64,000 nucleotides of DNA, from the NCBI RefSeq assembly GCF_001551835.1, contig NZ_LODL01000010.1, positions 226,705 to 290,704 on the forward strand, in the 5' to 3' direction. Made by a program: the position numbers and the translations under genes. Under the pieces are notes generated by a model. That model had not been told where the DNA came from and did not search any database. It saw only the letters and a program-made list of their open reading frames with translations. The stretch is from Dechloromonas denitrificans (GTDB lineage: Bacteria > Pseudomonadota > Gammaproteobacteria > Burkholderiales > Rhodocyclaceae). Below, piece by piece: positions 1 through 64,000 of this stretch. Every line of letters begins with the position of its first letter. Positions within the stretch are counted from its first letter, which is position 1.

Positions 1-137
1 CGGCAGAATGGCCCCACTTCGCCGGATTTAATCGATAACTTGCCAGGGCGGATGACAAATACTGGCTAAAGCGTCGCTCGCTCCACCCTCCCCGGGAGCC
101 GGCCTCGCCGGATACACCGGGGAGCAAGGAGTTACCA

Positions 138-320
138 ATGGTTCTGACCCTCGAATTGCCGATCCGCCCGGCTGTCATCGACCTGTTCGCCAGCTACGAA
201 GACCGCTTCGGCGCCCTGCCCGGCTGGCTCGACGAAATCCCGCCCGGCGATGCCCGTTACCTGCTGCGCCAAGCCTTGCGCCGTGGGGCGCCGCTGGTGC
301 CGGCCGATTACCTGTCTTGA
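138..320 (+). CDS. Small hypothetical protein (60 aa)
   Basis: The 60-residue product has no signal peptide or membrane segment and I do not recognise its family. It reads as a compact acidic/hydrophobic helical protein with a C-terminal Arg-rich helix (RYLLRQALRRGAPLVPADYL). The start is well supported: AAGGAG lies six bases before ATG. It lies about 100 bases ahead of alanine dehydrogenase on the same strand and could be co-transcribed, although ald has its own ribosome-binding site. The 137 bases before it hold no gene. The function is unknown. Confidence 0.6.
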   Translation: MVLTLELPIRPAVIDLFASYEDRFGALPGWLDEIPPGDARYLLRQALRRGAPLVPADYLS

Positions 321-418
321 TCGAAACTCGGTCGCCGTCAGGACTATGAGTCTGCGACTGCATCTGCCAAACTGATCGGGCAGACGATTCAATCGCCATC
401 CCCCGTCAAGGAGACAGC

Positions 419-1540
419 ATGCGTATCGGCGTTCCCAAGGAAATCAAGAATCACGAATACCGCGTCGGCCTGACGCCGGCCTCGGTCCGTGAAGCGGTGG
501 CGCATGGCCACGAAGCCTTCGTCGAGCGCGCCGCCGGCACGGCCATCGGCCTGACCGATGAACAATACCGGGCGGCCGGCGCCACGCTGCTCGACACGGC
601 CGACGAGGTCTTCGCGCGGGCCGAACTGATCGTCAAGGTCAAGGAGCCGCAGCCCGAAGAATGCCGCCGCCTGCGCCCCGACCAGGTGCTGTTCACCTAC
701 TTGCACCTGGCGCCGGATCGTCCGCAGACCGAGGCCCTGCTCGCCGCCGGCGTTACCGCCATTGCCTATGAAACGGTGACCGATGCCCACGGCGGCCTGC
801 CGCTGCTGGCGCCGATGAGCGAAGTCGCCGGCCGCATGGCGGTGCAGGCCGGGGCCGCCCACCTGGAGAAATCGAAAGGTGGCGCCGGCGTGCTGCTCGG
901 CGGTGTTCCCGGCGTCGCCCCGGGCAAGGTCGCCATCCTCGGCGGCGGTGTCGTTGGTTATAACGCGGCACTGATCGCTGTCGGCCTGGGGGCCGAGGTC
1001 ACGGCGGTCGACCGCTCGCTCGACCGGCTGCGCTGGCTGGACAGCCAGTTCGGCAACCGGATCCGGACGCTCTACGCCAACCGCGCGAACATCGAAGCCA
1101 GTGCCTTCGACGCCGACCTGGTGATTGGCGCCGTACTGGTCCCCGGTGCCGCGACGCCGCACCTGCTGGGCCGCCAGGATCTCGCCCAGCTGCGGCCGGG
1201 CAGCGTGCTGGTCGACGTCGCCATCGACCAGGGCGGCTGCTTCGCAACCAGCCAGCCGACCACGCATACCGATCCGACCTATGTCGTCGACGGCATCGTG
1301 CATTACTGCGTCGCCAACATGCCGGGCGCCGTCGCCCGCACCTCGACCTTCGCCCTCAACAACGCCACCCTGCCCTTCGTGCTCGCCCTGGCCGGCAAGG
1401 GCTGGCGCCAGGCTTTGCAGGACGATCCGCAACTGCGCAACGGCCTCAACACCCACGCCGGCCAACTGACCTGCCAGGCGGTGGCGACGGCCCTCGGCCT
1501 GGCCTGGACCGATCCGGCGCAACTGATCGGGCTGCCCTGA
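419..1540 (+). CDS. ald: Alanine dehydrogenase
   Basis: This enzyme catalyses NAD-dependent reversible oxidative deamination of L-alanine to pyruvate and ammonia in the cytoplasm. The 373-residue length is normal for the family. The N-terminal signature [20 protein letters not shown] is intact. The catalytic Lys75 (VKVKEP) and His96 (YLHLAPD) fall at the family's standard positions. A Rossmann motif ([10 protein letters not shown]) lies near residue 180, and the Asp-containing VDVAIDQGG stretch follows. The start is fixed by CAAGGAG eight bases upstream. It converges with the deformylase gene, leaving only 21 bases between the stops, and I see no terminator there. Confusion with NAD(P) transhydrogenase alpha is excluded by length and by the catalytic residues. 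Confidence 0.96.
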
Positions 1541-1561
1541 GCGGCTACCGGCGCCAGCGCC

Positions 1562-2092
1562 TTATTCCGGCCGCTCGAGGTCCGGAAAAAGCACATCGGT
1601 AAAACCGAAATGAGTGAAGTCGCGAATTCGCGATGGGTAGAGCCGACCGATCAGATGGTCGCATTCATGCTGCACGACGCGGGCGTGAAAGCCATCGACC
1701 GTCCGGTCGATGGGCTGTCCCGCCGCATCGAACCCCTGATAACGAACCCGGGCCGGCCGTGGCACTTGGCCCCGCAAGCCGGGTACGGAAAGGCAGCCCT
1801 CCCAGTCCGTCGCTTCGTCGTCGCCGATCGGCGTGATCACTGGGTTGATCAGGATGGTCATCGGCACCGCTTCGGCATCTGGATAGCGCTCGCTTTCCTC
1901 AAAACCGAAGATCACCACCTGTAGCCCGACCCCGATCTGGGGCGCGGCCAGGCCCACGCCGCCCGCGGCGTGCATGGTATCGAACATGTCCTCGATCAGC
2001 GCTTGCAGGCTGGCCGAGCCAAACTCGGTCACCGGCTCGGCGGGCCGAAGAAGCAGCGGTTCGCCCATGCGCAGGATATTTCTTGCGGCCAT
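1562..2092 (-). CDS. def: Peptide deformylase
   Basis: This metalloenzyme removes the N-formyl group from nascent proteins at the ribosome. All three family motifs are present in the 176-residue product: GVGLAAPQ (residues 45-52), EGCLS with metal ligand Cys100, and HECDH with His142, Glu143 and His146. The frame is open further upstream to 2221, but that extension lacks conservation. ATG at 2092 begins [12 protein letters not shown], the usual family N-terminus, and is preceded by CTGGAG. No fmt neighbour is seen, so this is likely a stand-alone copy, possibly a second deformylase. It converges with ald and is separated by 135 bases from the start of the glucan synthase unit behind it. Confidence 0.95.
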
Positions 2093-2227
2093 TGTCGTCA
2101 GACTCCAGAGTTGAATGGCGAGAATCTGAACATAATTCCGCCCAGCCTGAAAGCCGTCGCTGGCCGGCTCCGCCAAACGATTGCTGCGGTCGACCGCGCA
2201 AAATAGCCAAAAACCACGCACAGCCCT

Positions 2228-5200
2228 TCAGGAAGCCTTGCCCCTGACTTCAACCGTGTGTGCCTGCTGGTCATCGATCAGCGGCACGGCGTTCCCCGGC
2301 AGCAGCTTGCCATCGAGCATGACGCTGCCGGCGCCAGTCTCGCTTGCGGCAAGCTCTATTTGGTATTCCGTCTCCCGATAGCGGTAGCGAATACTGCAAC
2401 TCGGCCACTCGGCCGGCAGGCAAGGCGTGAACAACAAGCTATCGCCGTGGCGCTGCAGGCCGAGCAGCGATTCGATGATCAGGCGATACAGCCAGCCGGC
2501 CGAGCCGGTGTACCAGCTCCAGCCGCCCCGGCCGATGTGCGGATTGACGGCATAGACGTCGGCCGTGACGACATAGGGCTCCACCTTGTAGGTCGCCACC
2601 GCCGCCGCCGTCAGCGCGTGATTGACCGGGTTGATCATCGCCAGCAGTTCCCAGGTCCGCTCACTGTCGCCCAGTTCGGCAAACGCCATGGCCGCCCAGA
2701 CGGCACCATGCGTGTACTGCCCGCCGTTCTCCCGCACCCCTGGCACGTAGCCGCGGATATAGCCGGGATCCAGCTGCGACTTGCTGAACGGCGGGTCGAG
2801 CAGTTGCACCAGGCCATCCCGACGGCGGACGAGCTGCTGGTCGAGCGCCCGCATGGCCATCAGCGAGCGTTCCGGGTCACCGGCACCGGACAGCACCGAC
2901 CAGCTCTGCGAAATCGAATCGATCCGGCATTCGGCATTGGCCCGCGAACCGAGCGGCGTGCCATCGTCGAAGTAGGCCCGGCGGTACCATTCGCCATCCC
3001 AGCCATGGGTCTCGATGCTCAGGCGCAGGCGGGCACCTTCCCCCCTGCACAGTTCGGCAAAGCCCGGGTCGCCATGCGCTACCGCCACTTCGGTGAAGCG
3101 CCGGAGCACTTCACAGAGGAAGAAGCCGAGCCAGACGCTCTCCCCCTTGCCCAGCACGCCGACCCGGTTCATGCCGTCGTTCCAGTCGCCGGAGCCGATC
3201 AGCGGCAAGCCGTGCGCGCCAAAATGCAGGCCGTGGCGAATGGCCCGGACGCAATGCTCGTACAGGCTGGCGACCTCAAGCGAGCGGACCGGCAGATCGT
3301 AATAGGAGTCGTCCTCCGGGTTGACCGGCCGGCCTTCGAGGAAAGGCAGGCTTTCATCGAGCACGCCGTGATCGCCGCTACTCGTGACATAGCGGCATAC
3401 CGCCAGCGGCAGCCAGAGGAAGTCGTCGGAACAATGGGTGCGCACACCCCGTCCGGCTGGCGGATGCCACCAGTGCTGCACGTCGCCTTCCTGAAACTGG
3501 CGGCTGGCGCAGAGCAGCAGATGTTGGCGGACCAGTTGGGGTTCGGCGTGCACCAGGGCCATGCCGTCCTGCAACTGGTCGCGGAAACCGAAGGCACCGC
3601 CCGACTGGTAATAGCCGCTGCGCGCCCAGATGCGGCAGGCCAGAGTCTGATAGAGCAGCCAGCCATTGGCCATCACATTTATTGCCGGATCGGGCGTTTC
3701 GACCTGCACCGCGCCAAGCGTGCGCTGCCAGTGCTGGCGCACCGCTTCGAGCGCCCCGCGGGCAGCCATGACGCCGCGAAAGCGCTGGACGAGCTGGCTG
3801 GCATCGTCGGTGTTGCGCCCGACGCCGAGGCGAAAGACCATTTCCCGTTCCTGGCCGTCGGCTAGTTCGAAACTGAGCTGCATGGCCGCACAGGGATCGA
3901 GTCCGACCCCGACCCGTCCGGAAAGTTTGGCCCGCATCATTGCCGCCGGATTTAACAAGCTGCCGTTGCGCCCGATAAACTCGACGCGGTCGCCGGTCAC
4001 GCTGCGGCGCGGGTCGTCGACGTCGAAAAAGGCGACGCGCTCGGCGAATTCGGTGCTGTAGGGATTGCGGGCATAGAGCGTGCCGCTGCCCGGCGCCAGT
4101 TCGGTGGCGATATGCATGGCCGACTTAGCCGGCAGGTCGCCCAGCACCCACTCGACGTAAGCGGTTGCCGTCAGCGATCGGGCCCGTCCCGATTCGTTGA
4201 ACACTTTCAGCACCGAGAACTTGACGGCAGCATCGATCGCCACGTAGATCCACAGCTCGCTGCGGATGCCGGCGGCGCGGGTTTCGAAAACGCTGTAGCC
4301 GAAGCCGTGCCGGATCAGGTAGGACGATCCGGCACGGGCCGGCAAAGGACTCGGCGACCAGAAGTAGCCGGTTTCTTCGTCACGCAGGTAGATGGCTTCG
4401 CCGCCCAAATCGCTGACCGGGTCGTTATGCCAGGGCGTCAGGCGGAACTCGTGGGCATTTTCGCTCCAGGTGTAGGCGACGCCGCTTTCCGAAACGACTG
4501 TTCCAAAATGCGGATTGGCCAGCACATTGCACCAGGGCGCCGGCGTCGTCTGGCCGGGGCCGAGTTCGATGACGTATTCGCGGCCATCCGGGGCAAAGCC
4601 GCCCAGCCCGTTGAAAAGTTGCAGATCGCGGCGCGGCGGCGTCGACACCGGCGGCACTTCCGGCCGGTAGCGGCGGCTGGCTTCGAGCAGCGGGACGCGC
4701 GCCTCGGGCAGGCCGCGCTGTTCCAGTTGTTCGGCCAGTCGGCCCCGGCAGTCGTTGATGACGATGCGCGCCACCGACTGGAGCAGGATGCGATCCTCGC
4801 CCGAAATCTGCTCGGCCAGCCGGACAAAGATGCCGCCTGGGCGGTCGATGATGCTGGCTTCGATGCCCGAGGCGATCATCCCCATGATCTGTTCCTGCAG
4901 GCGCTGCCGGTAACCGGCGTGGTCCTCGTTCCAGATCACCAGGTCGACGGCCAGGCCTTTCAGCCGCCAGTAGGCATGCGCCTGCACCAGTTGGCGGACC
5001 AGATCGATATTGGCCGCGTCGCCGATCTGCAGCAGCACGATCGGCAGATCGCCGGAGATGGCATAACCCCACAACCCGGACTGACCGCGCCGGTTCCTGG
5101 CCAATACGGCGGCATCGGCGCGCAGCGAGGCGTTGGCGTGAATGACCGAACTGGCCAGCCGGGCATAGAGCTGGGCGTCGGCTTCGCTGGCGTTGAGCTG

Positions 5201-8200
5201 GCGCAGCACGACCTGGCTGTGCGTCCAGGTCAGGTCGAAGACGCGGTCGGCAAGATGGCGGTCCTGGTATTTTTCAATCAGGTTGAGCGCCAGGTCGCGG
5301 CTCTCGGCAATACCCGAGACCATGTCGATGGTTACCGACTGTTCCGGCGCCAGGGTCAGTGCATAACGGATGGCGACAATCGGGTCGAGCACCGAGCCGT
5401 CGGCTCCCGACAGTCCGCCCGCCTCGCTCATGGCCAGCGGATCAGCCGTGCTGCGGGTGCGGCCGAGAAAGCGCAGGCGATCGGTTTCGTAGGAAACCGC
5501 ACCAATGTCGGCGCCGTGCACCGCCATCAGGTGCAGCATCCACGGCTGGCGCTCGCCGGGCGAGCGCGGCCGGCGCGAGCAAAGGATGGCACGCCGGTCG
5601 CTGAGGATCTCGGTCTGCACAAAGAGGTTGCTGAAGGCCGGATGCAGGTCATCGGAAGCCGGTGGCGCAATCACCACCTCGGCGTAACTGGTGACGTCGA
5701 TTTCGCGACGCTGGCGGGACCAATTGGTAATACGGACGCGACGCAGTTCGATGTCGTCTTCCGGCGAAACGACGATTTCGGTATAGGTCTCGAAAGCAAC
5801 ATCGGCACTACCCAGCGTGTCGTGCCGGCGAAACTCGGCCCGGCCTTCGGAGAAGATCGCCTCATAGCTGGCCGCGCGCTTCAGTGCCGGCTGGTGAGCA
5901 TTCGACCAGAAGCTCTGGCTGGCCAGGTCGCGGATATAGCAGAAGCTGCCGCGGTTATCGCAGGTCCCATCCTCGCGCCAGCGAGTGACGGCCAGATCGT
6001 TCCAGCGGCTATAGCCGCCGCCCGCATTGGTCACCATCACGTGATAGCGCCCGTTCGACAGCAGTTGCACCTCGGGAATCGGCGTATTGGGTGTCGTAAA
6101 CACGCGGATCGGCATCTCGGCGGCGAGCGAGGCCGAGCGCACTTCGGAAAGCTGGGCGGTATGGGCGAACAAGGAGGTCACCTTGGGTATCCGCTCCTGG
6201 AGCAGCAGCATCACCGCCTGGAACAGGCGTTCCGCTTCGAAACGGCGCTGCATCGGTCGGTCGAGCAGCAGGTAGGCGAGCGCCAGCAGGCTCATGCCCT
6301 GATGGTGGGCCATGAAGGAGCGCACGACGACCTTGGCCTGGCCGCGGCGCTGGCGGGCCGGGGTGTAGTCGATGGCCTCGAAAAAGCCGAACTTGCCGAG
6401 TGCCCCTTCCTCGGCCAGGCGTTGCAGGTTCTGGCAGGCCGCCTCCGGGGCCACCATCAGCGCCAGCGCCGAGGCATAGGGCGCGATCACCAGATCATCG
6501 GCCAGGCCACGCTTGAGGCCGAGGCCCGGTACGCCGAAAGCGCGGTACTGGTAGTTGAGATGGCCATCGACCGTGTTGTAGCCCGATTCCGAAATGCCCC
6601 AGGGCACGCCGCACTGGCTGCCGTACTCGATCTGCCGGGCGACCGCCGCCTTGCAGGTCTGGTCGAGCAAGGTGTTGTCGTAGGTCGGCATGATCAACAG
6701 CGGCATCAGGTACTCGAACATCGAGCCGCTCCACGACAGCAGAGCCGGCTCGCCACCGGTACCGGTCAGCAGGCGGCCGAGCGAGAACCAGCTTTCCTGC
6801 GGCAACTGGCCCTGGGCGATGGCGACGAAGCTGCACAGGCGCGCCTCGGAGGCCAGCAGGTCGTAATAGCTGGTGTCTGTGCGATGCTCGGCGACGTTGT
6901 AACCGATGGTCAGCAGATGGCGCGACTTGTCGAACAGAAAGTCATATTCCATCTCCGCCAGTTGGCTGATTTGCTGGACCAGGCCGTCGATCAGCGCCAG
7001 CCGGGCGGTCGCCGCCGCGCAGCCGTCGTGAGCCCGCTGACGCAGGGTCGGCATGGCATCGCCGGCGACTTCGTCGGTCAACTGCTTGAGGTCGGCCAGC
7101 GCCGCGTCGACCTGGGCGGCCAGCGCCTGTGCCCAGTCATTCGCCTCGCTGGCCGGCAGGGTAATGTCCCGGGCATGGAGGCTGCCGGCGACCTGCGCCA
7201 TCAAATCGGCCGCACCGCTCGCCAGATGTTGCAGCGTCAAACGGGTCGCGCTAATGCTGTCGGACGGCGCCGCGGTCGCCGTATCGAGCAGCTTGCCGAA
7301 CGCCGCCAGGCTGCCCCGGGTGCTCGTCTCGGCGGCTTCAGCCAGTACGCCGAGCGTGTCGCGCAAGCCCTCGTACAGCCGGGGCAAGAAGATCCGCTCA
7401 TCGGCCAGGGTCAGCAGGCCGGCCCGCAAGGTCAGCAAATGGCCGGCCAGGTTGCCGCTATCCACCGTCGACACATAGAGCGGCGTCAGCGGCTGCAGAG
7501 TCTGCGTGTCGTACCAGTTGTAAAAGTGGCCGCGATGCTGGGCCAGGCCGGCCATGCTGTTCAGCGTTTGCGCCGTGCGCTCAAGCAACCGGGCGGCCGT
7601 CAGATAGCCGAAGTCGTAGGCGGCGAGATTGGCCAACAGGGCCATGCCCATGTTGGTCGGCGAGGTGCGATGGGCGACCGAAGCAATGCGGTATTCCTGG
7701 AAATTGTCCGGCGGCAGCCAATGGTCTTCCGGGCCGACAAAGTTATCGAAGAAGGCCCAGGTCCGGCGCGACAGCTTGCGCAGGAAGAAATGCTGTTCGC
7801 GGCTCAGGGTCGCCGGGGGGCGGACGAGGGGCCGACTGAGCCACCAGGCGACGCCGGGCGAGATGAACCAGAGCACGAGCAGCGGGCCCGCGGCCTCCAG
7901 GGCTTGCGGTGCCTGCACGGCCAGACCAAGGCCGAGCGCGGCCGCCATAAATGGGCCGACCCACATCGCCTGCACGGTGGCAACGAGGCCGCTGCGGTCC
8001 CGTCTGGCCAGCTCCCGCTCAACCTCGCTCGACGGATTCCATTCGAGCATCGGTTTGCCGCTGATCAGCACGCGCCACAGGGTGCGAAAAATGGCATCCA
8101 GACTGAAAAATGCCGTGTACGGCAGGCAGGACAGTTCGAAGGCCAGCTGTTTGAAATGCCTGAACGCGGCGCCAGCCACCGCCGCCAAGTGCTGCCGGAA

Positions 8201-10879
8201 CAGCACCTCGTCCGGCTTGCGCAGCAGTTCGAAGGCTCTGGCGCAAAGGGAAGGCAGCAACAGCATGCCGACGATTGCTGCGGTCAACAGGCCAAAAGAG
8301 GGCAAAACCAGCCAGCCCAGCACCAGAACCAGCATCAATGCGGCGGGCACCAGGCTGCGCCGCAGGTTGTCGACCAGTTTCCACTGCGACAGGGCCGACA
8401 GCGGATTGTGCTGCCGATGTATCGGTTCGCCGGCACAGGCGCAGGGCACCCGCCGCCGCAGCCAGCCGGCCAGTTGCCAGTCGCCGCGAATCCAGCGGTA
8501 GCGGCGGCTGACATCGGCGCTGTAACGGGCCGGATAGTCTTCGAAAAGCTGGACATCGCTCAGCAACCCGGCCCGGGCGTAACAGCCTTCGAGCAGATCG
8601 TGGCTGAGGATGCGATTTTCGGGGAAGCGCCCACCCAGCGCCTGCTCGAAGGCATCGACATCGTAGATGCCCTTGCCGATGAAGGAGCCTTCGCCGAAGA
8701 CATCCTGATAGACATCGGAAACGACGCGGGTGTAGGGGTCGATGCCCGGCTCCCCGCCATAGAGCCGGGCGTAGAGCGAGCGGTTGGTGCCGGGCAGGCT
8801 GACTGCGACCCGCGGTTGCAGGATGCCGTAGCCCGCTGTGACACGCTTCCGGGCCGCATCGTAGTACGGCCGGTTCAACGGGTGGGCAATCGCCCCGACC
8901 AACTGGCGGGCCGCATCGCGCGGCAATTGCGTATCGGTGTCCAGCGTGATGACGTACTGAACGCCGACGAGGGCCGCCACATCCCCGGCAATGTCCGAAA
9001 AGCCGGCCGGATTGCCACGGAGCAGCGCATTGAGATCGGCCAGCTTGCCGCGCTTGCGCTCGTAGCCCATCCAGACGCCTTCCTGCGGATTCCACAGGCG
9101 CGGCCGGTGGAAGAGGAAGAAAATCCCCGGCTGCTGCGGCTCCCCGGCGCCTGCGTACTTCGCATTCAGTTCATCGATCCGCAAGCGGGCCAGCCCGACC
9201 AGCGCCGCATCCTCGGCCAGCGTTTCCTGCGGGGCATCACGAAAATCCGTCAGCAGGCCGAAGCGCAGGTTTTGATCGCGATTGGCCAGAAACCTGACTT
9301 CCAGCGCCTCGACCAGATCCTCCACCCCGCCCGTGCTGGTCAGCATGGTCGGCACGACGACCAGGGTTCGCGCAGCGAGTGGAATGCCACGGGAAAAATC
9401 CATTCTCGGCAGCGGATGTGCCGTTACCAGCAAGGTGGCGAGCCAGTTCACCAGCGCCAGGGCCAACTGGCTACCGGCCAACAGCAAGCCCAGGCCGAGC
9501 AGCCCGAGCAGCCATCCCGATAGTCCGCTCGGCGTGGTGAGTGCGAGCAGGCTGCCGGTAATGAGCAGCGCGATCAAGGCAATGGCACCGAGATAGAGGA
9601 GCAAGGGGCAGCGGGCCGCCACCCGGCGCAGGCGCCGGCCGACCGGGCGCTTGACCTCGGCCAGTTCTTCGAGTTTCGGCAAGCCCTTGTCGATCAGATG
9701 AAAGCCGACATGCCCGGCCCGCCCGCCGGCACCGCTGCCCTCCTCCGCCATAGCGGCGGTCCGGGCCAGTTCGACGGCCAGGCGGGCGACCTCGCCCTCG
9801 CTCAGTCGGCCATGCCGGGCAATTTCCTCGGTTGCATGGCGGTAGCGATCGCGGCTGGCGAAATCCATGCTGCCATAGACGCCGGCCGGGTCTTCGCGCA
9901 GGCTTTGCTCGACGACGCTGAGCGTCTCGACGAATTCCTGCCAATCCATCGCCCCGAGCACGCGCAGGCTGCCGATGCTGTTGCTGATCGAAACCTGATC
10001 GGCCGCCTGCAGCTGGTTTTCCGTCTGAACCAGCTGGGCGATGCTCAGACCGGACTCGGCCAGTCGCTGCTCGACCCAGGTCAGCGGCAATGCCAGCGCC
10101 GGCCCCCTGCCCTGCAGCCGGCGGGCCAATTCGGCGACAAAAGCACTGCTCATCGGCGGATTCGAGCGCGCCATGTCGGCGATGACGAGAATCAGGCTTT
10201 TCGGGTCCTGATCAGCCGTCTCGACCATCTGGTCGGCCCAGGAGTTGGCCAGGTTGCGCTCCTCCCAGCCAAGAGCAATCCGCGCCCCGACGCGGCGGAG
10301 ATTTTCGATCACCGCCAGGCGCAGCATGATCGGAATCGCCCATAGCTCGCCGAGCTTGAGGTCGGTGACGGACTGGTAAGCCGCCACGAAGCGGATCAGC
10401 GTTTCGGTATCGACTCGGCCATCGCCATGGGCGACGGTTTCCAGTGCGATGTCGTAGACTCGCGGGCGGCCGGCCGACAGCCCGCTGGCCAGGCGCGGCA
10501 GTTCCAAGCTGTAGCCCTTGGGCAAGTGGCGCTTGGCCGTCCTGATCTGTTCTTCGATCAGATAGAAATTATCGAGCAACCACTCGCCGGCCGGGGTGAT
10601 CCGCCGGTTGTCGGCGACGCCCTCGGTCAACAGCTTGCAGACCCCGACCAGCACATTTTCGTTGGCGGCCAGCCGCGCCAGCAACAAATCGGGTGCCCGC
10701 CCGGCAGCCAGGCGGTGCGCGGCGGCCAGCGACTTGCCATGCTGCGCCATCTGGTCGGCGCTATACAACTCGGCGCGCAGGGGCGCCTCCTCACTCACCG
10801 AGCGGCGCACCATATCGTTGCCGCGCAGTCTTGCCGGCAACTGCCGAACATACGCGGAGAGCTTGCTGTCTGCGCTCAA
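2228..10879 (-). CDS. ndvB: Cyclic beta-1,2-glucan synthase (GT84/GH94)
   Basis: This very large membrane enzyme makes cyclic beta-1,2-glucan, the periplasmic osmoregulated glucan. At 2883 residues it matches Brucella Cgs and rhizobial NdvB. Membrane segments lie near 424-486. The GT84 domain follows, with DTDT (647-650), HDLLEG (760-765) and RWIRGDWQ (795-802), and further membrane segments lie at 843-880. A glycoamylase-like domain is centred near 1440 (ESGYNTVDGHLNYQYRAFG). C-terminal GH94 phosphorylase modules set chain length, with the catalytic Asp region GDWNDGMN near 2565. The open frame starts at TTG, with AAAGG about ten bases upstream. A Met at residue 23 is an alternative start. 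The gene is monocistronic, 126 bases downstream of a BON-domain gene. Confidence 0.95.
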   Translation of the reverse strand: MSADSKLSAYVRQLPARLRGNDMVRRSVSEEAPLRAELYSADQMAQHGKSLAAAHRLAAGRAPDLLLARLAANENVLVGVCKLLTEGVADNRRITPAGEWLLDNFYLIEEQIRTAKRHLPKGYSLELPRLASGLSAGRPRVYDIALETVAHGDGRVDTETLIRFVAAYQSVTDLKLGELWAIPIMLRLAVIENLRRVGARIALGWEERNLANSWADQMVETADQDPKSLILVIADMARSNPPMSSAFVAELARRLQGRGPALALPLTWVEQRLAESGLSIAQLVQTENQLQAADQVSISNSIGSLRVLGAMDWQEFVETLSVVEQSLREDPAGVYGSMDFASRDRYRHATEEIARHGRLSEGEVARLAVELARTAAMAEEGSGAGGRAGHVGFHLIDKGLPKLEELAEVKRPVGRRLRRVAARCPLLLYLGAIALIALLITGSLLALTTPSGLSGWLLGLLGLGLLLAGSQLALALVNWLATLLVTAHPLPRMDFSRGIPLAARTLVVVPTMLTSTGGVEDLVEALEVRFLANRDQNLRFGLLTDFRDAPQETLAEDAALVGLARLRIDELNAKYAGAGEPQQPGIFFLFHRPRLWNPQEGVWMGYERKRGKLADLNALLRGNPAGFSDIAGDVAALVGVQYVITLDTDTQLPRDAARQLVGAIAHPLNRPYYDAARKRVTAGYGILQPRVAVSLPGTNRSLYARLYGGEPGIDPYTRVVSDVYQDVFGEGSFIGKGIYDVDAFEQALGGRFPENRILSHDLLEGCYARAGLLSDVQLFEDYPARYSADVSRRYRWIRGDWQLAGWLRRRVPCACAGEPIHRQHNPLSALSQWKLVDNLRRSLVPAALMLVLVLGWLVLPSFGLLTAAIVGMLLLPSLCARAFELLRKPDEVLFRQHLAAVAGAAFRHFKQLAFELSCLPYTAFFSLDAIFRTLWRVLISGKPMLEWNPSSEVERELARRDRSGLVATVQAMWVGPFMAAALGLGLAVQAPQALEAAGPLLVLWFISPGVAWWLSRPLVRPPATLSREQHFFLRKLSRRTWAFFDNFVGPEDHWLPPDNFQEYRIASVAHRTSPTNMGMALLANLAAYDFGYLTAARLLERTAQTLNSMAGLAQHRGHFYNWYDTQTLQPLTPLYVSTVDSGNLAGHLLTLRAGLLTLADERIFLPRLYEGLRDTLGVLAEAAETSTRGSLAAFGKLLDTATAAPSDSISATRLTLQHLASGAADLMAQVAGSLHARDITLPASEANDWAQALAAQVDAALADLKQLTDEVAGDAMPTLRQRAHDGCAAATARLALIDGLVQQISQLAEMEYDFLFDKSRHLLTIGYNVAEHRTDTSYYDLLASEARLCSFVAIAQGQLPQESWFSLGRLLTGTGGEPALLSWSGSMFEYLMPLLIMPTYDNTLLDQTCKAAVARQIEYGSQCGVPWGISESGYNTVDGHLNYQYRAFGVPGLGLKRGLADDLVIAPYASALALMVAPEAACQNLQRLAEEGALGKFGFFEAIDYTPARQRRGQAKVVVRSFMAHHQGMSLLALAYLLLDRPMQRRFEAERLFQAVMLLLQERIPKVTSLFAHTAQLSEVRSASLAAEMPIRVFTTPNTPIPEVQLLSNGRYHVMVTNAGGGYSRWNDLAVTRWREDGTCDNRGSFCYIRDLASQSFWSNAHQPALKRAASYEAIFSEGRAEFRRHDTLGSADVAFETYTEIVVSPEDDIELRRVRITNWSRQRREIDVTSYAEVVIAPPASDDLHPAFSNLFVQTEILSDRRAILCSRRPRSPGERQPWMLHLMAVHGADIGAVSYETDRLRFLGRTRSTADPLAMSEAGGLSGADGSVLDPIVAIRYALTLAPEQSVTIDMVSGIAESRDLALNLIEKYQDRHLADRVFDLTWTHSQVVLRQLNASEADAQLYARLASSVIHANASLRADAAVLARNRRGQSGLWGYAISGDLPIVLLQIGDAANIDLVRQLVQAHAYWRLKGLAVDLVIWNEDHAGYRQRLQEQIMGMIASGIEASIIDRPGGIFVRLAEQISGEDRILLQSVARIVINDCRGRLAEQLEQRGLPEARVPLLEASRRYRPEVPPVSTPPRRDLQLFNGLGGFAPDGREYVIELGPGQTTPAPWCNVLANPHFGTVVSESGVAYTWSENAHEFRLTPWHNDPVSDLGGEAIYLRDEETGYFWSPSPLPARAGSSYLIRHGFGYSVFETRAAGIRSELWIYVAIDAAVKFSVLKVFNESGRARSLTATAYVEWVLGDLPAKSAMHIATELAPGSGTLYARNPYSTEFAERVAFFDVDDPRRSVTGDRVEFIGRNGSLLNPAAMMRAKLSGRVGVGLDPCAAMQLSFELADGQEREMVFRLGVGRNTDDASQLVQRFRGVMAARGALEAVRQHWQRTLGAVQVETPDPAINVMANGWLLYQTLACRIWARSGYYQSGGAFGFRDQLQDGMALVHAEPQLVRQHLLLCASRQFQEGDVQHWWHPPAGRGVRTHCSDDFLWLPLAVCRYVTSSGDHGVLDESLPFLEGRPVNPEDDSYYDLPVRSLEVASLYEHCVRAIRHGLHFGAHGLPLIGSGDWNDGMNRVGVLGKGESVWLGFFLCEVLRRFTEVAVAHGDPGFAELCRGEGARLRLSIETHGWDGEWYRRAYFDDGTPLGSRANAECRIDSISQSWSVLSGAGDPERSLMAMRALDQQLVRRRDGLVQLLDPPFSKSQLDPGYIRGYVPGVRENGGQYTHGAVWAAMAFAELGDSERTWELLAMINPVNHALTAAAVATYKVEPYVVTADVYAVNPHIGRGGWSWYTGSAGWLYRLIIESLLGLQRHGDSLLFTPCLPAEWPSCSIRYRYRETEYQIELAASETGAGSVMLDGKLLPGNAVPLIDDQQAHTVEVRGKAS

Positions 10880-11004
10880 TTCAAGGGGACCTTTCGCGAA
10901 AATAGCCTTCAGCGACGTGCTTCACCGGCGAGAAAGGAATCCTCGTACCTTGCGGGCCGCTACCGGAGGCAAAATTCCGGCGGCGGCACCGCTGCCGCGA
11001 ACGC

Positions 11005-11319
11005 TTACTTGATGCGCATGTCGTTTTTGACGGAGACCACGCCCTTGACGCCGCGGGCCAGTTCGACGGCGCGGTTGGCGGCGGCCTGGGATGAGACGAA
11101 GCCACTCAACTGAACGACACCCTTATAGGTCTCGACGCCGATCTCGGCGACTTTCGTGGCCGGGTCACCGAGGATCGCCGACTTGACCTTGGAGGTGATG
11201 ACGCTGTCGTCGACATACTCGCCGGTGCTTTCCTGTTTCGAGGTTGAGCCACAGCCGACGGCGGTAACCAGCGTCACGGCGAGAATGGCGGCGGAGAGAT
11301 ATTTGCTTGCTGGGTTCAT
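11005..11319 (-). CDS. BON-domain lipoprotein (OsmY-like)
   Basis: This 104-residue exported lipoprotein has one BON domain. BON proteins such as OsmY and DolP bind phospholipid membranes in the periplasm and support envelope integrity. The signal peptide ends in a lipobox-like VTAVGC near residue 24. The BON fold follows (DDSVITSKVKSAIL ... GVVQLSGFVSS ... GVKGVVSVKNDM). The ATG at 11319 has AGGAG nine bases upstream, so the longer open frame beginning at 11466 is rejected. The promoter carries the Crp-like dyad described for 11402-11444. An exact function is not assignable beyond envelope stress protection. Confidence 0.9.
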   Translation of the reverse strand: MNPASKYLSAAILAVTLVTAVGCGSTSKQESTGEYVDDSVITSKVKSAILGDPATKVAEIGVETYKGVVQLSGFVSSQAAANRAVELARGVKGVVSVKNDMRIK

Positions 11320-11401
11320 GATTGACACTCCTGAAGTGAGCAAAACAGGAAATCCTGTTTCCAGCGTCTTTTTGTTGATTCGTGGAGACGCCTCAACGGT
11401 C

Positions 11402-11444
11402 AGCATAGGTTGAAGTGGCAGCCGACTCGGTACGCTGGCGCACA
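11402..11444 (-). promoter_or_regulatory. Crp-like dyad plus -10 for BON gene
   Basis: Read on the minus strand, the dyad TGTGCGCCAGCGTACC (11429-11444) is preceded by TA and followed, after exactly 21 bases, by CTATGCT (-10 hexamer 11402-11407). This places the dyad centre near -41.5, as in a class II Crp-type promoter. The start codon lies about 80 bases further on. The -10 fits the sigma-S form CTAYRCT. Confidence 0.65.
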
Positions 11445-11466
11445 TAGCAGCCAACCAGGCTTGCAC

Positions 11467-13986
11467 TCAAGCTGGAGGCGTACTCAGCAGCGTGCGCGTG
11501 CCGAGCAAACGGGAAAAATCCCCGGCCGGCAGCGGGTGATTGAACAGAAAGCCCTGAGCCTCATCGCACCGCTGGGTTTTCAGAAAAGCCAGTTGCTCAC
11601 TGCTTTCAACCCCCTCGGCAACGACCCGCTGCTGGAGATTTTTCCCCATGCCGATGATGGCGCTGACGATGGCTGCGTCATCCGCATTACGGGCAATGTC
11701 GCGCACGAAGGACTGGTCTATTTTCAGCGTATCGATCGGGAAGCGACTGAGATAGCTGAGGCTCGAATAACCGGTGCCAAAATCGTCGATCGCCAATTGC
11801 AGGCCCATCGCCTTGAGCTTTTCAAGGACCTGGGCCGAGGCCTCGGCCTCGTGCATCAATATGCTTTCAGTTAGTTCCAGTTCGAGATAGCGCGGCGCCA
11901 GCCCGGTCTCCTGAAGAATGCTGGCGACCCCCTCAAGAAACTTGAGGTGCCTGAACTCAAGCGCCGAAATATTGACCGAGACGGGCACGGCCTGCAGTCC
12001 GAAGTCGAGCCAGGCCTGGACTTGCCGGCAGGCTTCGTGCAGCACCCAGCGCCCGATCGGTACGATGAGGCCACACTCTTCGGCAATGGCCACGAACTGC
12101 CCGGGATGGATCAGGCCGAGCGTCGGATCCTGCCAGCGAATAAGGGCCTCGGCCCCGGTCATGATGCCCGAGGCGATATCGATTTTCGGCTGGTAGTACA
12201 ACTCGAACTCGCCATGCTTCAGGGCCCGGCGTAGATTGTTTTCGACTGACAAGCGCTGGATGGCCCGGGTGTTCATTTCGGGCGTAAAGAACTGGTAATT
12301 GTTGCGGCCCTTGGCCTTGGCGTAATACATCGCCGTGTCGGCATTCTGCATCACGGCATCGGCGGTAGAACCATCGTCCGGGTAGATGCTGATCCCTATG
12401 CTCAGGGTGATATGCAGTTCATTGCCGGCGATGCGGTGCGGCACCAGCAGTGCCGCCAGCAGTTTCTCGGCCACCTGCGCCGCATCCTGCTGCCGCTCGA
12501 TCTCGGCGAGCAGGATCACGAACTCGTCGCCGCCCTGGCGGCATACCGTGTCCGTCGTCCGAATGCATTCACCCAGACGCTTCGCTACCGACTGCAGCAA
12601 CTGGTCGCCGATGACATGGCCCAATGAGTCGTTGATGTTCTTGAAGTAATCCATGTCCAGAAAGAGCAGCGCGACCTGCTTGTGGTGCCGCTGGGCCTGT
12701 CCGATCGCCCGCGAAAAGCGTTCGGTCAGCAGCAGGCGATTGGGCAGGCCGGTCAGGAAATCATGCTGGGCCAGATGGGCCATTTTCTGCGCCATGGCCC
12801 GCGATTCGCTGACATCGTGAAAGACGATGACGGCACCGGCCACCCGACCATCCCGATTGTGGATCGGCGCCGAAGAATCCTCGATCTCAGATTCGATGCC
12901 GTCGCGCCGGATCAGTACGCTATCCGTCGCCAGCCCGACCACCCGGTTCTCTGCAATGGCGCGCTGTGCCGGATTGTCGGCAGGTTGCCGGGTCGCCCCG
13001 TCGATGATCCGGAAAACGTCGCTCAGCGGCTGGCCCAGCGCTTCTGCAAGGGACCAGCCGGTCATCGTCTCGGCCACCAGATTGAGGTAGGTCACCTTGC
13101 CGGCGATGTCGGTACACAGCACTGCATCGCCAATCGAGTTGAGCGTCACCTGAGCCCGTTCCTTTTCCTGGAACAACTCTTCCCGGGTCAGTTGCAATTC
13201 GAGATCTGCCGCCTTGCGCTCGGTTATATCCTCGACCGTCTGCACCCGACCGCGCGAACTCGGACCGTCGGGCATGGCAGCCGCATTCAGGCGGGTCCAG
13301 ACGATAGTCCCGTCTTTTCGCATAAAGCGCACTTCGGTCTGAAAAGCCTCCTGGCCGCGTACCGCATCGCGCCACTCGGCAACGATGCGCAGCCGATCGT
13401 CCGGGTGAATCGCCATGCTCCAGTTGGTGCCCAGCGTCTGTTCGAAATCGAGCCCGGAAATCTTCTGGTAGGCCGCGTTCGTATACACACAATTACCCTG
13501 CGCATCGGAGACGAAAATGCCCAGTGGCGAGGCATCGCTCATGGCGCGAAAATATTCTTCGCTGTCGCGCTGCGCATCCTGGCTCGCCTTGCGATCCAGG
13601 ATGTAGCGCAGGGCATGCGGCAACCAATGGGCGTCGACCGCACCTTTCGCCAAATAGTCGCTGGCCCCGCGTTCCACTGCCGCGCGCGCCAGGGCCTCAT
13701 CGTTGGCCCCACTCAGGACCAGAATCAGGGCGCGCGGTGCCGCCCTGGAAATCTTGTCGAACACCGCGAGCCCCTGGCCGTCGGGCAGGCTCAGATCAAG
13801 CAGAATGACATCGACGGCTGCCTTGCCCAGGCGCTCAAGTGCCGTTGCCTGCTTCCTCACCCATTCGACATGAAAAGCCCAACCGGCCGCATTGGCAAGC
13901 GCGTCCCTGATCAGCCCGGCGTCGGTTGGATCATCCTCGACCAGCAGAACACGGGTCAGAGCATTGTTCAGGTCTGGAGCGTTCAT
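11467..13986 (-). CDS. Response regulator with PAS-PAS-GGDEF-EAL
   Basis: This protein is predicted to make and/or degrade cyclic di-GMP under control of a phosphorelay. An 839-residue product runs as follows: receiver domain (residues 11-130, phospho-acceptor Asp64 in ILLDLSLPDG), PAS (about 140-255), PAS (275-395), GGDEF (405-575) and EAL (585-835). The cyclase motif GGDEF at 485-489 is intact and its inhibitory site RTTD (476-479) sits at the canonical distance. The EAL motif (EALIRW, 613) and DDFGTGYSS loop are also intact, so both activities are possible. ATG at 13986 is preferred over 13992 because GAGGGA then has normal spacing. No partner histidine kinase is adjacent. Confidence 0.92.
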   Translation of the reverse strand: MNAPDLNNALTRVLLVEDDPTDAGLIRDALANAAGWAFHVEWVRKQATALERLGKAAVDVILLDLSLPDGQGLAVFDKISRAAPRALILVLSGANDEALARAAVERGASDYLAKGAVDAHWLPHALRYILDRKASQDAQRDSEEYFRAMSDASPLGIFVSDAQGNCVYTNAAYQKISGLDFEQTLGTNWSMAIHPDDRLRIVAEWRDAVRGQEAFQTEVRFMRKDGTIVWTRLNAAAMPDGPSSRGRVQTVEDITERKAADLELQLTREELFQEKERAQVTLNSIGDAVLCTDIAGKVTYLNLVAETMTGWSLAEALGQPLSDVFRIIDGATRQPADNPAQRAIAENRVVGLATDSVLIRRDGIESEIEDSSAPIHNRDGRVAGAVIVFHDVSESRAMAQKMAHLAQHDFLTGLPNRLLLTERFSRAIGQAQRHHKQVALLFLDMDYFKNINDSLGHVIGDQLLQSVAKRLGECIRTTDTVCRQGGDEFVILLAEIERQQDAAQVAEKLLAALLVPHRIAGNELHITLSIGISIYPDDGSTADAVMQNADTAMYYAKAKGRNNYQFFTPEMNTRAIQRLSVENNLRRALKHGEFELYYQPKIDIASGIMTGAEALIRWQDPTLGLIHPGQFVAIAEECGLIVPIGRWVLHEACRQVQAWLDFGLQAVPVSVNISALEFRHLKFLEGVASILQETGLAPRYLELELTESILMHEAEASAQVLEKLKAMGLQLAIDDFGTGYSSLSYLSRFPIDTLKIDQSFVRDIARNADDAAIVSAIIGMGKNLQQRVVAEGVESSEQLAFLKTQRCDEAQGFLFNHPLPAGDFSRLLGTRTLLSTPPA

Positions 13987-14199
13987 GGGCATTCCCTCTC
14001 GCGCAGATTACCTTCCCAGCCACAGCGGAGATCGCGGCAACGGTAGCGATGGACCGGAACGAAAATACTCAGAATCAGATCGGCCACACGTCGGGAGATA
14101 CGGTTTGTCGAACCGTTGCACCGCGGACACGAGCGTCCGTGAGAGACGAGGCTGCCCCCGGGGCCGGAAAGACTTTTGCTCGGGAGATTGTTGCCTCCG

Positions 14200-14424
14200 T
14201 CAGGAAGCCCCCGGCGGACGAAAGTCCTTGTTGGAATCTTCGAAAAGCTTGATCTGCCTCTCCGCCTCATCCTTGGTGATGCCGTAGCTCTCCTGCAACT
14301 TGCCGGCGAGCTGGTCGCGCTTGCCGGCGATCACGTCGAGGTGATCATCGGTAAGCTTGCCCCACTGTGACTTGACCGTGCCCTTGAATTGCTTCCAGTT
14401 GCCTTCAACAATATCCCAGTTCAT
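14200..14424 (-). CDS. CsbD-family stress protein
   Basis: This 74-residue hydrophilic protein begins MNWDIVEGNWKQFKGTVKSQWG, a textbook CsbD/YjbJ start. CsbD-like proteins are abundant small proteins induced in stationary phase or general stress (sigma-B in Bacillus, RpoS in E. coli). Their biochemical role is unknown. AAAGGAG six bases before ATG sets the start, so a TTG two codons earlier is not used. A Crp-like dyad with a -10 lies upstream at 14563-14605. Confidence 0.93.
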   Translation of the reverse strand: MNWDIVEGNWKQFKGTVKSQWGKLTDDHLDVIAGKRDQLAGKLQESYGITKDEAERQIKLFEDSNKDFRPPGAS

Positions 14425-14562
14425 GTCCAACTCCTTTGGTCAGGACCCGGCGGGCGGAATCACCTGTCGAAGGTCCTTTTGCTCCGCCTCTTTTCGGCAC
14501 CGGTCGGCCATCAACACAGCAACTGCACGGGCCGCTTGGCTGAAAGGAGCGATGCAAGTACA

Positions 14563-14605
14563 AAGTTAGACGCATTCCCGGATCAGGTCGGTGTGCTCCC
14601 ATACA
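14563..14605 (-). promoter_or_regulatory. Weak Crp-like dyad plus -10 for CsbD gene
   Basis: The minus-strand dyad TGTATGGGAGCACACC (14590-14605, preceded by TA) is the weakest of the set. However, a CTAACTT -10-like element begins at the same 21-base spacing as at the stronger promoters, which is why it is kept. The start codon is about 140 bases downstream. Confidence 0.4.
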
Positions 14606-14635
14606 TAGGGAAATATCAGGCGCCGAACGTTGGTA

Positions 14636-14669
14636 ATGATTGAAGGGCCGAACGGCGGGCTTCAATCAT
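14636..14669 (-). terminator. Hairpin at end of DUF883 gene
   Basis: A perfect 10-base inverted repeat (ATGATTGAAG / CTTCAATCAT) encloses a 14-base loop that itself contains GCCGTTCGGC. It overlaps the DUF883 stop codon. No T-run follows on either strand, so it may be a Rho-assisted or processing hairpin rather than a true intrinsic terminator. Confidence 0.4.
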
Positions 14670-15006
14670 CAGCCGCTCGGCGCCGGCTGAGCATGGCGCC
14701 GATGACGGCGCCAGCCGCAGCCGCAACCCCCAGCACTTTCCAGGGATTGTTCCGGACATACTCGTCAGTCGCATCGGCGGAGCAGCGGGCCTTGGCGGTC
14801 AGCGCCGCGCTCGCATCCAGCAGCCGCGTCTTGGTCTGCGCCAGACGGGCTTCGAGCTTCGTTCGGGCCGTAAGTAATTCGTCGGTAGTGGCGGCAGCGA
14901 CGTTACCGATCAACGCATTCGCATCGCCGACAACATTTTTGAGATCCTTGACCAAGGCTTGCTTGCTGCCTTCGACGGTCCCTTGATTGGTGTTTTCAGT
15001 AGTCAT
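14662..15006 (-). CDS. DUF883 (ElaB/YqjD-like) membrane-anchored protein
   Basis: This 114-residue protein has a long amphipathic helical body (about residues 5-80) and a C-terminal membrane anchor (NPWKVLGVAAAAGAVIGAML) followed by RRR. This is the arrangement of ElaB/YqjD, inner-membrane proteins that bind stationary-phase ribosomes and are RpoS-dependent in E. coli. AAGGAG is followed by ATGATG. The second ATG has the better spacing and is used here; the first would add one Met. The role in ribosome or membrane protection is inferred from the family. Confidence 0.88.
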   Translation of the reverse strand: MTTENTNQGTVEGSKQALVKDLKNVVGDANALIGNVAAATTDELLTARTKLEARLAQTKTRLLDASAALTAKARCSADATDEYVRNNPWKVLGVAAAAGAVIGAMLSRRRAADD

Positions 15007-15111
15007 CATCTCTCCTTCTCATTGCGTTGCGGGGCAATTCCGTAGGCGAGGCTACGTTTGACTCGGCGCTCTCCCCTTGGCGCATCCTCCTCCTGGTTGT
15101 CGGGCGATGTC

Positions 15112-15153
15112 GGTGTGCTGGCGCACAGACGTCAGCTCCACCCCGAGTAGTCT
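15112..15153 (+). promoter_or_regulatory. Crp-like dyad between divergent DUF883 and DUF3309 genes
   Basis: GGTGTGCTGGCGCACA (15112-15127); on the minus strand it reads TGTGCGCCAGCACACC, preceded by TC. On the plus side a TAGTCT hexamer begins 20 bases after it, aiming at the DUF3309/DUF1328 pair. No good -10 is found on the minus side at that spacing. Confidence 0.5.
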
Positions 15154-15232
15154 TGAAGACAAGCGACAGAAGCGCCTGTCCGGACTTCTCTCGGGCGCCG
15201 AGTGGCTACTAATAGAAACAAGGAGAGATCAA

Positions 15233-15391
15233 ATGTCCTTAGGAACAATCCTGCTGATCATCGTGATTCTGATGCTGATCGGCGCATTTCCCAGCTGGCC
15301 CCACAGCCGTGGCTGGGGTTACGGCCCCAGTGGCGGTCTTGGGCTGGTGCTGGTCATCCTGCTCATTCTGTTCTTGCTGGGCAAGATTTGA
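15233..15391 (+). CDS. DUF3309 small membrane protein
   Basis: The 52-residue protein has two hydrophobic helices (residues 4-20 and 36-50) joined by a short loop with the family motif [18 protein letters not shown]3309 proteins are tiny inner-membrane proteins of unknown function, common in proteobacteria. The start is fixed by AAGGAGAGATCAA before ATG. It is followed after 82 bases by another tiny membrane protein and is probably co-transcribed with it from the dyad-containing promoter. Confidence 0.85.
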
Positions 15392-15473
15392 AGTTTCAAC
15401 CCGGTTTTGGCAGTTGACCGGCGCTTTGCCCAAAGAGCCTGACACCGCCTCCCCGGGAAAGAAAGGAAATACC

Positions 15474-15638
15474 ATGTTGCACTACGCCGTTGTATTTTTT
15501 GTTGTTGCGCTGATCGCCGCACTCTTCGGCTTTACCGGCATTGCGGCCGGTGCGGTCGAAATTGCCAAGATTCTGTTTTTCGTCTTCATCCTGCTCTTCA
15601 TCGGCTCTCTCGTCATGGGCTTGATGCGCGGCAAGTAA
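15474..15638 (+). CDS. DUF1328 (YtjA-like) small membrane protein
   Basis: The 54-residue protein consists of two membrane helices with the family signature [25 protein letters not shown] and a basic C-terminus (MRGK). YtjA-type proteins are stress-induced inner-membrane proteins without a known activity. GAAAGGAAATACC precedes ATG. The gene converges with phosphoketolase, whose stop is 22 bases away. Confidence 0.88.
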
Positions 15639-15659
15639 GCACCAGCCGGGAGTTCTGCT

Positions 15660-18029
15660 TCATTCCCGGGCCTCCGGCCATTGCCAGTTGCGGATTTCCG
15701 GCATGTCTTCGCCGTGCTCGTGGATGTATTGCGTGTGCCGGTTGAGCATGTCGCGCATTTGTTGCTTGATGTGGGCCGCCTGCGACTGCAGTTTCGGCAC
15801 CTGATTGGCGACATCCATCACCAGATTGAAGCGGTCGAGGTGATTCAGCACGACCATGTCGAACGGCGTCGTCGTCGTTCCCTCTTCCTTATAGCCGCGC
15901 ACGTGCAGATGGGCGTGATTGCTGCGCCGGTAGGTCAGGCGGTGAATCAGCCAGGGGTAGCCGTGATAGGCGAAGAGGATGGGCGTGTCGGCGCGGAACA
16001 GCGAAATGAATTCGGTATCGGACAGACCGTGCGGGTGCTCCTCCTGCGGCTGCAGGGTCATCAGGTCGACGACGTTGATGAAACGGATTTTCAGCGCCGG
16101 CACAATCTGGCGCAGGATGTCGATGGCGGCCAGCATTTCCAGCGTCGGCACATCGCCGGCCGCGGCCAGCACGATGTCCGGCTCGCCGGACTGGTCGCTG
16201 CAGGCCCATTCCCACATGCCGATGCCGGCACTGGCATGGTTGATCGCGGCAGGCATGTCCAGCCATTGCCGCTCCAGTTGCTTGCCGGCGACGATGACAT
16301 TGACCAGGTTCCTGCTTTTCAGGCATTCGTCGGTGACGTAGAGCAGCGTATTGGCATCCGGCGGCAAATAGACGCGGATGATGTCGGCCTTCTTGTTCAC
16401 GACATGGTCGATGAAGCCCGGGTCCTGGTGCGAGAAGCCGTTGTGGTCCTGGCGCCAGACGTGGGAAGTGAGCAGGATGTTCAACGAGGCAATCGGCCGC
16501 CGCCAGGGAATCTCGCTGCAGACTTTCAGCCACTTGGCGTGCTGGTTGAACATCGAGTCGATGATGTGGATGAAGGCCTCGTAGCACGAGAACAACCCGT
16601 GCCGACCGGTCAGTAGATAGCCTTCGAGCCAGCCTTCGCAGGCATGTTCGGAAAGGATTTCCATGACCCGGCCATCGACGCCCAGATGATCGTCATCGGC
16701 CAGCCGCTCGGCCATCCAGCGCCGGTCGGTTGCCTCGAACAAGGCGCCGAGGCGGTTGGAGGCGGTTTCATCGGGCCCGAAGACGCGGAAGTTGTGCGGG
16801 TTCCGGTGCATCACATCGCGCAGGAATTCGCCCATCGCGCGCGTCGATTCTGCCCTCACGCCGCCCGGCGTCGGGACCGGCACCGCGTAGTCGCGAAAAT
16901 CCGGCAGGCGCAGGTCGTGCAGCAAGACTCCGCCGTTGGCATGCGGATTGGCCCCCATCCGCCGTTCGCCGGTCGGTGCCAGGGCCGCCAGTTCCGGCCG
17001 CAGCCGGCCCTCGGCATCGAACAGTTCGCGCGGCAAGTAGGACAGCATCCAGTCTTCGAGCAGGCGGAGGTGTTCCGGCTTCTCCATGTCGCTGAACGGC
17101 ACCTGATGCGAGCGCCAGTAGCCTTCGCTCTTCTTGCCATCGACTTCCTTCGGTCCGGTCCACCCTTTGGGCGAGCGCAAGATGATCATCGGCCAGCGCG
17201 GGCGCTGCACTTCCCCGCCGGCACGGGCCTGGCGCTGAATGTCCGAAATTTGGTCCATGGCGTGGTCGACCGCAGCAGCCATCAACTGATGCATGCTTGC
17301 CGGGTCTTCGCCCTCGACGAAATACGGTTTGTAGCCGTAGCCGACGAACAGGCATTCAAGTTCGCTATGGCTGATCCGGGCGAGTACCGTCGGATTGGCA
17401 ATCTTGTAGCCGTTGAGATGCAGGATCGGCAGCACCGCGCCATCGGTGCGCGGATTCAGGAACTTGTTGGAATGCCAGGATGCGGCCAGCGGCCCGGTCT
17501 CCGCTTCGCCATCGCCGACGACGCAGCAGGCGACCAGATCGGGATTGTCGAATACCGCGCCATAGGCATGGAACAGGGCGTAACCCAGCTCGCCGCCTTC
17601 ATGGATCGAGCCCGGCGTTTCCGGCGCCGCGTGGCTCGGAATGCCGCCCGGGAAGGAAAACTGGCGGAACAGCCGGCGCATGCCCTCTTCATCTTGCGAG
17701 ATGTCGGAATACAGCTCGCTGTAGCTGCCTTCGAGCCAGGTATTCGCCACCACGGCCGGCCCGCCGTGGCCGGGACCGGCAATGTAGATCATGCTCAGGT
17801 CGCGCTGGCGAATCAGCCGGTTCATATGCACGTAGATGAAGTTCAGGCCGGGCGTCGTGCCCCAGTGGCCGAGCAGGCGCGGCTTGATGTGCGCCAGTTG
17901 CAGCGGCTGCCTGAGGAGCGGATTGTCGAGCAGGTAGATCTGCCCCACCGACAGGTAATTGGCGGCCCGCCAGTAGGCATCCATCCGCTGCAGTTCGTCG
18001 ACCGCCAGCACCGCTTCAATTGAGGACAA
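15660..18029 (-). CDS. xfp: Phosphoketolase (Xfp family)
   Basis: This thiamine-diphosphate enzyme cleaves xylulose 5-phosphate (and usually fructose 6-phosphate) with phosphate to acetyl phosphate plus glyceraldehyde 3-phosphate (or erythrose 4-phosphate). The 789-residue length and the motifs [25 protein letters not shown] (near 173, cofactor binding), YKIANPT and SHQDPGF are typical. The start codon is TTG with AAGGAG six bases upstream; the next Met is 15 codons later. The gene lies downstream of cbpA-cbpM and 6 kb from the zwf-pgl-gnd genes that feed its substrate pool. This suggests a carbon bypass to acetyl phosphate during stress. Confidence 0.95.
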
Positions 18030-18121
18030 TTGCTTCTCCTTGAACGATCAAAGTGAAAATCCGCCGCAATGCTGACCAGACGCCCCGCCCGGCCCCGTGC
18101 CGAGAAGCGGCGCCAATGCCG

Positions 18122-18442
18122 CTACTCGCCGCCCATTATGCGCAGCCTGGCCCGTAGCTCATCAACTTCCTCCAGCAATTGCAGGGCCAGCGCCGCACCG
18201 GCCAGATTGATGCCGAGGTCGCGCTGCAAGTGCAAGGCAACGCGGGTTCGGTAGAGGTGTGCGCCGCTGAAGCGCCAGCGATGCGGCTCGCGGCCCTGCG
18301 GCGCGAGCACGCCTTCATCGACCAGTTCAACGATGAACTCGGCCCGCACCGAACAGGCACGGCACAGTTCGGCCAGCGTCAGGTTGCTCTGTTCATCGAG
18401 AATGAGCGCGCTCGGCAGCGGCAGGTTCTTTTCGTTCGCCAT
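18122..18442 (-). CDS. cbpM: CbpM-like modulator of DnaJ-type chaperone
   Basis: This 106-residue MerR-like helical protein (TLAELCRACSVRAEFIVELVDEGVL, then a long C-terminal helix) sits two bases downstream of cbpA. CbpM proteins bind the J-domain of CbpA and block both its DNA binding and its co-chaperone activity. Position, size and the winged-helix-like N-terminus support the call. The two genes are clearly one transcript. Confidence 0.88.
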   Translation of the reverse strand: MANEKNLPLPSALILDEQSNLTLAELCRACSVRAEFIVELVDEGVLAPQGREPHRWRFSGAHLYRTRVALHLQRDLGINLAGAALALQLLEEVDELRARLRIMGGE

Positions 18443-18444
18443 TC

Positions 18445-19398
18445 TCAGACTCCCAGTTTGGCACGTGGCCGGAAGCTCTTGAACTGCTCGGCCATGCTGC
18501 CGTAGAAGGCTTTTTCAGCATCCGCCGCGGCGGCCGGCAAGTCGATCCGGATCACCGCATAGAAATCGCCCGGCGTATTTCCGGGAATGCCACGGCCCTT
18601 CAGTCGAAGCTTGCCGCCACTCGCCGAACCCGGCGGGATCTTCAGTTCGACCGTGCCACCCGGCGTCGGCGCCTTGATTGTGGCGCCCAGGGCGGCCTCC
18701 CACGGGGCGAGCGGCAGGTCGAGATAGATATCGCGACCGTCGACCCGATAGAGGGCATGCGGATGAAAGCCGATTTCCAGATAGAGGTCGCCGGGCTTGC
18801 CCTGCCCGATACCCGGCGCGCCCTGGCCGCTCAGGCGGATATGCTGGCCGGCGCGAATGCCGATCGGGATGGTCACATTGAGCGTGTGGGCCGCCATCGA
18901 CACGCGTCCCTGGCTATCGATTTTCGGCGTTTGCAGCGTGATGCTGCGGGTGGTGCCACGGTAGGCATCTTCCAGGTCGATCAGCACCTTGGCGTGACGA
19001 TCCTCGCCCCGGGCATGAAAATCTGCCTGCTGCCGTCCGCCGCTCCTGAAGTGGCGGCCATAGAGGGCTTCAAAAAAGTCGCTGAACTCGCCGGAGCCGC
19101 CATCGCCCGCCCCGGCCCCGTCACCGGCATACTCGAAACCGGCGTTCCAGTCCGGCGGCGGCCGGAAGTCCTGCCCGGCTTTCCAGTCCTTGCCCAACTG
19201 ATCGTAGGCGGCGCGCTTTTCCAGATCCTTCAGTACCGCATAGGCCTCGCCGAGTTCCTTGAAGCGCACCTCGGCATCCGCTGCCTTGCTGACATCCGGA
19301 TGATATTTGCGGGCCAACTGGCGATAGGCGCGCTTGATTTCGTCCTGGCTGGCATCACGCGCCAGGCCCATGATCTTGTAATAGTCCTTGAATTCCAT
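18445..19398 (-). CDS. cbpA: Curved DNA-binding protein CbpA (DnaJ homolog)
   Basis: CbpA is a DnaJ-like co-chaperone and nucleoid protein of stationary phase. The 317-residue product has a J-domain at residues 5-70 with the HPD tripeptide (YHPDVS). A Gly-rich linker follows, then two DnaJ C-terminal beta domains, with no zinc-finger CxxCxGxG repeats, which separates it from DnaJ. It is followed at once by cbpM. A PRC-barrel gene precedes it by 45 bases on the same strand, so the PRC promoter with its Crp-like dyad could also serve cbpA-cbpM. Confidence 0.94.
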   Translation of the reverse strand: MEFKDYYKIMGLARDASQDEIKRAYRQLARKYHPDVSKAADAEVRFKELGEAYAVLKDLEKRAAYDQLGKDWKAGQDFRPPPDWNAGFEYAGDGAGAGDGGSGEFSDFFEALYGRHFRSGGRQQADFHARGEDRHAKVLIDLEDAYRGTTRSITLQTPKIDSQGRVSMAAHTLNVTIPIGIRAGQHIRLSGQGAPGIGQGKPGDLYLEIGFHPHALYRVDGRDIYLDLPLAPWEAALGATIKAPTPGGTVELKIPPGSASGGKLRLKGRGIPGNTPGDFYAVIRIDLPAAAADAEKAFYGSMAEQFKSFRPRAKLGV

Positions 19399-19443
19399 TT
19401 AAGACCTGCCCGCAGTTTTTTGTTCAGACGGCGCTTCTCTGGT

Positions 19444-19887
19444 TCAGAGGCTGGCCGGTGGGCGACTGGGCGTCGTTCCGTAGTAGGCGTGAATGCCGGC
19501 TTCCCACTTGGCATCGGCCATGTCGGGCCACTTGTTCTTGTCGAAGCCGGGGGCGTGCTCAAGCCGCTCCTTGTTCACATCAAGCTCGAAGCGCTTGTTG
19601 GTCGTATCCAGGGTCAACGCCTCCCACGGCACCGCGAACAATTTCTCGCCAAAGCCCATGAACCCGCCGAAGGACAGCACGGCATAGCTGACCCGCCCGG
19701 TCCGCATGTCGATCATGATTTCCTTGATGTCGCCGATATCCTCGGCCGCCTTGTTGAATACGTCATTGCCGATGAGCGTCTCGGCGCCCATCAAATGCGG
19801 ACCCGGACCATGGCTGGTATCGGGGCCGGAGGGTGTGCCTGTTTTTACCTTGTAGATGCCGTAGGAATCGCGCTCTTCGTAGTTCAT
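19444..19887 (-). CDS. PRC-barrel domain protein
   Basis: This 147-residue cytoplasmic protein has a PRC-barrel (HLMGAETLIGNDVFN, DIKEIMIDMRTGRVSYAVLSFGGFMGFGEKLFAVPW) between about residues 34 and 105. PRC barrels bind RNA or proteins, as in RimM, and single-domain versions are frequent in stress regions. ATG at 19887 with TTGGAG six bases upstream is better than the ATG four codons earlier. The gene lies first in a probable PRC-cbpA-cbpM unit. Its molecular role is unknown. Confidence 0.88.
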   Translation of the reverse strand: MNYEERDSYGIYKVKTGTPSGPDTSHGPGPHLMGAETLIGNDVFNKAAEDIGDIKEIMIDMRTGRVSYAVLSFGGFMGFGEKLFAVPWEALTLDTTNKRFELDVNKERLEHAPGFDKNKWPDMADAKWEAGIHAYYGTTPSRPPASL

Positions 19888-19957
19888 GTCTATCTCCAAT
19901 AAAAGATGGCAGGGAAATGTCGATGCAACATGCCACGCAGCGATACCCTGTCCTTAA

Positions 19958-20000
19958 AGCCTAGAGAACAGCATTCGCATCGTCTGTTCGACAGAGCACA
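19958..20000 (-). promoter_or_regulatory. Crp-like dyad plus -10 for PRC-barrel/cbpA unit
   Basis: TGTTCGACAGAGCACA (19985-20000, plus strand) is a near-perfect dyad (TGTTC-N6-GCACA). On the minus strand CTAGGCT (-10 hexamer 19958-19963) begins exactly 21 bases beyond it. The start codon is about 70 bases downstream. Confidence 0.6.
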
Positions 20001-20016
20001 CAAGCCCGGTAACGAC

Positions 20017-21024
20017 TCAGGCGTTGAAGTGCTTTGCGATAAAGGACCACACCATGCGCGACGCGTCGGGGCCGCGCTCATCGCTGTACGGCTTGTTGGC
20101 GGCGCCACCACTCCAGGCATGGGCCAGTCGGCTGACCAGCACCAGCGTGGCGACCGTTCTGTCCCGACGCTTGAAATCCGTCACCGACATTGGGTAACGC
20201 TTGCCGCGTTGCACGCTGCGGGTTGTGCCGGCGCGGGCACCGGCCGCATAGGCCCAGGACTGCACTGCGGCCTGGCCATTCTGCGGCGATACCACACCGT
20301 CGGCCTCGCCGTGAATCACCAGCAAAGCCGGCCACGCCGCCGCCATCGTCAGCGGCGTGGCAGCGAGCGGCGAAGTGGTGCGACGGCCGCGCATGGCGCC
20401 CACCGCCGACAGTGTCGAATGGGCGGTTCCCGGCGGAATGCCCGAATGCATGACCACCGCCTTGAAGCAGGTGGGATGCAGCGAAACCACCAGTGCAGCC
20501 ATGCTGGCCCCGGCCGACAAACCGGCAATTGCCAGGCGGCTGCTGTCGACCGGATGGAGCAGGCAAACCTGGTCGACCGCCTGGATGATCAGCCCCGCTT
20601 CCCGATAAGCCCGGCCGGATGCCGTGTCGAACCAGTTCCAGCAGCCCTGGCCGTTGGCCAGCCGATCCTGTTCCGGGTAGAGAACGAGAAAGCGCTCGCG
20701 CATCGCGACACGATTCATCCGCGTGCTTGTCGCAAAGGCATTCGCATCCTGGCCGCAACCGTGCAACATGACCAATAGCGGCAGCCGCTCTCCGGTCTTG
20801 ATGTCGGGCGGCTGGTAAAGCCTGAAGCGGCGTGCCCCGGCTGCGCCCGTGACGAGGCTCTGGCTCCAGGCGCCAGGCCCCGTTGGCGGCGGGGATTTTA
20901 GGGCAGCCCGCTTGAGCGACTGCTTGAGCGCCTGCGTTCCGACCTTGATCGTACTGCGCGCAACAGCCGTCATGCTGCGCCGAAAGATGCCCGTCCACGC
21001 CGAGGTACGCCTGCGTTTTCTCAT
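20017..21024 (-). CDS. PHB depolymerase-family esterase
   Basis: This 335-residue alpha/beta hydrolase belongs to the poly(3-hydroxybutyrate) depolymerase/LpqC family. The nucleophile elbow GLSAGAS and the oxyanion region LPLLVMLHGCGQDANAFA are clear. PEQDRLANGQGCWNWF is the conserved tryptophan region, and the catalytic Asp lies in GEADGVV with a late His near HAW. The start at MRKRRRTSAWTGIF is supported by GGAG with five-base spacing; the frame stays open upstream without conservation. The N-terminus is basic and not a clear signal peptide, so secretion is uncertain. The substrate could be short-chain PHA or another ester. Confidence 0.85.
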   Translation of the reverse strand: MRKRRRTSAWTGIFRRSMTAVARSTIKVGTQALKQSLKRAALKSPPPTGPGAWSQSLVTGAAGARRFRLYQPPDIKTGERLPLLVMLHGCGQDANAFATSTRMNRVAMRERFLVLYPEQDRLANGQGCWNWFDTASGRAYREAGLIIQAVDQVCLLHPVDSSRLAIAGLSAGASMAALVVSLHPTCFKAVVMHSGIPPGTAHSTLSAVGAMRGRRTTSPLAATPLTMAAAWPALLVIHGEADGVVSPQNGQAAVQSWAYAAGARAGTTRSVQRGKRYPMSVTDFKRRDRTVATLVLVSRLAHAWSGGAANKPYSDERGPDASRMVWSFIAKHFNA

Positions 21025-21085
21025 GCCCGCTCCGCCCATGTTGCCCGGCTGCTCAGCAGCCCGCCGGTCGTCGGCCACCTGGATT

Positions 21086-21301
21086 TCATCGGTCTTTGGG
21101 CCGACAGAGATCGGCCTTGAGCGGAATCGTGCTGGCGGATTCGGCGACAGACTCCGGCTTGGCGGACAAAGCGAAGGAATTTTCCGGATGTTCCTGACCG
21201 GCAGCAATCACTGGACGCTGGATCGGCGTCCAGCAGGTGCAGCCAATCTCGGTTGCTCGATGGAGAGCCGGCTTGCGGCTAGATGTTTCGTCGTTTTTCA
21301 T
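21086..21301 (-). CDS. Small hypothetical protein (71 aa)
   Basis: The product is a hydrophilic 71-residue protein of unknown family with one CTC motif (EIGCTCWTPIQRP). ATG is preceded by GGGAGGA, the main argument that it is real. It lies 61 bases upstream of the PHB-depolymerase-like gene on the same strand, and divergent from the CHRD gene across an intergenic region with two Crp-like dyads. It could equally be a chance open frame. Confidence 0.4.
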   Translation of the reverse strand: MKNDETSSRKPALHRATEIGCTCWTPIQRPVIAAGQEHPENSFALSAKPESVAESASTIPLKADLCRPKDR

Positions 21302-21433
21302 GCGTCCTCCCTGAACATGCCAATTCCAATATAGGCCAGCGCGTCTTCAAATGCTTGCCCGGTTGGTCGCCGATCAAGTTGTTGGCGCACCGTCCGACAC
21401 AAATACAAGATGCCAGCAGCAATGCACGATCTC

Positions 21434-21449
21434 TGTGCGATACCGCACA
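21434..21449 (+). promoter_or_regulatory. Perfect-arm Crp-like dyad (distal, CHRD promoter)
   Basis: TGTGCGATACCGCACA has both six-base arms perfectly inverted and is the best site in the window, flanked by TC on the left and TA on the right. It lies 130 bases upstream of the CHRD gene and 133 upstream of the divergent 71-residue frame. It is one of a pair centred 35 bases apart. Confidence 0.7.
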
Positions 21450-21468
21450 TAAGACAAACGCCGATCTA

Positions 21469-21484
21469 TGTGCGCTGGCGAACG
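21469..21484 (+). promoter_or_regulatory. Crp-like dyad (proximal, CHRD promoter)
   Basis: TGTGCGCTGGCGAACG, preceded by TA, is the proximal partner of the perfect dyad at 21434. AT-rich TTTATAGC follows 24-26 bases later and could be the -10, so the 21-base rule is not exact here. It lies 95 bases before the CHRD start. Confidence 0.6.
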
Positions 21485-21578
21485 GAATCCCGCTCAATGG
21501 CAGCGCAATTTATAGCTTCGTCCGACATGGGGCACTTCGCCTTGTTGGTCAGACCTGTCCTCAGTCAAGGAGACAAGC

Positions 21579-22034
21579 ATGAATCCATCGTCAAATATTC
21601 CCCGACGCCCGTTGCGCACCATCCTGTCGATGGCCTTGCTGTTTCTGGCGGCGGCCGGCCTGCATGCAGAGCCGCTAGCGATCACCCTGAGCGGCGCAGC
21701 CGAGGTGCCTCCAGTCGTCACTTCAGCATCCGCCTCGGGCGAAATCACCGTGCTGCCGAACCGCAATATCAGTGGCAGCATCAAGGTGACCGGCATGGTC
21801 CCGACCAAGGCCCACATTCATGAAGCAGCTGTCGGAAAGAATGGGCCGCCGATCATTACCCTGACTTTCTCCCCTGACAACACTTTCGCCGTACCCGCCG
21901 ACAGCCGCCTGAGCGAGGCGCAATTCAACAGCTTCACGATGGGCAACCTGTATGTGAATGTGCATAGCGCGCAATACCCGGATGGGGAAATCCGGGCCCA
22001 GATCCCCGGCAAACCGATGCGCCTGGCCCAATGA
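21579..22034 (+). CDS. CHRD-domain secreted protein
   Basis: This 151-residue exported protein has a Sec signal peptide ending around LHA-EP (residue 31) and a single CHRD domain. The CHRD domain is recognised by LSGAAEVPPV near the start, the HIHEAAVG loop and YVNVHSAQYPDGEIRAQI at the end. CHRD domains were named from chordin; the bacterial versions have no defined biochemistry. AAGGAGACAAGC precedes ATG. It heads a co-directional run with a small lipoprotein and the gapN-gnd-zwf-pgl genes, so the two Crp-like dyads upstream may control NADPH generation as well. Confidence 0.9.
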   Translation: MNPSSNIPRRPLRTILSMALLFLAAAGLHAEPLAITLSGAAEVPPVVTSASASGEITVLPNRNISGSIKVTGMVPTKAHIHEAAVGKNGPPIITLTFSPDNTFAVPADSRLSEAQFNSFTMGNLYVNVHSAQYPDGEIRAQIPGKPMRLAQ

Positions 22035-22105
22035 ACGACTTTGGCAGCCTGCTCCCTGAATCACTCGGCTCCCGCTTCCTTCAACTTTCTTGTTAAGGAA
22101 ATGAC

Positions 22106-22300
22106 ATGAAAAAAATTGCCGTAATACTGGCCGCTCTCGCCAGCCTGTTAGCGGGCTGCGTGGTCTATGACGACCATTACCGGAACGATGGCCGATACCG
22201 CGGCGAGCACGACAACTCGACCCATCGCGATCACGACCGCGACCGAGATGGCGTTCAGGATCGGCAGGACAGGCGCCCGAACGATCCGGGTCGCTACTGA
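22106..22300 (+). CDS. Small Asp/Arg-rich lipoprotein
   Basis: The 64-residue product has a lipoprotein signal (MKKIAVILAALASLLAGC, Cys at residue 18). The mature part is only about 46 residues, extremely rich in Asp, Arg, His and Asn (repeated RDHDRDRDGVQDRQD). It includes a short DxDxDG-like stretch that could bind calcium. AAGGAAATGAC precedes ATG. The stop lies three bases before the GapN-like gene, so the two are translationally close. The family is unknown; a periplasmic metal-binding or charge-shielding role is only a guess. Confidence 0.8.
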   Translation: MKKIAVILAALASLLAGCVVYDDHYRNDGRYRGEHDNSTHRDHDRDRDGVQDRQDRRPNDPGRY

Positions 22301-22303
22301 CGC

Positions 22304-23932
22304 ATGAAGACCGTTGCTCAACTGGCCAGCCTGTTTCCCCGCGCCGAGCAGATTCCGGCCGACTGCCGCATCCTGGCCCCGATCCACCAGCGTGCCATCC
22401 TGATCAATGGCGAAATGCGCATCTGGAAAGGCGAAACGCGCGCCGTGCATTCGCCGGTCTGCGTCAGCGACGACGACGGCCGCCTCAGTCATGTCGAACT
22501 AGGCAGCGTGCCGGTCACCGGCACGGCCGAGGCCGACGCCGCGCTGGCTGCCGCCGTTGCCGCATACGATCACGGCCGCGGCGACTGGCCGAACCTGTCG
22601 GTCGCCCAGCGCATCGCCTGTGTCGTCGATTTCACCGGCCAGATCGTCGCCCGCCGGCGCGAGATCGTGAACCTGATCATGTGGGAAATCGGCAAGAGCC
22701 AGGCCGATTCGCAGAAGGAATTCGACCGCACCATCGATTACATCCGCGCCACCATCGAGGAACTGAAGCGCCTCGACAACAGCAATTCGCGCTTCGAGAT
22801 CGTCGACGGCACCATCGCTCAGATCCGCCGCTCGCCGGTCGGCATCGCGCTGTGCATGGGGCCGTACAACTACCCGATGAACGAGACCTTCAGCACGCTG
22901 ATCCCGGCACTGATCATGGGCAACGTGGTGCTCTTCAAGCCGCCGCGCTTCGGCGTGCTGCTTTATTACCCAATGCTCGAAGCCTTCCGTAGCGCCTTTC
23001 CGCCCGGCGTCATCAACATCGTTTACGGCCAGGGCCATGTCGTCGTGCCGCACATCATGGGCTCGGGCAAGGTCAATGTGCTGGCCCTGATCGGCTCCTC
23101 CGAAGTGGCCGACCAACTGAAGAAATCACACCCGAAGACCAACCGCCTGCGCGCCATTCTCGGCCTCGGTGCAAAGAACGCGGCGATCATCATGCCGGAT
23201 GCCGACATCGAACTGACGGTCAAGGAATGCATCACCGGCGCGCTGTCCTTCAACGGTCAACGCTGCACGGCGATCAAAATGATCCTGGTGCACCAGTCGA
23301 TTGCCGAAACCTTCCTGCGCCGCTTCTGCGAGGAGGTCGCCAGGCTGGCGATCGGCATGCCCTGGGAGCCGGGCGTCATGCTGACGCCGCTGCCCGAGAT
23401 GGAAATGGTCGCCTACATGAACGAATGCATCGCCGACGCGGTGGGCAAGGGCGCCCGCGTGATCAATCCGGGCGGTGGCGCGACGGTCGAGACGCTGTTT
23501 TATCCGGCGGTGCTTTTCCCGGTCAGCGAAGGCATGAAGCTCTATCGCGAGGAACAGTTCGGGCCGATCATCCCGGTCGCCACCTTCGAGGACATCGAAA
23601 CGCCGCTCGACTATGTGATCACCTCCGACCACGGCCAGCAGGTCGCCATTTTCGGCAGCGACCCGGGGCAGATCGCCTCGCTGGTCGATACGCTGGTCAA
23701 CCAGGTCTGCCGGGTCAATATCAATTGCCAGTGCCAGCGCGGCCCCGACGTCTTTCCCTTCGTCGGGCGCAAGGATTCGGCCGAAGGCACGCTGTCCGTG
23801 CACGACGCCCTGCGCGCCTTCTCGATCCGCACCATGGTCGCCGCCAAGCAGACCGAAGCATCGAAAAGGCTGCTCGATGCCATCGTGCTCGGCAACAAAT
23901 CCAATTTCATAAATACCCACTTCATCCTCTGA
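22304..23932 (+). CDS. gapN: GapN-like aldehyde dehydrogenase (NADP-GAPDH type)
   Basis: This 542-residue aldehyde dehydrogenase resembles non-phosphorylating NADP-dependent glyceraldehyde-3-phosphate dehydrogenase, which makes 3-phosphoglycerate and NADPH. The catalytic Cys lies in FNGQRCTA. The substrate/cofactor stretch CMGPYNYPMNETF and the C-terminal FVGRKDSAEGTLSVHDALR are GapN-like. Unusually, the usual LELGGK motif that carries the general-base Glu reads LGLGAKN, so that Glu is absent. The gene follows the small lipoprotein with no clear ribosome-binding site, suggesting coupled translation, and precedes gnd-zwf-pgl. NADPH production fits the neighbourhood, but the exact substrate is inferred. 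Confidence 0.82.
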   Translation: MKTVAQLASLFPRAEQIPADCRILAPIHQRAILINGEMRIWKGETRAVHSPVCVSDDDGRLSHVELGSVPVTGTAEADAALAAAVAAYDHGRGDWPNLSVAQRIACVVDFTGQIVARRREIVNLIMWEIGKSQADSQKEFDRTIDYIRATIEELKRLDNSNSRFEIVDGTIAQIRRSPVGIALCMGPYNYPMNETFSTLIPALIMGNVVLFKPPRFGVLLYYPMLEAFRSAFPPGVINIVYGQGHVVVPHIMGSGKVNVLALIGSSEVADQLKKSHPKTNRLRAILGLGAKNAAIIMPDADIELTVKECITGALSFNGQRCTAIKMILVHQSIAETFLRRFCEEVARLAIGMPWEPGVMLTPLPEMEMVAYMNECIADAVGKGARVINPGGGATVETLFYPAVLFPVSEGMKLYREEQFGPIIPVATFEDIETPLDYVITSDHGQQVAIFGSDPGQIASLVDTLVNQVCRVNINCQCQRGPDVFPFVGRKDSAEGTLSVHDALRAFSIRTMVAAKQTEASKRLLDAIVLGNKSNFINTHFIL

Positions 23933-24018
23933 GGCCGGCAGGCCTATTCCGGCCAACCGGGAACCAGCGGCTTGCTCCGTTGTCCAGCATCGACAAGGCT
24001 TCACGGGTGGAGACCACC

Positions 24019-25454
<1,436 letters not shown>

Positions 25455-25458
<4 letters not shown>

Positions 25459-26927
25459 GCTGCGCCACCGAATCGCACGCCTACGTCATTTTCGGGGCCA
25501 CCGGCAACCTGGCCAAGATCAAGCTCCTGCCCGCGCTCTACCAACTGCACTGCCTGGGCTACCTGGCGCCCGGGGTGAAAATCCTCGGTTGTGGACGTAC
25601 ACCGCATGAACGCGATGGTTGGCGCGACGAAGTCCGCAAAATCCTGAGCGATTCAGGCACCGGAACCGGCAGTTGCCTGGAAGGCTTCGTCGAGCGCCTC
25701 GACTACCTGATCGGCAGCCTGCAGGATGCCGCCTTCTACCAGGCGCTGGGCAACTGGATCGGGACCGGCGAGTGTGCCAGAAACGTCATTTTCTACCTTT
25801 CGCTCAGCCCCGGGCTCTACGTGCCGGTCACCGTCGGGCTGGCGCAGGCCGGCCTGCTGGCCGAAAGCAACGGCTGGCGAAGGGTGGTCGTCGAAAAACC
25901 TTTCGGTCACGACCTGCAATCGGCGCGTCACTTGCAGCACGCCCTGAATACCCATCTCGAAGAAGAGCAGATTTACCGCATCGATCATTACGTCGGCAAG
26001 GAGTCGGTCCAGAATCTGCTGGTGCTGCGCTTTGCCAACATGATCCTGGAACCGCTGTGGAACCGTCATTACATCGATCATGTGCAGATCACCCACGCCG
26101 AGACCGTCGGCCTTGAAGGACGCGCCAGTTACTACGACGGGCACGGCGGGGCAACGCGCGACATGATCCAGAGCCACCTGTTGCAGGTCCTGGCGCTGCT
26201 GGCGATGGAACCGCCAGTGTCGCTGGAAGCGGAGTCGCTGCGCGACGAAAAGGTCAAGGTGCTGCGCTCGATCCGCCCGCTGGACATCACGCAACTGGCC
26301 AGCCACGCGGTGCGCGCCCAATATGCCGGCTACCATCAGGAAGCCGGCATCTCCCCGGGTAGCCACACCGAAACCTACGCCGCGCTCAAGCTCTACATCG
26401 ACAACTGGCGCTGGCGCGATGTGCCCTTCTACCTGCGCACCGGCAAGCGCCTGAAGGAGCGCCGCTCGATGGTCGCCGTCCGCTTTCGCGAACCGCCGAT
26501 GCAGTTGTTTCAGGGCACTGGCGCCGCCACCGTCCACCCCAACTGGTTACTGATCGGCATCCAGCCGGACGATGTCGTGCGCCTGGAAATATCCGCCAAG
26601 GTTCCCGGCGTCGAAACGCGAACCCGCCAGATCTCGATGGATGCCAGCGTCGGCAATCCCGGCGAGCGCAAGGCGGACGCCTACGAAGACCTGCTGCTCG
26701 ACGTCATCGAAGGAAACCGTTCGCTGTTCCTGCGCTACGACGAAGTCAAGGCAGCCTGGAGTGTCGTCGATCCGGTGATGCAGGCATGGGCCGAGGATGA
26801 ACATCCGCCGCTGCAATATCCGGTCGGCAGCTGGGGGCCGAAAGCGGCCAGCCAACTCTTTGGCAAGGCCGGCCAGGAGTGGCGACAAAGCCTGAGCTGC
26901 AACGGCGAAGCCGATGTTGCCGGCTGA
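25455..26927 (+). CDS. zwf: Glucose-6-phosphate 1-dehydrogenase
   Basis: This is the first enzyme of the oxidative pentose phosphate and Entner-Doudoroff routes, making 6-phosphogluconolactone and NADPH. At 490 residues it is standard size. The N-terminal nucleotide-binding stretch IFGATGNLAKIKLLPALY (12-29) has Ala-Lys where many enzymes have Ala-Arg/Lys. The active-site signature RIDHYVGKE lies at 175-183, and EKPFGHDL precedes it. GAGGAG eight bases before ATG and the ATGA overlap with gnd define the start. It overlaps pgl by 14 bases. Confidence 0.96.
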
Positions 26928-27603
26928 CACCCGCCTGCTGGTCGATGCCGAGGCCGTTGCCGCCGAAGCCTGCCGCCTGATCGGCCGCGCAGCACAGGAC
27001 GCCATCCGGCAACGCCGGGTCTTTCGCCTGGTGCTGGCGGGCGGCAATACGCCACGCCGCTGCTACCAGTTGCTGGCCGCGACCGAACAAGACTGGCCCG
27101 CCTGGGAAATTTTCTGGAGCGATGAACGCTGCCTGCAGGCCAATCATCCCGAACGTAACGACCGCATGGCGCAGGCTGTCTGGCTGGCACAGGTACCGAT
27201 TCCAGCCGCCCAGCTACACCCGATTCCGGTCGAACTCGGCCCGGAAATAGCGGCCGCACGCTATGGCGCCTTGCTTGCCGAAGGCCCGCCTTTTGATCTG
27301 GTATTGCTCGGCATGGGCGAGGATGGCCACACGGCCAGCCTGTTTCCGCAGGCCGCAGCGCAAGACGCCCCGGTAATCGCCGTGCATGGCGCACCGAAAC
27401 CGCCGGCGGAACGCGTCAGCCTCAATTATCAAAGCCTGCAAACCTGCCGGGAGCAGCTAGTCCTCGTCACTGGCGGCGAAAAATCATCCGCCCTCGCCGC
27501 CTGGCAGCAAAACGCCCGACTGCCCATCGCGCGGGCGGTGACCAACAATGCCTGTCTGCTGGTCGATGTCGCGGCGGGTCGTTTGGCTCGACTCAAGCAT
27601 TAG
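26914..27603 (+). CDS. pgl: 6-phosphogluconolactonase
   Basis: This 229-residue enzyme hydrolyses 6-phosphogluconolactone, completing the set with zwf and gnd. Family motifs are LVLAGGNTPRRCYQLL, FWSDERCLQANHPERNDRMA and GMGEDGHTASLFP. It begins inside the end of zwf (14-base overlap), so translation is coupled. Its 3' end overlaps the convergent glycine-zipper gene by 11 bases. Confidence 0.94.
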   Translation: MLPADTRLLVDAEAVAAEACRLIGRAAQDAIRQRRVFRLVLAGGNTPRRCYQLLAATEQDWPAWEIFWSDERCLQANHPERNDRMAQAVWLAQVPIPAAQLHPIPVELGPEIAAARYGALLAEGPPFDLVLLGMGEDGHTASLFPQAAAQDAPVIAVHGAPKPPAERVSLNYQSLQTCREQLVLVTGGEKSSALAAWQQNARLPIARAVTNNACLLVDVAAGRLARLKH

Positions 27604-28120
27604 TGGCGGTGTCCTGGAATTCGCCGACGGCGGCTTCGATGATTTCCCGTGCAATGGCCGTTTCATCCGGCGTTCTGGTCTGCGCCACCAGCACGACCTG
27701 ACCATTGGCGATCGCATCATGCACCAGATCCGAAAGCCAGCCTTCCTTGTGTTCGATACCGGTGTTGGCACCGGCCGCGGCACCAACAAAGCCCCCCAGG
27801 CTGGCGCCCCAACCCAGCATGACCAGAGGTGCAATCAGGGGACTGGCGATGAACAGGCTGACATTCGCCGCAACCAGTGCCAGTTGGGCAAGCGCACCGA
27901 TGCCGGTACCCACCGCGGTGCCAACGGCACCATCGACGAGGACATTGGTCAGCACTTCGTTGCTCTCGCCTTTGGGTTCGCTAATTGCAGGCCCCGAATC
28001 GGCATCAAACAACTGGAGTTGATCGCTTGGCAGGCCACGCTCGACAAGCCTCGTCAATGCCCCTTCGGCTTCCGGGCGGTGGGCAAAAAAGCCCGAAACG
28101 TGGTGACGATATTCATCCAT
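27593..28120 (-). CDS. Glycine-zipper membrane stress protein
   Basis: This 175-residue protein has an N-terminal soluble segment like general-stress 'DUF1269/YflT-type' heads (MDEYRHHVSGFFAHRPEAEGALTRL, predicting an alpha/beta sandwich). A Gly/Ala-rich hydrophobic centre follows (about residues 68-130: VDGAVGTAVGTGIGALAQLALVAANVSL, GWGASLGGFVGAAAGANTG) that can form two zipper-like membrane hairpins. AAGGAG seven bases before ATG at 28120 rejects the longer frame. A Crp-like promoter lies directly upstream. Function is unknown; stress-induced membrane association is inferred. Confidence 0.78.
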   Translation of the reverse strand: MDEYRHHVSGFFAHRPEAEGALTRLVERGLPSDQLQLFDADSGPAISEPKGESNEVLTNVLVDGAVGTAVGTGIGALAQLALVAANVSLFIASPLIAPLVMLGWGASLGGFVGAAAGANTGIEHKEGWLSDLVHDAIANGQVVLVAQTRTPDETAIAREIIEAAVGEFQDTATNA

Positions 28121-28163
28121 GGCAACTCTCCTTGGGATATCCGTACTCGACGGATGACAGTTC

Positions 28164-28206
28164 AGGCTAGCCGGCATGGCACTCGATGTCTGTGCGTCAC
28201 CGTACC
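28164..28206 (-). promoter_or_regulatory. Crp-like dyad plus -10 for glycine-zipper gene
   Basis: TGTGCGTCACCGTACC (28191-28206, plus strand, preceded by TC) is followed on the minus strand, 21 bases away, by CTAGCCT (-10 hexamer 28164-28169). The start codon is 44 bases further. It is one of three dyads in the divergent interval with the Crp-like regulator gene. Confidence 0.6.
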
Positions 28207-28247
28207 CATTGGCGAAAGCGCGATTCAAGGCCGGAAAAATCGGGCTA

Positions 28248-28290
28248 TGTCGGGTTCCGCACATACAGTTTTTAAAATGGCGTCTATGCT
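28248..28290 (+). promoter_or_regulatory. Crp-like dyad plus -10 for the Crp-PAS-GGDEF gene
   Basis: TGTCGGGTTCCGCACA (28248-28263, preceded by TA and followed by TA) is followed after exactly 21 bases by TCTATGCTTT (hexamer 28285-28290). This matches the sigma-S -10 form KCTAYRCT. The predicted transcript start near 28297 leaves a leader of about 60 bases, suggesting positive autoregulation. Confidence 0.65.
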
Positions 28291-28324
28291 TTGCATATAG
28301 GCAGCGCCATACGTCAAACAATGA

Positions 28325-28340
28325 TGTGCGATAGCGAGCT
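28325..28340 (+). promoter_or_regulatory. Crp-like dyad in leader of regulator gene
   Basis: TGTGCGATAGCGAGCT ends 16 bases before the start codon and lies inside the predicted transcript, next to the GAGAGGAA ribosome-binding site. One arm is perfect and the other is 4 of 6. A site here could act as a roadblock giving negative feedback. It is the only copy lacking the T-A/C flank. Confidence 0.45.
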
Positions 28341-28356
28341 ACCGAGAGAGGAAGCG

Positions 28357-30885
28357 ATGCCACAGCAGTCGACGCAAAGTCCGAAGCAGAACCGTATTCT
28401 GGCGGCCCTCACCCCCAATGACTATGCGCGCCTGCAGGATGATCTCGAATGCGTTTCGATGAAACTCGGGCAGGTTCTCTTCGAATCCGGCGACAACGTT
28501 GCCTACGCCTATTTCCCGACGACCTGCATCGTTTCGCTGATGTTCACCACCCAAAAGGGGGCCTCAGCCGAACTGGCGATTACCGGCAACGATGGACTGG
28601 TCGGCATCCCGCTGGTCCTGGGGGGCAACACCACGACCCACCGGGCGGTCATCCAGAGCGACGGCATCGCTTACCGCCTGAAGATGGAGATCATGCGCTG
28701 GGAACTGGACCAGGGCGGCGAACTGCAGCACCTCTGCCTGCGCTACGCCCAGGCCTTGATGACGCAGATGGCGCAAAGCGTGGTCTGCAACCGCCATCAT
28801 TCTGTGGACCAGCAGCTCTGCCGCTGGCTGCTGCTCAGCCTCGACCGTCTGCCCGGCAATCAACTGAACATGACCCAGGAACTGATTGGTAACATGCTGG
28901 GGGTCAGGCGCGAGGCGGTCACCGAAGCCGCCGGGAAACTGCAGGCCGCCGGCCTGATCCAGTACAGCCGCGGACATATCAGCATCCTCGACCGAGCTGG
29001 CCTGGAGGAGCGGGTCTGCGAATGCTATGCCGTGGCCAAGTCGGAATACGACCGCCTTTTTCAGTTTCCGGCCGCCATTCGCGTCAAAAACCGGGTCCGC
29101 CCCAACCCGGAGACGCTGCGCAAACGTGCCGAAGCGCGCTTGCAGCAATCCGCCCCAGACATCCTGAAAACGCCATGGGACAACACGCGACTGGTGCATG
29201 AACTGCAGGTTCATCAGATCGAACTTGAAATGCACAACGAGGAACTCCGTCTGGCCTATAACGAGGCCGACGCCCTGATCGAGCGTTACGCCGACATCTA
29301 CGACTTCGCCCCGGTCAGTTACTTCACGCTTGACCGGCAAGGCGTCATCATCGACATGAACCTGGCCGGGTCGATCCTGCTCGCCATCAAAAGCTCGCAG
29401 AAAGGCCGCTATCGCTTTGCCTCGCGCATCGCTCCCGAGTATCTGGTCGATTTCAATGCATTCTTCGAGCAAGTCTTCCGGGCAAAAGACAAGACCGCCG
29501 GCGAGTTCGTGCTGTCGGCCAACGATCATCGCCCCGAGGCAATCGTCAAAATCGAAGCCGTCCCCGATGAAAACGGAGATGAGTGCCGGATGGTCGTCAT
29601 CGATGTTTCGCCGGCCCGGCAAGCCCAAAAAGCCCTGCAGGAGCGCGAGCAATACCTGCGCGCTGTCATCGACAACTTTCCCTTCATCGTCTGGCTGAAA
29701 GATGCGCAAAGCAGCTTTCTTGCGGTGAACGCCCCTTTTTCGGCAAATTTCGGCTGGCCCTCGGCCGATGCCCTGATCGGCAAGACGGATTTCGACATCA
29801 CCAGCCGGGAACTCGCCGAATTTTATCGGACGGAAGATCGCGCCGTCCTCGAATCCGGCCAGACGAAAACCCTGGTGGAACAGATCGAAACGATCAATGG
29901 GCAACGCTGGTTCGAAGTCTATAAATCGCCGATCCATCTTGAAGGCCAACCGATCGGTACGGTCGGCTTTGCTCGCGACATTACGGAGCGCTACGCCGCC
30001 GAGCAAGCGCTGAAGAACTCCGAGAAGCGATACCGGAGCCTGATCGAGAAGATGCCGCTTAGCGTCGCCATTCTTCAGGATGGCGTCCTGAAGTACATCA
30101 ATTCCAGGGGGCTGGAACTGATCGGCGATCCGGCCGGCGCCTGCGTCGGCCAATCCTTCCTGCCCCTGATCCATGAAGCCGACCGTCAATGGGTCACCGA
30201 CACCCACAAGGTTCACTCACTCGGGGAACTGGAAAACAGCAGCGCCGAGCTCAGGTTGGTGAACATGGCGGGGCGGATCATCGACTGCCTCGTTCATGTC
30301 AGCAGCGTCGAATGGGAGGGGCGCGTCGCGGTCCTCGCGATCCTCGAGGACATCTCCGCCAAGAAACTGATCGATGCTGAACTGCACCGTCTGGCCAGCA
30401 TCGACCCGCTGACCGAACTGGCCAGCCGGCAGCATTTCCTCGACCACGTGGAACAAGCCTTCTCCCGGCTGAAACGGGGCATCGACCGTGAGGTGGTCGT
30501 CCTGCGGCTGGACCTCGATCAGTTCCAGACGACCACCGAGAGCCTCGGTGGTCTGGCCGGCGATGCCCTGCTCCGCCTGTTCTCGGCCCTGCTCCGCGAC
30601 GAATTGCGCAAGGTCGATTTTGCCGGCCGCATCGACAGCGAAAAATTCGCCGTCCTGCTGCCGGAGACCAACCTGTTCGCCGCCAAGGTATTTGCCGAGC
30701 GCTTGCGGGAGAAGGTCGCCAGCACGACGATCATCATCGCCGGCCAGCCGGTATCGACCACGATCAGCATCGGCCTGGCCACGATGAACGGGGACGACGC
30801 ATCGGCCGATGACGTCCTGCTCCGCGCGGAACAAGCGCTGACCCACGCTCACCAAGCCGGCGGCAATCGGACAGCCCCGGCCTGA
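28357..30885 (+). CDS. Crp/Fnr-type regulator fused to PAS domains and degenerate GGDEF
   Basis: The 842-residue protein starts as a Crp/Fnr regulator: cNMP-binding-like beta roll (15-130), then a Crp-type winged helix (about 150-212). Its recognition helix LGVRREAVTE keeps the Arg185-Glu186 pair (E. coli Crp R180-E181) but has Glu190 where Crp has R185. Three PAS domains follow (about 305-420, 433-545, 553-668). The C-terminal GGDEF fold (672-835) reads DSEKF (760-764) in place of GGDEF, so it should not make c-di-GMP. The inhibitory-site motif RKVD (751-754) stands exactly five residues before it. GAGAGGAA sets the start at 28357; the frame opens 22 codons earlier. Predicted role: ligand-sensing activator of the surrounding dyad-bearing promoters (inference). 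Confidence 0.85.
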   Translation: MPQQSTQSPKQNRILAALTPNDYARLQDDLECVSMKLGQVLFESGDNVAYAYFPTTCIVSLMFTTQKGASAELAITGNDGLVGIPLVLGGNTTTHRAVIQSDGIAYRLKMEIMRWELDQGGELQHLCLRYAQALMTQMAQSVVCNRHHSVDQQLCRWLLLSLDRLPGNQLNMTQELIGNMLGVRREAVTEAAGKLQAAGLIQYSRGHISILDRAGLEERVCECYAVAKSEYDRLFQFPAAIRVKNRVRPNPETLRKRAEARLQQSAPDILKTPWDNTRLVHELQVHQIELEMHNEELRLAYNEADALIERYADIYDFAPVSYFTLDRQGVIIDMNLAGSILLAIKSSQKGRYRFASRIAPEYLVDFNAFFEQVFRAKDKTAGEFVLSANDHRPEAIVKIEAVPDENGDECRMVVIDVSPARQAQKALQEREQYLRAVIDNFPFIVWLKDAQSSFLAVNAPFSANFGWPSADALIGKTDFDITSRELAEFYRTEDRAVLESGQTKTLVEQIETINGQRWFEVYKSPIHLEGQPIGTVGFARDITERYAAEQALKNSEKRYRSLIEKMPLSVAILQDGVLKYINSRGLELIGDPAGACVGQSFLPLIHEADRQWVTDTHKVHSLGELENSSAELRLVNMAGRIIDCLVHVSSVEWEGRVAVLAILEDISAKKLIDAELHRLASIDPLTELASRQHFLDHVEQAFSRLKRGIDREVVVLRLDLDQFQTTTESLGGLAGDALLRLFSALLRDELRKVDFAGRIDSEKFAVLLPETNLFAAKVFAERLREKVASTTIIIAGQPVSTTISIGLATMNGDDASADDVLLRAEQALTHAHQAGGNRTAPA

Positions 30886-30924
30886 GCGGCAAGACGACGG
30901 CATTCGGTTCAAGAAATTGCGCTC

Positions 30925-30967
30925 TGTGCGCTACCAGACCGAAACAGACATTGAGCGTAGGCATGAT
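30925..30967 (+). promoter_or_regulatory. Crp-like dyad plus -10 with no protein gene behind it
   Basis: TGTGCGCTACCAGACC (30925-30940, preceded by TC) has CATGAT (30962-30967) beginning exactly 21 bases later, so a transcript would start near 30973. No open frame with a ribosome-binding site follows before an intrinsic terminator at 31052. Confidence 0.5.
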
Positions 30968-30972
30968 GCAAG

Positions 30973-31053
30973 AAGGCGTTCTCCCATGACCCCCTTGTTG
31001 GACGCCTTTGGTATTTGCCCGGAACAGCCTGCCTGTATCCGGGCATTTTTTTG
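30973..31053 (+). ncRNA. Candidate small RNA of about 80 nt
   Basis: The interval holds a first hairpin (AAGGCGT 30973-30979 with ACGCCTT 31002-31008), a short single-stranded stretch and a strong terminator hairpin with seven T. It begins where the Crp-like promoter upstream predicts initiation and has no coding potential with a ribosome-binding site. The 22-base loop of the first hairpin contains CCCATGACCCCC, a possible pairing region. It could instead be just the 3' end of the regulator mRNA. No homology to a known RNA is recognised. Confidence 0.45.
31012..31052 (+). terminator. Intrinsic terminator
   Basis: A stem of TGCCCGGA-ACAG pairing with CTGT-a-TCCGGGCA (12 base pairs with one bulge, five-base loop) is followed by TTTTTTT. 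It ends transcription from the regulator gene and/or the candidate small RNA before the convergent phospholipase D-family gene. Confidence 0.85.
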
Positions 31054-31084
31054 GGTTATTGCCAGGGGCATGCATAACGCACCG

Positions 31085-32473
31085 CTAAAGCAGGCGCTGC
31101 AACAAGCTGGCCCCCCACTCCTTGAGACGAAGCAGCATGGATCGCTGTTCCCAATGCTCAAGATCGATTGCCTCCGATCCCTCGATGTCCCGGGCAATCA
31201 ATCCCGACATCTGTTGCGCGAAGTCGCGCCCGAGGACGACCACGTTGACCTCGTCGTTATCGACAAAGCTGCGCCAATCAAGATTGCTTGAACCGACGCA
31301 CGACCAGACGCCATCGATGAGCGCCGTTTTTGAGTGAAGCAAGGCCCCGTGTCGCTCATAAATCTGAACGCCGGCTTTCAAGAGCATGGAGTAGTGGGAA
31401 CGACCGGCCTGAAAAACCACGGCCGAGTCCGACTTGCCGGGCAGGATGAGCTTGACATCAACCCCGCGCCCGGCCGCATCGATCAAAGCCTTGAGCAGTT
31501 GCGGATCGGGCACGAAGTAGGCATTGGTCAGATGAATCTGCCGTTCGGCATTGCCGATCGCCGAGACCAGGGTCAGGTAGATCGGGCTGTTGGCGTTATC
31601 CGGCGTGCTGCCGATAGCGCGCACGATATCTTTGCCCTGCGCCGCCAGTTCGGGGAAATAATCCCTCGCCGCCAGCGGTTTACCGCGCTGTTTCGTCCAG
31701 GTTTCAATGAACATTTTTTGCAGTTCGCCGACGACCGGGCCGTCGATCTGCAAATCCGTATCGCGCCAGGCAACCTTGTTTTCCGCAGCTTTTCTGGCCC
31801 GCCGATTGGCCGAACCGGATGAATAGACACTGCTGATATTGATGCCGCCCAGGAATGCCGTCCGCCCGTCGACCACCAACAACTTCCGGTGATCGCGATG
31901 ATTGAAGCGCCATGCCACCTTTGCCGCAAGCGGATTGATCGGATTGAACTCGAGGATATTGATGCCTTCTTGCTGCATGCGCTCGAAGAAGGCTTTTGGC
32001 GTATTGATCCCGCCAAAGCTGTCGTAAATCAGATTGACCTGAATACCTCGCCGCTGCTGTGCCAGTAACAAGTCCGCAAACTGGTGCCCAATCTCGTCAT
32101 CTTCAATGATGTACGACTCAAGATTGATATGGTCGCGCGCCGCCCGGATCGCCGCGAACATCGCACGGTAGGTCGCTGCGCCATCCTCCAGCAGAATTAC
32201 CCGGTTGCCCAGCATGAGCGGGCCGCCGGCAATGGCCTGCTCCAGCGCAATCTGCTTGTCGAGGATATCGATATCGCCCGACTTGCGTTTCAGATCGGCA
32301 ACGATGGCGGCATTTTTGCGGGCCGGCAACGGGCCTTCCGCATTTTCGAACCTGGCGGCCTGTTCACCGTGGCGGTCGATAACGGCATCGGTATCGGGCA
32401 GCGCGACACAACCTGCTGCAACGAGTAGGAGCGCCGTCGACGCCACAACAAACCTGGCGATGCGGACAAGCAT
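31085..32473 (-). CDS. Phospholipase D/cardiolipin synthase-family lipoprotein
   Basis: This 462-residue protein has two HKD-type active sites. The second is HSKTALIDGVWSCVGSSNLD; the first reads NHRDHRKLLVVDGRTAFLGGIN with HRK spacing. Such enzymes join phosphatidylglycerol molecules to cardiolipin or transfer phosphatidyl groups. The N-terminus is not the usual two-helix anchor but a lipoprotein signal (VVASTALLLVAAGC, Cys near 22), so it probably acts on the periplasmic membrane face, unlike classical ClsA. It converges with the regulator/small RNA unit. A lipid-remodelling role fits the nearby Mla-like operon. Confidence 0.88.
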   Translation of the reverse strand: MLVRIARFVVASTALLLVAAGCVALPDTDAVIDRHGEQAARFENAEGPLPARKNAAIVADLKRKSGDIDILDKQIALEQAIAGGPLMLGNRVILLEDGAATYRAMFAAIRAARDHINLESYIIEDDEIGHQFADLLLAQQRRGIQVNLIYDSFGGINTPKAFFERMQQEGINILEFNPINPLAAKVAWRFNHRDHRKLLVVDGRTAFLGGINISSVYSSGSANRRARKAAENKVAWRDTDLQIDGPVVGELQKMFIETWTKQRGKPLAARDYFPELAAQGKDIVRAIGSTPDNANSPIYLTLVSAIGNAERQIHLTNAYFVPDPQLLKALIDAAGRGVDVKLILPGKSDSAVVFQAGRSHYSMLLKAGVQIYERHGALLHSKTALIDGVWSCVGSSNLDWRSFVDNDEVNVVVLGRDFAQQMSGLIARDIEGSEAIDLEHWEQRSMLLRLKEWGASLLQRLL

Positions 32474-32555
32474 GACTGACCACCTCCGCCCGCCATCGGC
32501 CGTGAAAAGGACGACACCACCACCCGCAAGCAGGCTGCCGAACTTTCCTGATGAC

Positions 32556-32855
32556 TCAGCGTGCCGGCGCAGCAGGAACGACGACTACCGTATCGCCCCC
32601 CGTCTTGCCTGGCTCGCCCTGGGCCCCGGTCCCGCCAGCCGCTCCAGTTGCCCCGGTATCACCGGTCGAGCCGGTTGCCCCCGTGGAGCCGGTCTGCCCG
32701 CTTGATCCGGTGGCCCCAGCCGGCCCGGCCGGGCCGGGAACTGGAACTTGAACGGGAACGTTGACCACCGTCGGTGTCACGACCTTGGGTTGCTTTTCGC
32801 ATGCGCCCAAGCCCAAGGCGAGCAGCAGCGCTGAAAAAATCGTTAAGTATTTCAT
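32556..32855 (-). CDS. Collagen-like lipoprotein
   Basis: This 99-residue protein has a lipoprotein signal (lipobox LGLGAC, Cys19) and a Val/Pro-rich stalk. An uninterrupted run of about 14 Gly-X-Y triplets follows (GPAGPAGATGSSGQTGSTG ... GEPGKTGGD) before a hydrophobic VVVVPAAPAR tail. Gly-X-Y repeats can form a collagen triple helix, so a trimeric surface or periplasmic rod anchored by lipid is plausible. Thr dominates the Y position in place of hydroxyproline. Collagen-like lipoproteins are unusual in Gram-negative chromosomes outside prophage tail genes; no phage genes are near. A Crp-like promoter lies upstream. Confidence 0.88.
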   Translation of the reverse strand: MKYLTIFSALLLALGLGACEKQPKVVTPTVVNVPVQVPVPGPAGPAGATGSSGQTGSTGATGSTGDTGATGAAGGTGAQGEPGKTGGDTVVVVPAAPAR

Positions 32856-32919
32856 CTGGATTCCTCTTTATTGAAAGCACTAACTTTGGCGTCTTTCGAT
32901 CGCCGTGTGCTGTTGTTCA

Positions 32920-32962
32920 ACAGTACGCCCACGTTCGGCAGGCCTCCGTTCGCTGACACACA
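32920..32962 (-). promoter_or_regulatory. Crp-like dyad plus -10 for collagen-like gene
   Basis: The minus-strand dyad TGTGTGTCAGCGAACG (32947-32962, preceded by TC) is followed 21 bases later by TACTGT (32920-32925). The start codon is 65 bases beyond. Confidence 0.5.
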
Positions 32963-33023
32963 CAGAAGTGACAAATGCGGTGGATTACCGATAACTGCAA
33001 TTGAGTCGCGAAAAAACGCGCTA

Positions 33024-33066
33024 TGTGGGCTGGCGCACAGAAACATGGAGAGCGTGGTGCTAAATC
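33024..33066 (+). promoter_or_regulatory. Crp-like dyad plus -10 for the Mla-like operon
   Basis: TGTGGGCTGGCGCACA (33024-33039, preceded by TA) is an 11-of-12 dyad. CTAAATC begins at the same 21-base spacing (hexamer 33061-33066). The leader open frame starts 80 bases after the -10. Confidence 0.6.
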
Positions 33067-33146
33067 TGCATGGCGACAAGTAGCAACTCCTGGCTACTTC
33101 GCAGGATCGGAAACATCGTTTTTCAAGCGGCAAGGAAGAAGTCACC

Positions 33147-33185
33147 ATGAACAAAAAGCCGAATGCCGGCATTCTCGTTCCATGA
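33147..33185 (+). CDS. Possible 12-residue leader peptide upstream of mlaE
   Basis: ATG here has the good ribosome-binding site AAGGAAGAA and encodes MNKKPNAGILVP. Its TGA overlaps the ATG of the permease gene (ATGA), which itself has no ribosome-binding site. Translational coupling would explain this. Alternatively a single-base error or frameshift hides a longer permease N-terminus starting here. Confidence 0.4.
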   Translation: MNKKPNAGILVP

Positions 33186-34318
33186 CGCAAACTCCGGCCA
33201 CAGCAGCCAGCGTCACCCGGACAAAGCCACTTGAAGTTGCGCTATCGGGTTCATGGACGGTGCGCGGGATCGGCCGGATCGACAGTGAACTCAATACCCT
33301 GAGCATGCCGTCCGGCTCAACCATGGTCATCGATGCCTCGCGCATTGAGGCCTTTGACAGCGCAGGCGCCTGGATCGTGCACAAGCTGCTGCATCGCCTG
33401 GGCGGCACTTCCGGCCAGGCTGAAATACGGGACCTGCGGCCGGAGTTCGTCAGATTGCTGGATGTCGTTGGTCAGGAAATTGCCCATCAGGCATCAACCA
33501 GCCCACCGGATGCGGTCAAGCCGTTAACGAATCTCGAAGGTCTCGGACACAGCACGGCCGACGCTCTCCAACAAGGGGTGGCCCTGCTGGCCTTTGTCGG
33601 TGAATCCAGCATCGCCTTGGGCGGGTGGATTGCCCATCCGGCTCGCATCCGCTGGCGCCCCATTCTCTACAACATCCGCAGCGCCGGCTTCGATGCCCTG
33701 CCCATCGTCGGCCTGCTCTCCTTCCTGCTCGGCGTCGTCGTGGCCTATCAGGGCGCCGACCAGCTCCGGCAATACGGGGCCAACATCTTTGTCGCCGATC
33801 TGGTCGGTCTTTCGATGCTGCGTGAATTCGCGCCACTGATCACCGCCATCATCGTCGCCGGCCGTTCGGGTTCGGCCTACGCCGCGCAGATCGGCAGCAT
33901 GGCGGTGACCGAGGAGATCGATGCCATGCGCACCATTGGCATCGCACCGCTGGAGATGCTGGTCCTCCCCAAGGTTATTGCCCTCTTCATCGCCCTGCCC
34001 CTGCTCACCGTGTTTGCCGATCTTCTCGGTGTCTTCGGCGGCATGATTATGGCGCGCGCCCAGTTGGCCGTCAGTTATCTCGAATTCCTCGACCGCTTCG
34101 TCAAAACCGTCAGTGTCACGGCTTATCTGATCGGTATCGGCAAGGCACCGGTTTTTGCGGCAATCATTGTCACCGTCGGCTGCTTTCAGGGCTTTCGCAC
34201 CCGGGGTGGCGCCGACAGCGTCGGGCTGCAGACGACGCGCAGCGTCGTCCAGTCGATCTTTCTGGTGATCGTTGCCGATGCCCTGTTCTCTGTTGCTTTC
34301 AGCGCCCTGGACCTCTGA
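33182..34318 (+). CDS. mlaE: MlaE-type ABC permease with N-terminal STAS domain
   Basis: This 378-residue inner-membrane permease belongs to a phospholipid/hydrophobe transport system. Residues 20-110 form a STAS-like domain (LEVALSGSWTVRGIGRID ... VIDASRIEAFDSAGAWIVHKLL). The MlaE/YrbE permease domain follows, with five to six membrane helices (FLLGVVVAYQGADQLRQYGANIFVADLV, REFAPLITAIIVAGRSGSAYAAQIG, RTRGGADSVG). In E. coli the STAS partner MlaB is a separate protein; here it is fused. The next gene, the ATPase, starts two bases after the stop. The lack of a ribosome-binding site suggests coupling to the upstream leader frame. Confidence 0.93.
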   Translation: MTQTPATAASVTRTKPLEVALSGSWTVRGIGRIDSELNTLSMPSGSTMVIDASRIEAFDSAGAWIVHKLLHRLGGTSGQAEIRDLRPEFVRLLDVVGQEIAHQASTSPPDAVKPLTNLEGLGHSTADALQQGVALLAFVGESSIALGGWIAHPARIRWRPILYNIRSAGFDALPIVGLLSFLLGVVVAYQGADQLRQYGANIFVADLVGLSMLREFAPLITAIIVAGRSGSAYAAQIGSMAVTEEIDAMRTIGIAPLEMLVLPKVIALFIALPLLTVFADLLGVFGGMIMARAQLAVSYLEFLDRFVKTVSVTAYLIGIGKAPVFAAIIVTVGCFQGFRTRGGADSVGLQTTRSVVQSIFLVIVADALFSVAFSALDL

Positions 34319-34319
34319 G

Positions 34320-35105
34320 ATGAACGCGCTGACACCGGAAACCACGCCCGCCATCGAGATCAGCCAACTGACGACACGCTTCGGTAAACATGTCGTCCAT
34401 GCCGATCTGGATCTCCTTGTCCACCAAGGCGAAATATTTGCGCTGGTCGGCGGCTCGGGCTCGGGGAAGTCGACCCTGCTACGCGAAATCATTCTGCTGC
34501 AGCAGCCGGCCTCGGGTTCCATCAAGGTGCTTGGCGTCGATCTGGAAAACATCAGCGACACCGCCGCCCTCGCCCTGCGCCAGCGCTGGGGTGTCATGTT
34601 CCAGAGTGGCGGCCTGTTCGGCTCGCTGACGATCAGGGAAAACGTCGGCCTGCCGCTACGCGAGCATAGCGGGCTGGCTGACCCGCTGATCGACGAGATT
34701 GCCGACTGGAAGCTGGCAATGACCGGGCTTGAACCGTCGGTCGGCGCGCAGTACCCGTCAGAACTCAGTGGCGGCATGATGAAACGGGCCTCGCTCGCCC
34801 GCGCCCTGGCCCTCGACCCGGAGCTGCTCTTTCTCGACGAACCGACCTCCGGCCTTGATCCCGAGAGCGCCGAAGAAATCGACCAATTGATCAAAAAACT
34901 GCGCGACCTGTTCGGCCTGGGCATTGTCATCATCACGCACGATCTCGACCTGTTGTGGCAAGTCGCCGACCGCGTTGGCGTCCTCGCCGACGGCAAGGTG
35001 CAAGGCCTGGGCTCGATGGCCGAACTGGCGCACCTCGACCATCCCGCTGTCCGCAAATTCTTCGACGGCCCGCGCGGGCGAGCCGCGCAAAGCGGGGTGA
35101 AATGA
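34320..35105 (+). CDS. mlaF: MlaF-type ABC transporter ATPase
   Basis: This 261-residue ATP-binding subunit energises lipid transport by the MlaE-like permease. Walker A GGSGSGKST, the MlaF-type Q-loop (VMFQSGGLFGSLT), signature LSGGMMKR, Walker B LLFLDEPTSGLDP and the H-loop THD are all intact. The stop overlaps the following MCE gene by four bases. It lies immediately downstream of the permease. Confidence 0.95.
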   Translation: MNALTPETTPAIEISQLTTRFGKHVVHADLDLLVHQGEIFALVGGSGSGKSTLLREIILLQQPASGSIKVLGVDLENISDTAALALRQRWGVMFQSGGLFGSLTIRENVGLPLREHSGLADPLIDEIADWKLAMTGLEPSVGAQYPSELSGGMMKRASLARALALDPELLFLDEPTSGLDPESAEEIDQLIKKLRDLFGLGIVIITHDLDLLWQVADRVGVLADGKVQGLGSMAELAHLDHPAVRKFFDGPRGRAAQSGVK

Positions 35106-36055
35106 TGGAAACAAAAGTGAACTATGCGGTCGTCGGTGCCTTTGTCCTGCTTCTGGCGACGGTACTGGTCGCCGCCGCCCTTTGGTTGGCCGCGGGGGGC
35201 GCCATCCAAAAAAAATACGATATTTACCTGGCGATCGAGGAGGAATCGGTAGCCGGTCTCAATCTGAATGCGCCCGTCAAATACAACGGCGTCGACGTTG
35301 GCAAGGTGCGGCAAATTCAGCTCGACCCCGGCAACCCGGAAAGGGTCAATCTGCTCTTCGCCATCGAGCGCGGCACGCCCATCAAGGAAGACACGGTGGC
35401 CGTGCTGAAAACGCAGGGCCTGACTGGAATCGCCTATGTCGAACTGAGCGGCGGCGCCGACCATGCGCCGCTGCTGCAAGCGACAGCCGACAACGAGTAT
35501 CCGGTAATCCGCACCAAGCCATCGCTGAGCACACGTCTGGAAAATGTGCTGACCAGCGTACTCGCCAAGCTGGATGCCTCCTCAAGCCACCTCAACGACA
35601 TACTCAGTGCCGAAAACCAGGCGGCATTCAAGAACAGCCTCGCCGACATCGCCAGCGTGGCGCACACCCTTGCGGCACGCAAGGAAAGCATCGATGCCGG
35701 CCTGGTCGATGCCGCCCGCCTGTTTGCCCACGCATCGCAGGCCTCGGTCAAGCTGGAACCGGCGCTCGACCGGATCGGGCGCGCGGCAGATGCCGTCGAA
35801 AAAATGGGCAACGAAGTCACCCGGACCAGTGCCAGCGCAGGCAAGACCATCAACTCGGTAGGTAGCGATGTCGGACGCTTCACTGCCGAAACCATGCCCG
35901 AACTGGAACGACTGCTCCGCGAATTGAGCGTCCTGAGCACTTCGCTGCGCCGCCTCAGTGAGCAGATCGAGCGTGATCCGTCCGGTCTGCTGTTCGGCCA
36001 CCGGCCGCTACCGAACGGGCCGGGCGAGTCATCAGCAGGAGTGAGTCAGCCATGA
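35102..36055 (+). CDS. mlaD: MCE-family (MlaD-like) substrate-binding protein
   Basis: This 317-residue protein is anchored by one N-terminal membrane helix (VVGAFVLLLATVLVAAALWLA) and carries one MCE domain (about 38-115, with VAGLNLNAPVKYNGVDVGKV and LKTQGLTGIAYVEL). A long helical region of about 170 residues follows. The extended C-terminal helices, longer than E. coli MlaD, resemble the helical tunnel part of PqiB/LetB-like or Mycobacterium-type MCE proteins. These could span part of the periplasm. Its start overlaps the ATPase stop, and its end overlaps the lipoprotein gene by four bases. Confidence 0.92.
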   Translation: MMETKVNYAVVGAFVLLLATVLVAAALWLAAGGAIQKKYDIYLAIEEESVAGLNLNAPVKYNGVDVGKVRQIQLDPGNPERVNLLFAIERGTPIKEDTVAVLKTQGLTGIAYVELSGGADHAPLLQATADNEYPVIRTKPSLSTRLENVLTSVLAKLDASSSHLNDILSAENQAAFKNSLADIASVAHTLAARKESIDAGLVDAARLFAHASQASVKLEPALDRIGRAADAVEKMGNEVTRTSASAGKTINSVGSDVGRFTAETMPELERLLRELSVLSTSLRRLSEQIERDPSGLLFGHRPLPNGPGESSAGVSQP

Positions 36056-36735
36056 TCAAGCCATCGGTCTTCCGTCTCAAATGGCTGCTGGCCAGCGTAC
36101 TGTTCGCATTGCTCGGCGCCTGCGGTGCACTCAACCCAGGCCGGGAATCGCAACGAGCCTTTTATTCGCTGGACGGTGCAGGCGTCGTCGATGCACGAAT
36201 GCTTCCTGCACCATTGCCGGTCTCGATCGCTGCGCCAACGCTGATCGTCAATCCACCGCATGCGGCAGCCGGTTTCGATAGCCAGCGCATCATCTACGTG
36301 CGAGAACCGCATCGACTGGAATACTTTGCCAATAGCGAATGGGCGGATACGCCGGCCCGCATGATCGCACCGCTGATCGTCGCCGCGCTTGAAAAAAACG
36401 CCACCTTCCGCGCCATCCTCCTCACCCCCAGTGCCGCAGTTGGCGAGCTTCGCCTTGATGTCGAAATCGTGCGCCTGCAGCATGAGTTTGACCGTTCGCC
36501 AAGCCAGGTCCGTTTCACCCTGCGCGCTTATCTGATCGATACCGAAACCCGCCAGGTTCTTGCCAGGGAGGAATTCGACGAGAGCGTTCCCGCCCCCCAC
36601 GACACCCCCTACGGTGGCGTCATCGCCGCGAATAACGCCGTGCAGAAGGTCATGACGCGGCTCGCTGTTTTTTGTACAGAAGCCATCCGAATCAGGCGCC
36701 AAACGGCCTCACCCCGACCGAAGAGCGATAACTGA
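36052..36735 (+). CDS. ABC-type transport auxiliary lipoprotein (PqiC-like)
   Basis: This 227-residue outer-membrane lipoprotein has lipobox LLGAC near residue 24 and the ABC_trans_aux fold (AFYSLDG, PHRLEYFANSEWADTPARMIAPLIVAALE). It corresponds to PqiC/YmbA, which sits at the outer-membrane end of MCE transport systems. As last gene of the four-gene operon it replaces MlaC/MlaA, so this system is a Pqi/Mla hybrid of the type common in betaproteobacteria. Confidence 0.9.
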   Translation: MIKPSVFRLKWLLASVLFALLGACGALNPGRESQRAFYSLDGAGVVDARMLPAPLPVSIAAPTLIVNPPHAAAGFDSQRIIYVREPHRLEYFANSEWADTPARMIAPLIVAALEKNATFRAILLTPSAAVGELRLDVEIVRLQHEFDRSPSQVRFTLRAYLIDTETRQVLAREEFDESVPAPHDTPYGGVIAANNAVQKVMTRLAVFCTEAIRIRRQTASPRPKSDN

Positions 36736-36745
36736 TTGCTCACTA

Positions 36746-36788
36746 TGTGCGCTATCAAACAGAGATGGAAAACTTCTCCATCTAGGCT
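36746..36788 (+). promoter_or_regulatory. Crp-like dyad plus -10 for SYLF gene
   Basis: TGTGCGCTATCAAACA (36746-36761, preceded by TA) is followed after 21 bases by CTAGGCT (hexamer 36783-36788). A 7-base hairpin (AGATGGA/TCCATCT) fills the spacer. It may be the end of the preceding lipoprotein transcript. Confidence 0.6.
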
Positions 36789-36873
36789 GTCTTCAGGAAC
36801 GCCCCTCCCGTTTTCTCATGTTTTGCAGCCCGGGCGCGTCGAGTTCCCCTTTGTAATTCTGGAGATCAAAAAA

Positions 36874-37437
36874 ATGAACAACACACCAAGCATCTTGCAA
36901 AAATTCATCCTCATTACCGCTACGGCCTTCGCATTGACCACCATCAGCAACGTGACGTTTGCCGCCAGCGCCGAAGACCTCAACAAGGACGCGGCCCAGG
37001 CGCTGCAAATACTCTACAAGAGCAGCCCGGTTGCCGAGAGTCTTTCCAAGAAAGCCAAGGCAATCCTCGTTTTTCCGAAGATTCTCAAGGCTGGACTGGT
37101 CTTCGGTGGCGCCTACGGTGAAGGCGTTCTGAGCAAGCATGACAAATTCGTGAGCTACTACAACTCGGTTACCGCCACTTTCGGCTGGCAGGCCGGAGCT
37201 GAGTCGTATGGCTACGTAGTATTCCTGATGAGCGACAAGGCCGTGAAATACCTTGATGACTCCATGGGATGGGAAATCGGCGTCGGCCCGACGGTGGTCG
37301 TGGTCAATGAAGGGATAGCCAAGAATCTCTCGACATCGACTTTGAAGAACGATGCCTACGCCTTCATTTTCGACCAGCAGGGACTGATGGCCAGCCTCAG
37401 CATCGAGGGCACGAAAATCAGCCGTATCAAACGCTAG
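36874..37437 (+). CDS. SYLF-domain (Ysc84-like) lipid-binding exported protein
   Basis: This 187-residue exported protein has a signal peptide cleaved around TFAAS (residue 31) and a SYLF/Ysc84 domain that binds phosphoinositides in eukaryotes and lipids in bacteria. Characteristic stretches are AKAILVFPKILKAGLVFGGAYGEGVL, TFGWQAGAESYGYVVFLMSDKAV and WEIGVGPTVVVV. CTGGAG lies before ATG, and the longer frame is not supported. A strong terminator follows 33 bases after the stop, so it is monocistronic. Confidence 0.93.
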   Translation: MNNTPSILQKFILITATAFALTTISNVTFAASAEDLNKDAAQALQILYKSSPVAESLSKKAKAILVFPKILKAGLVFGGAYGEGVLSKHDKFVSYYNSVTATFGWQAGAESYGYVVFLMSDKAVKYLDDSMGWEIGVGPTVVVVNEGIAKNLSTSTLKNDAYAFIFDQQGLMASLSIEGTKISRIKR

Positions 37438-37470
37438 CTAGGCCGTAGTTAAAACGCCTCTCGCCTTATG

Positions 37471-37508
37471 ACGGTCTTGAGTCCAGATGGAATCAAGACC
37501 GTTTTTTT
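37471..37508 (+). terminator. Intrinsic terminator after SYLF gene
   Basis: A perfect 10-base-pair stem, ACGGTCTTGA / TCAAGACCGT, with a 12-base loop is followed by TTTTTTT. It may also serve the convergent gene at 37561 on the other strand, where an A-run gives a weaker reverse signal. Confidence 0.9.
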
Positions 37509-37560
37509 ATTGCAACCCCGTTCGCACTCCACCAGGCTTGCACTCCTGGTCCGCAGAGGA

Positions 37561-38046
37561 TCATTCCCCCCGACTGACGAATCCCATGCGCAGCGGTCGC
37601 CCGGTGGTACCCGCCTGGATGCGCCGATGCTGCCACGCCCCGTCAATTTGTGCCGATATCCGATAGACGGCCGGAGGCAACTTGACATAGAGCAGCGGAC
37701 CTTCGCTGACCCCGGAAATGATCTGCCGGCCGTCGCGGCCAGCCACGGCGAATGGAATGTCCGCCAGGTAGCTGCCCTGGCGATTGCTGAAAACAATGTG
37801 GACATTGTAGGAAGAAGCTGCCTTGCGCATTTCATCGCGCGCCTCCTCACCGATGCCGCCACTCATCCAGGGAATATCGGCTTGCGAAACGCTGGTTGCA
37901 TTGGATTTTGCATTGTCACCCACCTCGCTGGCTTGCAAGGGAGGACATAGCAAGGCGCCAAGAATGACGGCGATGGGTAACCAAACGGACTGGCCAGCCA
38001 ATTTAGGATGGCCCCGAGCGAATGTTGCTAGTGCTGGTATGTGCAT
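37561..38046 (-). CDS. Exported protein with carboxypeptidase-regulatory-like fold
   Basis: This 161-residue protein has a signal peptide (VWLPIAVILGALLCPPLQA, cleaved near residue 37). Its C-terminal beta sandwich (YLADIPFAVAGRDGRQIISGVSEGPLLYVKLPPAVYRISAQIDG) resembles carboxypeptidase regulatory/transthyretin-like domains. It is a recurrent betaproteobacterial periplasmic protein of unknown function; no catalytic residues are evident. CGGAG seven bases before ATG sets the start, shortening the open frame by 44 codons. Confidence 0.75.
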   Translation of the reverse strand: MHIPALATFARGHPKLAGQSVWLPIAVILGALLCPPLQASEVGDNAKSNATSVSQADIPWMSGGIGEEARDEMRKAASSYNVHIVFSNRQGSYLADIPFAVAGRDGRQIISGVSEGPLLYVKLPPAVYRISAQIDGAWQHRRIQAGTTGRPLRMGFVSRGE

Positions 38047-38174
38047 GATCTGCTCCGAAACAGCCGTGGACTGGCATGAGGAAGTGTCGATTTTTCCCGG
38101 CTTGCTCTCCGATACGGCAACCGGTGGAGACCACCGGCTGATGCTGCGGCGCGTGCAGGGTGATTGCCACTCGC

Positions 38175-38585
38175 TCAACGATATCCACCTCGCTGATGAT
38201 CATTTCCAGGGGGGCCGTTGCGCTGGTCGCCACGCTGATCGTCCCGGCGATCACCGTAATGCCGCTGGTAACGCGGCGCATATTCGCGCTCGTACCAACT
38301 GTTTTGGACGAAATAGACCCGCTCGTTGCAGGCATTGTATTGACTGCAATGTCGGCGCCAGTTTTTGGCGTGGCCGGGAGGCACATTCAGATAGACCGGC
38401 GGCCGATTCTCCGGTACCCGGTACACCGCTCTCGGCTGCTGATAAATCAGCTGTGGCGGGGGCGGATAGTCGCCAAAATCGAGTCGGCCGTAAAAGCCTG
38501 GCTGGCCGATACTCACCGATACCCCGACATCCGCCGCCTGGGCGGTTGAGGCCGCTAGTAGTAGCGCAATCAGAAATAATTTCAT
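38175..38585 (-). CDS. Exported Arg/Tyr-rich protein of unknown function
   Basis: This 136-residue protein has a clean signal peptide (MKLFLIALLLAASTAQA). Its mature part starts with VSIGQPGFYGRLDFGDYPPPPQLIY, typical of a widespread betaproteobacterial periplasmic family of unknown role. The middle has two Cys (HCSQYNAC) and a conserved YFVQNSWYE region. The C-terminus is a disordered Arg/Asp/Gln-rich tail (about 25 residues). It is on the same strand as, and 129 bases upstream of, the carboxypeptidase-regulatory-like gene. Confidence 0.8.
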   Translation of the reverse strand: MKLFLIALLLAASTAQAADVGVSVSIGQPGFYGRLDFGDYPPPPQLIYQQPRAVYRVPENRPPVYLNVPPGHAKNWRRHCSQYNACNERVYFVQNSWYEREYAPRYQRHYGDRRDDQRGDQRNGPPGNDHQRGGYR

Positions 38586-38666
38586 GGTGTTCCTTCTGTT
38601 CTTCTCATCAATTCACCTAGCACCTGACGAGAATCCCCGGGCACCATGGTGAAAGCTAGCGGGCAA

Positions 38667-38864
38667 CTACTTCTTGTCGCCCTGGGCGGCATCCTTCATC
38701 TTTTCGCCGGCTTTTTCGACCTGCTCTCCGGCTGACACGGCAGCCTTATCGACTTCCTTGCCCGCCTTTTCCATCGGACCTTCCTTTTTCTCGCAGCCAT
38801 ACAGGGCGGTGAGCAAGGCACTCATGGCGATGACCGCTGTCATGGTTTTTCCGTTGGTATTCAT
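38667..38864 (-). CDS. Small lipoprotein with helical Lys/Glu-rich body
   Basis: The 65-residue product has a lipoprotein-like signal (MSALLTALYGC, Cys near 21). The mature part of about 44 residues is an amphipathic Lys/Glu/Ala helix (EKAGKEVDKAAVSAGEQVEKAGEKMKDAAQ), like small entericidin- or LEA-like stress lipoproteins. GAGGAG seven bases before ATG supports the start. Function unknown. Confidence 0.78.
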   Translation of the reverse strand: MNTNGKTMTAVIAMSALLTALYGCEKKEGPMEKAGKEVDKAAVSAGEQVEKAGEKMKDAAQGDKK

Positions 38865-38943
38865 TGCGTTCTCCTCGAAAGCATTTGCCAACCCGCAGTT
38901 GTTGATGACTGACCGGTCGTACCCGGTCAATCATTACTCAGGC

Positions 38944-39159
38944 TTACTTGCTGATTTCGTGACCGATGACGCCGGCAACCACAGCACCGCCAACGGTTCC
39001 GGCCGCACTGCCACCGGTCAGCACAGCACCGCCGATGGCGCCTGCACCGGCACCGATGGCTGTGTTCTGCCCCTGTTGTGACATGCCGGAGCAAGCCCCG
39101 AGACCAATCAGGGCCAACATAACGCCGGCATTAGCCAGATATTTGTTTCTCGTTTTCAT
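38944..39159 (-). CDS. Glycine-zipper lipoprotein (OsmB-like)
   Basis: This 71-residue lipoprotein (LALIGLGAC, Cys near 23) has a mature part that is a glycine zipper (TAIGAGAGAIGGAVLTGGSAAGTVGGAVVAGVIGHE), as in OsmB and other osmotically induced outer-membrane lipoproteins. GAGG lies before ATG at 39159. It sits in a same-strand run of four small exported proteins (37.5-39.8 kb), each with its own ribosome-binding site. Confidence 0.85.
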   Translation of the reverse strand: MKTRNKYLANAGVMLALIGLGACSGMSQQGQNTAIGAGAGAIGGAVLTGGSAAGTVGGAVVAGVIGHEISK

Positions 39160-39222
39160 CAAACAACCTCTTTCTCGACACACCTGATTTCAAGCCTTGA
39201 CGGCCTGAGTCAGGCGGTCTTA

Positions 39223-39834
39223 CTACTTCTGGTAAGTGACTTTTGCCTTGTCGAGGCAGCTATCCTTGGCCGAACCGGAATACGTATCGCACTTTTCCTT
39301 GGCAACCGCATACTCGGCATCGCTCTTGTCGGCAGAGGCATCCTTGCGGGCATCGCTGGTTTTCTTGCTGGCATCGCCGCGCGCATCAGCCGTCTTTTCA
39401 TTGGCTGTTGCGTTGGCTTCAGCGGTCTTCATCTGCGCCTTGGCATCGGCTTTTGCGGCAGTTTCCGCGGCCTTTGCTTCCTTTACGCAGACATCCTTGG
39501 GGTTGCCGGCAAGATCGTCGCATTTCTCCTTGGCCACGCCATAGTCCGCCTCGGCCTTGGCCACGCGTGCTTCGTAGCGTGACTTCTGGGTCGGCTTGTA
39601 GGCGGCCTCAAGGTCAGCTTTGGCGACTTTCTCTTTGCCCTTTGCTTCAGCCATGCAGACATCATTGGCATTGCCCGACAGAGAATTGCAGTGCGCCTTG
39701 GCCGTCTTGTACTCGGCTGAAATTTTGTCCTTGCCGGCATTGAAATCGCCTTTCGACATGCCTTCAGCCATGGCGCTGGCACTTAAAGCGAGGGTGATGG
39801 CAAGTGCGATCGTGTTGGTGGTGAGATTTTTCAT
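39223..39834 (-). CDS. Exported protein with three Cys-pair repeats
   Basis: This 203-residue exported protein has a signal peptide ending SAMA-EG. It contains three copies of a repeat of about 35 residues: Y-x-x-A-K-x-x-C followed about 12 residues later by a second Cys (AHCNSLSGNANDVCMAEAK, EKCDDLAGNPKDVCVKEAK, EKCDTYSGSAKDSCLDKAK). A charged Ala/Lys helix separates repeats two and three (about residues 120-165). Each repeat could form one disulfide-closed helical hairpin. AAGGACC precedes ATG at 39834. A Crp-like dyad lies 174 bases upstream. Function unknown. Confidence 0.8.
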   Translation of the reverse strand: MKNLTTNTIALAITLALSASAMAEGMSKGDFNAGKDKISAEYKTAKAHCNSLSGNANDVCMAEAKGKEKVAKADLEAAYKPTQKSRYEARVAKAEADYGVAKEKCDDLAGNPKDVCVKEAKAAETAAKADAKAQMKTAEANATANEKTADARGDASKKTSDARKDASADKSDAEYAVAKEKCDTYSGSAKDSCLDKAKVTYQK

Positions 39835-40007
39835 TGGGGTCCTTGATGGTTTGATCGAGAGACCGATGCAAAGGCAAATGAGGCCCGGCATACGGTTTTC
39901 TTTGCCAAAACCGCGTAATACGTGAGCATCGCGCGTTGCCGCAGTGCGGGTGTCGCACTGCATTTGGCTCCGATGCACCGAGCTTGGAACAGAAGCCCCT
40001 AGCCATC

Positions 40008-40023
40008 TGTCCCTTGGCGCACA
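40008..40023 (-). promoter_or_regulatory. Crp-like dyad upstream of Cys-repeat protein gene
   Basis: The minus-strand dyad TGTGCGCCAAGGGACA is preceded by TA. One arm is perfect, the other 4 of 6 (GGGACA against CGCACA). CAAGCT at 39981-39986 occupies the 21-base-spaced -10 position but is a poor hexamer. Confidence 0.45.
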
Positions 40024-40086
40024 TAAGCAGAGATTTGCCTGCTGAATGGCGCAATTGATGCCTGCCTCAGGCCAAAGGCAGAAAGC

Positions 40087-40776
40087 TCAGGCAGTCACGC
40101 CGAACAAGGCACCGACGCCAGCCGTCAAGGCCATCGCCAAGGCGCCCCAAAAGCTGACGCGGGCGATCGCGACGATCAGGGGTGCGCCGCCGGCGGCAGC
40201 CGACAAGGCGCCGAGCAGGGCAAGAAAAAGCAACGCGCTGCCGGCGACACTCCAGAACAGCACAGTCGCCGGCACCAACAGGACAACCAGCAGCGGCAGC
40301 ACCGCCCCCATTGAAAAGGTGGCGGCCGAGGTCAACGCGGCCTGCAGGGGTTTGGCCGTCTGACAGGCCGAGATACCCAGCTCGTCCCGGGCATGCGTCC
40401 CGATGGCGTCATGGGCCATCAATTGGCTGGCCACCACATCCGCAATTTCTGAGTCCAGCCCGCGCCCGATGTATATGGCTCGCAGTTCCGCCTGCTCGTG
40501 TTCCGGATCGGCCGCCAATTCACGCCGTTCACGATCCAGATCGGCTTTTTCCGTATCAGCCTGCGAACTCACGGAAACATACTCGCCGGCGGCCATCGAA
40601 CTTGCGCCAGCCATCAGGCCCGCGACGCCGGCAATCAGGATGGTGCTCGAATCCGCCCCGGCTGCAGCAACGCCCAGAACCAGACTGGCCGTCGAGACTA
40701 TCCCGTCATTTGCCCCGAGCACTGCGGCGCGCAGCCAGCCGATCCGTTCTGTCCGGTGTTTCTCTGTGTGTCGCAT
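40087..40776 (-). CDS. VIT1/CCC1-family membrane transporter
   Basis: This 229-residue protein belongs to the vacuolar iron transporter family, which moves Fe(II)/Mn(II) across membranes. It has the family N-terminus HTEKHRTERIGWLRAAVLGANDGIVSTASLVLGVAAAG. MAAGEYVSVSSQADTEKADL follows, then the acidic cytoplasmic metal-binding helical segment and three C-terminal membrane helices. ATG at 40776 (MRHTEK) with AGGA upstream is preferred over the frame start 14 codons earlier. It faces the CheB-CheR gene across 270 bases. Metal export from the cytoplasm under stress is a plausible role. Confidence 0.9.
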   Translation of the reverse strand: MRHTEKHRTERIGWLRAAVLGANDGIVSTASLVLGVAAAGADSSTILIAGVAGLMAGASSMAAGEYVSVSSQADTEKADLDRERRELAADPEHEQAELRAIYIGRGLDSEIADVVASQLMAHDAIGTHARDELGISACQTAKPLQAALTSAATFSMGAVLPLLVVLLVPATVLFWSVAGSALLFLALLGALSAAAGGAPLIVAIARVSFWGALAMALTAGVGALFGVTA

Positions 40777-40951
40777 GAATATCCTGACTCCAAAGGTAGT
40801 TGGATTCCGCTCCCGCAATCTCAGAACTGGAACAAGGCCAGCCCCCCCTCAATACTGGTCTGCCAATGGCGATAGTCAAGGAGCATCTCGCCATCGCCGC
40901 TGCATGCTTGTCAGCAACGGCGCCAGCCGCTGCCCAACTGTGATGCAGGTC

Positions 40952-40993
40952 TGTGTGTCATCGCACACAGGCTTTGCCTGGCGGCGATTTATT
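40952..40993 (+). promoter_or_regulatory. Crp-like dyad plus -10 facing CheB-CheR-PAS gene
   Basis: TGTGTGTCATCGCACA (40952-40967, preceded by TC, followed by CAG) is a 10-of-12 dyad. On the plus side TTTATT begins 20 bases later, pointing at the CheB-CheR gene. No hexamer is found at that spacing on the transporter side. Confidence 0.5.
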
Positions 40994-41046
40994 GATTGCA
41001 GCGGCGGCAGATTCGGGGCACCCTGAAACGGTGTTCGATCCCCCTG

Positions 41047-43698
41047 ATGTCCGCAAGGAAAAATATTGATAGCGAGTTGCGACTGATGTCGACCGTACCC
41101 AAAACGCGCCCGCCAAGCCACCCGGCCAATGTCGTTACGCATCGCCCGGCAAAGCTCTTCCCGATTGTCGCGATCGGTGCCTCGGCCGGTGGTCTCGAGG
41201 CGCTGGAGCAATTTCTCGGTCACGTCCCGGCCGCCAGTGGTATGGCCTTTATCGTCATCCAGCACCTCGACCCCGATCGCAAGGACATGCTCCCCGAATT
41301 GCTGCAGCGGGCGACCAGCATGCCGGTCGAGCCGGCGCGCAACCGGATGAAGGTCAAGCCCGATTGCGTCTATGTCATTCCGCCCAATACCAATATTTCC
41401 ATTCTGCATGGCAATCTTTATCTGCTCGCTCCCGTGGCACCCCGCGGCCTGCGGCTGCCAATCGACTTTTTCTTCCATGCGTTGGCCGAAGACCGGCGCG
41501 AGCACGCCATCGGCGTCATTCTCTCGGGCATGGGCTCAGATGGCACCCTCGGTCTGCGCAGCATCAAGGAATACGGTGGCCTCGTTCTGGTCCAGGAACC
41601 GGGCAACGCCAAGTTCGACAGCATGCCGAAAAGCGCTATCGCCACCGGCCTGATCGACATCATTGCGGCGGCCGAAGAACTGCCGTTGCGCATCATCGAC
41701 ACCCTGCATCATGCGCACCATTACCCGCCCGTCCGCCCCGTGCCGGCCACCGAAAGCACGGCCGACAAGACAGCTTTCGAAATAATCTGCATCCTGCTGC
41801 GGGCGGCGACCGGCCACGATTTTTCGCTTTACAAGAAAACGACGGTCTATCGTCGAATCGAACGGCGCATGGCCATTCATCAACTTGACCGGATTGCCGA
41901 TTACGCCCGTTACCTGCGCGAGAACCTGCAGGAAGTCGAATTGCTGTTCAAGGAGTTGCTGATCGGGGTCACCAGTTTCTTTCGCGATCCGGCCACCTGG
42001 GCCTATCTTCAGGAACACGTGCTGCCCGGCTTGCTCGCCACCTACCCGGGTGGCGGCACGCTGCGCGCCTGGGTGGCCGGCTGCTCGACTGGCGAAGAAG
42101 CCTTTTCGCTGGCGATCGCCTTCCGTGAAGCCATGGACAAGATGCCGCCCCCCGCCCGCTATTCCGTCCAGATTTTTGCCACGGATCTTGACCCGGATGC
42201 CATCGAAAAGGCGCGGCGCGGCATTTACCCGGCCAATATCGCCGCGGATGTCGCCGAGGATCGCCTGAAACGCTTCTTCATTGACGAAGGAGACAGTTTC
42301 CGGATCGGCAAGGAAATCCGTGAAATGGTGGTCTTCGCACCGCAAAACCTGATCATGGACCCGCCCTTCACCAAACTTGATATCCTCACCTGCCGCAATC
42401 TGCTGATCTACCTCGGCGCCGAGCTTCAGAAGCGGGTGCTTCCCCTGTTCCACTACAGTCTCAAACCGGGTGGCGTGCTGATGCTGGGCAGTGCCGAAAC
42501 GATCGGCAGCTTTACCGACCTGTTCGTGCCGCTGGAGAGCAAGGCACGCTTATTCCGGCGCAACGACAGCCTTACGCGCCCGACATCCCTTGAATTCCCG
42601 ACCCGCGATCTACCTACAAGAACAGAGTCTCCGATGGAAACAAAGCCCGAACAGGTTCCCGCCAACCTGCAACACCTTGCCGACGAGCTGCTCCTCCAGC
42701 AGTTCTCGCCGGCCGCCGTGCTGGTCACCGCGACCGGCGACCTGGTCTATATCAGCGGCCGTACCGGCAAATATCTCGAACCCGCTGCCGGCAAGGTGAA
42801 CTGGAACATCCACGCCATGGCCCGCGACGGGCTACGCCAGGCGATTGCGCTGGCCATCCCCAAGGCCTTGCGCAGCGGCGAACGGGTGGTCTGCCCCAAC
42901 CTTTCGGTCGACAGCAATGGCGTTACGCAAATCGTGGACCTGACGCTGCAACCCATTGCCGAACCCGCCGCCCTGCGCGGCATGCTCATGCTGGTTTTCA
43001 GGGACGCCGCGACCACAGCGAAACCCCGCGATGCCAAGCCCGGCAAGCGAGGAGAACGGGGTAGCCCGCGTGAAATGGAGCTGGAACAAGCGCTCCTGCA
43101 AGCTCACCTGGAAGTACGGACGTTGCGCGAGGAAATGCAGACCTCACACGAGGAGCTCAAATCGGCCAACGAGGAACTCCAGTCCACCAACGAGGAGTTG
43201 CAGTCGACCAACGAAGAGCTCACCACGTCAAAGGAAGAAATGCAGTCCTTGAACGAAGAACTGCAGACGGTGAATGTCGAACTGCAATCGAAGGTCGATG
43301 AGCTGTCGACGACCAATAACGACATGAAGAACCTGCTCAACAGTACCGACATCGCTACCGTCTTCCTGGATAACGCACTACATGTCCGCCGCTTCACCAC
43401 CCAGGCGACCCGCCTGTTCAAGCTGATCCCGAGCGATCTCGGCCGCGCCTTGTCCGACATCGTCACCGACCTCGATTACCCCGAGTTCCGGCACGATGCC
43501 GAGGAAGTGCTGCACACGCTGGTTTTCTCGGACCGGGAGGTGTCCACCCGCGACGGCCGTTGGTTCCAGGTCAAGATCATGCCCTACCGAACCCTGGAAA
43601 ATGTCATCGACGGCGTCGTGATCACTTTCAACGACATCAGCCGTGCCAAGCATCTGGAGGCTGAACTGCGGACTTTTGCCACTGAGAAAAAGGGTTAG
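41047..43698 (+). CDS. CheB-CheR-PAS fusion protein
   Basis: This 883-residue fusion has a CheB methylesterase domain (about residues 35-220: IVAIGASAGGLEAL, VIQHLDPD, GMGSDG). It is followed by a CheR methyltransferase (about 245-510: VTSFFRDP, WVAGCSTGEEAFSLAI, LTCRNLLIYL). A coiled coil of repeated ELQSTNEEL heptads spans about 690-765, then a PAS domain. Family members usually continue into a histidine kinase or GGDEF; this one stops after PAS (ATEKKG). CheB lacks its own receiver domain. No chemoreceptor is adjacent. Start choice is uncertain: ATG at 41047 or at 41086, neither with a strong ribosome-binding site. Its substrate is probably a non-chemotaxis partner. Confidence 0.88.
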   Translation: MSARKNIDSELRLMSTVPKTRPPSHPANVVTHRPAKLFPIVAIGASAGGLEALEQFLGHVPAASGMAFIVIQHLDPDRKDMLPELLQRATSMPVEPARNRMKVKPDCVYVIPPNTNISILHGNLYLLAPVAPRGLRLPIDFFFHALAEDRREHAIGVILSGMGSDGTLGLRSIKEYGGLVLVQEPGNAKFDSMPKSAIATGLIDIIAAAEELPLRIIDTLHHAHHYPPVRPVPATESTADKTAFEIICILLRAATGHDFSLYKKTTVYRRIERRMAIHQLDRIADYARYLRENLQEVELLFKELLIGVTSFFRDPATWAYLQEHVLPGLLATYPGGGTLRAWVAGCSTGEEAFSLAIAFREAMDKMPPPARYSVQIFATDLDPDAIEKARRGIYPANIAADVAEDRLKRFFIDEGDSFRIGKEIREMVVFAPQNLIMDPPFTKLDILTCRNLLIYLGAELQKRVLPLFHYSLKPGGVLMLGSAETIGSFTDLFVPLESKARLFRRNDSLTRPTSLEFPTRDLPTRTESPMETKPEQVPANLQHLADELLLQQFSPAAVLVTATGDLVYISGRTGKYLEPAAGKVNWNIHAMARDGLRQAIALAIPKALRSGERVVCPNLSVDSNGVTQIVDLTLQPIAEPAALRGMLMLVFRDAATTAKPRDAKPGKRGERGSPREMELEQALLQAHLEVRTLREEMQTSHEELKSANEELQSTNEELQSTNEELTTSKEEMQSLNEELQTVNVELQSKVDELSTTNNDMKNLLNSTDIATVFLDNALHVRRFTTQATRLFKLIPSDLGRALSDIVTDLDYPEFRHDAEEVLHTLVFSDREVSTRDGRWFQVKIMPYRTLENVIDGVVITFNDISRAKHLEAELRTFATEKKG

Positions 43699-43869
43699 TC
43701 CCTGGCCTGAACCCCGCAAAGCCGACGCGCTCGGTGGCTGCCAGCCGGGAAGCCGATCTTGTGAGCGAGATCAAATTATTGCCAGAATAGTCGAGTAAGC
43801 TACTCAGCTATAGCCAAGCTCATATCCACGCCCGTGAGTAAAACACCGACCTTTTTCAAGTCGCCTGAA

Positions 43870-44070
43870 ATGGCAAAAAAATTTCCATTAAACCCCAAAC
43901 ATCCCGAGCGGACCTGTTGGGGATGCGACAAATATTGCTCGGTGAACGCATTGCAGTGCGGAAACGGCTCCGGTCGCACCCAGCACCCGTCCGAAATGCT
44001 CGGCGAGGACTGGTACACGTGGGGCGATTGGGGCATCGACCCGAACGAGCAGCCCGAAACGAATACTTAG
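43870..44070 (+). CDS. DUF3079 small protein
   Basis: The 66-residue protein begins MAKKFPLNPKHPERTCWGCDKYC, the DUF3079 signature. It carries four Cys (CWGCDKYC and a later CGNGSGRTQHP), a likely zinc or Fe-S site. Function unknown. A GTG 12 codons upstream (43834) would extend it, but family members normally start at this ATG; neither start has a clear ribosome-binding site. Confidence 0.75.
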   Translation: MAKKFPLNPKHPERTCWGCDKYCSVNALQCGNGSGRTQHPSEMLGEDWYTWGDWGIDPNEQPETNT

Positions 44071-44102
44071 TTCTACTTTGAGCAACAAAAGGAGAGCCAA
44101 CT

Positions 44103-44522
44103 ATGGATGACAATCTGCAAGCGGTTTCTTCCCTCGGCGACTTGATCGTCGAACACACGGCCGACGCGCTCATCTACTCGAATCGCGACGGCATCATCGA
44201 GCGCTGGAACCCCGCTGCCGCATCGATGTTCGGCTATACCTTCGACGAGGCCTGCGGCCAAAGCCTCGACCTGATCATTCCCGAACCCCTGCGGGCCGCG
44301 CATTGGCGGGGTTTTGACGCAGCGATGAGCAATGGTTCGACGCGACTGCACGGCCGCCCCACCCTGACGCGGGCAGCGCACAAGTCAGGACAGACGCTCT
44401 ATGTCGAAATGAGCTTTGCGCTAGTCAGCGACGAACCCGGAAAAATTATCGGTTCGGTCGCCATGGCGCGGGATGTGACCGAACGTTTCCTGCGCGAAAA
44501 GGCGGCCCGCCAAAGCAAGTAG
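44103..44522 (+). CDS. Single PAS-domain protein
   Basis: This 139-residue stand-alone PAS sensor has LIVEHTADALIYSNRDGIIERWNPAAASMFGY at its start and GSVAMARDVTERFLREKA as the C-terminal linker helix, which ends without an output domain. Such proteins pass signals by protein-protein contact. AAAAGGAG precedes ATG. It follows the DUF3079 gene by 32 bases and probably shares its transcript. A 6-base GC hairpin lies just after the stop, without a T-run. Confidence 0.88.
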   Translation: MDDNLQAVSSLGDLIVEHTADALIYSNRDGIIERWNPAAASMFGYTFDEACGQSLDLIIPEPLRAAHWRGFDAAMSNGSTRLHGRPTLTRAAHKSGQTLYVEMSFALVSDEPGKIIGSVAMARDVTERFLREKAARQSK

Positions 44523-44551
44523 GCTATCGCCCGTGGCCGGGCGAGCAAAGC

Positions 44552-44821
44552 TCACTCCGGCCCTTTTAGTGGGCCATGACTGTGGAAGCCGTAGCCATCG
44601 TCGGGGACGCTATCCAGTTCAGCCTTTTTCTGGGCGACCTGATCGACTTGCTTGTCCCAGTAAATATGCCAGCCTTTGTGCTGGTCCTTGACCACCTCCG
44701 GGTGTTCCTCGAGAAAGTGGTCGATGAAACGGGTGTGATTGGAAACAAAACCCCGATCCATGACGCCATGGCCAGACTTGTCGCCGTATGGGTGAAACAA
44801 GCTGTTGAAAAAGTTGTTCAT
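44552..44821 (-). CDS. DUF3460-like small protein
   Basis: This 89-residue cytoplasmic protein has the motif HTRFIDHFLEEHPEVVKDQHKGWHIYWDK followed by a charged DQVAQKKAELDSVP helix, matching my memory of the DUF3460 family of betaproteobacteria. Function unknown. GGTGGAGG lies seven bases before ATG at 44821. The longer frame upstream overlaps the suf promoter region and is rejected. It is divergent from sufB across 165 bases in which I see no IscR- or Crp-like site. Confidence 0.75.
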   Translation of the reverse strand: MNNFFNSLFHPYGDKSGHGVMDRGFVSNHTRFIDHFLEEHPEVVKDQHKGWHIYWDKQVDQVAQKKAELDSVPDDGYGFHSHGPLKGPE

Positions 44822-44986
44822 GGTGCATGCCTCCACCTGATTTAGGGCAATGATCGGATTGGGAAAGAAACAAAACTCTCCATAGGTTCGAGTTGATATA
44901 GGTCCGCTTGGTTCGGTCGATGTGCATTTGAGTCGGCCTGGAACGATGAATAGGGACGTCGGTCCAAGTTGCGAAGGAGGCGAGCC

Positions 44987-46435
<1,449 letters not shown>

Positions 46436-46449
46436 GCACGGCCTCCATC

Positions 46450-47217
46450 ATGCTCGACATCCGCAACCTGCACGTCAGCGTCGACGGCAAGCCCATCCTC
46501 AAGGGGCTGGACCTCAGCGTCAAGGCCGGTGAAGTCCATGCCATCATGGGGCCGAACGGCTCAGGAAAAAGCACGCTGGCCCATGTGCTGGCCGGCCGCG
46601 ACGGCTATGTCGTCAGTGCCGGCGAAGTCCTTTACCAGGGCAGCAACCTGCTCGAACTGAGCATCGAGGAGCGGGCGCGGCAGGGAATCCTCCTCGCCTT
46701 CCAGTATCCGGTCGAAATCCCCGGCGTGGCCAATGTCTATTTCCTCAAGGCGGCGCTCAACGCGCTGCGCCGCCATCGTGGCCAGCCCGAACTCGACGCC
46801 ATCGACTTTCTCACCCTGATCCGCAGCAAGCTGAAGCAGATGGAAATGGACGAGAGCCTGCTCTACCGGCCGGTCAACCAGGGCTTTTCCGGCGGCGAGA
46901 AAAAGCGCAACGAGATCCTCCAGATGGTTCTCCTCGAACCGACGCTCGCCCTGCTCGACGAAAGCGATTCGGGCCTCGACATCGACGCCCTGAAAGTGGT
47001 CGCCGCCGGCATCAACGGGCTGCGCAGCCCGCAGCGGGCGATCGTCCTGGTCACCCATTACCAGCGCCTGCTCGATTACGTCGTGCCGGACCAGGTTCAT
47101 GTCCTGGCCGACGGGCGCATCGCCCGTTCCGGCGGCCGCGAACTGGCCATCGAACTCGAACGCACCGGCTACGGCACGCCGGCGGATCATCAGGGACGGC
47201 AGGCGGCCACGCCATGA
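46450..47217 (+). CDS. sufC: SUF system ATPase SufC
   Basis: This 255-residue ABC-type ATPase powers conformational change in SufBCD. Walker A GPNGSGKST, signature FSGGEKKRNE, Walker B LALLDESDSGLDID and switch THY are the SufC-specific versions. It starts 14 bases after sufB and overlaps sufD by four bases. Confidence 0.96.
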   Translation: MLDIRNLHVSVDGKPILKGLDLSVKAGEVHAIMGPNGSGKSTLAHVLAGRDGYVVSAGEVLYQGSNLLELSIEERARQGILLAFQYPVEIPGVANVYFLKAALNALRRHRGQPELDAIDFLTLIRSKLKQMEMDESLLYRPVNQGFSGGEKKRNEILQMVLLEPTLALLDESDSGLDIDALKVVAAGINGLRSPQRAIVLVTHYQRLLDYVVPDQVHVLADGRIARSGGRELAIELERTGYGTPADHQGRQAATP

Positions 47218-48521
47218 ACGCCCGCGTCCCCGGCTCGGCTGCCGATTACCTGGGCGCCTTTCGGCGAATTTCGGGCATTTTGCCGGGCCAGCATCTGGAC
47301 TGGCTGCGCCAGGCCCGGGCCGAGGCGATTGGTCGCTTCAGCCAGCAGGGCTTTCCGACACTGCACGACGAGGACTGGAAATACACCAGTGTGGCGAGCA
47401 TCGAAAAAGGCCGCTTCAACATCCTGCCGACCGCCAGCGACAATTTGCTGGCCCCGCAGGTCGCCCTCCATGCCCTGCCCGACAGCCATCTTCTGGTCTT
47501 CGTCAATGGCCGCCTGGACCCCGGACTCTGCCGGCCGGGCCGCCTGCCGCCGGGCACCGTGTTGAGCAGCCTGGCCTATCAGCTCGAGCAGGATCAGGAT
47601 TGGCCGGAGGATACGCTGGTCACCTACCCGCCGGCCTCGCCCTTCGCCGATCTCAATCTTGCCTTCATGGCCGACGGCGCCTATGTCCGCTTGCCGCCTG
47701 AAGCGACGCTGGCCGCCCCGATCCAGTTGCTGTTCATTACCAGCGAGGCCAATCTCGCGGTCCAGCCGCGCAATCTGCTGGTCGCCGGCGCTGGCAGTTC
47801 GGCCAGTATCGTCGAACAGCATGTCGCCCTCGGCGAGAGCAGCTATTTCACCAATGCGGTCACCGACATTCTCGTTGGCAGCGGCGCCACGCTTGAACAT
47901 CACAAGGTCCAGCAGGAAAGCCCGGCGGCTTTTCATATTGCTACGGTCAACGTCTCGCAGGTAGCAAAAAGCCGGTTCACCTCGACCTCCTTCTCCCTCG
48001 GCGCCCGCCTGGCCCGGACCGGCATCGCCGTCAAGTTCCAGGCCGAGGACGCCCATTGCACGTTGGATGGGCTTTATCTGAGCGATGGCCGCCAGCATGT
48101 CGATCACCATACCTGGATCGACCATCAGAAACCCCGCTGTACCAGTCGCGAACTCTACAAAGGCATCCTGAACGGCGCGTCGCGGGCCGTCTTCAATGGC
48201 CGGGTGGTAGTGCATCCCGATGCCCAGGGCAGCGATGCCCAGCAGACCAACCATAATCTGCTGCTCTCGGAAAACGCCGAGATCGACACCAAGCCGCAAC
48301 TGGAAATCTGGGCCGACGACGTCAAGTGCAGCCATGGCGCAACGGTCGGCCAACTGGACGAGGATCAGGTTTACTATCTGCGCGCCCGGGGCATCGGCGA
48401 AACCTCGGCCCGGGCGATACTGACCCGGGCCTTTGCCAAGGAAATCATCGACCGGGTCGGCCCGCTGTCGCTGCAGGAGCGGCTGGATCAGCTACTGCAG
48501 GACAAGCTGCCGCGGCAGTGA
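47214..48521 (+). CDS. sufD: SUF scaffold subunit SufD
   Basis: This 435-residue SufB paralogue completes the SufBC2D complex. The conserved core LDGLYLSDGRQHVDHHTWIDHQKPRCTSRELYKGIL and the C-terminal QLDEDQVYYLRARGIGETSARAILTRAFAKEI are clear. The His in VDHHTWIDH corresponds to the cluster-binding region. The start overlaps the sufC stop. Confidence 0.95.
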   Translation: MNARVPGSAADYLGAFRRISGILPGQHLDWLRQARAEAIGRFSQQGFPTLHDEDWKYTSVASIEKGRFNILPTASDNLLAPQVALHALPDSHLLVFVNGRLDPGLCRPGRLPPGTVLSSLAYQLEQDQDWPEDTLVTYPPASPFADLNLAFMADGAYVRLPPEATLAAPIQLLFITSEANLAVQPRNLLVAGAGSSASIVEQHVALGESSYFTNAVTDILVGSGATLEHHKVQQESPAAFHIATVNVSQVAKSRFTSTSFSLGARLARTGIAVKFQAEDAHCTLDGLYLSDGRQHVDHHTWIDHQKPRCTSRELYKGILNGASRAVFNGRVVVHPDAQGSDAQQTNHNLLLSENAEIDTKPQLEIWADDVKCSHGATVGQLDEDQVYYLRARGIGETSARAILTRAFAKEIIDRVGPLSLQERLDQLLQDKLPRQ

Positions 48522-48531
48522 GAGAGCCAAG

Positions 48532-49788
48532 ATGCTGACCGCCTTGAATACCTCGCCGACCGCCAGGCTTCCCGCCCTCGATGTCGCCCGCCTGCGCCAG
48601 GACTTCCCGATCCTGCAGCGCGCAGTCCATGGCCAACCGCTGGTCTATCTCGACAATGCGGCAACCAGCCAGAAGCCATGGTCGGTGATCGAGGCCGAAC
48701 GGCACTATTACGCCCACTACAACGCCAATATCCACCGCGGCGTGCACCAAATGAGCCAGGAAGCGACCGAGGCCTATGAAGCGGCACGCGACCGGGTGCG
48801 CGATTTCATCCACGCGTCGAGCCGCGAGGAGATCATCTTCACCCGCGGCACCACCGAGTCGATCAACCTGGTGGCAAGCAGCTTTGGTCAGCGCCTGCAA
48901 GCCGGCGACGAAATCCTGATCACGGAAATGGAGCACCATTCCAACATCGTCCCCTGGCAACTGCTTTGCCAGCGCAGCGGCGCGCTGCTGCGGGTGGCGC
49001 CGATCGACGATGCCGGACAACTCTGCGTCGAGCAATTCGCCAAACTGCTCGGGCCGCGGACCCGACTGGTCGCGCTGAGCCACATGTCGAACGCCTTGGG
49101 CAGCATCAACCCGGTCAAAAAACTGGTCAACCTGGCGCATCAGGTCGGTGCCGTGGTGCTGCTCGATGGCGCGCAGGCCGTCGCCCACCTGCCGGTCAAT
49201 GTGATGGATATCGACTGCGATTTCTATGCCTTTTCCGGCCACAAGCTGTACGGCCCGACCGGTATCGGCGTGCTCTACGCCCGGCGCGCCATCCTTGACA
49301 GCATGCCGCCCTACCAGGGCGGCGGCGACATGATTCGCGAGGTCCGTTTTGCCGGCTCAAGCTGGAACGACCTGCCCTACAAGTTCGAAGCCGGCACGCC
49401 CAATATCGCCGGCGGCATCGGCCTCGGCGCTGCCCTCGACTATGTGGGTGGCGTCGGCCTGGCAGCCATCGCCGCCCACGAAAGCGAACTGCTGCGCTAC
49501 GCCACCGCACTGGCCGGCGAATTCCCTGGCCTCACCCAGATCGGCACGGCTGCCGACAAGGGCGCCATTCTGTCCTTCACGCTGGCCGGCATCCACCCGC
49601 ATGATATTGGCACCATCCTCGACAGCTGCGGCGTCGCGGTACGGACCGGCCATCATTGCGCCATGCCGGTGATGGAACATTTCGGCGTGCCGGCCACGGT
49701 GCGTGCCTCCTTTGCGCTGTACAACACCCGGCATGAAATCGACACGCTGTTTCAGGGGCTGACCAAGGCCCGGGAGATGTTCGGATGA
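48532..49788 (+). CDS. sufS: Cysteine desulfurase SufS
   Basis: This 418-residue PLP enzyme takes sulfur from cysteine to form a persulfide. PLP-Lys238 lies in FSGHKLYGPTGIGVLYAR and the catalytic Cys376 in VRTGHHCAMPVMEHF, the group II (SufS/CsdA) context. GTGAGAGAG precedes ATG, ten bases after sufD. The stop overlaps sufU by four bases, as in SufS-SufU pairs. Confidence 0.95.
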   Translation: MLTALNTSPTARLPALDVARLRQDFPILQRAVHGQPLVYLDNAATSQKPWSVIEAERHYYAHYNANIHRGVHQMSQEATEAYEAARDRVRDFIHASSREEIIFTRGTTESINLVASSFGQRLQAGDEILITEMEHHSNIVPWQLLCQRSGALLRVAPIDDAGQLCVEQFAKLLGPRTRLVALSHMSNALGSINPVKKLVNLAHQVGAVVLLDGAQAVAHLPVNVMDIDCDFYAFSGHKLYGPTGIGVLYARRAILDSMPPYQGGGDMIREVRFAGSSWNDLPYKFEAGTPNIAGGIGLGAALDYVGGVGLAAIAAHESELLRYATALAGEFPGLTQIGTAADKGAILSFTLAGIHPHDIGTILDSCGVAVRTGHHCAMPVMEHFGVPATVRASFALYNTRHEIDTLFQGLTKAREMFG

Positions 49789-50234
49789 GTACTGAACTGC
49801 GCGATCTGTATCAGGAAACGATCATCGACCACGCGCGCCGGCCGCGCAATTTCGGCCCGCTGCCCGAGGCCAGCCACCAGGCCGAGGGCTTCAACCCGCT
49901 GTGCGGCGACCGCCTGACGCTGCGCCTGAAAGTGGTCGGCGGCTTGATCGAGGATGCCCGCTTCGAAGGTGTCGGCTGTGCCATTTCCACGGCCTCAGCC
50001 TCACTGATGACCGAGGCCCTCAAAGGCCTGAGTGAGCAACAGGCCGAAACGCTGTTTTTGGGCTTCCACAGCATGTTGACCGGCGGAATCCCGGTCTCCG
50101 GCTCGCTACTCGGCAAACTGGAGGTACTGACCGGTGTCCGCGAGTTCCCCAGCCGGATCAAGTGCGCGACGCTGGCTTGGCACGCGCTGCACGCCGCCCT
50201 GCATGCCGAAAATCAACCGGTCAGCACGGAGTAA
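49785..50234 (+). CDS. sufU: SufU-type sulfur acceptor/scaffold
   Basis: This 149-residue IscU-fold protein has Cys40 (NPLCGDR), Asp42, Cys65 (GVGCAIS) and Cys127 (RIKCATL). It also has the roughly 18-residue insertion between the second and third Cys found in SufU. SufU is a zinc-dependent sulfurtransfer partner of SufS in Gram-positive bacteria. Its presence here, instead of SufE, makes this a SufBCDSU-type operon, which in proteobacteria suggests an operon acquired or retained from a non-enteric lineage. Confidence 0.93.
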   Translation: MSTELRDLYQETIIDHARRPRNFGPLPEASHQAEGFNPLCGDRLTLRLKVVGGLIEDARFEGVGCAISTASASLMTEALKGLSEQQAETLFLGFHSMLTGGIPVSGSLLGKLEVLTGVREFPSRIKCATLAWHALHAALHAENQPVSTE

Positions 50235-50239
50235 ACAGC

Positions 50240-50608
50240 ATGGGATTTCGCCAATGGCTGAGCAAGGCCGAACGAACCGAAGCCGAACGTCTGCCGCCGC
50301 GCAGCGAACTGGAAAGCGACATCATCTTCGTCCTGCGGACAATCTACGACCCGGAAATTCCGGTCAACATCTATGACTTGGGGCTGATTTACGAACTCAA
50401 GGTCGATCCGGAGAACGGCCATGTCCTCATCCGGATGACGCTGACAGCCCCCGGCTGCCCGGTGGCCCAGACTTTTCCCGAAATGGTGGCCGAGACGATC
50501 CGCGAAGTCCCCGGGGTCGAGGATTTGCAACTCGAATTGGTCTGGGAACCGCCCTGGTCGAAAAACATGATGAGCGAGGCGGCCCGCCTGGAACTTGGCT
50601 TGCTGTGA
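50240..50608 (+). CDS. sufT: SufT/MIP18-family Fe-S maturation protein
   Basis: This 122-residue DUF59/MIP18 protein has the hallmark YDPEIPVNIYDLGLIYEL and TLTAPGCPVAQTFPEMV, with the conserved Cys in PGCP. SufT proteins help transfer Fe-S clusters to target enzymes. It starts five bases after sufU. Confidence 0.92.
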   Translation: MGFRQWLSKAERTEAERLPPRSELESDIIFVLRTIYDPEIPVNIYDLGLIYELKVDPENGHVLIRMTLTAPGCPVAQTFPEMVAETIREVPGVEDLQLELVWEPPWSKNMMSEAARLELGLL

Positions 50609-50621
50609 AGGAGTATCAGCG

Positions 50622-50942
50622 ATGAGCGAATGGACCGATGTCGCAGCCGAAACTGACTTTCTCCCGGGTAGCCGCTGTCAGCTGGATGTCGATGGCGTGG
50701 CGATGGTCGTCTTCAATGTCGATGGCCATTTCTACGCGATCGAGGATCTGTGCAGCCATGAGGCCGAAACGCTTTCCAACGGTCAGTTGTGCGGCCTGGA
50801 AATCACCTGCCCCGCGCACGCCGCCCGCTTTTCCCTGGTCAACGGGGCAGCCCTGTCGCCGCCCGCCTACGAGCCGATTCCCGTTTTCCCGGTACGCATC
50901 GAAAACGGCCGGGTGCAGGTCAGGGACAACCGCTTCGACTGA
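50622..50942 (+). CDS. Rieske-type [2Fe-2S] ferredoxin
   Basis: This 106-residue single-domain Rieske protein has ligands in LCSHE (CxH) and TCPAHAARF (CxxH), 17 residues apart, similar to ferredoxin components of ring-hydroxylating dioxygenases and NirD-like proteins. In this operon it most likely supplies electrons for cluster assembly or is a client. AAGGAG ten bases before ATG marks its start. Confidence 0.9.
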   Translation: MSEWTDVAAETDFLPGSRCQLDVDGVAMVVFNVDGHFYAIEDLCSHEAETLSNGQLCGLEITCPAHAARFSLVNGAALSPPAYEPIPVFPVRIENGRVQVRDNRFD

Positions 50943-51023
50943 AGCAGAAAAACAAGTCATCACCAACCGGAACGTGCCGCCCCTCGAACGGGTCCAATGG
51001 AAGTGACCAATGAGGGCTGCGCG

Positions 51024-51446
51024 ATGCCTTGTGTGCTACTGCTTCCGCCCGGGGTCCGTGCCGAACTTGAAGCACAGGCCGCTACCGGCTATCCCGACGA
51101 AACCTGCGGCTTGCTGCTCGGCCTGAGCAACTCTGTCCGCTGTAGCGTCGTTGCCCAATATCCAGCCCACAATCTGAATCGGGAGCGGGCCAACGATCGC
51201 TTCGTGCTTGATCCGCAGGATTATCTCGCGGCCGAGGAGTTTGCCGAGGACACGGGCGTCGAAGTGGTCGGTGTCTGGCACAGCCACCCGGACCACCCCG
51301 CCCGCCCCAGCGAAACCGACCGGGCGATGGCCTGGCCCGGCTGGTCTTACCTGATCCTGTCGGTCACGGCAGGAGAGGTTGTCGATGTACGGTCCTGGCG
51401 CCTCGCCGGCCGGGAATTTTATGAAGAGGAGGTTCACCATGGCTGA
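51024..51446 (+). CDS. JAMM/MPN-family (Mec-like) metalloprotease
   Basis: This 140-residue zinc isopeptidase has the complete JAMM motif: Glu26 in YPDETCGLLLG, then His86-Ser-His88-Pro with Ser96 and Asp99 (HSHPDHPARPSETD). In Mycobacterium tuberculosis the related Mec protease releases cysteine from the CysO carrier. GAGGG five bases before ATG at 51024 is preferred over ATG at 50997. It overlaps the following MoaD-rhodanese-E1 fusion gene by eight bases. The substrate is therefore very probably the Gly-Gly end of that carrier. Confidence 0.92.
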   Translation: MPCVLLLPPGVRAELEAQAATGYPDETCGLLLGLSNSVRCSVVAQYPAHNLNRERANDRFVLDPQDYLAAEEFAEDTGVEVVGVWHSHPDHPARPSETDRAMAWPGWSYLILSVTAGEVVDVRSWRLAGREFYEEEVHHG

Positions 51447-52899
51447 ACATCCCGGCGAACTGGTCGTCATCCGCATTCCCACCCCGCTGCGCAGCTATAC
51501 CAACGGTGCCGATCAGGTTGCCGTGCAGGCGACCACCGTCGGCGATGCGATCACGGCGCTCGGCGACGCCCATCCGGGCATCCTGGAGCGTGTCGTGGCG
51601 CCCGATGGCAGCCTGCGCCAGTTCGTTAACATCTATCTCGGGGCTGACGATATCCGGGTGCTGCATGGTCTGGTCACCCCGTTGCCGGCCGGTGCCGTGC
51701 TGGCCATTGTCCCGGCCGTGGCCGGTGGTGCCGGCGGCAAGGAGCGCCGGTTGAACGAATTGCGCACCGTCATTCCCGAGCTCGCCCCGCTGGAAGCCTT
51801 CGGCAGCCAGGTTCGAGGCGGCGTACTGATCGACATCCGCGAAGCCGACGAAATTGCTCAGGGCAGCCCGCCCAACGCCCTGCGCCTGGGCAGGGGCTTT
51901 CTCGAACTGCGCATCGAGGGCCTGGTTCCCGATTACGACCAACCGGTGATGACGCTGTGCGGCGGTGGCGTGCGTTCGCTGTTCGCCGCTGAAGCCCTGC
52001 GGCAACTGGGTTATCGCCAGGTCGCCTCGGTCATCGGCGGCTATAGCCGCTGGAAGGCCGATGGCCTGCCCTGCGAGTTGCCGCAAACCATGAGTAACGA
52101 AGAAAAGGAACGCTACAGCCGGCACCTCTCCATGCCCGAGGTAGGTGAGGCGGGCCAGGCCAAACTGCTCGACAGCAAGGTCTTGCTGGTCGGCGCCGGC
52201 GGCCTCGGTTGCCCGGCCGCACTCTATCTGGCGGCTGCGGGCGTCGGTACGCTGGGAATTGTCGATGATGACCGGGTCGACCGCAGCAACCTGCAGCGCC
52301 AGGTGCTGCACACGCACGGGCGCATTGGACAACTCAAAGTGGATTCGGCGCGGGCCAGCCTGCTGGCGCTGAACCCGGGCATTCATATCGAGACTTATCC
52401 GGAGCGCCTGACCAGCAGTAACGTCGAACACCTCTTTGCAGGCTATGACCTGGTGGTCGATGGCTCCGACAATTTTCCCACCCGGTATCTGGTCAACGAT
52501 GCCTGCGTCAAACTCGAAATACCGAACATCCACGGTTCGGTGTACCGCTTCGAGGGCCAGGTCACGGTCTTCTGGCCAGGCTACGCGCAACGGCGTGGTC
52601 CCTGTTACCGCTGCCTCTACCCGGAACCACCACCGCCCGAACTCGCCCCATCCTGTGCCGAGGCAGGCGTTCTGGGCGTGTTGCCGGGTATCGTCGGCTT
52701 GCTCCAGGCCACCGAGGCGATCAAGCTGCTACTCGACCTCGGTGATCCGCTGGTCGGCCGCTTGCTCTGCTACGACGCCCTGCCCGGCCGCTTCAGCGAA
52801 TACACCCTGCATCCCGACCCAAATTGCGCTTACTGCGGCGACCATGGCGCCTTTCCCGGCTACGTGGACTACACGGCCTTCTGCCGGGCTGCGGCATGA
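51439..52899 (+). CDS. CysO/MoaD-rhodanese-ThiF/MoeB three-domain fusion
   Basis: This 486-residue protein joins three parts of one sulfur pathway. Residues 1-97 are a MoaD/CysO ubiquitin-like carrier ending in PAVAGG, the exact C-terminal form of free carriers, but here translation continues (AGGKERR). Residues about 120-212 form a rhodanese with active Cys174 (LCGGGVRS). Residues 218-486 form an E1-like adenylating domain with ATP loop GAGGLG (252-257), R/D residues in DRSNLQRQ and zinc Cys pairs CYRC (389/392) and CAYC (463/466). GAGGAGG precedes ATG. Release of the carrier would need cleavage after Gly97, presumably by the adjacent JAMM protease. Its stop overlaps cysM. Confidence 0.9.
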   Translation: MAEHPGELVVIRIPTPLRSYTNGADQVAVQATTVGDAITALGDAHPGILERVVAPDGSLRQFVNIYLGADDIRVLHGLVTPLPAGAVLAIVPAVAGGAGGKERRLNELRTVIPELAPLEAFGSQVRGGVLIDIREADEIAQGSPPNALRLGRGFLELRIEGLVPDYDQPVMTLCGGGVRSLFAAEALRQLGYRQVASVIGGYSRWKADGLPCELPQTMSNEEKERYSRHLSMPEVGEAGQAKLLDSKVLLVGAGGLGCPAALYLAAAGVGTLGIVDDDRVDRSNLQRQVLHTHGRIGQLKVDSARASLLALNPGIHIETYPERLTSSNVEHLFAGYDLVVDGSDNFPTRYLVNDACVKLEIPNIHGSVYRFEGQVTVFWPGYAQRRGPCYRCLYPEPPPPELAPSCAEAGVLGVLPGIVGLLQATEAIKLLLDLGDPLVGRLLCYDALPGRFSEYTLHPDPNCAYCGDHGAFPGYVDYTAFCRAAA

Positions 52900-53807
52900 G
52901 CGCTGCGGCCCTGCTCGCAGCCGTCGGCAACACCCCGCTTGTCGAAATCCCGTTTGCCGCCGAAGCAAACGCTGGGGTTCGACTCTTCGCTAAGCTGGAA
53001 AGCGTAAACCCGGGCGGCTCGATCAAGGACCGGCCGGTTGCCAGAATGCTGCTCGAAGCGCGAGCCAACGGCCATCTGGCCGGCCAGCGCCGCCTGCTCG
53101 ACTCCTCGTCAGGCAATGCCGGCATTTCCTACGCCATGTTCGGCGCAGCCCTCGGCATTCCGGTAACCCTGGTCGTCCCGGGCAACGCCAGCGCCGAACG
53201 GCTGGCCCGAATTCGCGCCCATGGCGCCGAACTGGTGCTGACCGATCCGATCGAAGGCTATGACCACGCCCTACATACCGCACATCGGCTGGCAGAGGAA
53301 CAACCGGAACGCTACTGGCTGTGCGACCAGTACGCCAACCCGGCCAACTGGCAGGCGCACTATGAGGGAACCGGCGAGGAAATCCTCAAGCAGTTGGCCG
53401 AACGCGGGCTTGGCACGCCCGACGCCCTGATCGTCGGCGTCGGCACCGGCGGCACGCTGACCGGAATCGGCCGCCGCCTGCGTCGCGACAACCCGGAGTT
53501 ACTGATTGTCGCCGCCATCCCCGAACTTTTTCCCGGCATCGAAGGCTTGAAACCGCTCGGCCATCCCGGCGACATCGTACCGGCGCTGCTCGACCAGAAT
53601 CTGATCGACCACCGCGAACCGGTCACGCTCGACCAGGCCGCCACCATGTGCCACCGCCTGGCCAAACTCGGCCTCTACGTCGGCCCCTCGTCAGGTGCCT
53701 TCGTCGAGGTCGCCCTGCGCGTGGCCGCTGCTGGCGAACGGCACCTTCTGGTCACCGTGCTTAGCGATACTGGCGAACGCTATGTTTCTACAGGGCTTTG
53801 GCATTAA
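52896..53807 (+). CDS. cysM: Cysteine synthase CysM-like (carrier-dependent type)
   Basis: This 303-residue PLP enzyme has Lys44 in NPGGSIKDRP, the substrate loop SSSGNAGISYAMFGAALG and the phosphate loop GVGTGGTLTGIGR. It is a beta-substitution synthase of the CysK/CysM family. Linkage to a JAMM protease and a CysO-like carrier points to the mycobacterial CysM reaction, in which thiocarboxylated carrier is the sulfur donor and O-phosphoserine (or O-acetylserine) the acceptor. The start overlaps the fusion gene stop (ATGA). It is the last gene of the suf operon. Confidence 0.92.
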   Translation: MSAAALLAAVGNTPLVEIPFAAEANAGVRLFAKLESVNPGGSIKDRPVARMLLEARANGHLAGQRRLLDSSSGNAGISYAMFGAALGIPVTLVVPGNASAERLARIRAHGAELVLTDPIEGYDHALHTAHRLAEEQPERYWLCDQYANPANWQAHYEGTGEEILKQLAERGLGTPDALIVGVGTGGTLTGIGRRLRRDNPELLIVAAIPELFPGIEGLKPLGHPGDIVPALLDQNLIDHREPVTLDQAATMCHRLAKLGLYVGPSSGAFVEVALRVAAAGERHLLVTVLSDTGERYVSTGLWH

Positions 53808-53820
53808 ATCCGGGGGCACC

Positions 53821-54500
53821 TCAGACAGGCTCGTCTTTGGTTTTTGAGCTTTTTTGCGGGTCGACCGCAGGACTCGTCCCGATGCGGGTCTCACCGAGAT
53901 TGTTGCACGCATGGTGAGTGATGGCGGTGATCAGGAAGCGGCGCTGCTCGGCCATATCCCGGTCGTGTTCCGGGTGATCGGCCAGCAGGAAGGTGGTACC
54001 CGGCGCAGCGGTGCGGACGCTGCCTTCGCCGTGAAATTGCTTGAGGCGCGCGTCGATTGCCTGGTGCTGGTTGTTCAATATGCGCTCGCCGTGGGCGGCG
54101 TTCTGCGGGAGGTTCGAGAGCGTGCTGTAATCCCAACTGCTCGCCTTGCTCTCGCTGGTGTTGAGCTGACGCATGCCATGCCAGCGGTCGAGGCAAGGGT
54201 GGCACCGGCCTGGGTATAACGGATGCGAGCCTGGGCGTTGTCGATGAAGACACCGTTATGGTCGCTGATGACCAGCGTGTGGCTACCCAGGCTGTCGCCC
54301 GTATCGGCCTTGTGCTCAAACCAACAAAAGAGTCCTTCTTCGGCAAGCAGATGCTTCAGGAAGGTGAGATCGCTCTCTCGGTATTGCACGGTCATGCCGC
54401 GTTTGGGGTAAGCGGCGGGGTTGGATAGCCACCATTGCCAGTCGGGAAAGTGTTTACCTTGCGATTTCCAGTCGGACAGGAGTTCGTCGAAGCGAATTCG
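53821..54500 (-). pseudogene. vgrG remnant (frameshifted partial copy)
   Basis: The minus strand encodes a piece of VgrG nearly identical to the middle of the gene at 58666-60000 (YPKRGMTVQYRESDL, EEGLFCWFEHKAD, ADHPEHDRD). The copy lost ten bases after AGATLA, shifting the frame, and about 26 residues between LSNLPQ and NAAHGER. It has neither a start region nor the C-terminal half. At DNA level it is roughly 90 percent identical to 58840-59575 by eye. It is a recombination scar flanking the effector cassette. Confidence 0.85.
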
Positions 54501-54579
54501 GCGGCGGACCCAAAGCAGCGCTTTGGGGATGTCCGCTGGAATGAGGCCGCAAGAAGCGGCATGGGGTGAGATCGCCTTC

Positions 54580-55236
54580 TCAACGCTTGCAATGCTTCGG
54601 GATTTCCTTGGCTTCTTCATCGTTTGGCGCCTTGGCGAAGCTGAAGTAGCAGTGATGGGTTCCGTCGTCCAAATCCGGCCACTTCGTATGAATCATCACG
54701 TTGGTGATGCGCCAGCCATTTTCGGATTTGGTCAGGAAATAGAGGTTGCGACCAAGGTCGAAACTCGGTGGATTTGAGATTTTCTTGTTGCCGGCGGGGA
54801 ATACTTCTACCTTGGCTCGGTTTCCCGATACGACGGGGGGTTTGATGTATGAAAATGGAATATCATCAATTCTTATATCCGATGGCATATCTTCGGCGCC
54901 CAAATATGGATAACGGTTTGGTGCATCACACCCAACAAATCCTGTTTTGATGTCTCGTTTTCTAACCACTGGTGGGTCAAAGAACTCGTTAAGTAGCTCG
55001 CATTTTTTTTGTGGCTGATATTTCCCGACTTTATTTGGTACACGATTTCTGAGAAACGGACTGCCGTCCTTCTTAGAAAACTCCCCAAACTCAAACGTAT
55101 CCGGATCATACGAATACATCTTCTCAACAAACTGCTTAACCTCTTTCTGCTCTGGCGTCAGCGTATCGGCCGACCAAGCCATGCCAGCGACTAGCAGCGA
55201 CAGCAGTCCACAAACGGTTTTCAGATAACATCCCAT
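54580..55236 (-). CDS. Exported immunity-like protein 1
   Basis: This 218-residue protein has a signal peptide (VCGLLSLLVAGMAWSA) and shares a pattern with the next gene: a helix ending in GEFS, then a (K/R)C(E/R)LL-x-x-(F/Y)F motif and a late NGW-I strand. The pattern resembles DUF3828-type periplasmic proteins. Position behind a peptidoglycan-targeting effector and export to the periplasm fit an immunity protein. The DNA is AT-rich compared with the window. Family assignment is tentative. Confidence 0.72.
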   Translation of the reverse strand: MGCYLKTVCGLLSLLVAGMAWSADTLTPEQKEVKQFVEKMYSYDPDTFEFGEFSKKDGSPFLRNRVPNKVGKYQPQKKCELLNEFFDPPVVRKRDIKTGFVGCDAPNRYPYLGAEDMPSDIRIDDIPFSYIKPPVVSGNRAKVEVFPAGNKKISNPPSFDLGRNLYFLTKSENGWRITNVMIHTKWPDLDDGTHHCYFSFAKAPNDEEAKEIPKHCKR

Positions 55237-55301
55237 TGCTTATTACTTATTAAAATAAATTTTGCATTAATTTTCGTGCAAAAAGCCCCTTGGCTAGTTC
55301 G

Positions 55302-55895
55302 TTAATTAGGTGTCAAATTCGGTCCCAATGGCGGCTCGCCAAAATCCGTACAACGATATATACCAAATGTGCTGTTATGCCTTGATTTCAAAATCTCGGC
55401 ATTCTTTTGACTGACATAGCTATCGCAAATTCGTGCGCCATAGATTAGCCACCCATTATCCGAAAATCGCAAGACCCATTCTGTCCGCGCAACAACAAAA
55501 TCGCGTTTTTCGTCACTAGGCATCATTTCAATAGCGATTTCGGCACGCTCATCATTTATTGATGTAGTAACTATTTTATATTTTGGGGCAGGGTCGTAGC
55601 TCCCTTCAAAATTTAACTCGTAACCAGGGTAGCGAGTTAAAAGAGGAGGGAGTTTGCAAAGTTGAGCCCCACCATCCTTTAAGGTTTTTGTTGAGAAATA
55701 TTTCTTTAGAAGGCGGCACCTTTTTTCAGGGAAGTATCTTCCAGAAAACTCACCAGCATCAATATTGGCCTCGCTTTCCTTGTAAAATGATCTAATCACC
55801 TTTATTGCCGTATCAAGATTGGCTGCTTGCGCTTCCGCATGAATTGCCCATAGTGAGAAAAAAAATGGAATAAAAAATCTCACCAGTTGCCTCAT
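55302..55895 (-). CDS. Exported immunity-like protein 2
   Basis: This 197-residue protein has a signal peptide (FFIPFFFSLWAIHAEA). Its ATG overlaps the effector stop (ATGA), the tight coupling expected of a cognate immunity gene. The mature part includes IRSFYKESEANIDAGEFSGRYFPEKRCRLLKKYF, similar in layout to the downstream protein, with four Cys. AT-rich DNA and rare-codon use suggest acquisition with the effector. The target is inferred to be the amidase or transglycosylase domain of the effector. Confidence 0.75.
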   Translation of the reverse strand: MRQLVRFFIPFFFSLWAIHAEAQAANLDTAIKVIRSFYKESEANIDAGEFSGRYFPEKRCRLLKKYFSTKTLKDGGAQLCKLPPLLTRYPGYELNFEGSYDPAPKYKIVTTSINDERAEIAIEMMPSDEKRDFVVARTEWVLRFSDNGWLIYGARICDSYVSQKNAEILKSRHNSTFGIYRCTDFGEPPLGPNLTPN

Positions 55896-57832
55896 ATAAG
55901 TCCTCTTTTGGCTTGCTCGTAATATTTGTTATAGATTTCCATAAATTTATTCTTGCTTAATCCACGATCCTCGCCAGCCCCAGGTAAGCAACTCCATGTG
56001 TTTTTCAGCTTATTGATTGCTGAATCGATGTCGCCACGTCTGATATCGCTGAGGGCACTATTCTCACCATTATTGCCCTTCCAGGGATTTTCCCCCATCA
56101 ACGCAACGGCTAGACGATCTTGTGCCATTTTGTCAAACTTCTTCCCTCCCTCTGGAATGCAAACAATATTTTTTTCCAATAAATCCTTCCAAGTATCGTG
56201 CTTGAATTGATACGCGCCAGCGGAACTTTTGTCGTTGTCAAATGCAGAACTTTCGTAAATAGCAGCCCAAGGGTGCTTTTTGTCGTCGCTGAAACGTCGC
56301 CCTGACGTACCGGGGACTGCGGTATTAAGTAGAAAATAGCGTTTAGCATCGTCTGCCTCTTCGGTACATTCACGTTCACGTAGACACCGTAAAAATGCCT
56401 TGATCCGCCAAACTGGTTCTACGTCGTAGATTTTTCTATAAATTCCAATAACGTTATAGCGAGTCCAATTAGGGTGACCTGATTTAGGAATGTGATCGCT
56501 AATATAGTTGGTATAACTGCGGATATCGATGTGACCATGATTGGGATAATTGTTGTTTTTTCGCTTTTTTTCTTTATTCCAAGTAGCCTCTGACCACGTA
56601 TAGACGATGATGTCACCAGCTGCGGCCCAGCGTAAATCAGGCACTTCTTTCGTGACCTCCCAAAATCCCTTGGCGATTAGCGCAGGACCTGCCTTGCTAG
56701 CCGAATCCTGCATTGAATAATGATCCGCTTCACTTTGCGCCGTGCTGGTTTTGTTGTCCGCCAAAATGCCGCTGACAATCTTGCAACGACTCAAAGCAAC
56801 TTTGACATAGGTGTAGCACAACCCCTTGGGGGTTTCACTTTCCTTCTCTTTTTTTGCATGCTTAAACGACCCCTTTCCCATCGAAGCCAGTACCCCGGCA
56901 GTCCCTTCCGTATAGAGGTACTCCGTCTGCTCCCGCGCAAACGCCAGCAATGCCTCGACCTTCTTGACCATCTCGGCATCGACCTTGACCGGTGTGGCCG
57001 GCACGGTGCCACCTTTCGCAGAGGAGGCAGGCGTTCCCCACAGGTTGAACGTGGGCATGCGCCAGCTGTTCCACCAGTCGATAGCTTTCTGGGTAATCAC
57101 GGCCAGCGGGTTGCCGTTTTCGTCGCGACCTTTTTCCAGTTTGGGTTTGACTTCTTCCTTGCCGGAAATGTGTTGCGGCGGCTTGTCGGCTTGTTGCTTG
57201 GCCTTGATTTCAGGCGCCTTGGGTTGTGCTTTGGGTTTGGGGGCTGGTTTAGGCGGTTGGGCATGTTTGTCGTTGTCGGCAGGCGCAGGCTTGGCCGTCT
57301 CGGCGCGTTTGGTTTCTGCCTCACCGGCTGGTTGCGCAGTCTCGTTTGGCTCGGATTCTTTCGATGCAGCACTCAGATCGCCAAGATCACCCTGCTCCGG
57401 CTTCGGGATGCGCTCCTCGGCGTTGCCCGCTTTGCCTTCATGCTTTTCTGTAGTTGTCTCGACCACAATGTTGGGGCTAACTGCTGTCAAAACGCCATCG
57501 CTCGACGGCATGCAACATTCGCCTATTTTTTTGTAGCTTCCGTCAAAACGCTGGACGGCTATGCTCAGTGTGTCTCCGGGAGGTGCTTCGATGGGAGGAA
57601 TGGCGCCATCGGCATCGGTGCGGGCCAGTAGCTCTCCGCCTTCCCAGCGGATGGCAACGCCCATTTTCGCAATGGGCGAGCCGTCCAGTGCAAGGAAGTT
57701 GATATCGAGCGTCGGCGGATTGGCATTTTTCTCGCTCGTGGCATCTTCGGATGGAGGGCCATCCTGTTCCTCCACGGTTTCGGCGCTTGCCTGGTCGTCT
57801 TCGAGCAAGGCGGCATCGGTCTGTGCATTCAT
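55892..57832 (-). CDS. T6SS peptidoglycan-degrading effector: papain-like amidase plus lambda-R-type lytic domain
   Basis: This 646-residue protein has an N-terminal beta-sandwich (about 40-125), then a Pro/Lys/Glu-rich linker (130-235). A papain/NlpC-like domain follows with Cys339 in KGLCYTYVK and His434 in PNHGHIDIR (about 290-470). A C-terminal domain follows the lambda endolysin R pattern: KAFL-x7-E488, SSAGAYQFKHDTW, QDRLAVALM, and RRGDIDSAINKLKNTWSCLPGAG. Such domains cut the sugar backbone while the Cys-His domain would cut the peptide, so both bonds could be attacked. There is no signal peptide; delivery would be through VgrG. GC content drops sharply from about 56.9 kb towards its 3' end, suggesting domain exchange. 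Confidence 0.8.
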   Translation of the reverse strand: MNAQTDAALLEDDQASAETVEEQDGPPSEDATSEKNANPPTLDINFLALDGSPIAKMGVAIRWEGGELLARTDADGAIPPIEAPPGDTLSIAVQRFDGSYKKIGECCMPSSDGVLTAVSPNIVVETTTEKHEGKAGNAEERIPKPEQGDLGDLSAASKESEPNETAQPAGEAETKRAETAKPAPADNDKHAQPPKPAPKPKAQPKAPEIKAKQQADKPPQHISGKEEVKPKLEKGRDENGNPLAVITQKAIDWWNSWRMPTFNLWGTPASSAKGGTVPATPVKVDAEMVKKVEALLAFAREQTEYLYTEGTAGVLASMGKGSFKHAKKEKESETPKGLCYTYVKVALSRCKIVSGILADNKTSTAQSEADHYSMQDSASKAGPALIAKGFWEVTKEVPDLRWAAAGDIIVYTWSEATWNKEKKRKNNNYPNHGHIDIRSYTNYISDHIPKSGHPNWTRYNVIGIYRKIYDVEPVWRIKAFLRCLRERECTEEADDAKRYFLLNTAVPGTSGRRFSDDKKHPWAAIYESSAFDNDKSSAGAYQFKHDTWKDLLEKNIVCIPEGGKKFDKMAQDRLAVALMGENPWKGNNGENSALSDIRRGDIDSAINKLKNTWSCLPGAGEDRGLSKNKFMEIYNKYYEQAKRGLI

Positions 57833-57845
57833 CGTAGGTTCTCGC

Positions 57846-58697
57846 TCAGAGGTGGTTTACATCCTGAAAAAAGAGCCAGTCGCCCTGGCTGATGACGACT
57901 TTTACTTTTTCCGGCTTTGTCGTTGAAATGGCGCCAGTTGAGCCGTCCGCGCTCAATTGTCCGGCAGCGATTTTTTGTCCTTGTTCGTTGTATGCCTCGT
58001 AAGGCATTGCCGCATACAACGAACCACTTTCAGGGTCGCCACCAATTAATCCTGCGACATTGATGCGCTGACTATAGGTTGAACGTTCACTCGCCTCGCT
58101 TTGAACCAAATTCAGTTCGTTTGCAGCGGGGGAACTCGGCAACTCCACTGCTGCACTCTTCGGCCCCGTCCAATCCTTCTTGCTCGCCTTGAACTCCACC
58201 TTGTTCGGCGCATGCAGTTCGATGTTGCCGCCTTCGATTTTCAGGTAGGCCCCTTGGGCAGTCGCGAGGATTTTCTGTTTGGCACTGGCATTGAGGCTGC
58301 CGTTGGTGCTGGCGAAAGTCACTTTCTTGTCGGCGGCAGCGGTGGTTTTGCCGCTCTGGCTTTGCAGGCTGACCTTGCCGCTGGCGGCGTGCAGGTGGAT
58401 ACCCGTTTCTGTGTTCGGTTTCTTTGGGTTGCTGGCCTTGCCGACGGTAAACAGCGCGATGCCGTTTTTCACCGCCAGGCTGTGGTTGCCTTGGGCGATC
58501 AGGTTGCTGTCCTGGCTGCTGGCGATGCTGAGGTTTTTTCCGGCGGCCAGAATATGGCTTTTCGGGGTGAGCAGGGCGATGCCGGCCGGCGCGCTGTATT
58601 GGAGGCGTGGTTCGCTCCAGACGGGCACGGTACCGGTGCCGCCCTCGACGGTTTTGATGCTGCCGTTACTGGCGGCCGTGCTGCCTTTGCTGGCCAT
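57846..58697 (-). CDS. VgrG C-terminal fragment (DUF2345 beta-helix)
   Basis: This 283-residue frame carries the DUF2345 beta-helical extension of VgrG (SQDSNLIAQGNHSLAVKNGIALFTVG ... KVSLQSQSGKTTAAADKKVTFAS ... IEGGNIELHAPNKVEFKASKKDWTGP) and a C-terminal extra domain next to the effector. Its ATG lies inside the 3' end of the VgrG N-terminal frame, in another phase (32-base overlap). This indicates a deletion/frameshift of one ancestral gene. It might still be translated by re-initiation. Confidence 0.7.
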   Translation of the reverse strand: MASKGSTAASNGSIKTVEGGTGTVPVWSEPRLQYSAPAGIALLTPKSHILAAGKNLSIASSQDSNLIAQGNHSLAVKNGIALFTVGKASNPKKPNTETGIHLHAASGKVSLQSQSGKTTAAADKKVTFASTNGSLNASAKQKILATAQGAYLKIEGGNIELHAPNKVEFKASKKDWTGPKSAAVELPSSPAANELNLVQSEASERSTYSQRINVAGLIGGDPESGSLYAAMPYEAYNEQGQKIAAGQLSADGSTGAISTTKPEKVKVVISQGDWLFFQDVNHL

Positions 58698-60000
58698 TGC
58701 CGACGACGATGGCGGTCAATGTGCCGTTGATGGTCGGCCGCGGATGGACCATGCGGCCATGGCTGTCGGAGAGTAGTGGACGCCAGGGCAGGCTGGCGCG
58801 GATGGCGGTGATCTGGTTGCGATAGAGGTCGACCGTCTCATCTTTGGTTTTTGTGCTTTTTTGCGGGTCGACCGCGGGCATCATCCCGATTCGGGTCTCA
58901 CCGAGATTGTTGCGGCCATGGTGGGTGATGGCGGTGATCAGGAAGCGGCGCTGCTCGGCCGTGTCCCGGTCATGTTCCGGGTGATCGGCCAGCAGGAAGG
59001 TGGTGCCCGGTGCTGCGGCGCGGACGCTGCCTGCGCCGTGAAACTGCTTCAGGCGCGCATCGATCGCCTGACGCTGGTTGTTCAACATGCGCTCGCCGTG
59101 GGCGGCGTTCTGCCAGGCATATTGACCGGGGTCATGCCAGGCCACGGTGCGCGGCACGGCACCATTGTTCACCGTGCTGGCAGCACTTTGCGGGCGGTTC
59201 GAGAGCGCCCGGTAATCCCAACTGCTCGCCTTGCTCTCGCTGGTGTCGAGCTGACGCAGGCCGTGCCAGCGGTCGAGGCTGTCCTCGGCGAGGGTCGCGC
59301 CGGCCTGGGTATAGCGGATGCGGGGCTGAGCATTGTCGACGAACACGCCGTTATGGTCGCCGATGACCAGCGTATGACTGCCCAAGCTGTCGCCCGCATC
59401 GGCCTGGTGCTCGAACCAGCAAAAGAGCCCTTCTTCGGCGAGCAGGCGTTTCAGGAAGGCGAGATCGCTTTCGCGGTATTGCACGGTCATGCCGCGCTTG
59501 GGGTAAACGGCGGTATCGGCCAAAGCCCAGCGCCATTCAGGCACCAGCTTGCCTTGCCCTTTCCAGTCGCCGAGCAATTCGTCGATGATCTCGACGACGC
59601 TCTTGTCCTGAAACAGGAAGTTGTCTTGGTTGTACCCTAGGAAGGCCAGCCAGGGTTCGAGGGTCAGCTGGTAACGGGCAAAACCGCCGTTGGCGCCTTC
59701 CCGGACCAGCCGCGTGATGTGGCCGTGGAAGGGACGCAGCGTGGTCCGCGAGGCGGCTGTTTGCAGATCGAGCCGGGCCGGCTGGCCAAGGAGTGCCGTC
59801 AAGGACTGCTGGGCATTGCTCGACAACACCGTCAGTTCGATGCGAAAACCGGCATGCTCGGCCAGCGGGCCGAGGGCTTCGTCGATGCGTGCCGTTTCGG
59901 CCAACAGGGCGTTCGCACCGGCCGGCGTGCTCAGGGTCAGGAGCCGGTCGCTCTGGCGCCAGCCGGCGCCGCCGGCGATCAAATCAAGGATGCTGTTCAT
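58666..60000 (-). CDS. vgrG: VgrG N-terminal part (gp27-like), truncated
   Basis: This 444-residue frame matches the gp27-like base of VgrG, the T6SS spike (LTLSTPAGANALLAETARIDEALGPLAEHAGFRIELTVLS, YPKRGMTVQYRESDL, FCWFEHQADAGDSLGSHTL). It ends soon after GRMVHPRPTINGTLTAIVVGNG, just where the gp5-like OB fold and needle should begin. About 200-250 residues are missing between here and the DUF2345 frame. AGGA precedes ATG. The spike is probably non-functional unless frames are joined. Confidence 0.85.
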   Translation of the reverse strand: MNSILDLIAGGAGWRQSDRLLTLSTPAGANALLAETARIDEALGPLAEHAGFRIELTVLSSNAQQSLTALLGQPARLDLQTAASRTTLRPFHGHITRLVREGANGGFARYQLTLEPWLAFLGYNQDNFLFQDKSVVEIIDELLGDWKGQGKLVPEWRWALADTAVYPKRGMTVQYRESDLAFLKRLLAEEGLFCWFEHQADAGDSLGSHTLVIGDHNGVFVDNAQPRIRYTQAGATLAEDSLDRWHGLRQLDTSESKASSWDYRALSNRPQSAASTVNNGAVPRTVAWHDPGQYAWQNAAHGERMLNNQRQAIDARLKQFHGAGSVRAAAPGTTFLLADHPEHDRDTAEQRRFLITAITHHGRNNLGETRIGMMPAVDPQKSTKTKDETVDLYRNQITAIRASLPWRPLLSDSHGRMVHPRPTINGTLTAIVVGNGQQRQHGRQ

Positions 60001-60048
60001 GTTCCTGCGGTCAACGAGTGAAATGGGGCAAAAAGCGCGGGCGGCGAC

Positions 60049-60522
60049 TCAGGAGAGCGCCCAGAAGCGAACTTCAAGCGGGTGCTTGCCTTCGGCGGCA
60101 GCACAGACCGGCCCGGCATTACGGCCATCGAGCAGCGCCATCGAACCACCTTGCGGCCCGCTGCCCTGAATGAAAGCAACGATGCCGCGCCGGCCGAACA
60201 GTGCGTAGCAGACCTCGGCCATGCTTTTTTCGAGCGGCATGATTTCCGGCGCGGTATGGCGCACGGCAAGCCACTCGGCCAGCCGATTGGCGCCATGGCA
60301 GACCTTGCGGCCAGCCAACGGTCCGGCCTCGATCATTAGCGAGCCGCAGACCGGCGCCCCGCCGCTCAATAGGGCCAGGCTGGTCAGCACTGCCCCGTTG
60401 CGGACATAGCCGGGCGTTCCCGCCTTCTCGGCCCAGCCCAGGCTGTTGAACAAGCTGTCCGTCTCCAGCGCAGCGTAGCGCCGGTAAGCATTGGCAAAAT
60501 TGGCATAGTTCAGATTGAGCAT
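60049..60522 (-). CDS. Tae4-like protein lacking catalytic residues
   Basis: This 157-residue protein lies between clpV and vgrG. Its layout follows Tae4 amidase effectors (compare Salmonella Tae4): GY-x2-N-(C)-A-V near 39-45, an ANRLAEWL helix near 78-85, RRGIVAF near 111, then G-(H)-x3-L near 126-131, and a terminal LEVRFWAL. However, the catalytic Cys position is Gly43 (RNGAVL) and the His position is Ser127 (GGSMALL), so it cannot be an active amidase. GGAGG lies before ATG. It may be a structural/adaptor or immunity-related derivative. The family assignment rests on pattern, not on a search. Confidence 0.55.
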   Translation of the reverse strand: MLNLNYANFANAYRRYAALETDSLFNSLGWAEKAGTPGYVRNGAVLTSLALLSGGAPVCGSLMIEAGPLAGRKVCHGANRLAEWLAVRHTAPEIMPLEKSMAEVCYALFGRRGIVAFIQGSGPQGGSMALLDGRNAGPVCAAAEGKHPLEVRFWALS

Positions 60523-60557
60523 GCGTGAGCCTCCGGATGATGGTCGGAAATCGCGAT

Positions 60558-63251
60558 TTACTTGATGGCGTACTTGAACTCGCCGTTCTTGCCGGCCCCG
60601 ACCTTGATGCGTTCGACGGCCGCGCCGTCTGCCATGCGGGCAAGCACGACTTCGGCAATTTCGGGCAACAGCGTGCCGTTGAGAATGTGATCGACGTTGC
60701 GCGCCCCCGAATCGACCTCGGTGCAACGGGCCAGCACCGCTTCGACCAGCTTGTCGTCCCAGACGAACTCGGCCTTGTGGTTGGCGGCGATACGGTCGCG
60801 GATGCGGCCCAGCTTGAGTTCGATGATGCTGACCAGCACCTCGTCCGAAATCGGGTAATACGGGACGACCTTCATACGCCCGAGGAAGGCTGGCTTGAAT
60901 GACTTGAAAAGTACCGGGCGCAAGGCGTCGGCCAGTGCATCGGCGGCCGGCAGTTCCGCCGCCGGCTTGTTCAGGCAAGCCTGCATGATCTGGGTCGAGC
61001 CGACGTTGCTGGTCAGGATGATAAGCGTATTGCGGAAGTCGATTTCACGACCTTCGGCATCGTCGAGCACGCCCTTGTCAAAGACCTGGAAGAACAGCTC
61101 GAGCACATCGGGATGCGCCTTTTCGACCTCATCGAGCAAGACCACGCTGTAAGGGTTACGGCGAACCGATTCGGTCAGCACACCGCCTTCGCCATAGCCG
61201 ACATAGCCCGGCGGTGAGCCCTTGAGGCCGGACACCGAATGCGCCTCCTGGTACTCGCTCATGTTTATGGTGACCAGTTTTCGCTCGCCGCCGTACAGGA
61301 TGTCGGCCAGCGCCAGGGCGGTTTCGGTCTTGCCGACACCGGACGGGCCGGCAAACATGAAAACCCCCTTCGGCTTGTTCGGATCTTCGAGATTGGCCCG
61401 GGCCGTCCGTACCCGCTGGGCGACCGCTTCGAGTGCATGGTCCTGGCCGATCACCCGTTCCTGCAGCAAGGGTTTCAGGTTGAGCACGGTCTTGATCTCG
61501 TCCTTGACCATCTTGCCCAGCGGGATGCCGGTCCACGCGGCAATGATCTCTGCCACCACATGGCCGTCGACCTGCAATGGCACCATCGGCGACTCGCCTT
61601 GCAACTCGCGCAGGCGGGCCAGCGCCTTGTCCAGTTCGCTGTCGCCGGCCACCGCCTCTTTCTTCCGCCCCCTGGTTTTTGCCTTTTCGGGCAGGTCGAC
61701 CGCAGGACTGTCGTTTTCCAGCGCCCCACGCAGTTCCAGAATCCGGCTGACCAGGGTTTTCTCCTCATTAAAGCGGGCCTTGAAGATCGCCAGATCGGAC
61801 TCGACTGCCGCCATCTGCGCCTTCAATTCCTTGATCCGCGTATCGTGCCAGGCACCACTGGCTGCCTCGCGCTCGAGGGCGGCCAGTTCGGCGCGCTCGC
61901 GCAGCAGGCGCTTGTCGGCTTCGTCGATCAGGGCCGGTGTCGCACTCTGGCCGAGGGCCACCTTGGCACAGGCCGTATCGAGCACGCTGATCGCCTTGTC
62001 CGGCAGTTGCCGACCGCTGATGTAACGATGCGACAGGCGTACCGCCTCGGTCACCGCCTCGTCCAGAACCCGAATCGCGAAGTGCTGTTCCATCAAGGGC
62101 ACCATGCCGCGCAGCATTGCCGAGGCCAGGACCTCGCTCGGCTCCTCGACCTTGACCACCTGGAAACGGCGGGCCAGCGCCGCATCCTTCTCGAAATACT
62201 TCTTGTATTCGGCCCAGGTCGTCGCCGCCACCGTGCGCAACTCGCCGCGGGCCAGGGCCGGCTTAAGCAGATTGGCCGCATCGTTCTGGCCGGACTGGCC
62301 GCCGGCGCCGATCATCGTATGCGCCTCATCGATGAACAGGATGATCGGCTTCGGGCTTTTCTTGACCTCGTCGATGACATTCTTCAGACGGTTTTCAAAC
62401 TCGCCCTTGACGCTCGCCCCGGCCTGCAACAGCCCCATGTCGAGCGTGTGCAGTTCAACGCCGAGCAGCGGGGGGGGCACGTCGTCAGCGGCAATACGCA
62501 GGGCCAGCCCTTCGACGACCGCAGTTTTGCCGACGCCGGCCTCACCGGTCAGGATCGGATTGTTCTGCCGGCGGCGCATCAGGATATCGATCACCTGCCG
62601 GATTTCACCGTCGCGGCCGATCACTGGATCGACCTTACCCTCCCGCGCCCGCTGCGTCAGGTTGGTGGTGAACTGGTCGAGGGCCGGGGTCTTGCCGGCA
62701 TGCGCACCGGCCGCGAGCAAGGGGTTGCCCGCCTCTTCTCCCGCCTCGGCGGCGGCCATGCCGGCCAGTTCGGCTGCTTCGGCCGAGCCTTCGGTGATCG
62801 CGTCAAAATTATGCTTCAGCTCGTCCAGCCGGACCTTGGCCAGCAGTTTCGAACCCCGGAACGCCAGTTGTGATAGCTCCGGCTCGGTCAGCAGGGCCAA
62901 CAACAAATGGCCGGAGCGAATCCGCGGCAAGCGGGCATCCAGCGAAGCAAGCAGCCAGGCCTGTTCGAACAATTTGAGGATATGCGTCGAGAAAACCGGC
63001 GTCCGGGTATTACCGCTCTTGAAGCGGTCGATTTCCTGGCTCAGCTCGCGCTCCAGACCGCTCTGACTGATGCCGCACCGCTTGCCGATCACCAGTAGAT
63101 CGTTGCCGGGCTGCTCGAGAAGCGCCATCAACAGATGTTCCAGATCAACCTCGTAATTGCTGCGCGCCATGCACAGGCTGGCGGCGCGCTCAGCCGCCTG
63201 GCGGCAGGTAGTGTTCAGTTTGCTGATCAAGGTCTTCAGTGAGGTGCTCAT
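60558..63251 (-). CDS. clpV: T6SS ATPase ClpV (TssH)
   Basis: This 897-residue AAA+ disaggregase recycles the contracted VipA/VipB sheath. The N-domain (residues 1-160) has the TssH-type start (LKTLISKLNTTCRQAAERAASLCMARSNYEVDLEHLL). Walker A motifs GEAGVGKT (about 239) and GPSGVGKT (about 637), and the Walker B/sensor stretches ILFIDEAHTMIGAGG and VVLLDEVEKAHPDV, are intact. Length and N-terminus distinguish it from ClpB. It is 15 bases downstream of tssG, in the usual tssG-tssH order. Confidence 0.96.
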   Translation of the reverse strand: MSTSLKTLISKLNTTCRQAAERAASLCMARSNYEVDLEHLLMALLEQPGNDLLVIGKRCGISQSGLERELSQEIDRFKSGNTRTPVFSTHILKLFEQAWLLASLDARLPRIRSGHLLLALLTEPELSQLAFRGSKLLAKVRLDELKHNFDAITEGSAEAAELAGMAAAEAGEEAGNPLLAAGAHAGKTPALDQFTTNLTQRAREGKVDPVIGRDGEIRQVIDILMRRRQNNPILTGEAGVGKTAVVEGLALRIAADDVPPPLLGVELHTLDMGLLQAGASVKGEFENRLKNVIDEVKKSPKPIILFIDEAHTMIGAGGQSGQNDAANLLKPALARGELRTVAATTWAEYKKYFEKDAALARRFQVVKVEEPSEVLASAMLRGMVPLMEQHFAIRVLDEAVTEAVRLSHRYISGRQLPDKAISVLDTACAKVALGQSATPALIDEADKRLLRERAELAALEREAASGAWHDTRIKELKAQMAAVESDLAIFKARFNEEKTLVSRILELRGALENDSPAVDLPEKAKTRGRKKEAVAGDSELDKALARLRELQGESPMVPLQVDGHVVAEIIAAWTGIPLGKMVKDEIKTVLNLKPLLQERVIGQDHALEAVAQRVRTARANLEDPNKPKGVFMFAGPSGVGKTETALALADILYGGERKLVTINMSEYQEAHSVSGLKGSPPGYVGYGEGGVLTESVRRNPYSVVLLDEVEKAHPDVLELFFQVFDKGVLDDAEGREIDFRNTLIILTSNVGSTQIMQACLNKPAAELPAADALADALRPVLFKSFKPAFLGRMKVVPYYPISDEVLVSIIELKLGRIRDRIAANHKAEFVWDDKLVEAVLARCTEVDSGARNVDHILNGTLLPEIAEVVLARMADGAAVERIKVGAGKNGEFKYAIK

Positions 63252-63266
63252 CGCTTTGCTTCGTGA

Positions 63267-64000
63267 TTAGTGAGTGAAATGGGTGAGATAGCGGGTATCG
63301 CCGCGGTCGACGCTGGCCGGGTGGCTCAGCACGAAGCTGTCGTAGCCGAGGCGGCAGCCCTGGGCGGCCGAAAGCACAGCCGGTTTGACATCGGCGGCGC
63401 GCAGGATGGGACAGATTTCGTACTCGAACTGTCCGCCGGTGGCCAGCGTCAGCAGCTTTTCCAGCGCGGCGGCCAGTTCGCCTTGCGGCAGGAAGGCCAT
63501 ATAGCGCGCGTGGCACAAGGGGCCGATGTGAATACGAATGCGCAGATTGCGCTGCCAGACCCGCTCACCGAGCAGCAAACTGCCACCCAGTGCCATGTTG
63601 CGCGTGCCCAGCGCGGAGCGCTGATCGGCCGGTACGACATACCAACTGCCGACAAATTGCTCGACCTCGACCGTCTCCCGGAAGTAACCGCCAATCACCC
63701 GCTGCAGTGACTCGGCAGAAACCGGGCGCTGGCGCAGCAGGCCGGCAAAATAGGCGATCGACTCGTCATCGATGGCCCCCGGCGCCTCGTTCAGGCGGGT
63801 GCGCAGCGAATCAAAACCCAGCCCGGTCAGCGCCAGGACAAGCGGCAAAAAGCGATTCTGGCGATCCGTTTCGTACTGGATGGCCAGCTTGTACTTTTTC
63901 CAGGCGCGATAAAAATGGCCGACCGCCCGGTTGCTAAACAAGTCGAGGAAAGCCCGGCCCGATTCATCACGCTTGAAACGCTCATGGTTGATGACCTGCT
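63267..64000 (-). CDS. tssG: T6SS baseplate protein TssG (partial, 5' end outside window)
   Basis: The last 244 codons of TssG (VasB/ImpH family), a baseplate wedge component, run off the window edge. FLDLFSNRAVGHFYRAWKKYKL is the family signature. It is followed by LLRQRPVSAESLQRVIGGYF, VEQFVGSWYVVP and GLGTRNMAL-type strands. The frame is open through position 64000, so the start lies beyond it. Confidence 0.93.
   Translation of the reverse strand, partial: QVINHERFKRDESGRAFLDLFSNRAVGHFYRAWKKYKLAIQYETDRQNRFLPLVLALTGLGFDSLRTRLNEAPGAIDDESIAYFAGLLRQRPVSAESLQRVIGGYFRETVEVEQFVGSWYVVPADQRSALGTRNMALGGSLLLGERVWQRNLRIRIHIGPLCHARYMAFLPQGELAAALEKLLTLATGGQFEYEICPILRAADVKPAVLSAAQGCRLGYDSFVLSHPASVDRGDTRYLTHFTH

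What the first reader, a model, noticed from the sequence alone, without database searches (positions are those of the whole stretch)
11402..40993. Fifteen copies of a new Crp-like dyad mark a stress/envelope regulon
Seen: 16-mers related to TGTGCG-N4-CGCACA, equivalent to TGTGC-N6-GCACA, occur at 11429, 14590, 15112, 19985, 21434, 21469, 28191, 28248, 28325, 30925, 32947, 33024, 36746, 40008 and 40952. All lie in intergenic DNA, and 14 of 15 have T-A/C before one arm. Known: Crp/Fnr proteins bind TGTGA-N6-TCACA-type sites with this geometry. Inference: one Crp-family factor controls BON, CsbD, DUF883/DUF3309, PRC-cbpA-cbpM, CHRD (perhaps gapN-gnd-zwf-pgl), glycine-zipper, collagen-like, Mla-like, SYLF and CheB-CheR genes. 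I do not recognise this motif as a described regulon. Intragenic background copies were not counted.
Basis: partly seen in the sequence, partly recalled or inferred. Interest (0 to 1): 0.95.

Follow-up and report, generated by a model that had tools for sequence, protein, structure and literature searches.

The report
Stress-gene island with shared activator switch
Fourteen copies of one DNA switch, most of them placed where a Crp-type activator would sit on a promoter, link a cluster of stress and cell-envelope genes, a regulator gene and an unannotated small RNA; the arrangement recurs in many related bacteria, and no description of it was found in the papers that could be searched.

Summary
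A matrix trained only on other genomes finds exactly those 14 in the window at >=12 bits, all intergenic; 200 column-permuted matrices average 0.17. Core: T(A/C)TGTnCG-N4-CGnACA(G/T)A. In relatives an xAxxxT hexamer sits at one fixed distance, putting the dyad centre at -41.5, the class II activator position: 137 of 167 and 116 of 143 intergenic sites, against about 4% per direction at other offsets. The likely activator is the 28357-30885 protein: a Crp/Fnr module fused to PAS domains and a GGDEF-like domain without its signature. Orthologues and dyad co-occur: 41 of 47 family genomes with, 2 of 103 without. In 340 kb read elsewhere on this contig no intergenic site reaches 12 bits. The 30925 site drives an unannotated, covariation-supported small RNA (30974-31052) with a C-rich loop. 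A model of the transcript alone finds it in other genomes; all 14 matches with E <= 7e-6 (7 of them not in the training set) have the dyad exactly 41.5 nt upstream. Binding, sign, ligand and RNA targets are untested.

The parts
11427..11446 (-). dyad for BON lipoprotein gene 11005-11319(-); -10 TATGCT at +29
   Evidence: 24.9 bits with relatives-only matrix; -10; BON Pfam hit
14588..14607 (-). dyad for CsbD gene 14200-14424(-); -10 TAACTT
   Evidence: 15.6 bits
15110..15129 (.). dyad between DUF883 gene (14662-15009, -) and DUF3309/DUF1328 genes (15233-15638, +); no xAxxxT at +29 in either direction
   Evidence: 24.0 bits
19983..20002 (-). dyad for PRC-cbpA-cbpM genes (19887 down to 18122), perhaps also phosphoketolase 15660-18011; -10 TAGGCT
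   Evidence: 19.4 bits
21432..21451 (-). dyad facing minus strand: 71-aa ORF 21086-21301 with GGAGG upstream, then PHB-esterase-like gene ending at 20017; -10 CATCTT
   Evidence: 26.5 bits
21467..21486 (+). dyad for CHRD gene 21612-22034, possibly running on to ALDH-gnd-zwf-pgl (to 27603); -10 CAATTT
   Evidence: 24.2 bits
28189..28208 (-). dyad for 175-aa protein gene 27593-28120(-); -10 TAGCCT
   Evidence: 20.4 bits
28246..28265 (+). autoregulatory dyad of the regulator gene; -10 TATGCT
   Evidence: 13.4 bits; an upstream site in 32 of 47 members of the regulator protein cluster in 40 family loci
28357..30885 (+). regulator: cNMP-binding-like domain, HTH_Crp_2, PAS domains, GGDEF-like domain with DSEKF in place of GGDEF
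30923..30942 (+). dyad of the small RNA promoter; -10 CATGAT
   Evidence: 20.4 bits
30974..31052 (+). small RNA, about 79 nt: 5' hairpin with C-rich loop, intrinsic terminator with T7 tail; predicted +1 at 30974
   Evidence: no Rfam match at gathering threshold
32945..32964 (-). dyad for collagen-like gene 32556-32855(-); -10 TACTGT
   Evidence: 19.6 bits
33022..33041 (+). dyad for Mla-like transporter genes up to 36735; -10 TAAATC (partial)
   Evidence: 23.5 bits
36744..36763 (+). dyad for SYLF/Ysc84 gene 36823-37437; -10 TAGGCT
   Evidence: 25.9 bits
40006..40025 (-). dyad for 203-aa protein gene 39223-39834(-); -10 CAAGCT
   Evidence: 18.9 bits; upstream site in 8 of 8 homologues
40950..40969 (.). 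dyad between VIT1-family gene (40087-40776, -) and CheB-CheR-PAS gene (40996-43698, +); no xAxxxT at +29
   Evidence: 22.2 bits
   Evidence: 3.7 bits; no -10 at +29

Best explanation
The dyads are binding sites of a Crp/Fnr-family activator subfamily whose member here is the 28357-30885 protein. Bound as a dimer at T(A/C)TGTnCG-N4-CGnACA(G/T)A centred on -41.5, it would recruit sigma-70 RNA polymerase as a class II activator, replacing the -35 contact. It would thereby switch on, as one unit, its own gene, about a dozen stress and envelope transcripts of the island, and a small RNA encoded right behind it. The small RNA's C-rich (often CCUCC) loop would then base-pair with Shine-Dalgarno-like G-rich stretches and change translation of target mRNAs. 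Shown by sequence: the motif, its conservation, the fixed -10 spacing, co-occurrence with the regulator, the RNA's conserved structure and its fixed distance from the dyad. Inferred: that this protein binds these sites, that the effect is activation, and the RNA's mode of action. Unknown: the signal, perhaps sensed by the cNMP-like fold and/or the PAS/GGDEF-like C-terminus.
For: Out-of-sample matrix recovers 14 sites, 14 of 14 intergenic (permutation control). Fixed -10: xAxxxT at offset 29 from the centre in 151 of 334 site-directions (mean at other offsets 12.5) in 40 family loci and 125 of 286 (mean 11.9) in named loci L130-L187. In at least one direction it is present at 137 of 167, 116 of 143 and, in the window, 10 of 13 intergenic sites >=14 bits, or 11 of 14 counting 28248. 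Where only one flanking gene starts nearby, it is found toward the gene at 58 of 78 and 61 of 88 sites, away from it at 13 and 15. Regulator and strict 20-mer co-occur: family 41 of 47 against 2 of 103, order 50 of 76 against 12 of 174. Site upstream of 32 of 47 members of the regulator cluster. Recognition helix GVRRE(G/A)VTEAAGKLQ nearly fixed among close orthologues. Small RNA: 12 of 19 pairs with two-sided changes, 99.5% of cells paired, slid controls 32-47%. 14 of 14 model matches with E <= 7e-6, and 15 of 22 at E <= 1e-3, have a dyad (>=12 bits) exactly 41.5 nt upstream of the 5' end; 8 of those 15 were not in the training set.
Against: No binding or expression data. 26 of 76 regulator-bearing order genomes and 6 of 47 family genomes have no exact strict match; 12 and 2 genomes have one without an orthologue at E <= 1e-30. 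The pattern is strict: only one of the window's 14 sites matches it exactly. The looser TGTNCG-N4-CGNACA has 11 exact matches in this genome (2 for the reversed control), of which only 21434 is in the window, so it does not mark the island. G546 (own genus) keeps 15 dyads in 38 kb and the RNA but has no regulator on the 660 kb of that contig I read. No regulator was seen in the 55 kb read of G498 or the 12.8 kb read of G488, which also have RNA matches. Window sites 15112, 33024 and 40952 lack xAxxxT at +29. A second Crp clade (about 40% identity, helix GVRRVGVTKAA) often lies beside the first in relatives and might share sites. Counts are not corrected for phylogeny.
Confidence: 0.81

Rival explanations
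1. The dyads are bound by another Crp/Fnr paralogue of the genome, and 28357-30885 is only a target.
For: One search finds 13 HTH_Crp_2 matches in the genome, 12 over the cut-off. G546 keeps dyads without the neighbouring regulator. Two of 103 family genomes and 12 of 174 order genomes without an orthologue have an exact site.
Against: Presence of the orthologue predicts the motif across 150 family genomes, and 3 of 3 same-genus genomes in that draw (G062, G112, G147) lack both. The window genome has only one protein of this subfamily at E <= 1e-30. The site is most often upstream of this gene family.
Confidence: 0.14
2. The factor represses: the dyads are operators overlapping promoters, not activator sites.
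For: A dyad over the -35 region could also block polymerase, and autoregulation can be negative. Geometry alone does not prove the sign.
Against: The single exact spacing to the -10 (151 of 334 at one offset, next best 29) is what activator-polymerase contact would demand. A consensus scan of 14000-31100 finds no excess of full sigma-70 promoters (2 found, 4.4 expected).
Confidence: 0.08
3. The repeats are a mobile or structural element (REP/MITE-like, terminator or chromosome-organisation sequence) rather than an operator.
For: Short palindromes concentrated in one island.
Against: Flanks of the window copies look unlike each other (not formally tested). They sit at fixed distance from -10 boxes that mostly point to genes. 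The matrix has Crp spacing. The 30925 site is followed by its own terminator-ended RNA.
Confidence: 0.01
4. The 30974-31052 element is only the transcription terminator of the regulator gene or an attenuator, not a small RNA.
For: It lies directly behind the regulator gene in the window and L130-L133.
Against: It has its own dyad and -10 at exact distance. In L068, L070, L062 and L050 the element is not directly behind a regulator gene. Its first hairpin covaries.
Confidence: 0.07

Closest known systems
Crp (CAP) and Fnr of Enterobacteria, class II promoters
   Same: Crp-type HTH, dyad with N6 between five-base arms, centre at -41.5 (their geometry recalled)
   Different: Arms TGTnC/GnACA with G at the next position instead of TGTGA or TTGAT (recalled); sensory domains after the HTH; sites concentrated in one island
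GsrN, the sigma-T/EcfG-dependent stress RNA of Caulobacter (PMC5869019, passages read)
   Same: Small RNA with an exposed C-rich 5' loop and terminator hairpin, controlled by the stress regulator; homologues typically lie near the regulator genes
   Different: Here the activator would be a Crp-family protein and the host is a betaproteobacterium; no sequence relation was tested, and targets are unknown
FnrS, Spot 42, CyaR (recalled): Fnr- or Crp-dependent small RNAs
   Same: A Crp/Fnr-family protein controls a trans-acting RNA together with mRNAs
   Different: Different regulator subfamily, site and RNA; here the RNA is often next to the regulator gene
c-di-GMP-responsive Crp-family proteins (Clp, Bcam1349; recalled)
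   Same: Crp-family regulator with a possible c-di-GMP link
   Different: There the ligand binds the Crp-type protein itself; here a GGDEF-like domain is fused C-terminally and in this genome lacks the signature

Membership tests
Crp/Fnr superfamily of transcription factors | Crp-type winged HTH | tested here: met
   PF13545 1.3e-15, residues 152-218
Crp/Fnr superfamily of transcription factors | N-terminal cNMP-binding-type beta-roll | tested here: met
   Weak: PF00027 at 27.4 bits against a 27.5 cut-off in the protein scan; 31.2 bits, over cut-off, in the genome scan. No structure model obtained
Crp/Fnr superfamily of transcription factors | Dyad with 6-base spacer | tested here: met
   TGTnC-N6-GnACA matrix (palindromy was imposed when it was built, but the oriented column counts show both arms)
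Crp/Fnr superfamily of transcription factors | Protein binds the dyad as a dimer | not testable with these tools
   No binding assay
Crp/Fnr class II activator promoters | Site centred at -41.5 | tested here: met
   xAxxxT at offset 29; RNA model 5' end at 41.5 from the centre
Crp (CAP) regulon proper | TGTGA-N6-TCACA sites | tested here: not met
   Position 5 is C in 83% and A in 0% of arms in the matrix
Crp (CAP) regulon proper | cAMP binding and activation | not testable with these tools
   No ligand assay
GGDEF diguanylate cyclase | GG(D/E)EF active-site motif | tested here: not met
   DSEKF in window and L130, EGEQF in L132; GGDEF intact in L134, L141, L077, GGEEF in L062
GsrN-type stress small RNAs | C-rich loop plus terminator, under the control of the stress regulator | tested here: inconclusive
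   Structure and loop met and dyad control supported; that the regulon is a stress regulon is inferred from gene content only. Works like, not shown to be a homologue
GsrN-type stress small RNAs | Transcribed by sigma-EcfG | not tested
   Promoter here carries a Crp-type dyad and a -10 box; no sigma-EcfG search was made
Known Rfam families | Match above gathering score | tested here: not met
   0 matches in window 10000-45000

The most novel reading that the evidence does not exclude
Many Rhodocyclaceae and other Burkholderiales, and some gammaproteobacteria, carry a portable 'stress island': a Crp-family activator, in some lineages fused to PAS and GGDEF modules, with its own operator code TGTnCG-N4-CGnACA, which switches on CsbD, BON, DUF883, DUF3309, glycine-zipper, CHRD, Mla-like and sugar-phosphate genes together with, in part of them, a dyad-driven anti-Shine-Dalgarno small RNA. 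It would be a counterpart, without a dedicated sigma factor, of the SigB or EcfG/GsrN general stress responses.
Probability: 0.45. Interest if true: 0.85.

Novelty: new variant of a known kind. Interest (0 to 1): 0.74.

Why it matters
CsbD, BON, DUF883, DUF3309, DUF1328, PRC and CHRD genes are widespread stress-like genes whose regulation outside SigB-type systems is, to my knowledge, mostly unknown. A defined operator, candidate activator and small RNA make their control directly testable in culturable Dechloromonas, Zoogloea and Thauera strains, and give a motif that can annotate the same regulon in dozens of genera. The regulator also offers natural pairs with an intact or a lost GGDEF signature behind a Crp DNA-binding module.

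Tried and rejected
28325 as a site: rejected (3.7 bits, no -10). The coarse TGTGC-N6-GCACA pattern over the whole window shows no excess. The loose pattern TGTNCGNNNNCGNACA separates family genomes with and without the regulator only weakly (mean 9.1 against 4.8; reversed-pattern control 3.8 against 2.5), so the stricter 20-mer was used. Mobile-element reading: no tRNA in the window and no sharp composition break (4-kb GC 0.56-0.66); not pursued further. The 7 of 22 matches without a dyad at 41.5 (all with E > 1e-4), and those without one, are treated as other terminator-type hairpins. Sequence search of solved structures gave one distant match, 3dv8. Structure prediction was asked for three times and the queue was full. 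Papers: nine searches listed nothing on this motif, regulator or RNA; the word form Crp/Fnr with a slash cannot be searched and only open-licence PMC papers are held, so absence from print is not proven. PMC6446978 (Accumulibacter FNR motif, passages read) concerns an FNR-type motif; its TGTGCG is part of a primer. After the first attempt to file I added to test island confinement in the window's own genome.
Full report
OBSERVATION. With at most two mismatches to TGTGCG-N4-CGCACA the window has 11 sites, 11 of 11 intergenic and all in 11-41 kb; shuffled intergenic DNA gives 0.35 on average, at most 3 in 500 shuffles. In the whole genome TGTGCGNTNNCGCACA at <=2 mismatches has 52 distinct places (61 strand rows), 11 of them inside this 30-kb stretch. 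With the refined 20-mer, 7 of the 8 places with 0-1 mismatch and 5 of the 25 with exactly 2 lie in the island.

OUT-OF-SAMPLE TEST. I fetched 40 loci (11-20 kb) around relatives of the regulator in other genomes of the family. There TGTnCG-N4-CGnACA occurs 39 times in intergenic and 4 times in coding DNA, although intergenic DNA is 15.5% of bases (the base totals include the window). Two hundred symmetric column permutations of the matrix give on average 0.17 intergenic hits.

CONFINEMENT. In 340 kb of the same contig outside the window, 4 sites reach 12 bits, all in called coding DNA and none with a -10. Of three further 20-kb stretches picked because the mismatch lists pointed there, one holds a coding hit (C35:31239) and one an intergenic site with a -10 (C35:680394, 20.8 bits, target unclear). 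The rest of the genome was not scanned with the matrix. In G546, 15 of 17 sites >=14 bits on 660 kb lie within 38 kb. So the regulon is concentrated in the island, with at least one possible outlier.

GEOMETRY. Sites oriented toward the nearest gene show an A (80%) and a T (78%) at fixed columns, the second and sixth base of a -10 box whose first base lies 29 bases from the dyad centre. Over deduplicated intergenic sites >=14 bits, xAxxxT at this offset is found in 151 of 334 directions in family loci (mean at other offsets 12.5, next best 29 at offset 30) and in 125 of 286 in the named loci L130-L187 (mean 11.9). Sites called coding show it too (13 of 14 and 15 of 19), so many of those are probably misplaced gene starts. 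This places the centre at -41.5, the class II position of Crp and Fnr. In the window 11 of 14 sites have it, in the direction of a plausible target. The exceptions are 15112, 33024 (TAAATC) and 40952.

REGULATOR. The 28357-30885 product has a weak cNMP-binding-type domain, a clear HTH_Crp_2 domain, PAS domains and a GGDEF-like domain whose signature reads DSEKF. Full-length relatives include L130 (Dechloromonas hortensis, 93% identity), L131 (Azonexus sp. MAG), L132 and L133. Others end at 420-460 residues or, at about 240, right after the HTH; L134, L141, L077 (GGDEF) and L062 (GGEEF) keep the signature. The recognition helix is nearly fixed. Orthologues of residues 1-234 (E <= 1e-30) occur in 47 of 150 family genomes and 76 of 250 order genomes. 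An exact strict 20-mer occurs in 43 and 62. Overlap is 41 and 50; Fisher p 7e-28 and 5e-22 without correction for phylogeny. In the genus, searches with the full-length protein hit 17 of 60 genomes, though at most 16 candidates per genome were scored, so the module looks patchy. Of 58 named loci, 56 longer than 5 kb were scanned: 51 have at least one intergenic site >=14 bits; L160, L162, L173, L184 and L185 have none (L184 and L185 match only the C-terminal domains). They include Pseudomonas, Halomonas-type, Marinobacter and Rheinheimera loci.

TARGETS. Among 40 family loci plus the window, homologues with a site >=12 bits within 350 bp upstream: regulator cluster 32 of 47 (paralogues included), BON 10 of 15, DUF883 8 of 10, the 203-aa protein 8 of 8, CsbD 7 of 15, DUF3309 6 of 9, a large protein family that looks like a sensor kinase (label recalled, not searched) 6 of 12. 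The 21434 site faces a 71-aa ORF (21086-21301, minus strand, GGAGG upstream), also present in L130.

SMALL RNA. The 30925 site stands in a convergent gap without a called gene. Behind its -10 lies a 79-nt element with a 5' hairpin, a C-rich loop and a terminator ending in T7, conserved in L130-L133 (folding z-scores -1.8 to -5.6, weakest for the window copy). A covariance model of the transcript alone (no promoter) recovered ten members, with 99.5% of pair cells standard and 12 of 19 pairs changed on both sides; sliding the partners by 1-3 columns drops pairing to 32-47% (the alignment was fitted to the model, which favours it). A second model searched against 346 family genomes gave 22 matches at E <= 1e-3 in 21 genomes, so most family genomes show no match. 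The 14 with E <= 7e-6 all have a dyad (>=12 bits) exactly 41.5 nt upstream of the first base, as does 1 of the 8 weaker ones; 8 of these 15 were not used in training, two of them from one genome and two from one genus. The model holds no promoter bases, so this supports the promoter geometry and the RNA at once. The loop often contains CCUCC, the complement of a Shine-Dalgarno core (read; in the window it is ACCCCCUUG). Rfam has no match. In logic it resembles GsrN of Caulobacter (PMC5869019, passages read).

RESULTS AGAINST. G546 of the same genus keeps the island with 15 dyads in 38 kb and the RNA, but no regulator gene on the 660 kb read; in the window order the regulator would lie between the 175-aa gene and the RNA. 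In G399 and G547 relatives of the regulator were found further along the same contig and in G572 on another contig near its other RNA copy; in G498 and G488 none was seen in the 55 and 12.8 kb read. G001 and G007 have exact sites but no orthologue at 1e-30. The looser motif has 11 exact copies in this genome, only one in the window. Whether gapN-gnd-zwf-pgl and phosphoketolase are co-transcribed with dyad-driven genes was not settled.

VERDICT.

Noticed in passing
L231 9206-10000 (G546): The stress island is kept with its dyads and small RNA, but the regulator gene is missing between the 175-aa gene and the RNA.
   Followed up: partly
window 29000-30885; L132, L134, L141, L077, L062: GGDEF-like domain fused behind a Crp HTH: signature intact in some lineages, degenerate in the window, L130 and L132.
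   Followed up: partly
L070 7895-8602, L057 8675-9382, L051 10267-10977 and others: A second Crp clade (about 40% identity, helix GVRRVGVTKAA) often lies beside the first; its sites and role are unknown.
   Followed up: no
L296 10394-10413 (G000:C35:680394): One intergenic dyad outside the island (20.8 bits, TAATTT at +29 on the minus strand) without a gene called downstream in that direction within 2.5 kb.
   Followed up: partly
L166 9511 and 9750, L168 9756: Dyad promoters followed by terminator-ended stretches of 112-131 nt without a known product; possibly further small RNAs of the regulon in other bacteria.
   Followed up: no
L194, L193, L205: RNAs of similar anatomy (hairpin with a pyrimidine-rich loop plus terminator) without the dyad, found by the RNA model at weak E-values.
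   Followed up: no
window 15660-18011: Phosphoketolase gene downstream of cbpM on the same strand, possibly part of the PRC-cbpA-cbpM transcript.
   Followed up: no
window 55892-63941: Minus-strand gene block that looks, from recall of the protein starts only, like a type VI secretion cluster; not searched.
   Followed up: no
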